DNA from: Thermoplasmatales archaeon
GTDB lineage: Archaea > Thermoplasmatota > E2 > DHVEG-1
Assembly: GCA_030672305.1 (NCBI GenBank)
Contig: DAOVGR010000081.1
Location: forward strand, 1 to 34,672
Direction of reading: 5' to 3'
DNA length: 34,672 nt
The notes below the pieces were generated by a model. The model worked only from the letters and a program-made list of their open reading frames with translations. It was not told the origin of the DNA and did not search any database. Numbering within the stretch: the first letter of the stretch is position 1; each line of letters begins with the position of its first letter. Shown here piece after piece: positions 1 through 34,672 of the stretch. The translations under genes were made by a program, and so were the position numbers.

Positions 1-119
1 TAATCTTTAGAATTCTCAAATCCTAATGGCCCTTCAACAGCTGTTGTTAATTGCAACAGTTCATCATCTCTTAGAATCAGTTCTTTAACAGTTTTTTCTC
101 TTCGGTTTTTCCTTTTCAT
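1..119 (-). CDS. 5' part of unknown gene, cut by window edge
   Basis: An open frame starts at an ATG on the minus strand (117-119) and stays open for 39 codons to the window edge. The visible residues begin MKRKNRREKTVKELILRDDE and continue with a stretch containing AVEGPLGFEN. The start is Lys/Arg-rich and the segment looks soluble and helical, without signal peptide or membrane segment. An A/T-rich TATA-like stretch lies about 50 bases upstream. I do not recognise the family. The gene could also be a decayed fragment, because only the first third or less may be visible. Confidence 0.45.
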   Translation of the reverse strand, partial: MKRKNRREKTVKELILRDDELLQLTTAVEGPLGFENSKD

Positions 120-314
120 CTTGTCACAAATGTCTTATAGAGCTTACAAAGGATATTGTTGCAGTAAAAAATGAATTTAAATCGTCCATGCTGTGTCATT
201 ATATATCCACATTCTTTGCAAACCAATCTTTTCATTTAGTCTACATCCATTTACATTTACTATCTATCAATTGCCCTTATCACATATCCCCAGATTTGAA
301 AAAAAAATTGTTTT

Positions 315-650
315 TTACTTCTTATTTTTTAAGGATTCTATAATCGCTTTACCAAAGGGAGTTAATCCATATAGTTTTATGTTTCCTCTTCCGTTTTTTT
401 CTTCAATTATATTTAAACCAAGAAGGGATTCTTCCGCTCTATACCTAGATTCTATTCCCCTAATTGCTCCTTTTACATTTGTTGGAGTTGTTTTAACACT
501 ATAAGCTATTTCTGAAGTATAGCTACTACTAGGGCTAATTTCAAAAAGATATTCAGCAATCTTTTTCCTGACATTACTCCTTCTTAGAGCCCTTATGACC
601 AAAGGTCTTTTTACATCGATAGAGACCTCTAGTCGATGATCTTTTTGCAT
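315..650 (-). CDS. winged-helix DNA-binding regulator
   Basis: Small basic protein of about 111 residues from the ATG at 650; a TTG at 659 would add three residues. The middle (from RSNVRKKIAEYLF to NVKGAIRG) reads as a helix-turn-helix: a bundle helix, a second helix SYTSEIAYSV and a recognition helix TPTNVKGAIRGIE. It is followed by a wing-like hairpin (LNIIEEKNGRGNIKLYGLT) and a last helix (PFGKAIIESL). This order is typical of archaeal winged-helix transcription factors that use a bacterial-like fold. No ligand-binding or membrane part is present. It stands alone on the minus strand. It is the clearest DNA-binding regulator in the window, so it is one possible reader of the repeated palindromes, but nothing in the sequence proves that. 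Confidence 0.7.
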   Translation of the reverse strand: MQKDHRLEVSIDVKRPLVIRALRRSNVRKKIAEYLFEISPSSSYTSEIAYSVKTTPTNVKGAIRGIESRYRAEESLLGLNIIEEKNGRGNIKLYGLTPFGKAIIESLKNKK

Positions 651-875
651 CCCTTCCAAGACCAGATGCAGATGATTATTAATAAAATTATTCTTCTATG
701 TATAATCACCTACATATGCACATGCATAAATCAATATCTTTTTTCTCTGTATTAAGTTTTTAGATTATATTTACAAAATGTATATTTATTTGTATATTCA
801 TATATATATACATAAAAGAAGTCGTATATTATTTAAAATAGATAGATATTATGTTTATTAACAGAGGGGGGAAAA

Positions 876-1007
876 ATGGATTTTCCAAAAGGTACAAAAT
901 TTCGAGATGATATAGATCCTAAAACTGGACAAAAGGTAAAAATAGCTATTTTACCAGATGGAACAGAGCTAAAGTTTTTTACAGAAGAGGATTTAGAAAG
1001 CATCTAA
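876..1007 (+). CDS. small acidic hypothetical protein (43 aa)
   Basis: A 43-codon frame starts at ATG 876, preceded by a strong purine-rich ribosome binding site (GAGGGGGG) six bases upstream. A long A/T-rich region with TATA-like sequence precedes it. The protein starts MDFPKGTKFRDDIDPKTGQK and ends EEDLESI. It has no Cys pair, signal peptide or membrane segment. The pattern of a short beta-rich unit (VKIAILPDGTELKFF) suggests a tiny folded domain. Family unknown. The ribosome binding site and clean amino-acid composition make it a likely real gene, although its length makes chance possible. Confidence 0.5.
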   Translation: MDFPKGTKFRDDIDPKTGQKVKIAILPDGTELKFFTEEDLESI

Positions 1008-1027
1008 ATATGCAGTTTATAAACAAA

Positions 1028-1062
1028 ATATAAATATCAGCAATGCATTAACAATTGTTAAT
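1028..1062 (+). promoter_or_regulatory. TATA box plus TTAACAATTGTTAA palindrome
   Basis: A TATA-like ATATAAATA lies at 1028-1036. A perfect palindrome TTAACAATTGTTAA occupies 1048-1061, extended by one A/T pair on each side. The gene starts at 1083. By the usual archaeal TATA-to-start distance, transcription would begin within or next to the palindrome, the classic place for a repressor operator. It is one of seven related sites in the window. Confidence 0.6.
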
Positions 1063-1082
1063 AATATTTTGGGGGATAAAAT

Positions 1083-1538
1083 ATGAAAAGAGTAAAAACA
1101 ACAATTTTAGTAGCTATTTTAATGATTTTGACAACCTTTGTATTAGGAGTAGCTGCAGAATCTGTTTTTATGAAAAATCAGCAAAAAAACCAAAACGATA
1201 TTATCGAGGATATGCCATTATTTTTTACTGAGATTACTTTTACTATAATGATAAATGATGGTTGTGGTTGCAATCCGATAGAAGGTGTCACTGTTTCAGC
1301 ATTTGGTGGTGCGGGTAATGATGAAAATGTAACTGACATTGATGGTAAATGTGTATTGTTACTTGAAATTAATAGTGAATATACTGTTTCAATAACTGCT
1401 GAAAATTATATACCTGTTTTGTTTGATTTCGTAGTAATTGATGAGCAATTTTTTGTTTTCCAAATGACATTAAAAGATGATTCTACGGCTTCAATTATGC
1501 CCGCTTTTCATCAGGTATTGAGCTTATTAAACCGATAA
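1083..1538 (+). CDS. small secreted protein, carboxypeptidase-regulatory-like fold
   Basis: 151 residues. Residues 1-25 form a signal peptide: basic MKRVKTT, a hydrophobic core and a cleavage-like region near VAAES. Residues 50-130 resemble the carboxypeptidase regulatory-like or CNA-B beta-sandwich: 'EGVTVSAFGG', then 'TDIDGKCVLLLE' and 'YTVSITAENY', the usual order of an unpaired-strand domain. A DGCGC cluster near residue 60 may form a disulfide or bind metal. The last 13 residues (MPAFHQVLSLLNR) resemble a shortened version of the hydrophobic tail seen on other secreted proteins here. A GGGGG ribosome binding site lies just before the start. It is single, with its own palindrome-bearing promoter. 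The precise function is unknown; a surface or adhesion role is an inference. Confidence 0.65.
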   Translation: MKRVKTTILVAILMILTTFVLGVAAESVFMKNQQKNQNDIIEDMPLFFTEITFTIMINDGCGCNPIEGVTVSAFGGAGNDENVTDIDGKCVLLLEINSEYTVSITAENYIPVLFDFVVIDEQFFVFQMTLKDDSTASIMPAFHQVLSLLNR

Positions 1539-1628
1539 TCTGAAAATTAATGTTCAAATTGCTAACCTATTCCCTTTTTTTATATTATAATCTTAACTCT
1601 TAAAAACCTCTTTTCCTTTTCATAAAAG

Positions 1629-2297
1629 ATGAAATGTGGAATTTTATTTTCAGGAGGAAAGGATTCTGTCTTTGCTACATATTTAGCAAAAAAATATGAA
1701 AATGAAATCACGTGCCTGATTACAATTATATCTGAAAATCCTGATAGCTACATGTTTCACACTCCTTCAATTTTAAAAGTTAAAAAACAAGCAGAAGTAA
1801 TGAACATACCTTTGCTTATTCAAAAAACAAAGGGAGAAAAAGAGGAAGAATTAAAGGATCTAGAATTAGCAATACAAAAGGCAAAAAAGGAATTTAATAT
1901 CGAAGCAATTGTCACGGGATCAGTGGAGTCTGCTTATCAAGCATCAAGAGTACAAAAGATATGCGATAAGCTTGAACTTGATTGTTTTAATCCACTTTGG
2001 CAAAAGGACCAATTTGAATTATTATATGATTTAATAGAAAACAAATTTAAAATAATTATCACAGGAGTTTTTGCTTATCCATTAAATGAAACATTGTTGA
2101 GTAGAGAAATCAATGATAAATTTATAAATGATATTAAGACATTGTTTGAGAAATATAAAATTAATCCTGCTGGGGAAGGTGGAGAGTTCGAATCCTTTGT
2201 TCTTAATTGCCCTATGTTTTCAAAAGAATTGAAAATCAAAGATTCAGAGATTTCGGGGAAAAAAAATTCTTGGAGAATGGAACTAGAGGTAATATGA
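1629..2297 (+). CDS. dph6: diphthine--ammonia ligase (Dph6-type ATP pyrophosphatase)
   Basis: 222 residues, the usual length for the archaeal single-domain enzyme. The PP-loop that binds ATP is SGGKDS at residues 8-13. The family-specific motif GEGGEFES is at 182-189, and the TGSVESAYQASR stretch is also typical. The enzyme performs the last step of diphthamide synthesis on elongation factor 2: it adenylates diphthine and amidates it with ammonia in the cytoplasm. The last four bases overlap the start of the next gene (ATGA, 2294-2297), which encodes a class I glutamine amidotransferase. The two are therefore likely translated together, suggesting glutamine as an ammonia source. No classical ribosome binding site is visible at ATG 1629, so the mRNA may be leaderless. 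Assignment is firm at the family level. Confidence 0.9.
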   Translation: MKCGILFSGGKDSVFATYLAKKYENEITCLITIISENPDSYMFHTPSILKVKKQAEVMNIPLLIQKTKGEKEEELKDLELAIQKAKKEFNIEAIVTGSVESAYQASRVQKICDKLELDCFNPLWQKDQFELLYDLIENKFKIIITGVFAYPLNETLLSREINDKFINDIKTLFEKYKINPAGEGGEFESFVLNCPMFSKELKIKDSEISGKKNSWRMELEVI

Positions 2298-2830
2298 TAT
2301 TATTAATCCAGATTTGTAATAAAAGATTTCATTATTTAGAATTCATAAAACCTATAGAAGATGTCCTGAAAAGAAATAACATAAAATTTGAATCAATTCA
2401 TTATAAAAAAGTTACAGAAGATATTATCCATAAAGCAGAAAAGATAATTATTTCTGGGACAAGTCTAAAAGATAATGGATTTATTAAGGATATAGATAAG
2501 TTCAAATGGATAAAAAAATTTGATAAACCAATTTTAGGAATTTGTGGTGGTATGCATATATTAGGACTGATTTTTAATGGAGAATTAATAAAACAACAAG
2601 AAATAGGCCTAACTTTTATAGATATAAAACAAGAATTTCTAGGATATAAAGAAAAAATTGAGGTTTATGAATTACATAATTTCTATGCTATATCAAATGA
2701 GTTTAACATATATGGTGGGTCTAAATATTGTCCTCAAGCAGTAAAACATAAAAAAAATCCTTTTTTTGGAGTGTTATTTCACCCAGAAGTTAGAAATAAA
2801 GATCTTATTGTTAATTTTGCATATTTATAA
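2294..2830 (+). CDS. class I glutamine amidotransferase, GMP-synthase-subunit-A-like
   Basis: 178 residues from ATG 2294, which overlaps the dph6 stop as ATGA. This start is better than the longer in-frame opening at 2207, which lies inside dph6 and adds unrelated residues. The nucleophile elbow is GICGG with Cys84. The catalytic His163 and Glu165 lie in LFHPEV. The oxyanion-side stretch IIISGTSLKDN matches the ISGGP region of GuaA subunits but is divergent. It would hydrolyse glutamine to ammonia. Archaea often split GMP synthetase into an amidotransferase and an ATP-pyrophosphatase, and this protein resembles the first. Here, however, its partner is a Dph6 ATP-pyrophosphatase, not GuaAB. 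It may deliver ammonia to Dph6 or serve another amidation. Family firm, partner inferred. Confidence 0.75.
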   Translation: MILLIQICNKRFHYLEFIKPIEDVLKRNNIKFESIHYKKVTEDIIHKAEKIIISGTSLKDNGFIKDIDKFKWIKKFDKPILGICGGMHILGLIFNGELIKQQEIGLTFIDIKQEFLGYKEKIEVYELHNFYAISNEFNIYGGSKYCPQAVKHKKNPFFGVLFHPEVRNKDLIVNFAYL

Positions 2831-2894
2831 AATGTATAGATATAATTTTAAGGAGATAAGTTATTCTTAGTTAAGAGTTTGAGGGAGTAATTAT

Positions 2895-5042
2895 ATGAAA
2901 AAATACATACATTTGGGAATTTTAGCTATTTTAATAATATCAACATTTTCCGCTTCTTCTATTAATACAAATACCAATCCATATACATACGTAGAAAAAA
3001 ATGGTATTGAATCTAAGTATCATGATGCTTTTAAAACATTTTTAATTGAAGGTTTAGAAGAACTAGTAGAATATAATGAAACTGGCGTTATAAAAGATAC
3101 ATACATGGTTACAATGCGTGATGGTATTAATCTAGCAACTGATGTTTATTTACCATTATTTTTTAAAAAACCATATGGCGCAATTTTTCTTAGAACACCA
3201 TATGACAAGGATGATTTACATGACCTTGGAATTCTTTTAGCTCTTGTTGGTTGGCCCACAGTTATACAGGATATCCGTGGAACTCATGCATCAGAAGGGA
3301 TTTATTCTGGTTTTAGAAAATGCCAGACTGATGGACCAGATGCCCTAGCATGGATTGGTTCTCAAGATTGGTCAAATGGCAAAGTTGCTACTGTTGGACC
3401 TTCAGCATTTGGTATTACACAGTATTTAACAGCTGGTGCAAATCCACCTGAACTTGCTTGTCAAGGAGTAATGGTTGCTTCTACCAATCTACATAAACAT
3501 GCAGTTTATCAAGGGGGAGAATTTAGAAAACAACTTGTTGAAGAATGGTTAGAAGGTGTAGATGCAACATATCTTTTAGAAGAGATATTTCTTCAGGAGA
3601 ACTATACTTTAGATTTCTGGACAAATGTATCACTTGACGATAACTGGGATAATATCAATGTTCCAGCTATTCATATGGGTGGATGGTATGATATTTTCCT
3701 CCAAGGAATAACTGATGGATTTTATGGGTATCAGCATCTTGCTGGAGCAGGCGCTAAAGGAAAATCCAAGCTTGTTATTGGCCCATGGACACATGAAGGT
3801 TATATTACATATGAACAAGGAGAATTAACATATCCTGAGAATTCAAGAAGAGTTGTTGAATTTGTTCTTATGTTTTTAGAGATGGTTAAAAAATATACAA
3901 TGGATGAAGACAATAATTTTGAGGATAGACCCGCTGTTTGGTATTATGTCATGGGAGATATAGATGTTATTGATGCACCTGGTAATGAATGGCGTTTTGC
4001 AGATGATTGGCCGATTCAAGCAGATTATGTTTCATGGTATTTTCATGAAAATGAATTTTTAAGTAAAAGCAATCCTAGCAATTATAATCCTTTATCCTAT
4101 ATTTATGATCCCACAAATCCTGTTCCAACTCTTGGCGGGCAGAATCTTGAAATGCCTCCAGGACCTTATGATCAAAGACCTATCGAGAGTAGAAGCGATG
4201 TTTTGGTATTTACAAGCGATATACTTACAGAGCCTTACGAGGCCACTGGTCCAATAAATGCAAGACTTTTTGTTTCATCTGATTGCCCAGATACTGATTT
4301 CACAGTAAAAATATCAGATGTTTATCCTGATGGAAGATCAATGCTTATTACGGATGGTATACTTCGTATGAGAAACCGTAATGGCGTTGACCATTGGGAG
4401 TTTATGCAACCCGGTGAGATTTACGAAATAGAAGTTGATATTTGGAGCACATCTTATATCTGGAATACAGGACATAGGATTCGGATAACAATTTCTTCTT
4501 CTAATTATCCAAGATTTTTAGCTAATCCAAATACTAAAGACCCAATTAATGATAATTCAACATATAATATTGCAAATAACACTCTTTATATTGGTAATGA
4601 TTATCCTTCATGTATAGTTCTTCCTGAAATTGAACAAGGACTATCAAACACTCAACCATCTAAACCAAAAAAACCTTCGGGTTTAAGACGAATAAAAGTC
4701 GATAAATACTACAAATATTCTACTACTACAACTGACCCTGACAATGATCAGATATACATACTTTTTGATTGGGATGATGGTACATCTAGTGGTTGGTTAG
4801 GACCATACGAATCAGGAAGAAAGGTAAAAGCATACCACAAATGGATAGAAAATGGAACTTATTTGATAAGAGTTAAAGCAAAAGACATAAATGGTACTAA
4901 TAGTGAATGGTCAGATCCTGTTAAGATAAATGTACCTAGAAATAGAAATGTAATAAATACACTAAATTTGAGGATTTTTCAGATATTTCCTTTTATATTT
5001 AATTTATTAAAAAATGCTAAATTTCTGGGAAAACTTTTTTAA
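2895..5042 (+). CDS. secreted S15/CocE-type serine hydrolase with PKD-like module and tail
   Basis: 715 residues with an N-terminal signal peptide (1-21). Residues 75-400 are an alpha/beta-hydrolase of the X-Pro dipeptidyl-peptidase / cocaine esterase type. The likely nucleophile is Ser170 in GPSAFG, with Asp266 in GGWYD and His300 in GPWTH, all in family order. Residues 420-575 are the beta-rich C-terminal X-Pro peptidase domain (TSDILTEPYEATGPI and onward). Residues 590-680 are a PKD-like module (TTDPDNDQIYILFDWDDG, then GPYESG and RVKAKDING). Residues 681-715 are the PRNRN-type hydrophobic tail. It probably acts outside the cell on peptides or esters; the exact substrate cannot be read. 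The nucleophile elbow lacks the common Tyr after Ser (Ala here). Two purine-rich stretches, AAGGAG and GAGGGAG, precede the start. Confidence 0.85.
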   Translation: MKKYIHLGILAILIISTFSASSINTNTNPYTYVEKNGIESKYHDAFKTFLIEGLEELVEYNETGVIKDTYMVTMRDGINLATDVYLPLFFKKPYGAIFLRTPYDKDDLHDLGILLALVGWPTVIQDIRGTHASEGIYSGFRKCQTDGPDALAWIGSQDWSNGKVATVGPSAFGITQYLTAGANPPELACQGVMVASTNLHKHAVYQGGEFRKQLVEEWLEGVDATYLLEEIFLQENYTLDFWTNVSLDDNWDNINVPAIHMGGWYDIFLQGITDGFYGYQHLAGAGAKGKSKLVIGPWTHEGYITYEQGELTYPENSRRVVEFVLMFLEMVKKYTMDEDNNFEDRPAVWYYVMGDIDVIDAPGNEWRFADDWPIQADYVSWYFHENEFLSKSNPSNYNPLSYIYDPTNPVPTLGGQNLEMPPGPYDQRPIESRSDVLVFTSDILTEPYEATGPINARLFVSSDCPDTDFTVKISDVYPDGRSMLITDGILRMRNRNGVDHWEFMQPGEIYEIEVDIWSTSYIWNTGHRIRITISSSNYPRFLANPNTKDPINDNSTYNIANNTLYIGNDYPSCIVLPEIEQGLSNTQPSKPKKPSGLRRIKVDKYYKYSTTTTDPDNDQIYILFDWDDGTSSGWLGPYESGRKVKAYHKWIENGTYLIRVKAKDINGTNSEWSDPVKINVPRNRNVINTLNLRIFQIFPFIFNLLKNAKFLGKLF

Positions 5043-5070
5043 ATAATACAACATATTAACACACGTTAAT
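5034..5070 (+). promoter_or_regulatory. TATA box plus TTAACACACGTTAA palindrome
   Basis: TTTTTAAATAAT (about 5034-5046) overlaps the end of the preceding gene and can serve as a TATA box. The arms TTAAC and GTTAA lie at 5056-5069 and extend to ATTAAC/GTTAAT. The next gene starts at 5085. Despite the short gap, the downstream gene thus seems to have its own promoter and operator. Confidence 0.5.
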
Positions 5071-5084
5071 TTGGGTTGAGTGAT

Positions 5085-6731
5085 ATGAATAAAAAAATCA
5101 TAACAATCTTTATAGTTTTATGTATAGGACTAATTAATGGAACAATTGCTTCCGGTAATTTTAAGATTAATAATGAAATAATAAATCAAGATATTGTTTT
5201 TAGTGAAGATTATGGAATTCAATGGGAAATGAACTTTGACTCAGATAGACGCTATGGTGCCAGATATGAAGGCCCTCAGCCCATAGGTGATTGCGATAAC
5301 GATGGTTTAAATGAAATGATTGTAGGAGGAAGAGATAATAAGCTCAGAATATTTGAATGGAATAAAGATAAGCAAACATACTTGGAAATGCATACCTTGT
5401 TTCCACCATTTTATCCTCTTCAAGACTCTGATGCTGGTGGATTTGCTATTGGTGATCTAACAAAGGACGGAAAAAATGAGATTGCTGCGACCTGGGGCGT
5501 ATCTATTCATAAATGGCTTCTTGGAAAATATAGGATTATCGGTTATAATTCTTGGATTTTCAACAACGGTGGTGGTAGCGGAGATTGTTATATTGGAGAC
5601 TATGACGATGATGGTGAAAATGAGTTAATTGTAAGTGGTGGACCAATGGATGATTGGAGTGATTGTCCTGAAATTACAATATTTCGTTGGAATGGAATAA
5701 GTCTTGTAAAAGAAGCAGAATGGAATAATCCGGATCATGGTTACACACATATCTATATGCCAGGTCTAGCAGACATAGATGATGACGGAAAAAATGAGAT
5801 TGTTTGTGGTTCTGGCTTTAAAATCTTTGTACTTGACTGGGACGCAGAAAATAAAATATTTGAAGAAACAATTATTAAAGAAACAGGAGAAGATTATTAT
5901 CCTTTTGCTTGTGTTTTAAAGGATAGTGACATGGATGGAAAAAATGAGATTCATGTTGGTTATTGGTCTCCAATGATTTCTATTTTTGAGTGGAATGGAA
6001 CTGGTTATGAGATTAAATATGAAAAAGAGTGGCCGGGTGAAGGCACATTAATTGAAGGACTTGACGTTGGTGATGTTGACAATGATTCTTTTAATGAGGT
6101 TTGTGCTGGTACAAATCTTATTCACATCCTTCAATGGAATGGAGATACCTATATTGAAGAAGCGGTTCTTCCAACATTTGGTCATCTCGCTGTTGTCATA
6201 GTTGGTGATTGTGATAATGATGGGTTGAATGAGATTCATGCTGGTTCAGTTATGATTGATGAGGGTGAAGAATTTATGTCATGGGTCTTCAAATATGGCC
6301 TTGAAACTCGTGATTATAAACAAACAGATTCAGGATATGGCAGATTAACAGTAGACACTACGCAAGCGAAACTTGGAACACTATTAAAAAATGCTTCAGT
6401 TGCTGCCTGGAATTTAGAAACTGGGACATGGTATGATATTAGACCTAAAAACACAGAATTTAGCACTTATACACGTTATGATCTACCTGAAGGAGACTAT
6501 CTTATAAGAGCTCATATGGAGGGATATCAGCCACAAGAAGTAAATATTAATATTTATACAGGAGAAGAGACCACTCATACATTTACAATGAAACAAACAT
6601 TTACTCGTGATAATTCAGAAAATAAATCCCCTGTTTATTGGTTATTTAAGTACTTAGAACGGTTTATTTTAATTCATCCAATTTTTGGGAGATTATTACA
6701 ATTAAATTTATTTAAAAATATAATTTCTTAA
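5085..6731 (+). CDS. secreted FG-GAP/VCBS beta-propeller protein with regulatory-like domain and tail
   Basis: 548 residues from ATG 5085; a TTG nine bases upstream is possible but puts residues before the signal peptide. Residues 1-25 are a signal peptide. Seven blades of an FG-GAP/VCBS type propeller can be followed through calcium-loop motifs of the form DxDxDGxNE at about residues 69, 124, 172, 229, 281, 330 and 375 (for example DCDNDGLNE and DYDDDGENE). Seven repeats would close a complete propeller. Residues 420-500 form a carboxypeptidase-regulatory-like sandwich (ASVAAWNLETGTWYD, YLIRAHMEGYQ). The last 35 residues, with LERF...HPIFGRLL, are the shared hydrophobic tail. No catalytic motif is seen; binding or adhesion is the likely role. 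Confidence 0.8.
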   Translation: MNKKIITIFIVLCIGLINGTIASGNFKINNEIINQDIVFSEDYGIQWEMNFDSDRRYGARYEGPQPIGDCDNDGLNEMIVGGRDNKLRIFEWNKDKQTYLEMHTLFPPFYPLQDSDAGGFAIGDLTKDGKNEIAATWGVSIHKWLLGKYRIIGYNSWIFNNGGGSGDCYIGDYDDDGENELIVSGGPMDDWSDCPEITIFRWNGISLVKEAEWNNPDHGYTHIYMPGLADIDDDGKNEIVCGSGFKIFVLDWDAENKIFEETIIKETGEDYYPFACVLKDSDMDGKNEIHVGYWSPMISIFEWNGTGYEIKYEKEWPGEGTLIEGLDVGDVDNDSFNEVCAGTNLIHILQWNGDTYIEEAVLPTFGHLAVVIVGDCDNDGLNEIHAGSVMIDEGEEFMSWVFKYGLETRDYKQTDSGYGRLTVDTTQAKLGTLLKNASVAAWNLETGTWYDIRPKNTEFSTYTRYDLPEGDYLIRAHMEGYQPQEVNINIYTGEETTHTFTMKQTFTRDNSENKSPVYWLFKYLERFILIHPIFGRLLQLNLFKNIIS

Positions 6732-6768
6732 TAGCCATTATAAAAATAAAAAAAAAAGAGGAACTCAA

Positions 6769-7284
6769 ATGAATAGAAAAATATTGGGTGCCATAATTGT
6801 TTTAGTACTGATAATTGGTGCATTACCATCATCAAATTCTGAAAAGAACAATCAAGGATTTTCAAAAGAAAATCTTGAAGATAATGAAAATGTTATAAAT
6901 TATCAAATAAAAGGAAGCTATTATTTTCAAGATTATCCTGTAATGGAGGATCCTATATCTTATCCAGATATTGAAGGAGTTCCCTATCCAATTCTAGATG
7001 ATTTACCTGATGAATTTAGTTGGAGGAATTACAACGGGAAAGACTGGACAACACCTGCAAAAAACCAGGGTTCTTGTGGAAGTTGTTGGGCATTTGCAGC
7101 CTTAGGTGTACTTGAATCAATGGTTAAAATAAGAGAAGGTAATGCAGATATAAATCCAGATTTTTCAGAACAATATGTGCTTTCATGTTTACCAGAAGCA
7201 GGTAGTTGTCGTGGTGGTAGAGCATGGGTTGCACTTGAGCTTTTACAAGATGATACTCCAAGAAGAAATAATGAGAATTGTTAA
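6769..7284 (+). pseudogene. truncated papain-like (C1A) cysteine peptidase
   Basis: The first 171 residues of a secreted C1A peptidase. A signal peptide covers residues 1-24. A propeptide-like segment is followed by the mature start FSWRNYNGKDWTTPAKNQG. The active-site Cys106 sits in QGSCGSCWAF with oxyanion Gln100, and the following LSCLPEAGSCRGGRAW is also typical. The frame then ends in DDTPRRNNENC. The catalytic His and Asn, which normally lie 120-180 residues further on, are absent and are not found in another frame nearby. It cannot be an active peptidase. A tail-like fragment at 7813-7869, beyond two unrelated small genes, may be the far end of the same gene, which would make 7270-7810 replaced or inserted DNA. 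Confidence 0.75.
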
Positions 7285-7322
7285 ATAACAAGATATTTAT
7301 TCTGTATAAGGAGGAAAAAATT

Positions 7323-7508
7323 ATGGTATTTACGCATGAAGGTTGGACGTTATATTGTAAAGATGTAAAGCTTAAAGGCGGAAAAATCCAGACTATCTAC
7401 TATTTCAGCAAGAGGACACCGAAGAGTGGTAAACCCTGTGACAAGCCTGATAACATGGTAGTTGGTGTTAATAAGAGAACTGGTCTTCCATATTTGAAAA
7501 AGAAGTAA
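7323..7508 (+). CDS. small basic conserved-looking protein (61 aa)
   Basis: 61 residues from ATG 7323, preceded by an excellent ribosome binding site AAGGAGG at 7308-7314. An earlier in-frame opening near 7278 would run through that site and is unlikely. The protein is basic and strand-rich: VFTHEGWTLYCKDVKLKGG, then IYYFSKRTPKSGKPCD and a C-terminal NKRTGLPYLKKK. Two Cys residues are far apart. I recall similar short proteins in archaeal genomes but cannot name a function. A T-rich hairpin terminator follows directly. Its location inside the remains of a broken peptidase gene suggests that it arrived by insertion or rearrangement. Confidence 0.7.
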   Translation: MVFTHEGWTLYCKDVKLKGGKIQTIYYFSKRTPKSGKPCDKPDNMVVGVNKRTGLPYLKKK

Positions 7509-7537
7509 GAAGAGCATAAATCTCTTCTCCTTTTTTT
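7507..7537 (+). terminator. hairpin plus T-run terminator
   Basis: AGAAGAG (7508-7514) and CTCTTCT (7522-7528) form a perfect 7-bp stem with a 7-base loop, followed by CC and seven T (7531-7537). A second T-run follows. It begins at the stop codon of the 7323-7508 gene, so it is a good candidate for its transcription terminator. Confidence 0.6.
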
Positions 7538-7612
7538 CTATCTTTTTTGTTGAAAATTTAAATCAGAAAAGTTAAGGGAGATTTTGACTCGTATTTATTA
7601 GTAATTTTTATA

Positions 7613-7756
7613 CTATCTTTTATACTCCTTTGGATGCTCTACTTGGTATTTAAAAAAACATTCTCTAGAACAAAAATGATGCTTTGCGGTCTCATACATG
7701 CTCGGTGATTTGTAGATTACTTTGCCACAGGTCTCACATATAGTTTTTATAGGCAT
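7613..7756 (-). CDS. tiny zinc-finger protein (47 aa)
   Basis: A 47-codon frame starts at ATG 7754-7756 on the minus strand, with an in-frame stop just upstream and a GGGG-type ribosome binding site (AAGGGGAT). The protein carries two Cys pairs, CETC at residues 7-10 and HHFCSREC with Cys29 and Cys33, a pattern that fits a treble-clef or zinc-ribbon of the FYVE/YHS kind. The rest is basic and aromatic (FFKYQVEHPKEYKR). Such mini zinc fingers bind nucleic acid or protein, but no specific role can be assigned. The codon structure, Cys spacing and start signal together make it convincing despite its size. It converges with the 7323-7508 gene. Confidence 0.65.
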   Translation of the reverse strand: MPIKTICETCGKVIYKSPSMYETAKHHFCSRECFFKYQVEHPKEYKR

Positions 7757-8000
7757 CTACATCTTATCCCCTTACAATTTAATAAACTTCTCTTTCTTTA
7801 AAAAACCAACCATTATTTGAAAAATCGAAACTGCTGGAAAAACTGCTGGGATTAATCAGAGTATTATAGATTTTTAGCACTAAAAAGATGTAAACAATTA
7901 ATAAGGATCCATTTATATAACAAATTATTATTTACACAGCTAAAAGAATTATTGAGTCTAAAACGACCAATCACCACCTCTATCTTTTTTAAATCATAAT
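7757..8000. other. intergenic stretch with one tail fragment
   Basis: This gap holds the C-terminal-tail fragment described separately at 7813-7869 and otherwise A/T-rich DNA. No further coding frame, RNA gene or strong inverted repeat was found before the promoter of the 8062 gene. Confidence 0.6.
7813..7869 (+). pseudogene. orphan C-terminal tail fragment 1
   Basis: In one frame this reads LFEKSKLLEKLLGLIRVL then TAG. The LLEKLLGLIR part matches the FPMLEKLLNLIR and FPILERLLTLIK fragments elsewhere and the tails of encoded secreted proteins. It has no start codon and is bounded upstream by a stop at 7783-7785. It is most simply the surviving 3' end of the papain-like gene truncated at 7284, which lies upstream on the same strand. 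Confidence 0.5.
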
Positions 8001-8028
8001 ACTTATAAATTAAATTAACATGTGTTAA
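8001..8028 (+). promoter_or_regulatory. TATA box plus TTAACATGTGTTAA palindrome
   Basis: CTTATAAATT at 8001-8010 is a good archaeal TATA box. TTAAC and GTTAA arms at 8015-8028 enclose ATGT. The gene starts at 8062 behind a GGGGG ribosome binding site. Predicted transcription start falls at the edge of the palindrome. Confidence 0.6.
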
Positions 8029-8061
8029 GTATATTTATATATGAAATGGGGGTAAAAAAGA

Positions 8062-10452
8062 ATGAAACATATTTTTTATAGAAAAGGTTTGGTTTTAGGA
8101 ATAATAATTCTACTTTCTATAGCCGCCTTTGGAGCTAGCAATGTACCTGGTACTATTGAAAAGACAGAAAAAGAACGATCTCAAGAAATGATTAACTCTC
8201 AGAAGGCTATTCTGTTTGATGCAACAGAATTTCCAAATGAGGAGCACTCACAGATTCAGATTAGTGGTACTAGTGCCCAAGTGAGTGCATACACGCGTGA
8301 AGGACGAATTAAACGTCTCTATGGTGAGGCCTTTTCTTATGGTGACAGCCCTAAAATGAGTGCTGATACCTTTCTTCAGGCCAATGCCCACCTGTTTGGC
8401 GTGGATGCAGCTGATCTGAACTTTCAAAATCTCCAACCTATTATGTACATCCGCGATACAGATGCATACAAATTTACTAGTGTCAACTACTTCCAGTACA
8501 AAGATGGTATCCCTGTATTCCAATCACGACTTATATTGTTAGTGAAAAACGAGGAGAATTATCCACTTGTTCATGCCTCTGTTGATCTACGTAACCTCGA
8601 TGGGTTTATTCCGGATGTCAATCAAGATAACCTAAACCCTGAAGAGGGAATTAATAATGCTTTAACAATGAAACCGAGTTTGGTTTACTTTACACAACCA
8701 GAATTGGTAATCTGGGCGGGCATAGATGACATGTTTGTTCAACCGAAGTTGGCATACAGCCTCATTGGCGATAATGGGTATCAAAATGGTGATAGCTCTC
8801 CTGAGAAATACTTATTTGTCACTGATGCAGAAACCGGTGATATCTTATATGTTGAGAGTCTCATCATTTTTGTGGATGTGACTGGGAATGTACAAGGTAA
8901 AGCAACGCAAGATAAAGGTGCAGATATCTGCGAGGATGAATTAGCGGAGAATTTGATATGGGCTCGTGTAAACATTGGCAGCAATATTGCATATACTGAT
9001 GAGAACGGGGATTTCACAATTCCTAATGAAGGTTCATCCCCAGTGACTGTTGAATCACGGCTTTGGGGTAAATGGTTCCGGGTTTTTAATCAGGCTGGAT
9101 CAGACACAGTTCTAAGCAAGATAGTAACACCACCTGGACCCGCTGATTTTATGCATAATAATTTGAATAATAACGAGTACTTACGAGCTGAGGTCAATGG
9201 CTATCTCCAGGCCAATATCGTACGCGATTTCACACTCACTTATAATCCAGATTATCCAGGTTTAGACGAAACTGAATTTCCAGTTAACGTTAATATCAAT
9301 GACAATTGTAATGCTTTTTATGATTATCAATCGATAAACTTTTATAGAGCAGGAGGTGAATGTCCTAACACCGCTTTTTCAACTATTATTCATCACGAAT
9401 ATGGTCACCATCTGGTGTCGATGGCGGGCAGCGGACAGGGTCAATATGGTGAAGGAATGGGTGATGTGATGGGTGTTTTGATCCATGATGATCCAGGACT
9501 TGCTTATGGTTTCTTTAGCGACTGTGATACACCACTTAGAAATGCAGATAATGATATACAGTATCCATGTGGTGGCGCAATTCATTATTGTGGACAGTTG
9601 CTCTCTGGTTGCGTATGGGATACAAGAAACGAATTGTATATTACAGATCCTACAAATTACAGTGACATAATTAGCAACCTTGCCATTAACGCTATGCTTT
9701 TACACACAGGTACTGAGATTGATCCAAGTATCACTATAGATTACTTGGTACTTGACGATGACAATGGCGATATCTACGATGGGACACCACATTACTGCGA
9801 AATCGCGGCTGGCTTTGGTGCTCACAGCATGGATGCACCTCCTGGACCTCCACGTATCCCAGATAAACCTGATGGACCAGATGATGGAATAATGAATATA
9901 GAATATACGTTCAATGCGACCACTATCGATTGTGAGGGAGATCAAATATATTATATGTTTGACTGGGGCGATGGAAAAGATAGTGGTTGGATAGGACCAT
10001 ACAACTCTGGTGATACAGGAAGTGCTTCATACATATGGAAAAAAGCAGGAACCTTTGAAGTAAGGGCAACAGCCAAGGACGAATATGGCAGGGAGTGTGG
10101 CTGGTCAGATCCTTTAATAGTAAACATAATAGAATTAATTGATATCCAGTCTGTCAAGGGTGGATTTTTTAAAGTAAGTGCTGTAATCAAAAACAATGGT
10201 GACGAGGCGGTAACTGGTGTACAGTGGAGCATCACTCTTGAGGGTGGTGCATTTATTGGCAAAAATACCTCTGGGCAAGTGAATATCCCTATGGGTGGAG
10301 AAGCAACTATAGAATCAGGGTTAATATTTGGATTTGGAGCAACAAAGGTAACAGTTACAGCTGAGGTTGAGGTACCTGAATGCTCAGATACAACAGAGAG
10401 AGGTGGGTTTGTTCTCCTGTTTTATACACATGTAAACTTTGGAGGCGAGTGA
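8062..10452 (+). CDS. secreted FTP/fungalysin-like zinc metallopeptidase with PKD-like module
   Basis: 796 residues. Residues 1-28 are a signal peptide. Residues 75-210 form an FTP/PepSY-like propeptide (SADTFLQANAHLFGVD, then YFQYKDGIPVFQSRL). The zinc site is HEYGH at 445-449, with the likely third ligand Glu464 in GEGMGD. The region after it (IHYCGQLLSGCVWDTRNE) is rich in Cys and family-like. Residues 600-690 are the PKD-like module (YYMFDWGDGKDSGWIGPYNSG). About 95 C-terminal residues form another beta sandwich (FFKVSAVIKNNGDEAV) ending in GFVLLFYTHVNFGGE. It should degrade extracellular protein after self-removal of the propeptide. The first two thirds are visibly more GC-rich than neighbours, with codons such as CGC and GCC, suggesting transfer. 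It lacks the hydrophobic tail, but a tail fragment lies 90 bases downstream. Confidence 0.85.
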   Translation: MKHIFYRKGLVLGIIILLSIAAFGASNVPGTIEKTEKERSQEMINSQKAILFDATEFPNEEHSQIQISGTSAQVSAYTREGRIKRLYGEAFSYGDSPKMSADTFLQANAHLFGVDAADLNFQNLQPIMYIRDTDAYKFTSVNYFQYKDGIPVFQSRLILLVKNEENYPLVHASVDLRNLDGFIPDVNQDNLNPEEGINNALTMKPSLVYFTQPELVIWAGIDDMFVQPKLAYSLIGDNGYQNGDSSPEKYLFVTDAETGDILYVESLIIFVDVTGNVQGKATQDKGADICEDELAENLIWARVNIGSNIAYTDENGDFTIPNEGSSPVTVESRLWGKWFRVFNQAGSDTVLSKIVTPPGPADFMHNNLNNNEYLRAEVNGYLQANIVRDFTLTYNPDYPGLDETEFPVNVNINDNCNAFYDYQSINFYRAGGECPNTAFSTIIHHEYGHHLVSMAGSGQGQYGEGMGDVMGVLIHDDPGLAYGFFSDCDTPLRNADNDIQYPCGGAIHYCGQLLSGCVWDTRNELYITDPTNYSDIISNLAINAMLLHTGTEIDPSITIDYLVLDDDNGDIYDGTPHYCEIAAGFGAHSMDAPPGPPRIPDKPDGPDDGIMNIEYTFNATTIDCEGDQIYYMFDWGDGKDSGWIGPYNSGDTGSASYIWKKAGTFEVRATAKDEYGRECGWSDPLIVNIIELIDIQSVKGGFFKVSAVIKNNGDEAVTGVQWSITLEGGAFIGKNTSGQVNIPMGGEATIESGLIFGFGATKVTVTAEVEVPECSDTTERGGFVLLFYTHVNFGGE

Positions 10453-10541
10453 CGTCTAGGATAATGTCAAGTAAGGAGTCTCTCATTTCTTTATTCTAGA
10501 GAATCAGCATTATAAATGAAAAAGAACCATATGACATATAG

Positions 10542-10595
10542 GTTTTAAGGGAGCGATTCCCAATGCTGGAAAAACTGCTGAACCTTATAAGATAA
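10542..10595 (+). pseudogene. orphan C-terminal tail fragment 2
   Basis: Reads VLRERFPMLEKLLNLIR then TAA, with a stop (TAG) immediately upstream and no start codon. The nucleotide stretch TTCCCAATGCTGGAAA is identical to the tail-coding DNA of the 10677-12323 gene. It is 90 bases past the stop of the metallopeptidase gene. It is either a decayed protein end or a dispersed repeat derived from one. Confidence 0.6.
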
Positions 10596-10625
10596 CAATT
10601 TTGTTCTTTATCTTTTGGTTATTGT

Positions 10626-10659
10626 AACATTTAAATATCCATAATAGGATGTAAATGTT
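10626..10659 (+). promoter_or_regulatory. inverted repeat around TATA region upstream of 10677 gene
   Basis: AACATTTA (10626-10633) and TAAATGTT (10652-10659) are perfect 8-bp arms, 18 bases apart. The left arm runs into the TATA-like ATTTAAATAT. The gene's AGGGAGG ribosome binding site follows at 10661-10667. The sequence is AT-rich, so chance pairing is possible. Confidence 0.35.
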
Positions 10660-10676
10660 GAGGGAGGTATTAAAGA

Positions 10677-12323
10677 ATGGTAAAACAGAGTAGCATAATA
10701 TGTAAATCTCTTGTAGTTGGAGTTATAGTTCTATTATTTGTAATGAGTTTTAATCCAATTATAAATGGAAATAAATGGATAAATAATTCGATTTCTCGAT
10801 ATGATACTATTGAAGAAAATAATATTTTAAATTCTCCACCCAGAGAGACATTTTGTGATACAATTAATAGATATCCTAAATTTGGTAGCTATCCTGAATA
10901 TTGTAATTATGTATATTTTTATCATCCACCAAGAGAACTTGAATGGGAATATAATAAAGAAAATTTTAATGGAACTATTAACCAGTTCAGACTTCTTGCA
11001 TCAGACAATACTAACCATACATGGAATTTAAATAATTTTGAATTACATATAAACGGAGTAAATTGCAGTAATCCTGATACTCAATCTTTCTATAGAAGAC
11101 ATCTGCAATGTTATGAATGGGAAATAATTTGGAATAATCTCAGCCAATACTGTACAGGAGTTATTTTATTTGAAATATTATATTTAGATTGTGTTTGGAT
11201 TGAATACCAAGGAGACTATGATGATGATGGAGATGAAACATTTCATTACTCATATTATAATCCCCGCAGTTACATAGATGGAACACTTAATGGTGATTAT
11301 CTTTTTGATAGTGATAAAGCATACATTTGTTGGTACATACCCACAGATTATAATCCACCAGATACACCCACTAAACCATCTGGCAATACCTCTGGATATA
11401 TTTGTATTGACCATAATTACTCAACATCAACAACTGATCCATATGGACTGAATGTATCCTATGGTTGGGATTGGGATGGTGATTTGGTTGTTGATGAATG
11501 GACTGACTGGTACGAATCTAATGAGACCTGTACAATAGCTCATAATTGGAGCAATCCTGGTGATTATTGTATTAGTGTAAAGGCAAAGAATACATTAGAA
11601 GAGGATGGTAATTGGTCTCCTAAATTGAACGTTACGATGTTAAACCATCCACCATATTCTCCTAGTAATCCTATTCCTCTAGATGGGGATCGAAATGTAC
11701 CTATTAATGAGATACTATGTTGGACTGGTGGTGATCCTGATATTTGCGATACTGTTGTCTATGATGTATATTTTGGAATGGATTGTCCTCCTCCACTTGT
11801 TTCTTATCATCAGACTTACACATGTTATGATCCAGGTACTCTACCACTATTTGAAGATTTTTGTTGGATGGTTGTTGCTTGGGATAATCATGGTGCGTCA
11901 AATTCCAGCCCCATGTGGACATTTTCAACTGGTGTAAATCTACCACCATCTGATCCTGAAATAAAAGGCCCTTCAAATGGAAATCCGGGAAAAGATTACA
12001 AATTTACCATCGTTTCGATCGATCCAGATGATCACAATATCAAGTATTATGTAGATTGGGGTGATGGAAATAATATTGAAACTAAATATTATTTGTCTGG
12101 TAATGTAGTAACGTTGAATCATACATGGAATAAAAATGGAACTTATTTGATTAAAGGGAAAGCAATAGATCAATATGGTGCTGAAAGCAATTGGAGTGAA
12201 TATGAAGTTATAATTCCAAGAACCAGAGCAACCTTTTATTTCTTGATTCATTGGTTGTTGGAACGTTTCCCAATGCTGGAAAGACTGCTATCATTGGGTT
12301 ATTTTTATACACGACTTATTTAA
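10677..12323 (+). CDS. secreted multi-domain PKD/Ig-like protein with ERFPMLERLL tail
   Basis: 548 residues. Residues 1-33 are a signal peptide. Residues 40-215 form an N-terminal domain I do not recognise, aromatic and Cys-containing (NHTWNLNNFELHINGVNC; a DYDDDGDETFHYSYYN acidic loop that may bind calcium). Residues 220-318 form a PKD-like module whose core is WDWDGDLVVDEWTDW. Residues 320-420 form a fibronectin/Ig-like unit (CWTGGDPDICDTVVYDVYFG) of the kind often used for surface display. Residues 425-513 form a second PKD-like module (YYVDWGDGNN). Residues 514-548 are the best example of the shared tail (PRTRA...LLERFPMLERLL). It has at least ten Cys residues, suggesting extracellular disulfides. 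No catalytic motif is seen. Probably a surface-binding protein; the N-terminal domain may hold the function. Confidence 0.75.
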   Translation: MVKQSSIICKSLVVGVIVLLFVMSFNPIINGNKWINNSISRYDTIEENNILNSPPRETFCDTINRYPKFGSYPEYCNYVYFYHPPRELEWEYNKENFNGTINQFRLLASDNTNHTWNLNNFELHINGVNCSNPDTQSFYRRHLQCYEWEIIWNNLSQYCTGVILFEILYLDCVWIEYQGDYDDDGDETFHYSYYNPRSYIDGTLNGDYLFDSDKAYICWYIPTDYNPPDTPTKPSGNTSGYICIDHNYSTSTTDPYGLNVSYGWDWDGDLVVDEWTDWYESNETCTIAHNWSNPGDYCISVKAKNTLEEDGNWSPKLNVTMLNHPPYSPSNPIPLDGDRNVPINEILCWTGGDPDICDTVVYDVYFGMDCPPPLVSYHQTYTCYDPGTLPLFEDFCWMVVAWDNHGASNSSPMWTFSTGVNLPPSDPEIKGPSNGNPGKDYKFTIVSIDPDDHNIKYYVDWGDGNNIETKYYLSGNVVTLNHTWNKNGTYLIKGKAIDQYGAESNWSEYEVIIPRTRATFYFLIHWLLERFPMLERLLSLGYFYTRLI

Positions 12324-12426
12324 AAAAGAGCTGAGATGAAAACACATAGTGATTAAAAAGATATTTTTTATTGGGATAAATTTAAAAAATTATAATATAT
12401 ATCCCTTTTAAGGAGGATAATTAAAT

Positions 12427-12900
12427 ATGAACAAGAAATTAGTTGGAATAATTATCGGAATGCTAATACTTACAACTATTGCCCCTATTGCAGTATCAGC
12501 ACTAAAAATAGATAGAATAAGGGACAATTCCCCACCCGATGCACCAGATATAACCTTACCAGAAAAGGTAAGAAGAGGTAGACTATTTAATGTGACAGTT
12601 GTCACAACAGATCCAGATGGTGATGATGTATATTATAGACACAAGTCTAACAGTTGTACTAGCTCTTGGTTTGGACCATTTCCTTCAGGTGCGAATTATA
12701 CTTTTAAATTAAGTATAATAGGCGTTCCAGGAATATATCCCATAGGTGTTCAAGCAAAAGACATTAATGAAGCAGAAAGCGAATGGGCATATGCCGACAT
12801 TAATTTGCCAAGAAACAGAGCAATTACATCGCCATTCTTGAGCTTTCTACAAAATAATTTTTATTTTTTATATTTATTATGGAACCTAATAGGGATATAA
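12427..12900 (+). CDS. small secreted single PKD-like protein with tail
   Basis: 157 residues behind an AAGGAGGA ribosome binding site. Residues 1-26 form a signal peptide ending near VSA. Residues 35-127 are one PKD-like module: NSPPDAPDI, then TTDPDGDDVYYRH, WFGPFPSG and VQAKDINEAESEWAYADI. The central 'FDWGDG' of related modules is replaced by YYRHKSNSCTSS, so the calcium-type turn is lost. Residues 128-157 are the PRNRAI tail with a variant FYFLYLLWNL core. The protein is essentially one module plus tail, so it is the minimal example of the architecture and useful for testing what the tail does. Its catalytic role, if any, is unknown. Confidence 0.75.
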   Translation: MNKKLVGIIIGMLILTTIAPIAVSALKIDRIRDNSPPDAPDITLPEKVRRGRLFNVTVVTTDPDGDDVYYRHKSNSCTSSWFGPFPSGANYTFKLSIIGVPGIYPIGVQAKDINEAESEWAYADINLPRNRAITSPFLSFLQNNFYFLYLLWNLIGI

Positions 12901-12933
12901 TAGCCCTAATCTTACTTTTTTATTTTCTTTATG

Positions 12934-12962
12934 AAATGTAACAGCTAGGAATAGTTACATTT
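12934..12962 (+). promoter_or_regulatory. 9-bp inverted repeat next to TATA box
   Basis: AAATGTAAC (12934-12942) and GTTACATTT (12954-12962) are perfect arms with an 11-base spacer. The right arm merges with the TATA-like CATTTATATC. An operator or activator site upstream of the 13012 gene is plausible. Unlike the TTAAC palindromes, it sits on the upstream side of the TATA box. Confidence 0.45.
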
Positions 12963-13011
12963 ATATCTAAATATTATATTATAGTTTTATAATTTTAAGG
13001 GAGAAATAAAT

Positions 13012-13575
13012 ATGAAAAATAAATTTTGGGAAAAGGGTCTAGTTTTTGGAATAATACTATTGTTTATTGGAATGAGTGTTATTTCTTCGAATGCTGATGT
13101 TGTCAGAAATAGAAACAACTCACCTGTTGTTCTAGTTAATAGTGATAATTATACGAATTATTTAGGAGCTATACACTTTAATTTAAGTAGATTTTCTACA
13201 GACATTGGATTTGAACAATCTGAAGTCACAGATTACACATTTCCAGTAGTTGATGGTAACTATACTTTAGATTTCACTATTGAACTAAATATAACATCGG
13301 AGCAAACATTGTTGTTATCACGTGGGGTATTTACTTCTGCAAAGATTAGTACGAACGATTCTCCTATATGGAAGGCTTTTGGTATTAATTTCGTACGTGG
13401 TGAATATGTTGGTGCCTGGACTATACAAGATATTGAGCGAAATTACAATGAACCACCAATTAATGGACAGGAAACTGTCACCATGTCGGTTATTCTTAAA
13501 GGGCGGGGTTTTCCATTTGGTTTCTTAAAACCTGAAGAAACATCCTTCACAATTACAGCTCATTTTGTAGAGTAA
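13012..13575 (+). CDS. secreted hypothetical protein (187 aa)
   Basis: 187 residues behind an AAGGGAG ribosome binding site. Residues 1-29 are a signal peptide (MKNKFWEKGLVFGIILLFIG). The remainder is strand-rich: HFNLSRFSTDIGFEQSEV, DYTFPVVDGNYTLDFTIELN, then ARG-poor segments and a final VILKGRGFPFGFLKPEETSF. It ends TITAHFVE without the hydrophobic tail. No known motif is recognised and no Cys residue is present after the signal peptide. Alternating polar and hydrophobic residues suggest a beta sandwich. An orphan tail fragment lies 90 bases beyond the stop codon, as it does for the 8062 gene. Exported protein of unknown function. Confidence 0.7.
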   Translation: MKNKFWEKGLVFGIILLFIGMSVISSNADVVRNRNNSPVVLVNSDNYTNYLGAIHFNLSRFSTDIGFEQSEVTDYTFPVVDGNYTLDFTIELNITSEQTLLLSRGVFTSAKISTNDSPIWKAFGINFVRGEYVGAWTIQDIERNYNEPPINGQETVTMSVILKGRGFPFGFLKPEETSFTITAHFVE

Positions 13576-13665
13576 TAATAGAACTAACGAAGTAAAAATA
13601 CTCATCTCTTTTCTTTTTTTATTCTTTATAGAATCACAACTCTGGTTTATTTACTATGGTTTTAA

Positions 13666-13716
13666 GAGCGTTTCCCAATACTGGAAAGACTGCTGACATT
13701 GATCAAATCTGTTTGA
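13666..13716 (+). pseudogene. orphan C-terminal tail fragment 3
   Basis: Reads ERFPILERLLTLIKSV then TGA, preceded directly by an in-frame TAA. Its DNA closely matches fragment 2 over about 45 bases, including GGTTTTAAG just before the coding-like part. Upstream flanks of the two are also similar (a T-rich run, then AGAATCA). It is not translatable as it stands. Confidence 0.6.
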
Positions 13717-13758
13717 AATCTGTTCTCTATATCTGTTTATTTTTAACTGATGTTGTGA

Positions 13759-13788
13759 TTAACTATCGTTAAGGAAATATTTAAATTA
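13759..13788 (+). promoter_or_regulatory. TTAACTATCGTTAA palindrome and TATA box before a broken gene
   Basis: TTAAC and GTTAA arms at 13759-13772 are followed by AAATATTTAAATTA (13775-13788), a TATA-like element. Here the palindrome is upstream of the TATA box instead of downstream. The only gene start that follows is the truncated one at 13841. Confidence 0.5.
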
Positions 13789-13840
13789 TAATAATTTATT
13801 ATAATATTTGCGAATCTATAGTTTTAGGGGGAATTGAAAA

Positions 13841-13888
13841 ATGAAAATTAAATTAAGAAAGGGCATTGCTGTTGGTATAATCTTTTAA
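13841..13888 (+). pseudogene. broken start of a secreted-protein gene
   Basis: ATG 13841 is preceded by a GGGGG ribosome binding site and a promoter. It encodes MKIKLRKGIAVGIIF and then TAA. The 15 residues look like the first half of a signal peptide and resemble the starts of the neighbouring secreted proteins (compare KGLVFGIIL at 13012). The rest of the gene is missing. Confidence 0.55.
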
Positions 13889-14087
13889 TTGTATAACTAG
13901 TTTAACATTTTTATAATTTTATTGTCAAAAAACCGCTAGGTATTACTTCTATAATTGTTATATCCCACCATGCTCGACATCCAGTTATTCAACATACCCC
14001 ACCCGTGTTTTGATTTTGTTTTGCTACTTGTTGACGGTTAGATTACTATAGGAAAGATATTTTAAAGAAAAGAAGGATTAATATTTG

Positions 14088-14435
14088 TTATTTCTTTTTT
14101 AAAGAACGCTGTCGGTACCTGTCTTTTTGATTAAAAAAAGCAATAGATGAATATCCCGCATATACCTTAGCAGAATGTTTTGCCCTTTTAGGAATAAAAA
14201 ACCTCTCCCCTTTTTTATATGTTTTTTTATGTCCTTCAACTATTAAATCAACTTTTCCGTTTACTACAATCTCCCATTGACTTTCATGTGAATGTTCAGG
14301 TAAATCCACATCATTTTCAAATTCCATAAAAATGATTTGATGATTTTTTCCCTGAGATAAAAATGCTTTCACTCCTTTTAATGGGATATCTGCCGCAGGT
14401 AGATTTTGGATTGGTTCAGGAAAAATATTTATCAT
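14088..14435 (-). CDS. small cupin-domain protein
   Basis: 115 residues, one cupin barrel. Motif 1 is seen around residues 45-65 (LPEHSHESQWEIVVNG), with two His and a Glu that can bind metal. Motif 2 is near residues 80-90 (GERFFIPKRAKHSAKV), including a His that completes a typical metal site. The N-terminal stretch lacks a signal peptide, so it should act in the cytoplasm. Single-domain cupins include sugar isomerases, dioxygenases and small-molecule sensors, so the substrate cannot be named. It is monocistronic and divergent from the acetyltransferase gene at 14600; the shared 165-base spacer contains A/T-rich promoter-like sequence. Confidence 0.8.
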   Translation of the reverse strand: MINIFPEPIQNLPAADIPLKGVKAFLSQGKNHQIIFMEFENDVDLPEHSHESQWEIVVNGKVDLIVEGHKKTYKKGERFFIPKRAKHSAKVYAGYSSIAFFNQKDRYRQRSLKKK

Positions 14436-14599
14436 AAGTTTCGACCTTTTGGTGATAAACGTAGTTTATTTATTAAAATTTAGTATTAGAAAAATAGTAT
14501 TACAGCTGTTCCTTATCTGCTTACTGTTATATTTATAAAAACTTATATGATATAAAATCTTGATTTTTTAAGAGAAATAATATAATTGGAAGTTAAAAT

Positions 14600-15106
14600 A
14601 TGGTAATAATAAGAACTGCATTAAAAAGAGATTTAAATGAAATTACTAAAATTTACAATGAATCAATCCTAAAAACAGTAGCAACATTTGATACAGAAGA
14701 AAAAAGTATAGATGAGCAAAAGATATGGTTCCAAGAACATGGACCTAAAAATCCAATACTTGTTGCAGAAGAAAAAGGTAAAATTTTGGGTTGGGCAGCA
14801 CTTAGTAAATATTCAACTAGATGTGCTTATTCTGATACTGCTGAAATTTCATTATATGTAAAGGATGATTATCAAGATAGAGGAATTGGGAAAAAGTTAA
14901 TGGAAAATAGTATTAGGGAAGGGGAAAAAGCAGGTCTTCATGTTGTTATTGCACGAATTACTGACGGAAATGAGAAAAGCGTTCATCTTCATAAATTGGT
15001 GGGATTTGAACATATTGGAATCATGAAAGAGGTTGGTATGAAGTTTGGCAAACGCTTGGATGTATATTTGATGCAGAAAATATATAAAAAAATTTACAGT
15101 GAGTAA
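14600..15106 (+). CDS. GNAT N-acetyltransferase, phosphinothricin-acetyltransferase-like
   Basis: 168 residues with a complete GNAT fold. The N-terminal IRTALKRDLNEITKIYNESI and TFDTEEKS match the Pat/YncA subgroup. The acetyl-CoA loop is YQDRGIGKKL (around residue 94), preceded by the strand AEISLYV. The C-terminal KLVGFEHIGIMKEVGMKFGKRLDVYLMQK matches the same subgroup. These enzymes acetylate amino-acid analogues such as methionine sulfone or phosphinothricin; the physiological substrate is often unclear. It probably acts in the cytoplasm and protects against toxic amino-acid derivatives. There is no operon partner. A stem-loop follows the stop. Confidence 0.85.
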   Translation: MVIIRTALKRDLNEITKIYNESILKTVATFDTEEKSIDEQKIWFQEHGPKNPILVAEEKGKILGWAALSKYSTRCAYSDTAEISLYVKDDYQDRGIGKKLMENSIREGEKAGLHVVIARITDGNEKSVHLHKLVGFEHIGIMKEVGMKFGKRLDVYLMQKIYKKIYSE

Positions 15107-15136
15107 TTCAAAGTATATTTATTTGAGTTTAATTGA

Positions 15137-15177
15137 TTTATCAATAATAGGACAATATAAAATTTCCTATTGATAAA
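15137..15177 (+). terminator. stem-loop after the GNAT gene
   Basis: TTTATCAA (15137-15144) plus TAGGA (15148-15152) pair with TCCTA (15165-15169) plus TTGATAAA (15170-15177), leaving a 3-base bulge and a 12-base loop. It lies 30 bases past the stop of the acetyltransferase. No strong T-run follows, so the terminator role is tentative. Confidence 0.4.
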
Positions 15178-15200
15178 TAACCTACAGCTATTTCAATAAT

Positions 15201-15241
15201 CTTTTTAAACTTGCTACTATTCCTCATTTAATAATTGTTAA
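15201..15241 (+). promoter_or_regulatory. TATA box plus near-match TTAATAATTGTTAA
   Basis: CTTTTTAAACTT at 15201-15212 is TATA-like. TTAATAATTGTTAA at 15228-15241 differs from the common palindrome by T for C in the left arm. The small gene begins at 15259 behind GGGAGG. Spacing matches the other sites, so it is included as a weaker member. Confidence 0.45.
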
Positions 15242-15258
15242 TTTGGGAGGAAAATTTT

Positions 15259-15405
15259 ATGAGTTCAGATAAAAAAGGAAAAGTTGAAGATGCTGCAGAG
15301 AAAACAGGTAAATTAGTTGGTAAAGGCATGAAAAAAGGCTGGGGTGCTGTAAAAGGTCTTGGAAAGGGAATGAAAGATGCAGTAAAGGAAAAGAAAAAGA
15401 AGTAA
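15259..15405 (+). CDS. Lys/Gly-rich mini-protein (48 aa)
   Basis: 48 codons from ATG 15259 with a TTGGGAGG ribosome binding site. The product begins MSSDKKGKVEDAAEKTGKLV and continues with GKGMKKGWGAVKGLGKGMKD before a Lys-rich end. Gly residues recur every four to seven positions in a helix-like register, giving a Gly-face and a strongly basic face. It resembles small stress-related or membrane-active amphipathic proteins, but I cannot assign a family. It lies 50 bases before the mechanosensitive channel gene with a ribosome binding site for each, so the two may share a transcript and an osmotic-stress role; this is an inference. Confidence 0.6.
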   Translation: MSSDKKGKVEDAAEKTGKLVGKGMKKGWGAVKGLGKGMKDAVKEKKKK

Positions 15406-15455
15406 TTTCAGAATTTTAAAAACTTCAGTTAATATTAAGCTCTGGAGGAATATTA

Positions 15456-16283
15456 TTGAGTATCGAAGAAATTATCGACTTCTTAGAAATAGAAATACCC
15501 TTTTCAAATATAACCATTTTTAACTTAATTTCAGCAATTGTTGTTATTGTTATTGGCTACCTTATAGCAGTTTTAGTTAGTCGTTATATAAAGAAAGCTA
15601 TGTTAAAGGCAAAAATGGCAAAAATTTTAGCGATTTTTACAAGTCGAGTTGTTAAAATTTTACTAATAATTTTCGTCATAGCAATTGGGATTGGATTTTT
15701 AGGAATAGATGTTGGAGCAGCATTGATAAGTATATCTGTTGTTTCTGGATTTGTACTAGGCTTTGCATTCCAGGAAACGTTAGGAAATTTAGCTGCGGGA
15801 TTTATGATTGCTATTACCAAACCATTTAGAGTTGGAGACTATGTTGATATTGCAGGTCAATCAGGCTCTATTAATGATGTTGGTGCAAGTATAACAACTA
15901 TGACAACTGTAGATAACAAGAGAGTCATTATACCAAATTCAAAGATTTGGGGTGAACCAATTGTAAATTATACTGCTCTGAATAAAAGAATGATTGATAT
16001 GAGAGTAGGTATCGGTTATAGTGACAATATGGGAAAAGCAATCCAAATTACAATGAAGGTACTAAAAGCAAATAAAAAAGTATTAGATGACCCGGCTCCT
16101 ACTGTAGCAGTTGCCAATTTGGGAGATTCAAGTGTTGACTTACTAGTTCGCCCATGGGTAGATACTAGTGATTATTGGACTTCTAAATGGGAGATTACTC
16201 AACAAATTAAAGAAGCTTTTGATAAAGAAAAAATAAGTATCCCGTTTCCACAAAGAGATGTTCATATATTTGAACAAAAATAG
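15456..16283 (+). CDS. small-conductance mechanosensitive channel (MscS family)
   Basis: 275 residues from TTG 15456, supported by GGAGGA six bases upstream. Three membrane segments are visible, at about residues 18-43, 60-82 and 88-113. The third carries the pore-lining Gly/Ala-rich pattern ending in GFAFQETLGNLAAGFMIAITKPF, the most conserved part of MscS. The beta domain follows (VGDYVDIAGQSGSINDVGASITTMTTVDNKRVIIPNSK), then the alpha/beta C-terminal domain (SSVDLLVRPWV). This is the usual size of the compact MscS type. The channel opens under membrane tension and releases solutes on hypo-osmotic shock. Confident at family level. Confidence 0.92.
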   Translation: MSIEEIIDFLEIEIPFSNITIFNLISAIVVIVIGYLIAVLVSRYIKKAMLKAKMAKILAIFTSRVVKILLIIFVIAIGIGFLGIDVGAALISISVVSGFVLGFAFQETLGNLAAGFMIAITKPFRVGDYVDIAGQSGSINDVGASITTMTTVDNKRVIIPNSKIWGEPIVNYTALNKRMIDMRVGIGYSDNMGKAIQITMKVLKANKKVLDDPAPTVAVANLGDSSVDLLVRPWVDTSDYWTSKWEITQQIKEAFDKEKISIPFPQRDVHIFEQK

Positions 16284-16313
16284 AAAATATATTCTTTAAG
16301 AGGTGAACTAATA

Positions 16314-16433
16314 ATGAAATGTGATCTTTGCGGTGCAGATGTTCCTGATGAGAAGATAAAACATATTCATATTAAAGGAAATGCAAAGAACATCTGTGAA
16401 GGTTGTGTAACCTCTGTAAAAGGTTTAATTTAA
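16314..16433 (+). CDS. tiny zinc-binding protein (39 aa)
   Basis: 39 codons from ATG 16314, 30 bases after the channel gene, with an AGAGGTG ribosome binding site. It has two Cys pairs: CDLC at residues 3-6 and CEGC at residues 28-31, plus two His between them. This spacing fits a zinc ribbon. The linker is DVPDEKIKHIHIKGNAKNI. Similar mini-proteins resemble the zinc finger of Trm112- or TFIIB-like factors, but no function can be given. Likely co-transcribed with the channel gene. Confidence 0.6.
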   Translation: MKCDLCGADVPDEKIKHIHIKGNAKNICEGCVTSVKGLI

Positions 16434-16529
16434 ATTAAAAAATAATACATTCAAATTGATTTTCAGTTTATAGCTAGAGGATTTATTAATTAGTAAAATA
16501 TCCAAATTTTAAAAAAGTGTGATGCGTAT

Positions 16530-17906
16530 ATGAAAAAATTTGATGTTATTGTTATTGGAAGTGGTTCCGGTGGAGAGATTGTTGAAGCAGCTTTATCACA
16601 TAATTTTTCTGTTGCATGGGTTGATAAAGGACCTTTAGGTGGAACATGTCTTAATGTTGGTTGTATACCTTCAAAAATGCTGATTTATCCAGCTGATAGA
16701 ATTGTTGAAATTCAAGAAGCAGAGAAACTTGGAATAAAAGCAGAGATTAAAGGTGTTAACTTTGGTACAATTATGAAACATATGCGGGAGCCTATTCGCG
16801 AGAGTCATGAACATATGGAACAGGGATTACAGAACATAGAAGAATTTTCTTTTTATAAAGGATTAGGGCATTTTATTTCAGACTATACTCTTAAGATAAA
16901 TGATGAACAAATTCAAGGTGATAAAATATTTATTGGTTCTGGTGCACGACCATTAATTCCCCCAATTAAAGGTGTTGAGACCGTTGATTATCTTACAAAT
17001 GAAACAGTATTTAATCTTACTAAAAAACCAGATAGTATAGCAATTATTGGTGGTGGTTATATTGCTGTTGAATTTGCACATTTTTTTGCGGCTATGGGGA
17101 CAAAAGTAACTGTATTTCAAAGAAGTGATAGATTGATTAATAGTTCAGAACCAGAAATCTCTAATCTTTTACTAAGGCAAATGGAGAAACGCATGAATGT
17201 TCAAACAAATGTTGAAGTTTTTGAATTTAAAAAAGAAGGAAAAGGTTACACAGTTTTTGGTAGAAATAACAGTACTGGTAAGGAAACAAAGGTTAACTCA
17301 GAAAAAATCTTGATAGCAACTGGTAGAAAATCTAATGCTGATTTATTAAAGGTTGAAAACACTGGAGTGAAAACAGATAAACGCGGTTACATTATAGTAA
17401 ATGAGTTTTTAGAAACCAGTAAGAAGAATATATGGGCCTTTGGTGATGCCATTGGTAAATACATGTTTAAGCATGTAGCAAATGAAGAAGCACTTATTGC
17501 ATGGCAAAATGCTGTACATGATCATAATAAAACTCCAATGGATTATTCAGCAGTTCCCTATGCAGTCTTTACTTACCCGCAGATAGCTACAGTTGGTCTA
17601 ACTGAAGAAGAGTCAAAGAAAAATCATCAAATTTTAGTAGGAAAAGCAATGTATAGTGATGTAGCCAAAGGCGAGGCTATGATGGAATTAGAAGGATTTT
17701 CAAAAGCAATAGTTGATAAAAAAAGTGGAAAAATTCTAGGATTTCATATTATAGGACCTTATTCTCCTATATTAATTCAAGAAGTAGTAAATGCAATGGC
17801 TTTAGGTGGACAAATTGGTTATATAGGTCAGGGTATGCATATTCATCCAGCTTTATCTGAACTAATCCTCAGAACTTTAGGAAAACTTAAAGAGCCGAAA
17901 TCCTAG
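16530..17906 (+). CDS. dihydrolipoamide dehydrogenase-like flavoprotein disulfide reductase
   Basis: 458 residues. FAD-binding GSGSGG is at residues 10-15. The redox-active disulfide is Cys40/Cys45 in GGTCLNVGC. NAD-binding GGGYIAVE is near residue 174, and the second FAD motif ending in FGDA is near 308. The dimer-interface His-Glu pair lies in HPALSE (His439, Glu444). Everything needed for a class I pyridine nucleotide-disulfide oxidoreductase is present. No 2-oxoacid dehydrogenase or lipoyl protein genes are nearby, so the partner is unclear. It could serve a distant complex, or act as a mercuric-reductase-like or other thiol reductase, but it lacks the extra metal-binding Cys pair at the C terminus. 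Cytoplasmic. Confidence 0.88.
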   Translation: MKKFDVIVIGSGSGGEIVEAALSHNFSVAWVDKGPLGGTCLNVGCIPSKMLIYPADRIVEIQEAEKLGIKAEIKGVNFGTIMKHMREPIRESHEHMEQGLQNIEEFSFYKGLGHFISDYTLKINDEQIQGDKIFIGSGARPLIPPIKGVETVDYLTNETVFNLTKKPDSIAIIGGGYIAVEFAHFFAAMGTKVTVFQRSDRLINSSEPEISNLLLRQMEKRMNVQTNVEVFEFKKEGKGYTVFGRNNSTGKETKVNSEKILIATGRKSNADLLKVENTGVKTDKRGYIIVNEFLETSKKNIWAFGDAIGKYMFKHVANEEALIAWQNAVHDHNKTPMDYSAVPYAVFTYPQIATVGLTEEESKKNHQILVGKAMYSDVAKGEAMMELEGFSKAIVDKKSGKILGFHIIGPYSPILIQEVVNAMALGGQIGYIGQGMHIHPALSELILRTLGKLKEPKS

Positions 17907-17968
17907 GTCAATATTCACAATATTATTTATATTAGATGCCGATTGATAGCTTAGAGGGCGGAGGTAAC

Positions 17969-18226
17969 ATGAAAAAGAGATATATGGTTTGGTGGCATAG
18001 TTATGTGGATGATATCCATATTGAGGATGTCACCCTAAAAGATATTTATAAATGTGTCTCAAGTGCCCTTGAAGATTTAAACAAGCTAATATCAGTAGAA
18101 GATCAAGGTAAGATAAAAGTTAGAAATATAGAGTCATTAAATCCAATTTTTATTGAAATATTAGATAAATCAATTGAATCACAAGTAACAAATAACCCTA
18201 TTGTTGACGTAGATGAAATTGAATAA
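17969..18226 (+). CDS. hypothetical protein (85 aa), translationally linked to FAD oxidoreductase
   Basis: 85 residues from ATG 17969, chosen because GGAGGT lies five bases upstream; an ATG at 17936 would run through that site. The protein starts MKKRYMVWWHSYVDDIHIED and then forms two likely helices (LKDIYKCVSSALEDLNKLI). It ends acidic (VDVDEIE). No Cys pair, membrane segment or known motif is present. Its last 14 bases overlap the next gene, so the two are almost certainly expressed together and the protein may assist the flavoenzyme. Confidence 0.65.
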   Translation: MKKRYMVWWHSYVDDIHIEDVTLKDIYKCVSSALEDLNKLISVEDQGKIKVRNIESLNPIFIEILDKSIESQVTNNPIVDVDEIE

Positions 18227-19349
18227 AACAATTATTGTTGGAGCAGGAATTTCTGGACTTGCATGCGCAAGAACCCTTAATGAAAATGGCGAAGATTTTA
18301 TTATTATTAGTGAAGATATTGGCGGACGTATTTTGACATCTTCTGATAGAAGTGTTAATTATGGAGCTTTTTTTGTTTGCTCAGATTATTATAATTTGTT
18401 AAAATATGTTAAATTGAAATCACAAATCAGATTACGTGATTTCTGTTTTCATGAAGATGATTATTCATTTATTTTTTTTGAGCCAAAATTACTAAAATAT
18501 TCCATTCAATTTCTTAAAGTTTTAAGAACATTGTATAAATTTAGAAAAAAATTTCGTAAACTCAGAGAGATTATTGTAGATATATCTCAAAAAAAAGCAA
18601 TTGAAAAAGATAATTTTTTGCATGATTTATATATGCAAAATGCAGTTGATTTTGTCAATGAAAGAAATATTGAAAGTGGAACAAAGACTTATCTTGCTAA
18701 GGCGTTATATTCCACAACATTTTCAACAATTAAAGAGATGAATGCATTTAGTTTTTTGCAATTCATCTTACCATTAATTACACCTATTTACAGATTTTCT
18801 TTTGAAAAAGAAAAGATGATTCAACCTTTCCATAAAAATATATTAACTGGTCATGTTGATGATATAAACTATAAAAACGAAAAATATAAAATTAAAGTGA
18901 ATGGAAAGGTCTTTCAATCAAAAAACATAGTTTTAGCAACACAAATTAACTGGTCAAAACAATTTGTAGGTATAGATAAAACAAATTTACCTGTGAGCAC
19001 AAACATGCTTCATATTAAAGGAAACCCTAAAAAAATAATCTCAAGAAAAAGTTTTCATTTATTTTCTCCATCTAACAGTTTACAAGCAATTGCAAATCTT
19101 AAAGATGGAACGTTTCTTTTCTATTATAAAGATAAACAACCCAACCTAAAGCATTTTTTTAATAATCCAAAGGTTTTAGCTTATCAATATTGGAATCCTG
19201 CTGGAACTATCAATGGTCATAATCTTATTGAGAGCAATAGGGGAAATAATATGTATTTAATTGGTGACTATAATATAGCAGGACTTGAGGAGTCATATAT
19301 TACTGGCATTTATGCCGCTAATCAGATAATTAACTCAAAACGATCATGA
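18213..19349 (+). CDS. FAD-dependent amine-oxidase/protoporphyrinogen-oxidase-like oxidoreductase
   Basis: 378 residues. The N terminus carries the dinucleotide-binding motif GAGISGLACARTL (residues 11-23) followed by an acidic strand end and GGRILT, the hallmark of the flavin amine-oxidase superfamily. The C terminus has NNMYLIGDYNIAGLEESYITG, the second FAD-contact motif (GD...E..SG in the family). The middle is basic and divergent. It is shorter than typical monoamine oxidases (about 450 residues), so the substrate domain is reduced. The substrate is unknown; family members desaturate carotenoids, oxidise amines or porphyrins. It overlaps the preceding small gene by 14 bases. Confidence 0.75.
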   Translation: MKLNKTIIVGAGISGLACARTLNENGEDFIIISEDIGGRILTSSDRSVNYGAFFVCSDYYNLLKYVKLKSQIRLRDFCFHEDDYSFIFFEPKLLKYSIQFLKVLRTLYKFRKKFRKLREIIVDISQKKAIEKDNFLHDLYMQNAVDFVNERNIESGTKTYLAKALYSTTFSTIKEMNAFSFLQFILPLITPIYRFSFEKEKMIQPFHKNILTGHVDDINYKNEKYKIKVNGKVFQSKNIVLATQINWSKQFVGIDKTNLPVSTNMLHIKGNPKKIISRKSFHLFSPSNSLQAIANLKDGTFLFYYKDKQPNLKHFFNNPKVLAYQYWNPAGTINGHNLIESNRGNNMYLIGDYNIAGLEESYITGIYAANQIINSKRS

Positions 19350-19361
19350 TTAAAACAAAGG

Positions 19362-19394
19362 TTTATTAATTATATAGTTATTAACAATTGTTAA
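19362..19394 (+). promoter_or_regulatory. TATA box plus perfect TTAACAATTGTTAA palindrome
   Basis: TTTATTAATTATATA (19362-19376) is TATA-like. The perfect 14-bp palindrome at 19381-19394 is identical to that at 1048-1061. The peptidase gene starts at 19410. Predicted transcription start coincides with the end of the palindrome. Confidence 0.6.
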
Positions 19395-19409
19395 GTATGG
19401 TGGCATATA

Positions 19410-21164
19410 ATGAAAAATAAAATTCCGATTTTAATTATTTGTATGTTGTTGATTGTTTATATTATACCTGCTTCAGGAATTGTTATAACAAATAATAAAA
19501 CCGTTTTGATTAAGGATCCTGAAATTTATCGCTTGGAAGTTAAAAATCTTGATGATGGCAGAGTTGCTCCTATTCCTGGTGACTTATCAGATGATTTTAT
19601 TTTTCAAGAAATTATTTATAATTCGTTTAAAAAATCAATACCATATGAAAGACCTTTAGGATTTAATGATGAAATCATTGTTGAAATTTTAAATCAAATT
19701 GACGAAACAATGATATTAGGTTACTTAGAAAATCTAACAGATTTTGGACCGCGAGTCACTGGAACTCCAGAATGTGCTGCAGCTGGAGATTATATTTATA
19801 ATGAATTTGAAAACATGGGTTTAGAACCAAGATATGATGCCTGGTCCTATGGTGGGTATTCTGATAGAAATATTGAGGGAACATGGAATGGTTTTAACGA
19901 GACAAGCGATGAAATATATATTATATGTGCACATTATGATAGTGTTCCTGGAAGTCCAGGTGCTGATGATGACGGCTCCGGAACTGTTGCAGTTCTTGCT
20001 GCTGCAAAACTTATGAGTCAATATCAATTTAATCATACAATCAGATTTGTAGCTTTTTCAGGGGAAGAACAAGGTCTTCTTGGAAGTCATGAGTATGTTG
20101 AAGAAGCTGTTGCAAACGGTGATAATATAATTGCAGCACTAAATGCAGATATGATTGGTTTCGCCATTACAGAAAATGATGGTGAAAATATAAAAATCTA
20201 TGAAAATGATGCTTCAGAATGGATTACAGATTTTTCCATTATTGTTAGCGAAGATTATTACAATTACATAGAACTTACACTTATTCCAAGTGGTTATTCA
20301 TCTGGAAGTGACCATCGAAGTTTCTGGGAGTTTGGTTATGATTCCATCTTTTATCATGAATACAATTTTAATGATTATTACCACTCACCACAAGATACAA
20401 TTGAAAATATGAATATTACTTATTCAACAAAGTCAACTAGATTAATTATCGCAACTTTAGGTGAACTTGCTCAAGCATACCTAATTGGTGATCCACCAGA
20501 AAATCCCAATTCTCCCGATGGTCCCACAGAAGGAACAGAAGGTGAAGAGCTTACATTTTCGACAAGTACAATAGACCCAGATGGAGATCAAATCTATTAC
20601 CAATTTGACTGGGGAGATGATAATTACAGTATATGGCTTGGACCATTTAACTCTGGTGAAACAGTTGAAGCTTCTAATATCTGGTATGAATTAGGAGTAT
20701 ACGAAGTTCGTGTAAAAGCAAAAGATATTAACAACAGAGTAAGTGATTGGTCAGAACCAATAGTAGTGACCATCAATCATAACCTACCACCAGATAGACC
20801 TACAATAAATGGACCTAAAGTTGGCAGAACTGGAAAATCTTTGACATTCTCATTTAGTGCTTCAGACCCTGACAACCATGATATATATTATTTTATAGTG
20901 TGGGGAGATGGAACTCAAAATGATTGGTATGGTCCATATAAATCAGGTGATGAAATATCTATTAATCATACGTTTACTAAGGGCGGGCGAATCTTTATGA
21001 ACGTTAAAGCAAAAGATTATTATGGCAAAGAAGGAGAGATTGAGAACTTCATATTATTCATAGTAAAAAATAGAGCAATATCAAATCCAGTATTTCTTAG
21101 ATCTATAGAACGTTTTATTGAACACTTCCCCAGATTAGAATTTTTAATAAACATGTATCTATAA
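19410..21164 (+). CDS. secreted M28 zinc aminopeptidase with two PKD-like modules and tail
   Basis: 584 residues with a signal peptide (1-23). Residues 110-350 are an M28 peptidase with all metal ligands in order: His175 (AHYDSVPG), bridging Asp187 (GADDDGSG), catalytic Glu219 and ligand Glu220 (SGEEQG), Asp247 (NADMIG) and His325 (YHSPQDT). It should release amino acids from peptides outside the cell using two zinc ions. Two PKD-like modules follow: about 365-460 (YYQFDWGDDNYSIWLGPFNSG) without a break, and 463-552 (YYFIVWGDGTQNDW). Residues 553-584 are the shared tail (KNRAIS...HFPRLEFL). The architecture resembles the S15 hydrolase at 2895, and both likely belong to the same export and attachment route. 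Confidence 0.9.
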   Translation: MKNKIPILIICMLLIVYIIPASGIVITNNKTVLIKDPEIYRLEVKNLDDGRVAPIPGDLSDDFIFQEIIYNSFKKSIPYERPLGFNDEIIVEILNQIDETMILGYLENLTDFGPRVTGTPECAAAGDYIYNEFENMGLEPRYDAWSYGGYSDRNIEGTWNGFNETSDEIYIICAHYDSVPGSPGADDDGSGTVAVLAAAKLMSQYQFNHTIRFVAFSGEEQGLLGSHEYVEEAVANGDNIIAALNADMIGFAITENDGENIKIYENDASEWITDFSIIVSEDYYNYIELTLIPSGYSSGSDHRSFWEFGYDSIFYHEYNFNDYYHSPQDTIENMNITYSTKSTRLIIATLGELAQAYLIGDPPENPNSPDGPTEGTEGEELTFSTSTIDPDGDQIYYQFDWGDDNYSIWLGPFNSGETVEASNIWYELGVYEVRVKAKDINNRVSDWSEPIVVTINHNLPPDRPTINGPKVGRTGKSLTFSFSASDPDNHDIYYFIVWGDGTQNDWYGPYKSGDEISINHTFTKGGRIFMNVKAKDYYGKEGEIENFILFIVKNRAISNPVFLRSIERFIEHFPRLEFLINMYL

Positions 21165-21305
21165 GTCAAGATTAGAACTAACCTATAAGAGATAATAATA
21201 AAAAAAAAAAGGGATGACAACTGAAGTAAATTATTTAGCTTCAAATCCAGGATGAGTAAATTAAATAATACCTCAGCAATTCTTTAATAAATTAAATCAA
21301 TTTAA

Positions 21306-22433
21306 TTACTGTAATACATGGACGTTTTTCTTTTTACATATTTCTTTAAGAATATTTGGCCAAACAGTAACACCTACTTCGCCAAGATGAGCTTTCTTAA
21401 GAAGTAACATATATGTTCTAGATTGTCCAATGCCTCCACCTATACTAAGCGGGATTTCATTATTTATAATTGCTTGATGATATGGTAATTTCAGAAAGTC
21501 AAGTTGGCCAGACATTTCAAGTTGTGTTTTAAGTGTTTCAGGGTTAACTCTAATTCCCATAGAAGTTAATTCATGTCGTCTCTTGGTAACTGGATTCCAT
21601 ACAAGGATATCACCATTGAGACCATGCGTGGGATTTCCAGCTTCTGACACTGTTTCAGTTACCCAATCATCATAATCTGCTGCTCTCATTTCATGAGGAT
21701 AACCATCATCTAAAGACCAACCAATACCAATGATAAATACTGCTGGATAATCTTGTAATATTTCCGTTTCTCTTTGTTTTCTAGGTAACTCAGGGTATCT
21801 ATCAAGTATTTCTTCAGCATGAATAAACTTAAGTTTATCAGGCAGATTTGGGTATATATCAGTATTTAGTTTTGGGTATTTTTCAAGTAAAAAGTTTTCA
21901 GCACCTTTTAGTACCTTCCATATTTTATTTACTGTATCTTTTAGATAATCAAGATTTTTATGTTCCTCAGTGATTACTTTTTCCCAGTCCCATTGATCGA
22001 CATAGGAGCTATGATCATGGTCAAGGAAATAATCTTTCCTTACAGCGCGCATATCTGTATTTAATCCTTCACCAACTTTCATATCAAACTGTTTTAAAGC
22101 GACTCGCTTCCATTTTGTTACAGCCTGAACTATTTGAGCCTGAATTGGTTTTTCAAGTCCTAAACCACACTGAAATTCTATAGGGGTACGAGAACCATCA
22201 CGATCTAAATAATCGTTTACACCACTCTCTTCATCTACAATAAGTGGGCAAGTAACCATCATAAGATTAAGTTCTTTACATAGGTTTTGTTCTATGTACC
22301 TTTTTACATCAAAAATAGCTAGTTGTGTGTCCTTTTTATTTAAAAAAGAGTCATAATCTTTTGGTAATATTTTTTCTATTTCATTATAGTTCCCAATACC
22401 TGGTCCAGCGAGATCTGCTTTCTTATCTTGCAT
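21306..22433 (-). CDS. asnA: aspartate--ammonia ligase (asparagine synthetase A)
   Basis: 375 residues from the ATG at 22431-22433. This start is preceded by a strong AAAGGAGG; a longer opening to 22490 would translate that site and is unlikely. The sequence has class II tRNA-synthetase-like motifs of AsnA: AKWKR-type VTKWKRVALKQFDM, then SSYVDQWDWE, EMRAADYDDW, HGLNGDILVWNP and the C-terminal GGGIGQSRTYMLLL. The enzyme makes asparagine from aspartate and ammonia with ATP in the cytoplasm. It is longer than the bacterial enzyme (about 330) by an N-terminal addition (GPGIGNYNEIEKI) and an insert near residues 150-190. It is the second gene of an operon with a radical SAM protein 49 bases upstream. 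Confidence 0.9.
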   Translation of the reverse strand: MQDKKADLAGPGIGNYNEIEKILPKDYDSFLNKKDTQLAIFDVKRYIEQNLCKELNLMMVTCPLIVDEESGVNDYLDRDGSRTPIEFQCGLGLEKPIQAQIVQAVTKWKRVALKQFDMKVGEGLNTDMRAVRKDYFLDHDHSSYVDQWDWEKVITEEHKNLDYLKDTVNKIWKVLKGAENFLLEKYPKLNTDIYPNLPDKLKFIHAEEILDRYPELPRKQRETEILQDYPAVFIIGIGWSLDDGYPHEMRAADYDDWVTETVSEAGNPTHGLNGDILVWNPVTKRRHELTSMGIRVNPETLKTQLEMSGQLDFLKLPYHQAIINNEIPLSIGGGIGQSRTYMLLLKKAHLGEVGVTVWPNILKEICKKKNVHVLQ

Positions 22434-22482
22434 AATGATAAAGCCTCCTTTCCCAGGCATACAAAATACGTTATTTAAACTT

Positions 22483-23184
22483 TTACTCAAAATAGCTTAT
22501 AATTCCTTCTTTTTCTAGCCTTTTTCTTACCTTCGGATAAAGAATTATCTCTTCTACTTCAATCATTGTTTGTTCTAGATTTATATTGACAAATTGATTG
22601 ATAAAATCCTGAGAATCTTTTTTAAAAGAAACTAATGCTATATTAAAACTAATTTTTTCATCTTTTAAATTTTCAATTGCCTTAATTTGATATTCAAATC
22701 CTTTTTTTGCTCCAGTAAGAATAGAAAATTCTTCAGGATTGTTTCCTTTAAAACAAACGCGAACATGAAGATTATTAAATTTTGCTAACTCCTTTACATA
22801 TGATTTATCTTCTCCAAGCAATATGCCATTTGTTTCAAGAATGAATAAAAACCTTGATTCAATTTTTGTTAAAAGTGATAATAAATGCTTTCTTCCTATT
22901 GTAGGTTCACCACCGGATACACGCATTTGATGGAATCCTTTTTTTATCGCGATTTTTTTAAGATTATTTGCTACATGTTCTGGTGTATAAAATTGTCCAG
23001 TATTTTTAGCATTCCAAACGCTGTTTCCAGACCAACAAAATTTGCATCGAAGATTGCAACCAACGGTGTCTGCAGTTGCTATTCCTCCATAAAATCTTGT
23101 AGCTCGAAAACGATAATATTTTTTAAGGTCTCCATTTAAAACTATATCTTCGGTTTTTTTTGTAAGTTCAATTGGATGATACAT
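22483..23184 (-). CDS. radical SAM protein of unknown substrate
   Basis: 233 residues. The iron-sulfur cluster motif CNLRCKFC is at residues 43-50 (Cys43, Cys47, Cys50). The S-adenosylmethionine contact MRVSGGEPTIG follows at about residue 92, then strands FLFILETNG and LHVRVCFKG. It has no additional Cys-rich cluster domain at the C terminus, so it is a compact activase- or synthase-type member. The 'GG.AT.DTVGC' entry resembles archaeal radical SAM proteins of unknown substrate. It precedes asnA by 49 bases in the same direction, suggesting a shared transcript; a role connected to asparagine or ammonia is speculative. Cytoplasmic and oxygen-sensitive. Confidence 0.85.
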   Translation of the reverse strand: MYHPIELTKKTEDIVLNGDLKKYYRFRATRFYGGIATADTVGCNLRCKFCWSGNSVWNAKNTGQFYTPEHVANNLKKIAIKKGFHQMRVSGGEPTIGRKHLLSLLTKIESRFLFILETNGILLGEDKSYVKELAKFNNLHVRVCFKGNNPEEFSILTGAKKGFEYQIKAIENLKDEKISFNIALVSFKKDSQDFINQFVNINLEQTMIEVEEIILYPKVRKRLEKEGIISYFE

Positions 23185-23252
23185 AATTCAATTAATAACT
23201 AACTCTCAGTTTTATAAACTTTTAGCTGTTACGGATTTCTTGTGATTTGGTT

Positions 23253-23810
23253 ATGTCTTGGATTCAGGTGGTTAATGTAGCTGAAGCTACTGGAGATTTA
23301 ACTCAGATTTATAATGAGATAGAAAAAAAACGTGGTAAAATTTCTAACATAATGAAAATCCATAGTTTAAATCCTAATGTTATGAAGAATCATATGGACT
23401 TATACATAAATTTAATGTTTGGATCATCAGGATTATCACGTGAAGAGCGAGAATTTATTGCTATTACTGTTTCGGTTATTGATAATTGTGAATATTGCAT
23501 CAGACATCATGCAGAAGCTCTGAATCATTATTGGAAAGATAGAGATAGGATAAATAAATTTATAGATGATTTTAATTCCATTGAACTGTCTTCAAGGTTG
23601 CAATGTATTCTAGACTATGTTTTTAAATTAACAAAAAATCCATCTTATGTTAAAAAAATTGATATCGATAGCTTAAGAAATTCTGGTTTTTCAGATAAGG
23701 ATATTCTTGATATCAATCTTATAACAAGCTATTATAACTTTGTTAATCGTATTGCTCTTGGTCTTGGAGTAGAGTTTAGTTCTGACGAGGTTAAAGGCTA
23801 TAAGAATTAA
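23253..23810 (+). CDS. AhpD-like peroxidase-related protein
   Basis: 185 residues from ATG 23253; a TTG two codons upstream is an alternative. The all-helical carboxymuconolactone-decarboxylase/AhpD fold is indicated by the catalytic CEYC at residues 79-82 followed by His85 and His86, in the family motif ExxCxxxxH. The N-terminal WIQVVNVAEATGDLTQIYNEIEKKRGKISNIMKIHSL and the final NRIALGLGV match the 'peroxidase-related' subgroup. It probably reduces peroxides through its Cys pair, using an unknown reductant; the disulfide reductase at 16530 is a conceivable but unproven partner. Divergent from the radical SAM gene and convergent with the C25 peptidase gene. Confidence 0.85.
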   Translation: MSWIQVVNVAEATGDLTQIYNEIEKKRGKISNIMKIHSLNPNVMKNHMDLYINLMFGSSGLSREEREFIAITVSVIDNCEYCIRHHAEALNHYWKDRDRINKFIDDFNSIELSSRLQCILDYVFKLTKNPSYVKKIDIDSLRNSGFSDKDILDINLITSYYNFVNRIALGLGVEFSSDEVKGYKN

Positions 23811-23821
23811 TAGTATTATTA

Positions 23822-25189
23822 CTAACTTTTCTTATATCCACCAATTTCTAAACTTGGATCTCCTAGCAATACCCATTCCTCAACAGATTTTGCATCAATA
23901 GAAGAAACACTACCTGCAGGAGACTCCCAATCTATTGGAAATGTTTCAACAAAGCCAGATAGGGTATCTTTCCAAATCTGTCCAAGCGTTCTTGTTCCAT
24001 TATTATATTCTCTAAAGAAGTTAACATTTAGCCAATCTGATCCACCACCACCATATTCAATGCCATACCAACATAATCCAGTTGATCCAATTGTCGCAAT
24101 TGAGCCGCCACGTTGGTTGCTAACTAAAAACCAGCTCCAACATCCAAGGCGCCATGTCTGAAAACTCCCAGGTAGTAATATGGTTTTTCTAAGGTTATTA
24201 TTAGCTAAGTCAAAGTCACTATTATGGCACCCACCAACAAGGCAGATCGGAAGTTTATATCGATTAAATAAAAATAGCATTTGAAACCTCCCAAATCTAC
24301 CTACATATGAACCAGATGGCGAGTAGGTTATCCAGGTATGTTTGCTTCCATGACCAGACAAATATAGAAATCCACATCCTTTATTAACCGCCTGAATTGT
24401 ACTTAAACCATATTTGGATAACGTATCTGTTGAAGCCCAGAGTTTTACAGGAATAAAATCTTTCATCTCATCGATTGCTAGTTGATTATATATCTCTCCC
24501 TCATATCCTGCAAATTCATCATATGTATCCCCACCAATAACAACCATTTTTTTAAACCAAGAATCATCAGCGAGTTGTTTTTCGTAGTTTATTATCTTCT
24601 CCAATACTGTTCTAACTTCTTTTGTGTTCAGGCATGCAAGTCTTCCTAAACATACATCAGGTTTTAAATCAATAGATTTATCCTCAGCTTCACTTCCTTT
24701 CCACTCACCAAAAATTCCATCATCATCTGAATCCCAACTGGAAAAATTATAATTCTTATCATAGATATCTGCATAATATAAGTCGCTAACAAACTTGTCT
24801 TCTACACCATACATATCATTATTATAGCAATATCTAACAGGTATATCTTTAGAACTCCCAACCAAAATTACATATGTAATTTCCCAATTTTCAATGGCAT
24901 CTTTTATGAAAAATTTAATTTTTTCTTGATCATCACGACCTTGAACTTCAAAATATGTACCATCATAGATATCATCTAATGAAATAAAAAATGTTATAAT
25001 TCCTAGGTTGTTTTTATGTTGTATAAAAGTTTCAAGAGATGAACTAAATCCTGCTGGAGCAATTATTATCATATCATATTTATCATTTTTTATTGTATTG
25101 TAATTATCTACATTTGCACTTACAAAAATAGACCCAACTATTGAAAAAACCATTATAAAAAACACTGTATATGTAATCATATTTTTCAT
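23822..25189 (-). CDS. secreted gingipain-like C25 cysteine peptidase
   Basis: 455 residues from ATG 25187-25189, supported by AGGAGA ten bases upstream; a longer opening to 25255 lacks such a site and spoils the signal peptide. Residues 1-25 are a signal peptide. The catalytic dyad is His280 in LSGHGS and Cys321 in VGGCHNSDFD, both at family positions. Upstream, YDMIIIAPAGFSSSL and VILVGSSKDIPVRY mark the first caspase-like subdomain. The end, EEWVLLGDPSLEIGGY, is the normal C25 end, so this enzyme carries no propeller, PKD-like module or hydrophobic tail. An acidic loop DSDDDG near residue 170 may bind calcium. It should cleave extracellular proteins. An insertion sequence lies 140 bases upstream of the start. 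Confidence 0.88.
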   Translation of the reverse strand: MKNMITYTVFFIMVFSIVGSIFVSANVDNYNTIKNDKYDMIIIAPAGFSSSLETFIQHKNNLGIITFFISLDDIYDGTYFEVQGRDDQEKIKFFIKDAIENWEITYVILVGSSKDIPVRYCYNNDMYGVEDKFVSDLYYADIYDKNYNFSSWDSDDDGIFGEWKGSEAEDKSIDLKPDVCLGRLACLNTKEVRTVLEKIINYEKQLADDSWFKKMVVIGGDTYDEFAGYEGEIYNQLAIDEMKDFIPVKLWASTDTLSKYGLSTIQAVNKGCGFLYLSGHGSKHTWITYSPSGSYVGRFGRFQMLFLFNRYKLPICLVGGCHNSDFDLANNNLRKTILLPGSFQTWRLGCWSWFLVSNQRGGSIATIGSTGLCWYGIEYGGGGSDWLNVNFFREYNNGTRTLGQIWKDTLSGFVETFPIDWESPAGSVSSIDAKSVEEWVLLGDPSLEIGGYKKS

Positions 25190-25209
25190 AATTCTTCTCC
25201 TGTGTTTTG

Positions 25210-25230
25210 TATATAGTGTGTTTCTATATA
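25210..25230 (-). promoter_or_regulatory. 7-7-7 inverted repeat before C25 peptidase gene
   Basis: TATATAG (25210-25216) and CTATATA (25224-25230) are perfect arms separated by seven bases. The site is between the ribosome binding site and an A/T-rich TATA region of the minus-strand gene. A possible operator; the low sequence complexity makes it uncertain. Confidence 0.35.
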
Positions 25231-25331
25231 TAAATATATTTAATAAAAATATCAAAGAAAAATATCTGCATAAATAGTCAGTTAATTCACAGCTAGATTT
25301 TCTAATTTATATGATAAATAAAAAATTGGAC

Positions 25332-25367
25332 TGAACCCCTGCCAGCGGACAGATAGTTAAGTTAACA
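25332..25367 (+). repeat. left terminal inverted repeat of IS3 element
   Basis: 36 bases from TGAACCCC to GTTAACA. The stop codon of the transposase OrfB (25357-25359) lies inside it, a compact arrangement usual for this family. Confidence 0.8.
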
Positions 25368-26244
25368 TATTTATATTTGCCTCCTGCTCGAAAGCTTCCG
25401 GTGATTTATATCCAAGCGATGAATGTAATCGTTTTTTGTTGTACACATCATCGATGAATCTCCCAATATTTTCTAATGCATCAGAGAATGTTTCATATTC
25501 ATTGAGATACACCTCTTCGTATTTCAATGTCTTAATGAAACTTTCAACAAAGGCATTATCATATGGATTCCCCTTTCTACTCATGCTGATCTGAAAATTG
25601 TGTTCTTTCAGACGGTCAACATACAAATTAGAAGCATACTGAACTCCTCGATCAGAATGATGAATGATGCCCGGCAAGTCAGGGTTCCATCGATGTTTTA
25701 GAGCTTGTTCAAGTGCAGAAAGTGTCAATTGCGTGTCAATATGTCTACCAAGTTTCCAACCGATACATCTCCGAGTGAAAAGATCCAACATTACAGCAAG
25801 ATACACGAATTCATCTGCTAGTTGAATATAGGTAATGTCACTTGCCCAAACCTGATTGGGCTGTTTAATCTCCCTGTTTTTTATCATATTTGGATATACC
25901 TTATGATCATGATTTGAATCAGTGGTGAGAGGCTTAAAATGCTTCTTTACGCAGAGAAGATTGTCCTCTTGCATCAATCGAAGAACCCGTTTATGATTGA
26001 CATGATATCCTCGATTATAAAGCTCAATAGTCATCCTTCGATAGCCATATCTTGGAAACTCAATTGCTATCTTTTGCATCTCATTTTTAATTCTCATTTC
26101 AACTCTAACTGAACCAGGATCCGAGTCAGGTTTCTGTAACCATTCATAGTATCCGCTCTTACCAACATTAAGCATCTGTATTGCATTTGATACTGGGAGA
26201 AAATCATCTGAATCAAGCTGTTGTTTTATTATCATGTATTTCAC
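25357..26244 (-). CDS. IS3-family transposase OrfB (DDE integrase domain)
   Basis: 295 residues from the first GTG. The frame is open further upstream to at least the A7G run at 26300-26307, as expected if OrfB is made by frameshifting from OrfA. An HTH_21-like region (PRYGYRRMTIELYNRGY) precedes the rve integrase core. Catalytic residues are visible: Asp in WASDITYIQ, Asp in HHSDRGVQYAS, and Glu in NPYDNAFVESFIKTLK. The end KKRLHSSLGYKSPEAFE is the standard IS3 ending. The protein cuts and joins the element's ends. It appears complete. Confidence 0.92.
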   Translation of the reverse strand: MKYMIIKQQLDSDDFLPVSNAIQMLNVGKSGYYEWLQKPDSDPGSVRVEMRIKNEMQKIAIEFPRYGYRRMTIELYNRGYHVNHKRVLRLMQEDNLLCVKKHFKPLTTDSNHDHKVYPNMIKNREIKQPNQVWASDITYIQLADEFVYLAVMLDLFTRRCIGWKLGRHIDTQLTLSALEQALKHRWNPDLPGIIHHSDRGVQYASNLYVDRLKEHNFQISMSRKGNPYDNAFVESFIKTLKYEEVYLNEYETFSDALENIGRFIDDVYNKKRLHSSLGYKSPEAFEQEANINMLT

Positions 26245-26258
26245 CCTTGCTCCATTGT

Positions 26259-26561
26259 TTATTTCTCCTCTATGGCTCTTTTCTCTAATATGCTCAAAGC
26301 TTTTTTTAAAAAAGCATTTTCAGCATACAGCTTACCAACAAGCCGTTCTAACTCAGCAATCTTCGCATCTTCTTTGTAGAGATTTCCTTTCCCGCTAAAA
26401 GCTGTGTCAGGATATTTATCATAAGTCTTTCTCCACTGGTTAACCATCACAGGATGAATATCATACTTCCTACAAACCTCTGCTTGTTTTATTCCGCTCT
26501 CAATCTCTCTTAAAATACTAATTTTATATTCCCTTGAAAATGTTCTTCTTTTCCTTTTCAT
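26259..26561 (-). CDS. IS3-family transposase OrfA (helix-turn-helix)
   Basis: 100 residues. The helix-turn-helix is at residues 8-50 (FSREYKISILREIESG, then KQAEVCRKYDIHPVMVNQWRK), which binds the terminal repeats. A leucine-zipper-like helix follows (AKIAELERLVGKLYAENAFLKKAL). The gene ends 15 bases before the first OrfB start. An A7G run occurs within the LKKA codons near its end, so ribosomes slipping back one base would produce the OrfAB fusion transposase. Confidence 0.9.
   Translation of the reverse strand: MKRKRRTFSREYKISILREIESGIKQAEVCRKYDIHPVMVNQWRKTYDKYPDTAFSGKGNLYKEDAKIAELERLVGKLYAENAFLKKALSILEKRAIEEK
26300..26307 (-). other. A7G slippery site for -1 frameshift
   Basis: On the minus strand seven A followed by G (26307 to 26300) lie in the OrfA codons TTA AAA AAA GCT. 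After a -1 slip, the frame runs without a stop through to OrfB. I checked each codon between the run and the OrfB GTG start. This is the usual IS3-family mechanism. Confidence 0.65.
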
Positions 26562-26582
26562 TTCATACCCCCAATAGACTTT

Positions 26583-26618
26583 TGTTAACTTAACTTATTG
26601 TCCGGTATTGGGGGTTCA
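26583..26618 (-). repeat. right terminal inverted repeat of IS3 element
   Basis: 36 bases which, read on the minus strand, begin TGAACCCC and end GTTAACA. Eight positions differ from the left repeat, mostly in bases 9-14 and 21-23. Confidence 0.8.
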
Positions 26619-26691
26619 CTCCAAATCATAAAATAAAACTTTAGACAAAATCCCTCGAAAAGTATATAAACAAGTAACCAGAAATAATATT

Positions 26692-26708
26692 ATGTCAATA
26701 TTTGACAT
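26692..26708 (+). promoter_or_regulatory. perfect palindrome ATGTCAA-TAT-TTGACAT
   Basis: A 17-base perfect dyad, with a second half-like GACAT directly after it. A TATA-like AGTATATAAA lies about 30 bases upstream (26661-26670), so the dyad covers the expected transcription start of the small ORF at 26746. This is the typical position of a repressor operator. Confidence 0.55.
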
Positions 26709-26745
26709 GACATATTAAGTCAATATAATTGGTGAGGTTGAGAAA

Positions 26746-26910
26746 TTGAAAAATCCAAATAAAATTACAAAAAAATTACAAAAATTGGTAGTTAGTAGAA
26801 AGACTTCTATCGTTGTTTCAAAACAGGATGCTTATAGACAATATTCAAGACCCACAAGAAAATCTACCTCAATGAGTGATTACATCTCAGGTAGTTTAGG
26901 AGATACTTGA
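26746..26910 (+). CDS. small basic ORF (54 aa), possibly autoregulated
   Basis: A 54-codon frame from TTG 26746 with GGTGAGG 9-15 bases upstream. The product starts with KNPNKITKKLQKLVVSRKTS and ends SMSDYISGSLGDT. It is basic in the first half and Ser/Thr-rich in the second. The SIVVSKQDAYRQYSRPTRK stretch could be a short helix with a flexible tail. No family recognised; size and operator-like dyad upstream recall small DNA-binding proteins or antitoxins, but no toxin gene is next to it. The codon pattern and start signals give only moderate support. It converges with the purF-like gene 17 bases away. Confidence 0.45.
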   Translation: MKNPNKITKKLQKLVVSRKTSIVVSKQDAYRQYSRPTRKSTSMSDYISGSLGDT

Positions 26911-26927
26911 TACTCCTTTAAAAATTT

Positions 26928-28349
26928 CTAGTAACCATTCAAACTTTTCTGAAATCCTTTTCCTGTCCAGCAATATAAACATAGTTTATTTTTAGGCAGA
27001 CCAATTGCTTCAACCATATCATCTATTAGTTGATATCTTAAAGAAGTTACACCTAAATCCTTACCTATCCAATCAATCATTTTGTGATATTTCTCAGTTT
27101 TTGGATTCAAATATTCAGAAACATCCTCAATATCTTTTCCTTCCAGTGCCCTTATTGCTTTTCTAGCAGCAAGTTCTTTAGTACTTCTTGTTGAGAGATT
27201 ATAAATACATGGAAATATCAAAGGTGGACAAGCAGGTCTTACATGAACCTCCTTTACACCGGCTTTTTTTAATTTTGTGATTGTAAAATTTTTCAGCTGT
27301 GTTCCGCGAACAATGGAATCCTCACATAAAATAATTCTATTATTCTTTGCAATTTCATCATTTGCAATTAATTTCATTAAAGCTATTTTATCCCTAACAT
27401 CTTGAGATAATGGAGTGTAGCTTCTACCATAACCTGGAGTATATTTAACTAAAACACGTCTAAATGGTTTTCCAGAATGCATAGCATAACCGATAGCATG
27501 GCTAGTTCCTGAATCTGGAACTCCTGAAACAAGATCAACTTTTACATTGTCTCTTTTTGCTAAAAACATACCACAATTTTCTCTTACCTTCTCAACATTG
27601 ATTCCTTCATAAGAAGACGCAGGAAATCCAGTATAAATCCATAAAAATGCACAAATTTTATTATCATTTCTACCTTCTTTTTTCATCTCAATGCCCTTTT
27701 GACTAAGAAAAACAATCTCCCCAGGCTCAATAAATTTCTTAAGGTCAAAGCCAAGATTTGGAAATGAGCATGATTCACTTGTAACAGCTACCGAACCATT
27801 TTTTTCTGCAATGACTAATGGAGTAACACCATTTCTGTCTCTTGCACAATAAATCCCATCTTTGGTTAATAATAGCAATGACACAGATCCAATAATCTTA
27901 TCATACATCTTTTCAATTCCTTCAACAATGGAATCTTCTTGATTTATAAGATGAGCAATAAGTTCAGTTGAATTAGTCTCACCTCGATCTAATTCACTAA
28001 AAGAAATCCCTTTGTTAATCAGCATATTTACTAATTCATCTTTGTTAGTAACAAGTCCTGCACAACATATTGCAAAAGGTCCAAACTTACTTTCAAAAGT
28101 CAGAGGTTGAGGATCTTTATCAGAAATTACTCCAATACCTAGATTACTTACAATTTTATCAGAGCCCTCATAAAATTTTGATTTAAACTGTGAATTTCCA
28201 ATATCATGTATCTTTTTTACTGGTATTCCGTTCTCATCGAAAAAAGCTATTCCACCAAACTCAGTTCCTAAATGACTATGGTAGTCAGTTCCATAATATA
28301 AATCAGAAATACAATTATCATTACTTACTATACCAAATAAACCGCTCAT
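26928..28349 (-). CDS. amidophosphoribosyltransferase (PurF)-like protein lacking the N-terminal Cys
   Basis: 473 residues from ATG 28347-28349, behind GGGGG. An upstream TTG is less likely. The N-terminal half has the Ntn glutamine amidotransferase fold (SGLFGIVSND, HSHLGTEFGGIAF, ARDRNGVTPLVI). The second half is the phosphoribosyltransferase with the PRPP loop IILCEDSIVRGTQ at about residues 338-350. True PurF starts MCG, and the Cys becomes the N-terminal nucleophile. Here residue 2 is Ser, and the next Cys is at residue 12. It therefore probably cannot hydrolyse glutamine in the normal way. I recall a PurF-like subgroup beginning MSG-FGV, so this is likely a paralogous family and not a mutation. 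Its reaction is unknown; it may use free ammonia. Confidence 0.8.
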   Translation of the reverse strand: MSGLFGIVSNDNCISDLYYGTDYHSHLGTEFGGIAFFDENGIPVKKIHDIGNSQFKSKFYEGSDKIVSNLGIGVISDKDPQPLTFESKFGPFAICCAGLVTNKDELVNMLINKGISFSELDRGETNSTELIAHLINQEDSIVEGIEKMYDKIIGSVSLLLLTKDGIYCARDRNGVTPLVIAEKNGSVAVTSESCSFPNLGFDLKKFIEPGEIVFLSQKGIEMKKEGRNDNKICAFLWIYTGFPASSYEGINVEKVRENCGMFLAKRDNVKVDLVSGVPDSGTSHAIGYAMHSGKPFRRVLVKYTPGYGRSYTPLSQDVRDKIALMKLIANDEIAKNNRIILCEDSIVRGTQLKNFTITKLKKAGVKEVHVRPACPPLIFPCIYNLSTRSTKELAARKAIRALEGKDIEDVSEYLNPKTEKYHKMIDWIGKDLGVTSLRYQLIDDMVEAIGLPKNKLCLYCWTGKGFQKSLNGY

Positions 28350-28409
28350 TAGTACCCCCAATAATCTGAAAATATTATGCCGTATTTAAAAATTATTAAT
28401 TATTAAGAT

Positions 28410-28634
28410 TTATCTGTCTGTTTTAAATTTTAAAATTACCCCAGTACCTCTTAACTTTTCCTGAATTTTATCTATAAGCTGAATCTCTTCTTCAATTGAG
28501 ACAATGCCCTTCCAATCATAAATAAAATCGTGATCGCCTATAGAAGGTTTAAGTCCCATTTCAACAAGTATTTTCAATATTTCAGATGATTTTACACCAT
28601 CTGAACTAATATATACATCTATATATGTTTCCAT
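28410..28634 (-). CDS. small conserved-looking hypothetical protein (74 aa)
   Basis: 74 residues, upstream of the purF-like gene in the same direction with a 60-base gap. It begins METYIDVYISSDGVKSSEIL and reads as beta-alpha-beta-beta-alpha-beta: a strand (YIDVYISSD), helix (SSEILKILVEMG), strands (KPSIGDHDFIYDWKG), helix (IEEEIQLIDKIQEKLRG) and a last strand (GVILKFKT). That is a ferredoxin-like order, often seen in small ligand-binding or ACT-like domains. No catalytic motif is visible. It might regulate or partner the purF-like protein, an inference from adjacency only. Confidence 0.65.
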   Translation of the reverse strand: METYIDVYISSDGVKSSEILKILVEMGLKPSIGDHDFIYDWKGIVSIEEEIQLIDKIQEKLRGTGVILKFKTDR

Positions 28635-28712
28635 ATATCCACACCTAACAAATAGGCAATAGTTGTATTAAAATATTGTGTAAAAATTTAATAAAATTTG
28701 ATTATTTTATAA

Positions 28713-30173
28713 TTATTTTTCACGAAATTGAAACCAAGTAAAATTTAGGTTACTCCAATCATCATGATCAAAGAATCCATGTGAACCATCTGAATAATCA
28801 AGAATCTGATGAACATATCTATAATTCATAACACTTTTATAATTACTAAATATCCACCAACAAAGTTGCCATGGACGTGTAGTTCGGATATTGTCACATC
28901 CAAATGGATTAAAAATATCAACTCCCAGTGTATGACCGGTTTCATGCATAATATAACAAGCACAAACAAAATCAAGAGGTTTATTTCTCTTTTTCATGAC
29001 TTTTTCTACAGCTGTAGTTGTTATTTGAAAACTATTTATTCCTCTTACATTGCTATTTATATATCTACCCTCGCCAACAAAAGCATAAGCAGTAGCCCTT
29101 ATATTATCATGAACAAAAACAGCATATCTAAATACTCCACGTCTCCAATTATCTGGATCATTATGTAAAAAATAATTATCATATATATCTAGAATTTCTC
29201 CTCGCCAAGATAGGTAATCAAATGGAATTATTTCTCCTCCACCCATACAGCCATCATCAAAATGATAAACAATGTTACGAGGATTATATCTATCTGCTAA
29301 AAGCTCCTTTGTTGAATTTGGAACTCTAAATCCCTCACCTTTTGGTCCAAAATCCATCTGATCAAGTTCAATGAATAGGTCTTTTCTAAAAGGATCAGAG
29401 AACCATTTAGATGTCATATACTCTTCAATATTTGTCAGTCCATCATTATCAGGATCTATAGTTCCATGATCATCCCATGAATTAGGATCGTAGTTCCAAT
29501 GATGCTCCCAATAAAAAGGAATACTATCATTATCAAAATCATCACTAGAATTATCCATAAATGGATCTGAATTGTACAAATTTATCTCAGCCCAAGTTGG
29601 AATTTTATCATTATCAAAATCGTTTTGATAAATATTATACCAAATCTCACAATCCTTTTCTTCTTCATAATAAGATCCATCATCGCAACCATTCAATCTT
29701 CCATAACCACTATGATCTCCAATGAAATCATCACCAATCCAATGATTCGTTCTAATATCATAAACCAATTCAACAGTATTATCACTTGTACTTCCACTAA
29801 TATCACAAAGACTATTATTGTCAAATAACTGAATTTTAATATTTACTTCTGCAACATCATCAGGGACGTTTTTACTTATAGTCCAATTAATATCATAAAG
29901 ATACCGAGAATTTTCCCAAATAGGACTAAGAAACTGCTCATCATTAATTTCCAGTAAAATCGAAAAATCAGGATCAGTTGTATCATTAGTTTCAACATAT
30001 CCTCTTATAGTAAATATCTCAACTGATAGTATTATATCAATTAACGGATCGTAATCTAATATATGGTTTACCTGTATTTCTCCTCCCACAATATTATCTT
30101 TACTTATAGAAGAAAAAATAAATATTGCAATAATTAAAAGAATGGTTACTTTTAATAAGATATTTTTATCCAA
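28713..30173 (-). CDS. secreted HExxH metallopeptidase-like protein with calcium-binding repeats
   Basis: 486 residues from TTG 30171-30173, with GGGAGG nine bases upstream. Residues 1-25 form a signal peptide. Residues 35-130 are a beta-rich domain. Residues 185-265 hold acidic thrombospondin type-3-like repeats (DFDNDKIPTW, DDFDNDSIPFYWE, DPDNDGLTNIEEYMTS) that should bind calcium. The peptidase signature is HETGHTLGVD at residues 410-419, and a Met-turn-like SVMNYR follows at 447-452. The general form is a metzincin. The third zinc ligand, however, is not where HExxHxxGxxH would place it: position 11 is Ile, with Asp one place earlier. It may still bind zinc in a snapalysin-like way. It has no hydrophobic tail. 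Confidence 0.75.
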   Translation of the reverse strand: MDKNILLKVTILLIIAIFIFSSISKDNIVGGEIQVNHILDYDPLIDIILSVEIFTIRGYVETNDTTDPDFSILLEINDEQFLSPIWENSRYLYDINWTISKNVPDDVAEVNIKIQLFDNNSLCDISGSTSDNTVELVYDIRTNHWIGDDFIGDHSGYGRLNGCDDGSYYEEEKDCEIWYNIYQNDFDNDKIPTWAEINLYNSDPFMDNSSDDFDNDSIPFYWEHHWNYDPNSWDDHGTIDPDNDGLTNIEEYMTSKWFSDPFRKDLFIELDQMDFGPKGEGFRVPNSTKELLADRYNPRNIVYHFDDGCMGGGEIIPFDYLSWRGEILDIYDNYFLHNDPDNWRRGVFRYAVFVHDNIRATAYAFVGEGRYINSNVRGINSFQITTTAVEKVMKKRNKPLDFVCACYIMHETGHTLGVDIFNPFGCDNIRTTRPWQLCWWIFSNYKSVMNYRYVHQILDYSDGSHGFFDHDDWSNLNFTWFQFREK

Positions 30174-30191
30174 ATATTATTACCTCCCACA

Positions 30192-30212
30192 ACAATATCT
30201 AGCAAATATTGT
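30192..30212 (-). promoter_or_regulatory. 7-7-7 inverted repeat before metallopeptidase gene
   Basis: ACAATAT (30192-30198) and ATATTGT (30206-30212) are perfect arms around seven bases, just upstream of the minus-strand ribosome binding site and downstream of a TATA-like AAATATTTATATG. Its arm length, spacing and location equal those of the dyad before the C25 peptidase gene, although the arm sequence differs. Confidence 0.4.
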
Positions 30213-30288
30213 ACATATAAATATTTCTATCCAATAATTTAATTCTTGTACTATTAAATAAAACCATTTCTTAATAGTAACATTAGCA

Positions 30289-30317
30289 AAACTTATAAAT
30301 TAATTAACTATTGTTAA
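30289..30317 (+). promoter_or_regulatory. TATA box plus TTAACTATTGTTAA palindrome
   Basis: AAACTTATAAAT (30289-30300) is a clear TATA box. TTAAC and GTTAA arms at 30304-30317 enclose TATT. The DUF362 gene starts at 30337. This repeats the spacing of the 8062 promoter almost exactly. Confidence 0.6.
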
Positions 30318-30336
30318 TTTGTTTTGGGGTAAAAAA

Positions 30337-32226
30337 ATGAGTAAGCATCATAAAAATAAACCAAATTTATTATTGAAATTATCTAGCCATCAAGGTATAT
30401 TATTTCATTTAGCAGGAATTGCAGCTATCATTTGGTTTTTAGTTCGAGTTTTACCCAGACCGGATCGTATAAGGTATCCCTGCCAGCAAATGTCGGTTTC
30501 AGTAGCTATTGGATATATTGCTTTTTGGAGTTTATTATGGAGTGCAATATTTCATGGTCTTGGTTTATGGATTAGACGGGTAAAATATAAAACCGCTGCT
30601 ATTGCACCTGTTATTTTAGTTGCTTTTGTCTTAATCTTCTCAATTACAAGTAATGTATATGCTGTAAACAAAACAACAGATGAATATCCACTAACACCTT
30701 GGGAACCTATTCCAAATGAACCCATTGGAACACCTAGAGGAGTTAATCCCGGAAGGGTTGTATGGGTTTGGGATTCAGATGCAACAGAAGAAAATCTAAA
30801 TGGTTACTGGTGGTTGAAACAAAATAATAATCAACAAGTAATTGATCAGATGGTTTCTGAAGGAATAAAAAATCTAGCTGGAGCCGAAACTGAAGATGAA
30901 GCATGGGAAATCCTGTTTAAACATTTTAATCTAGTAAATGGAAATGGTGAAAAGGATTATCAAACTGGAGAAAAAATAGCGATTAAATTGAATTTTAATA
31001 ATTGTTATCAAATCTTTAGCTATTTTACAAAAGATAACGATAGAGATGCAAGTCCTTATGTAGTAAAAGCAATACTTAGACAACTAATCTATTATATTGG
31101 TGTAGAGCAAAAAGATATTACTTTATATGATGCATCACGTCCAATTCCAAATTGGTTTTACAGACGTGTTTTATATAAAGAATTCCCTGCATCACCTTTG
31201 ATACCAGAATTTCCTAATATCCATTATGAGGATGCATATGGTCTAATGCCAGGACGTGAAAAGGTAAAACCTACTCCAGATAAAATATATTTTGCAGATG
31301 GAACAGGCCTATATCGGACCCTACCATCTTGTGTTGTTGATGCAGATTATATTATTAATGTTCCTCTTCTAAAGAGGCACCCTATCGATTTTGGAGTAAC
31401 ATTTTCTGCTAAGAATTTATTTGGAACCTGGATTGAGCCAGTAAGTGCTGTCCATGAGTATCATAGGTCTGCATTTATAGAAGGTAATGCCGCACCTCAG
31501 ACTGATCTATTAGCTCATGATCATATTGGTGGTAAAACTATTCTTTATATTGGAGATGGGACCTTCCCGACAAAGATAGATCATAGAACAATAGGTAAAT
31601 TTGAAATGTATCCATTTAACAATGATTGGACAAACAGTCTCTTCTTTTCACAGGATCCTGTTGCAATTGATTCAGTAATGTATGATTTCCTACACACAGA
31701 AGGTACAAATCCTTGTGAAGGATCACAAAACTATCTTCATCAGTCTGCTGAACCCAATCCAAATACATATGACCCAGAAAATGATGGCACTTACCTTTCA
31801 TCTAGTCTTGGTGTTCATGAACATTGGGAGAAATCCATTGATATTTTTTCACCGGATAGATATTTAGGTACAACTGGTAATGGAATTGATTTTGTAGCAA
31901 TTGGTGATGAACATGCTTATCCTGGAATTTTGATTACAAAACCAAAAATGGATTATTTATACATTAATGGAAATGAGATAAATCGCATTGGTGCTACAGT
32001 GATAATTGGTAGTATTCAAATCGAATCTAGGATAAATGGAGTTTCAGAGGAAATCGAAAAAGTCGAGTTTTACATTAATGATGAATTAGTAGCAAGTATT
32101 ACAGAATCTCCTTATGTTTTTTTATGGTCTGAGTATCAAATTGCAATGAGACATATGATCAAGGTTATTGCATATTATGGTGAGGGAAAAACTCTAATTA
32201 ATGAATTGCCAGTTTGGAAAATTTAA
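30337..32226 (+). CDS. membrane-anchored DUF362 protein with C-terminal Ig-like domain
   Basis: 629 residues from ATG 30337, preceded by GGGGT; a TTG six codons earlier would put Trp and Gly before the start. Three membrane helices lie at about residues 20-39, 56-79 and 86-108. A large domain follows, matching DUF362: GRVVWVWDSDAT, then IAIKLNFNN near residue 220, YVVKAILRQLIYY, ITLYDASRPIPNWFYRRV, and VPLLKRHPIDFGVTFSAKNLFGTW near residue 350. The last 80 residues form an Ig-like strand domain (VEKVEFYINDELVASITESPY-like). DUF362 proteins sometimes carry iron-sulfur clusters, but no Cys motif is found here. The enzymatic role of the family is unclear. It probably faces outside, held by the helices. 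Confidence 0.8.
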   Translation: MSKHHKNKPNLLLKLSSHQGILFHLAGIAAIIWFLVRVLPRPDRIRYPCQQMSVSVAIGYIAFWSLLWSAIFHGLGLWIRRVKYKTAAIAPVILVAFVLIFSITSNVYAVNKTTDEYPLTPWEPIPNEPIGTPRGVNPGRVVWVWDSDATEENLNGYWWLKQNNNQQVIDQMVSEGIKNLAGAETEDEAWEILFKHFNLVNGNGEKDYQTGEKIAIKLNFNNCYQIFSYFTKDNDRDASPYVVKAILRQLIYYIGVEQKDITLYDASRPIPNWFYRRVLYKEFPASPLIPEFPNIHYEDAYGLMPGREKVKPTPDKIYFADGTGLYRTLPSCVVDADYIINVPLLKRHPIDFGVTFSAKNLFGTWIEPVSAVHEYHRSAFIEGNAAPQTDLLAHDHIGGKTILYIGDGTFPTKIDHRTIGKFEMYPFNNDWTNSLFFSQDPVAIDSVMYDFLHTEGTNPCEGSQNYLHQSAEPNPNTYDPENDGTYLSSSLGVHEHWEKSIDIFSPDRYLGTTGNGIDFVAIGDEHAYPGILITKPKMDYLYINGNEINRIGATVIIGSIQIESRINGVSEEIEKVEFYINDELVASITESPYVFLWSEYQIAMRHMIKVIAYYGEGKTLINELPVWKI

Positions 32227-32385
32227 TTATAGTATTAAATTAATTTCCTCCAAAAAGGTGAGTTAAGCAATTTTAGTAATACTTTAAAATTGTAATTTTA
32301 AAAAATATAAAAGATATTATAGGTATTGAAAATATACTCAGATTAGTAGTACCTTTGAAATAAAAAAAATGGTGGGGTAGAAAAG

Positions 32386-33453
32386 ATGGTTACAAAAACA
32401 GTTGGATGTCCTAAATGCAAAACTCATATAGAAATTCAAGGCAGTCCTAGTGAAACAAAAATTATTACTTGTGCTAAATGTAATACTAAAGGCAAATTTA
32501 CATTTCCAGGAGAACAATCAAAGATAGAAGCACCCTCTGATTCTTATAGTATTGAAATCGAAAATCTTACTAAAAAATTCAAAGATTTAAAAGCAGTTGA
32601 TAATGTATCATTTAAAGTCCGAAAAGGTGAGATTTTTGGTTTTCTTGGCCCTAATGGTGCTGGTAAAACTACTACGATAAAGGCTATTCTTGGTTTAATC
32701 CATCAGAATTCTGGTAATGTTAAAATCAATGGATATGACATTATAAAAAATGCAATTAAATCAAGAAAAGAGGTTGGATATCTTCCTGAACGTGTTTCAT
32801 TTTATGAAAATATTACTCCATTGCAGACCTTAAATTTTTTCTGTGAATTAAAAGGATATGACAAATCAACAAATAAATCTCTTATTAAAGAGGTTGGGCT
32901 CGAGGATGCTATAAAAAGGAAAGTTGGTACATTTTCAAAAGGAATGGTCCAATTACTCGGTGTTGCTCAGGTAATGATCGGTAATCCTTCTGTTTATATT
33001 CTTGACGAACCAATGGCAGGTCTGGATGCACGATGGGTAAAAATTATCAGGGAAAAAATAAAAATGTTAAATGAACAGGGGGCCACAGTACTTTTTTCAT
33101 CTCATATTCTAAGTGAGGTAGAAAATATTTGTGATAAGGTTGCAATTATCAATAAAGGTAAGCTTATTGCAGAAGATACAGTTTCAAATCTAAATAAATA
33201 CCTTAAAATTAAACCACGATTGAAGATTTCAATAACTGATCTCAATGGAAAAGTTCCTGTAATTATTCGTGACCTTGAGGGTGTTGATAACGTTGAGGCA
33301 CAAGATAACACACTCTTTATTACGTGCGAATCTAATGTTAGAAGTAAAGTTATCACTATGCTTGAAGATGCAGGTTTTAAGATTATTGACATTAAAACTA
33401 TTGAGCCATCTCTAGAAGATGCTTTTGTTAAAATAATAGAAGGTGATACATAA
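32386..33453 (+). CDS. ABC transporter ATP-binding protein with N-terminal zinc ribbon
   Basis: 355 residues behind GGTGGGG. Residues 1-40 are a zinc ribbon with Cys8/Cys11 (CPKC) and Cys29/Cys32 (CAKC). Residues 55-270 are the ATPase: Walker A GPNGAGKTTT at about 86-95, Q-loop region YLPERVSFYENITP, signature FSKGMVQLL, Walker B VYILDEPMAGLD at about 203, and H-loop SSHIL. A C-terminal 80-residue extension resembles the accessory domain of ABC-2 exporters (LEDAFVKI ending). It powers the membrane protein encoded next, with which it overlaps by one base (TAATG). The zinc ribbon is an unusual addition. Substrate unknown. Confidence 0.92.
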   Translation: MVTKTVGCPKCKTHIEIQGSPSETKIITCAKCNTKGKFTFPGEQSKIEAPSDSYSIEIENLTKKFKDLKAVDNVSFKVRKGEIFGFLGPNGAGKTTTIKAILGLIHQNSGNVKINGYDIIKNAIKSRKEVGYLPERVSFYENITPLQTLNFFCELKGYDKSTNKSLIKEVGLEDAIKRKVGTFSKGMVQLLGVAQVMIGNPSVYILDEPMAGLDARWVKIIREKIKMLNEQGATVLFSSHILSEVENICDKVAIINKGKLIAEDTVSNLNKYLKIKPRLKISITDLNGKVPVIIRDLEGVDNVEAQDNTLFITCESNVRSKVITMLEDAGFKIIDIKTIEPSLEDAFVKIIEGDT

Positions 33454-34307
33454 TGGGTGGTTTTAGTCCTAAATCAGTTTATACTGTAGCAAAAAAAGAA
33501 TTTATGGATAATATCCGAAATAGATGGATAATAATACTAACAATTTTATTTGTAATTCTGATAGTTGTTTTTTCATATCTTGCTGGTGGACAAGCTGGTG
33601 GAGAAGATATATTTGGTGATATGCAAAACACCGTTTTCGCTCTTATTGGTATTTCTTCCTTGCTGATTCCGCTAATAGCAATTATTCTTGGTTTCTCAAC
33701 AATTTCGGGTGAAGCAGAAAGTGGGTCTTTGAATGTTGTTTTATCTTACCCTGTTAGCCGCGGAGAAGTATTACTAGGAAAACTTTTTGGACTTGGTTCA
33801 GTAATTATTTTTTCTATTCTATTAGGGTTTGGTCTTGGAGGAATTATTATTTCTGCAACAATTGGTCCAGAATCATGGGGTGGCTATCTTGCATTTATTG
33901 GACTTAGTATTTTTTTAGGATTCATATATTTGAGTTTATCGATTTGTATTTCGTCTTTTTGTAAAAGACGTGTTACATCTATTGGCGGGGGAATTGTAAT
34001 ATTTTTTTGGGGATTGATTTATGGTTCTATAATATTGGGCATCTTATTTGGTAGCGGTTATACATTTGAGAATTTTCAAACAGGAAATGTTCCTGATTGG
34101 TTTTTTGGATCAGTTGTGTTTAGCCCAACTGATGCAGATCAAACAGCGGTCCAATTAGCATTTGGAGAAAGAACAATTAATGCTATGGGATTTTCAATCA
34201 CGATACCTGATTATTTAACCATGGAACTTCTAATGGTGGTTCATATAATATGGTTTATTGTTCCTCTGATTTTAGCATATTTCTTCTTTAAAAGAAGAGA
34301 TATTTAA
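33453..34307 (+). CDS. ABC-2 type transporter permease
   Basis: 284 residues, overlapping the ATPase stop by one base. Six membrane helices can be seen at about residues 25-46, 62-84, 108-135, 146-165, 178-200 and 255-277. The N terminus KKEFMDNIRNRW and the GEAESGSLNVVLSYPVSRGEVLLGK coupling segment are characteristic of the ABC-2 NosY/GldF-like group. The extracellular loop before the last helix holds a possible polar substrate region (NVPDWFFGSVVFSPTDADQ). With one permease gene, the transporter is likely a homodimer of each part. Exported substrate unknown; protein, peptide or drug export are the family choices. Confidence 0.88.
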   Translation: MGGFSPKSVYTVAKKEFMDNIRNRWIIILTILFVILIVVFSYLAGGQAGGEDIFGDMQNTVFALIGISSLLIPLIAIILGFSTISGEAESGSLNVVLSYPVSRGEVLLGKLFGLGSVIIFSILLGFGLGGIIISATIGPESWGGYLAFIGLSIFLGFIYLSLSICISSFCKRRVTSIGGGIVIFFWGLIYGSIILGILFGSGYTFENFQTGNVPDWFFGSVVFSPTDADQTAVQLAFGERTINAMGFSITIPDYLTMELLMVVHIIWFIVPLILAYFFFKRRDI

Positions 34308-34417
34308 TATCTCCCAATATCTAAAATCTTCTATTTAGGATTATTACAATTAGTTATGCTAAGAAGATTTTCGTAGTAAAAAAAAAAGCAAAAGTTATAG
34401 TAATATTTTGTCAAATT

Positions 34418-34488
34418 GCGTGCCTGCACCACCAGTCAAATAGACTGGTGGCATGCTCGGCTAACTTTGTTAGCCTCGGCAGTCACGC
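34418..34488. other. three-stem structured element
   Basis: An outer stem pairs GCGTGCCTGC (34418-34427) with GCAGTCACGC (34479-34488), with one mismatch. It encloses two perfect hairpins: CCACCAGTC/GACTGGTGG (34429-34437 with 34443-34451) and GGCTAAC/GTTAGCC (34459-34465 with 34469-34475). The region is much more GC-rich than the surrounding DNA. It can fold as RNA on either strand, or as single-stranded DNA at the end of a transposon. Identity unknown. Confidence 0.5.
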
Positions 34489-34672
34489 TCCACATGGTAA
34501 GGTTCAACTCCCAGTATTGATCCTCTAGGATGCAAAATCATCGAGATGTGATTGACCTGGTTTGAAAGAGTGGTTTCTTGGTAATCCCTGATTTCGCGCA
34601 TACACATCCATATCGGTGATGGTTCTTTCACCGAGGCTATCGAAAAAGATTGTTGGGCTCCAGAACCCACTT
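34470..34672 (-). CDS. possible 3' end of a gene of foreign origin, cut by window edge
   Basis: On the minus strand a frame runs from the window edge to a stop at 34470. Its last residues are VNHISMILHPRGSILGVEP followed by YHVERDCRG. A second overlapping frame, ending FASstop near 34528, also gives a protein-like sequence (TITDMDVYARNQGLPRN). I cannot decide between them. Base composition differs sharply from the rest of the window. The end of a transposase or TnpB-type gene followed by a structured end is one option; a structural RNA with no coding content is another. Confidence 0.3.
   Translation of the reverse strand, partial: VGSGAQQSFSIASVKEPSPIWMCMREIRDYQETTLSNQVNHISMILHPRGSILGVEPYHVERDCRG

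Follow-up and report, generated by a model that had tools for sequence, protein, structure and literature searches.

Background

Archaeal Dph6, the diphthine-ammonia ligase, is usually called ammonia-dependent, and human Dph6 works without helper domains. For the stand-alone archaeal proteins PH1257 and PF0828, which represent the same enzyme as the Dph6 described here, we know of no glutaminase partner. Accessory domains with a suggested role in ammonia generation occur as fusions to Dph6. In a few archaea, Methanohalophilus, Methanosalsum and Nanosalinarum, AsnB-type class II glutaminase domains are fused to Dph6 and were proposed in 2012 as its ammonia source (PMC3541065). These fusions unite the class II domain, an extra Asn-synthetase PP-loop domain and Dph6 in one chain, and the recipient of the ammonia is ambiguous. 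In eukaryotic Dph6 of yeast and plants, RidA/YjgF domains, members of an imine deaminase family, were likewise proposed to feed Dph6 (PMC3541065), and yeast Dph6 function needs the RidA domains (PMC3585130). A separate class I (triad) glutaminase adjoining a PP-loop ATP-pyrophosphatase is known from the archaeal two-subunit GMP synthetases of M. jannaschii and P. horikoshii, in which the ATPase partner amidates XMP. Loading of the ATPase triggers the glutaminase, the association of the subunits is only transient in some species, and without the glutaminase the ATPase accepts external ammonia (PMC10526850). Helix 1 of the glutaminase and a residue just past the triad contact the ATPase and switch the glutaminase on (PMC10526850).

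Here, we describe an archaeal gene pair of Dph6 and a class I amidotransferase. In contrast to the AsnB-type fusions, the partner is a triad enzyme and a separate subunit, Dph6 is the sole ATPase of the pair, and unlike the RidA domains the partner belongs to a glutaminase family. The initial annotation had presented a glutamine-dependent Dph6 as a departure from known enzymes. No paper on a class I partner was found in the full-text literature, a corpus with subscription journals mostly outside; the idea of a glutaminase for Dph6, however, dates from 2012 (PMC3541065), hence the class I pair is a new variant of an existing idea.

The Dph6-amidotransferase gene pair

The window, a stretch of 34,672 nucleotides from a Thermoplasmatales archaeon, encodes on the plus strand a Dph6 of 222 amino acids (1629..2297) and directly 3' of it an amidotransferase of 178 amino acids (2294..2830). 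Stop and start of the two genes overlap in an ATGA at 2294..2297, as previously read from the sequence, and this overlap suggests a translational coupling of Dph6 and the amidotransferase. The amidotransferase frame runs from the ATG at 2294 to the stop at 2830; an alternative frame of 207 amino acids merely takes an upstream in-frame TTG as start. About 40 nt upstream of the Dph6 start, the TATA-like stretch TTTATATTATA (1579..1589, plus strand) was judged by eye to be a putative archaeal promoter element.

The assignment of the first gene to Dph6 was upheld. The protein scored 263.5 bits against the archaeal Dph6 model TIGR03679, above the curated cut-off of 197.3, and 209.7 bits against PF01902. 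Its PP-loop reads SGGKDS, and residues 184-189, EGGEFE, correspond to the EGGE/D-x-E motif that marks Dph6 and not to the ENGE-F/Y-H motif of the B12-salvage group (PMC3541065). Relatives in the PDB are 2d13 (E 1.6e-49) and 3rjz. No further PF01902 protein was present in the genome. From this family membership, ATP-dependent diphthine amidation is predicted for the protein.

The second gene product matched PF00117 with 64 bits (cut-off 22.8) and combines the features of a class I amidotransferase: the nucleophilic cysteine in a G-x-C-x-G context, a His-Pro-Glu motif and the GATase fold. The nucleophile Cys84 lies in GICGGMH (codon 2543..2545, plus strand), and His163-Pro164-Glu165 are encoded at 2780..2788, with His163 at 2780-2782 and Glu165 at 2786-2788. 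The triad has thus the positions given in the initial annotation, and Cys, His and Glu as well as the C-x-G and H-P-E contexts were invariant in all 17 family members, among which the identity to the window protein drops to about 29 %. Such a conservation suggests glutaminase activity. An AlphaFold2 model built with 16 sequences was confident (pLDDT 94.6, pTM 0.92), and its top matches among solved structures were GMP synthase subunits A with a TM of about 0.8.

Three regions hold invariant residues that distinguish the Dph6-linked family from GuaA. Helix 1 carries the motif E-F-(V/I)-x-P at residues 16-20 (2339..2353, plus strand), in which E16, F17 and P20 were invariant in the 17 proteins; GuaA shares the glutamate alone. 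After helix 1, in the oxyanion-strand region on the nucleophile side, the family has G55-T56-x-L58-x-D60 in place of the GG-x-P of GuaA. Behind the triad, the alignment of the 17 proteins shows HPEV-R167-N168, compared to HPEV-E-H-T in GuaA. By analogy to GMP synthetase, where the ATPase is contacted at helix 1 and just past the triad, family-specific residues at these sites would be expected for a different ATPase partner. Another histidine, His128, was conserved in 16 family members and absent from the member of the second phylum.

Distribution and linkage of the pair

A family profile built from ten amidotransferase homologues was run on 618 genomes, of which 390 belong to the phylum of the window and 228, relatives of a Heimdallarchaeote, to a second archaeal phylum. 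Sixteen of the 390 genomes had a family member, separated by a clear score gap: family members reached at least 193 bits, GuaA and other proteins at most 84 bits. The second phylum contributed one family member in 228 genomes, with 165 bits. In all 17 genomes holding the amidotransferase gene, it was located directly 3' of Dph6, a linkage and co-conservation of glutaminase and ATPase genes as expected for a two-subunit PP-loop synthetase; 16 pairs had a 4-nt overlap (ATGA or GTGA) and one a short gap. The linked Dph6 was in each case the sole PF01902 protein of the genome, and across the 618 genomes the family profile revealed no amidotransferase copy away from Dph6. With its recurrence in every genome that has the second gene, the pairing is not due to chance. 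The outer neighbours of the pair, named by eye from their sequences, varied between lineages, thus inheritance of a syntenic block does not by itself explain the linkage. The initial annotation had named a pairing confined to the genome of the window as a refutation; the pair was, however, present in 16 further genomes, which belong to several families and two phyla. These figures stem mostly from draft assemblies and from the two archaeal phyla sampled. The contig that carries the pair of the second phylum measures 7.5 kb and belongs to a draft genome; it may be a product of mis-binning, though it holds the only Dph6 of that genome.

Natural fusions of Dph6 and the amidotransferase were not observed; the large frames inspected, of up to 1286 amino acids, were frame artefacts. 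A plasmid collection yielded no linked pair, its only match being the GuaA of Borrelia, and scanning contigs for short peptide patterns gave nothing but a GuaA from a Heimdallarchaeote, whose genome led to the second phylum. In loci L048-L052 and L018 (family f13), a gene for an RlmE/FtsJ-like methyltransferase lies directly upstream of the pair, forming a translation-related cluster of three genes.

The paired genomes of the phylum encode the other components of diphthamide formation: Dph2 and Dph5 in 15 of 16 each, and EF2 in all 16, with the modifiable histidine (IHRGPAQ) in each of the 15 EF2 genes that cover this stretch. For the genome of the window, Dph2 (306 bits), Dph5 (340 bits) and an EF2 with IHRGPAQ were found. 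The pair works therefore in cells with the whole pathway.

Dph6 clade history and loss of the partner

A phylogenetic tree of 86 Dph6 sequences placed every paired Dph6 in a single clade (support 100/99), together with five unpaired members; the Dph6 of the second phylum, once added, stayed inside this clade. The majority of the Dph6 proteins from the window's own family fell outside of it. Pairwise distances of Dph6 and amidotransferase across the 17 genomes were correlated with r 0.81, a value reached in none of 5000 permutations, although a correlation is partly expected from shared descent.

Two unpaired loci of the clade document the loss of the partner. In G033, a member of the clade, the downstream neighbour known from the window is kept and the amidotransferase is cleanly absent between it and Dph6. 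In G011 (locus L124), a fossil of the amidotransferase, FHPEVRNKKLIERF, remains some 40 nt downstream of the Dph6 stop codon. When 85 short stretches downstream of Dph6 were searched, this fossil matched a family member with an E-value of 5.5e-4 and 75 % identity across 16 residues. It still carries HPEVRN, the C-terminal motif specific to the Dph6-linked family. Thus, the amidotransferase was repeatedly lost while Dph6 stayed, and at least part of the Dph6 clade descends from an ancestor with the pair. A loss with retention of Dph6 fits an ammonia-supplying subunit that free ammonia can replace. The amidotransferase is not essential to the reaction, since most archaea and five sampled members of the clade have Dph6 alone. 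Several Dph6 positions separate paired from unpaired proteins, C120, N122, Q126, P152 and others. As interface residues these were rejected: they are mostly retained where the partner was lost and thus mark the clade.

Alternative functions of the amidotransferase

GMP synthase subunit A is the closest named family by sequence and by fold, as the initial annotation had recognized, and a few paired genomes lack a full GuaA subunit A; the second gene could therefore encode the GMP synthase glutaminase or a back-up for GMP synthesis. According to the initial annotation, the absence of a separate GuaA subunit A would have refuted the Dph6 partnership, but the genome of the window clearly has one, with 219 bits to TIGR00888 (cut-off 172), adjoining the gene of the GMP synthase ATP-pyrophosphatase on a contig other than that of the window. 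Separate genes of this genome read as CarA, PyrG, PdxT and PurQ. Against a curated GuaA subunit A model with a cut-off of 198, the window amidotransferase reached only 65.3 bits, and the best of 16 family members had an E-value of 1.1e-22. The phylogenetic tree split the Dph6-linked family and GuaA subunit A with 100/100 support, and helix 1 and the residues after the triad are unlike those of GuaA. Among the 16 paired genomes of the phylum, GuaA subunit A was above the cut-off in 11 and present as fragments in two more, while the remaining three are assemblies of 78-81 % completeness. A role in GMP synthesis was consequently rejected as extremely improbable.

A glutaminase may also serve another pathway, producing ammonia or cleaving a gamma-glutamyl compound, with the link to Dph6 confined to co-transcription or translational coupling. 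Ammonia is diffusible, gamma-glutamyl hydrolases are among the related triad enzymes, the gene can be lost, and coexpression alone could explain the linkage. We regard this as unlikely in view of a linkage that held in every genome despite changing outer neighbours, the lack of an orphan copy among the 618 genomes, and the correlated distances of the two proteins. Even less probable is a reuse of the glutaminase fold without catalysis, as a scaffold for Dph6 or as its regulator. Yeast employs an accessory protein, Dph7, in the last diphthamide step (PMC3585130), and the altered oxyanion-strand motif GT-x-L-x-D would agree with a loss of catalysis, but a scaffold would hardly have kept triad and motif contexts invariant at such a low overall identity.

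Proposed glutamine-dependent diphthamide synthetase

We consider it likely that the pair encodes a glutamine-dependent diphthamide synthetase, with Dph6 as the synthetase subunit and the amidotransferase as the glutaminase subunit. The amidotransferase is very probably a dedicated partner that would feed ammonia to Dph6, much like in GMP synthetase, with which it shares the fold; the partner is here Dph6 instead of an XMP-amidating ATPase, and the motifs EFVxP, GTxLxD and HPEVRN are its own. In the proposed reaction, Dph6 would use ATP to adenylate the carboxylate of diphthine on EF2. This loading would activate the bound amidotransferase, otherwise inactive as in the archaeal two-subunit GMP synthetase, and glutamine would be hydrolysed via Cys84, His163 and Glu165. 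The ammonia would pass to the acyl-adenylate on Dph6, probably in a complex that is possibly transient. A physical complex, ammonia channelling and a gating by loaded Dph6 are thus suggested by the parallel. Free ammonia would still serve Dph6, and the amidotransferase would be a helpful, but losable subunit. Points against this reading are the lack of natural fusions, the missing His128 in the second phylum and the retention of most clade-marking Dph6 residues after loss of the partner.

For a wider scenario we have a cautious preference: a previously unnamed glutaminase family joined Dph6 early in one archaeal Dph6 clade to form a two-subunit, EF2-triggered, glutamine-dependent synthetase, the gene pair was passed across lineages, the glutaminase was lost repeatedly, and the nitrogen source of diphthamide may thereby switch between glutamine and free ammonia in the course of evolution. 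As a dedicated and losable glutaminase, the amidotransferase offers a simple two-protein system for testing glutamine-driven Dph6, and the gating of a class I glutaminase by a protein substrate, EF2, can be tested. The pair bears also on the recruitment and loss of glutaminase subunits. The annotation of these proteins, with GMP synthase subunit A as nearest named family, would be corrected.

Other genes in the window

The minus strand of the window encodes AsnA (aspartate-ammonia ligase, 283 bits), the ammonia-dependent asparagine synthetase, in a gene overlapping that of a radical SAM protein (21306-23184). Free ammonia is thus evidently usable in the cell, and the presence of AsnA counts against a need for a glutaminase-fed Dph6, as ammonia is evidently not absent. 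A protein of 477 amino acids with a class II GATase_7 domain and without an Asn_synthase match in Pfam (26928-28361, minus strand) is possibly a divergent AsnB. Between its gene and that of a C25 peptidase, a transposase/integrase (rve, HTH_21) is encoded at 25357-26244 on the minus strand. Peptidases of four families, S15, C1, M28 and C25, are encoded in the window at 2895-5042, 6769-7284, 19410-21164 and 23822-25255, and several genes code for PKD domains. Together, the four peptidases and the PKD-domain genes suggest a protein-degrading lifestyle.

Follow-up and report, generated by a model that had tools for sequence, protein, structure and literature searches.

In the LPXTG/sortase, PEP-CTERM/exosortase, GlyGly-CTERM/rhombosortase and MYXO-CTERM/myxosortase systems, a C-terminal motif, a transmembrane (TM) helix and a basic cluster are paired with a matching membrane enzyme. 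The C-terminal domain (CTD) of the Por secretion system (type IX) is a folded domain, a beta-sandwich, of a bacterial outer-membrane system. In E. coli, a C-terminal amphipathic helix anchors penicillin-binding protein PBP5 to the outer face of the cytoplasmic membrane, and removal of the last 18 residues costs the protein its localization (PMC2909392).

How do uncultured single-membrane cells stop their digestive enzymes from diffusing away? The MBG-D/Thermoprofundales group, among the commonest sediment archaea, is believed to make its living from external protein that its secreted peptidases degrade (PMC6461988). We analysed a 34,672-nucleotide stretch of DNA (the window; contig DAOVGR010000081.1) from a Thermoplasmatales archaeon, in which exported proteins end in a tail that offers a testable answer to this question.

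Results

An earlier note on this DNA had described a loosely shared C-terminal tail on five signal-peptide proteins of the window and a shorter ending on a sixth, and had proposed a distinct, lineage-specific sorting or membrane-attachment signal that needs a dedicated processing factor. The six open reading frames (ORFs) and their C-termini lie where the note had placed them. Their tails were scored with a profile that excluded the window's own tails, with E-values set for 410 proteins (Table 1). By these held-out scores five of the six proteins belong, three of them as divergent members, while the protein at 1083, for which the profile gave no match (E 71), does not. The tail of the 2895 protein reached 1.3e-12 in a search of its own genome, using a model that included this tail itself. 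A PKD-like module, previously described in four of the carriers, was recovered by Pfam in the 2895, 10677 and 19410 proteins and in 12427 only by eye.

Table 1. Tails, neighbouring PKD domains and orphan tail copies in the window.
Feature	Sequence	Position	Strand	Score
C-terminal tail, divergent; CocE/NonD-type hydrolase 2895-5042	PRNRNVINTLNLRIFQIFPFIFNLLKNAKFLGKLF	4935..5039	+	held-out profile E 0.014
C-terminal tail, divergent, without PR.RA start; FG-GAP protein 5076/5085-6731	KSPVYWLFKYLERFILIHPIFGRLLQLNLFKNIIS	6624..6728	+	held-out profile E 0.08
Orphan tail element, 98 nt past stop of gene 8062, unfused	ERFPMLEKLLNLIR, then stop	10551..10595	+	
Terminal PKD domain directly 5' of the 10677 tail		11979..12206	+	Pfam PF00801, E 1.1e-7
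C-terminal tail, canonical short form; PKD protein 10677-12323	PRTRATFYFLIHWLLERFPMLERLLSLGYFYTRLI	12216..12320	+	held-out profile E 4.5e-10
C-terminal tail, divergent; small PKD-like protein 12427-12900	PRNRAITSPFLSFLQNNFYFLYLLWNLIGI	12808..12897	+	held-out profile E 0.019
Orphan tail element, ~90 nt past stop of gene 13012	ERFPILERLLTLIKSV	13666..13713	+	
PKD domain of M28 peptidase, upstream of second PKD and tail		20520..20747	+	Pfam PKD_4, E 2.2e-9
C-terminal tail, long-type spacing; M28 peptidase 19410-21164	VKNRAISNPVFLRSIERFIEHFPRLEFLINMYL	21063..21161	+	held-out profile E 1.5e-4

Could the likeness of these five tails be fortuitous? A search of the window's own genome, a 2.8-Mb metagenome-assembled genome, returned more than 100 matches to the tail profile. 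When 462 kb of this genome, a set of regions chosen because they contain tail matches, was examined ORF by ORF, 105 of the 410 called ORFs were found to end in the same tail, and the likeness is thus not due to chance. The expectation that matches would be C-terminal, on signal-peptide proteins and far above chance in number was borne out. All 105 profile matches below an E of about 0.5-0.6 among the 410 ORFs are C-terminal and none is internal. An N-terminus resembling a signal peptide is present in 92 of the 100 complete tail ORFs, and six of the remaining eight have such a stretch in frame just 5' of the called start, which brings the total to ~98 of 100; 96 of 100 have no internal TM segment. 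Pairing of a particular signal-peptide subtype with the tail was rejected, since the subtype is as common on proteins without it (26/92 with the tail versus 19/76 without).

The tail is independent of the domains upstream of it. Its carriers are mutually unrelated and include PKD, NosD/beta-helix, beta-propeller, LamG and FG-GAP proteins, an arylsulfotransferase type and C25, C10, S8 and M28 peptidases; many are predicted proteases. Peptidases often bear removable C-terminal segments, and the many peptidases among the carriers (C25, C10, S8, M28) would suit a C-terminal pro-segment, or an intramolecular chaperone or export aid, that is removed or idle once the protein has folded. This is very improbable, because the same tail is found on non-enzymes (beta-helix, propeller, LamG, FG-GAP) and is not confidently part of the preceding domain in structural models.

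The tail is unnamed and absent from Pfam and NCBIfam models. No match covering it was obtained in the window proteins with either database, no tail family appeared among the best 25 families when 91 tail proteins were compared with Pfam, and none was present among the matches listed for 32 PKD-tail segments against NCBIfam. It is also restricted in lineage. When the DNA of 84,980 species genomes was scanned, 78 stretches were recovered; 77 of them are from Thermoplasmatota, with the MBG-D genomes SG8-52-3 and SM1-50 among the sources. Within Thermoplasmatota the tail is limited to one family, with 37 of 45 genomes positive compared to 2 of ~345 others; viral contigs searched for the tail contained none. 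All 80 exact core matches in the scan lie no more than 3 residues from a stop codon, and 67 of 79 end exactly one residue past G.

The ancestral form of the tail, which is about 30 residues long, reads L-[LF]-E-R-F-P-N-A-F-P-I-L-R-x-L-L-G-L-COOH, with a Pro motif of either ERF-P or ERF-PxxF-P. A short linker, in many cases basic, comes before it (PR.RA in this genus). As the earlier note remarked, the tails have no long membrane helix: the KD19 maximum averages 0.81, 0% of values exceed 1.6, and no tail attains a KD19 mean of 1.6. The tail is amphipathic. Its maximum 11-residue hydrophobic moment is 0.64, versus 0.52 in shuffled sequences, the two halves taken singly lie at 0.4-0.7, and there is an excess of periodicity at 80-120 degrees. 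The commonest last residues are L, R, Q, I and F, with no basic cluster at the C-terminus; the short form has at most one terminal R or K and the long form ends in LGL. AlphaFold2 places the tail outside the PKD fold as helix-break-helix with a pLDDT of 63-83 (for the 10677 protein, about 97 in PKD and 67-83 in the tail). This low-confidence model suggests two short amphipathic helices divided at the Pro motif. A single continuous amphipathic helix, its phase kept by a 4-residue indel, was rejected, as the halves are out of phase when built as a straight helix.

Orthologous tails stay amphipathic while their sequence drifts. Between the 19410 M28 peptidase and its ortholog in a second genome (G193), the tail is ~48% identical and the M28 domain 79%. 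In other genera too, the PKD of M28 orthologs is followed by an amphipathic tail of drifting sequence (for example FERYPRIYDLILKIF and LLDLFQHTRFGDLLQRLLNTI), which is what a physical signal, in contrast to one strictly read by its sequence, would be expected to show.

Two orphan copies of the tail (Table 1) were overlooked in the earlier note; in the second, a stop codon occupies the place of the L preceding ERFP. Read-through or frameshifting that would join orphan tails to genes ending in EPYDI is unlikely, since the frame relation varies between cases and TAG is an ordinary stop in this genome (26 of 105 tail genes). Does the likeness then reside in the nucleic acid? Tail codons, stop and U-tract terminator might form a 3'-end DNA cassette, either spread between genes for secreted proteins by recombination or kept for an RNA or DNA role, with a peptide that itself does little. 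Synonymous sites are indeed conserved (Ile is ATA in 25/25, the first Arg CGN in 28/30), with KL values of ~0.6-1.6 in most tail columns against ~0.25 in the PKD columns of the same genes, and in the short form different codons encode the two Arg. This genome holds 43 near-identical 29-nt copies and 0 of the reversed pattern; 10 of 30 examined copies are orphan, four of these 10 sitting 6-7 nt after genes ending PAKEPYD, and a pyrimidine tract of at least 10 nt follows the stop in 78% of tails. If the peptide were irrelevant, however, one in three elements should be in frame, whereas a six-frame census found 106 elements in frame with secreted ORFs and far fewer clear orphans. Moreover, the difference between short and long forms is one of whole codons, substitutions preserve charge class and hydrophobicity, third codon positions are more variable between genera than the first and second, and diverged orthologs keep the amphipathic peptide. 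No conserved RNA structure was detected in the tail core (alifold 0, z +0.45), and a stop-straddling hairpin is present in only 20 of 79 tails. An idle peptide on a DNA cassette is therefore unlikely.

Is the tail read by a dedicated partner? Plain lipid anchoring does not readily explain a core, ERFPxxFPILRxLLG, that is stricter across genera than lipid binding alone needs, nor its near-fixed distance to the C-terminus, and whole-tail moments are only modestly above those of shuffles (mean z 0.77). The strict core and the near-fixed distance point to recognition by a partner. In a true sorting signal, a family-specific membrane enzyme or receptor would bind the ERFP core together with the C-terminal carboxylate and cleave, transfer or dock the protein, functionally like a sortase, archaeosortase or Por system. 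The strictly C-terminal position on signal-peptide proteins, many members per genome, family restriction, invariant E-R-F-P and near-fixed distance to the stop resemble the comparative-genomic marks behind earlier sorting signals (PMC3237569). Yet the tail has no motif-TM-basic architecture, in orthologs the tail sequence strays far from the motif, and the candidate enzymes do not follow it. None of the 45 genomes of the tail-bearing family encodes a sortase. Archaeosortase and tail are dissociated both ways, since genomes G108, G132 and G208 are rich in tails yet lack archaeosortase, and G091 encodes it while having almost no tails. Proteases of the rhomboid and CPBP types occur in nearly all genomes and are thus uninformative; all four were rejected as partners. 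The genes that recur beside tail genes encode other secreted proteins and members of a multicopy SPLFxVRTxRA family, with no enzyme among them, and neither a cleavage site nor a partner gene for the tail was found. Such a sorting signal is possible, at rather low odds. What stands of the original proposal is the distinct tail on exported proteins; the dedicated processing factor is unsupported.

Discussion

The reading that we favour, at a probability of roughly one half, is that the tail is a lineage-specific, non-TM retention module that keeps its proteins at the cell surface by lying in the membrane's outer leaflet. It probably holds exported proteins on the cell surface, and we infer the membrane as its target, an attachment that fits its amphipathic anatomy. 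Sec-exported proteins would retain the tail after secretion. Following the short linker, two short amphipathic helices around the Pro motif would lie in the outer leaflet, perhaps with the help of a surface protein able to read the ERFP core; neither cleavage nor covalent transfer would be required for retention.

A sorting system of MBG-D that is not tripartite is doubtful, taken as a whole: a dedicated receptor or enzyme would read the ERFPxxFPILRxLLGL C-terminus of ~100 exported proteins, and the tail would spread as a 3'-end cassette that ends at or near the terminator and is exchanged for other end modules, DWHPAKEPYDI among them. Any protein that did read the tail would constitute a sorting system outside the motif-TM-basic scheme. 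The tail predicts which proteins are surface-bound and offers a signature for metaproteomes.

How does the tail compare to known systems? Like the Por CTD it is a C-terminal signal without a TM helix, but it is only ~30 residues long, is predicted to be helical and occurs in a single-membrane archaeon. There was no Por CTD match among those listed for the window and tail proteins; one MBG-D C25 peptidase has been labelled as Por-type secretion (PMC6461988). With PGF-CTERM/archaeosortase A (exosortase-type) the tail shares a C-terminal homology region on many signal-peptide proteins of a single lineage; it differs in having no PGF motif, TM helix or basic end, and in the dissociation from archaeosortase across the family. 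Other PKD proteins of the same genome do carry PGF-like tails. The LPXTG, PEP-CTERM, GlyGly-CTERM and MYXO-CTERM regions are likewise lineage-specific and paralogous, and they too sit on exported proteins that are not otherwise related. On signal-peptide proteins the tail shows its own motif (ERFP...LLGL), but it has neither the TM helix nor the basic cluster of those regions, and no co-distributed enzyme was found among sortase, archaeosortase, rhomboid and CPBP proteins. The likeness to PBP5 lies in an exported protein with a short C-terminal amphipathic helix and no TM span, the helix of the tail being predicted at low to middling confidence. In contrast to the PBP5 type, which comprises a few paralogous bacterial enzymes, the tail is carried by more than 100 unrelated archaeal proteins and has a shared motif, two predicted helices and a conserved Pro core.

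The tail marks the ends of exported proteins

Is the short C-terminal segment of some window proteins a true family? All six open reading frames (ORFs) and C-termini cited in the earlier note are present in the window, which is contig 41 of a metagenome-assembled genome (MAG; as are all genomes here) of 2.81 Mb in 86 contigs, 88% complete. Pfam and NCBIfam together name the protein bodies (CocE/NonD hydrolase, FG-GAP protein, PKD proteins, M28 peptidase); the tail is covered by no model of either. Separately, a window gene for a papain-family (C1) peptidase ends after ~80 of 220 profile positions and is truncated, a pseudogene or an assembly frameshift.

A profile of 11 tails, four from the window and seven from PKD-protein ends elsewhere in its genome, yielded 145 matches in that genome at E<=10, more than 100 of them at E<1e-3. 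ORFs called in 462 kb fetched around profile matches gave 410 proteins. The tail is borne by 105 of these, a frequency biased by choosing DNA for its matches; the positional result is unaffected. As the earlier note had proposed to check, every match with E<0.5 among the 410 proteins lies at the C-terminus and none is internal. By a hydrophobicity rule, 92 of 100 complete tail ORFs have a signal peptide-like N-terminus; among the other eight, such an N-terminus lies in frame shortly before the called start in six, while two are apparently frameshift-truncated. Internal transmembrane segments are absent in 96 of the 100. In three stretches of DNA (Table), an in-frame signal peptide lies before any ATG/GTG/TTG and so lacks a canonical start codon ahead of it, reflecting either non-canonical starts or assembly errors.

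Scored with a profile lacking the window's own tails, five window proteins (named by start coordinate) were accepted: 10677 (E = 4.5e-10), 19410 (1.5e-4), 2895 (0.014), 12427 (0.019) and 5076 (0.08). The sixth proposed member, 1083, was rejected (E = 71). Three of the five were accepted only in light of the whole family. Carriers are diverse: PKD (51/91), NosD/beta-helix, propellers, C25, C10, S8, M28, arylsulfotransferase and LamG.

Distribution and anatomy

Among 390 genomes of the phylum, the tail is present in 37 of the 45 of the window's family; the ~345 others hold two weak singletons. A second profile picked up tails, either weak or diverged, in several remaining genomes. The long form, LLxWLFERFPNAFPILRxLLGL-COOH, occurs across genera. 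An exact DNA pattern for its core, run over 84,980 species genomes, matched 78 stretches: 77 in Thermoplasmatota, including SG8-52-3 and SM1-50, which are MBG-D/Thermoprofundales genomes (PMC6461988), and one binned as Parcubacteria, located terminally on a 4.5 kb contig (L189, JAGLJD010000061.1) that is probably misbinned. No viral contig matched. The stop follows within 3 residues in 80/80 long-core matches, and of the 79 that were parsed, 67 have precisely one residue beyond the core G. This near-fixed distance and the strict core point to a possible specific reader of the tail.

The short form, FLERFPMLERLLxLLR, has four residues fewer. Near-identical 29-nt copies number 43 in the window's genome, 3 and 6 in two congeners, and are almost absent elsewhere: the short form is a local expansion. 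The PR[NT]RA start described previously is no more than a linker at genus level, other genera having PYEPP, PTSYEP and others. As had been claimed, every tail falls short of the hydrophobicity that a transmembrane helix needs. Helical periodicity exceeds that of shuffles, and AlphaFold2 models a confident PKD domain (pLDDT ~97) and, after it, a pair of helices interrupted at the Pro motif (pLDDT 63-83). The tail is C-terminal, exported, modular, amphipathic, non-transmembrane and lineage-restricted.

In M28 orthologs the tail diverges faster than the enzyme: between congeners it is ~48% identical (by eye on the alignment), against 79% for the enzyme. In more distant orthologs it is unlike ERFP yet amphipathic, or is swapped for other end modules. 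Two further C-termini recur on secreted proteins, GFVLLF[FY]..(N/F)xGG, also found on some M28 orthologs where others bear the ERFP tail, and [ND]W.PAKEPYDI. A multicopy exported family (~200 aa, N-terminal SPLFxVRTxRA, mostly with C-terminal transmembrane segments) lies near tail genes in several genera. Before gene 10677 and at ~20 other sites ahead of secreted-protein genes stands a shared promoter-like block, TTATTGTAACATTTAAATATCC...GAGGGAGG, which combines a Shine-Dalgarno with a TATA-like core of archaeal type and may mark a regulon.

Features and their locations (C and L numbers, stretches of DNA examined)
Feature	Location	Context
Truncated C1 peptidase gene	window 6769-7284	
Signal peptide without canonical start	L064 521-2059; L067 1796-3358; L069 3456-5573	
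GFVLLF[FY]..(N/F)xGG end	window 8062-10452; L089 5413-7785; L155; L251; L254	
[ND]W.PAKEPYDI end	L074 5707-7209; L075 7121-8584; L078 539-1924; L098 3938-5269; L163; L201	
SPLFxVRTxRA family	L118; L160; L163; L181; L183; L195; L201	
Promoter-like block	window 10616-10670; ~20 other sites in own genome	before gene 10677 (window site)
Orphan tail element	window 10551-10595	after gene 8062
Orphan tail element	window 13666-13713	after gene 13012
Orphan tail elements	C2:30930; C7:45401; C14:68; C14:12170	own genome

Conservation of the tail DNA

Synonymous sites are more conserved in the tail (KL ~0.6-1.6 in most columns) than in the PKD that these genes also encode (~0.25). Ile is ATA in 25/25 cases and the first Arg CGN in 28/30; the short form uses CGN for the first Arg and AGA for the second, both within 'ER'. 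Part of this bias, though not the Arg split, may reflect avoidance of U-rich codons close to a terminator. In 78% of tails the stop is followed by a pyrimidine tract of at least 10 nt, and in some a hairpin spans the stop. Of 30 short elements examined, 10 are orphans, copies not fused to a gene. Six orphans occupy intergenic DNA behind genes for secreted proteins: two in the window, after genes 8062 and 13012, and four elsewhere in its genome, which begin 6-7 nt past the stop codons of genes with a PAKEPYD[IL] end. Programmed recoding joining them to these genes is unlikely, because their frame relation varies; likeliest, recombination swaps gene bodies or ends and leaves tail DNA behind. Does the element then act purely as nucleic acid? 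We disfavour this, since almost every element is joined in frame to an ORF (106 cases in the census) and sequence changes respect codons.

Retention or processing?

The earlier note had called for a dedicated processing factor. Across the 45 family genomes, sortase was found in none, archaeosortase in 19, dissociated from the tail in both directions, and CPBP (40) and rhomboid (39) independently of it. Because none of these enzymes, tested as candidate partners, pairs with the tail, we favour surface retention by the tail itself over cleavage by a dedicated enzyme. We infer its function as follows: the tail would hold the exported protein at the surface, presumably by binding the membrane. Such retention would resemble that of PBP5, which has a C-terminal amphipathic anchor (PMC2909392).
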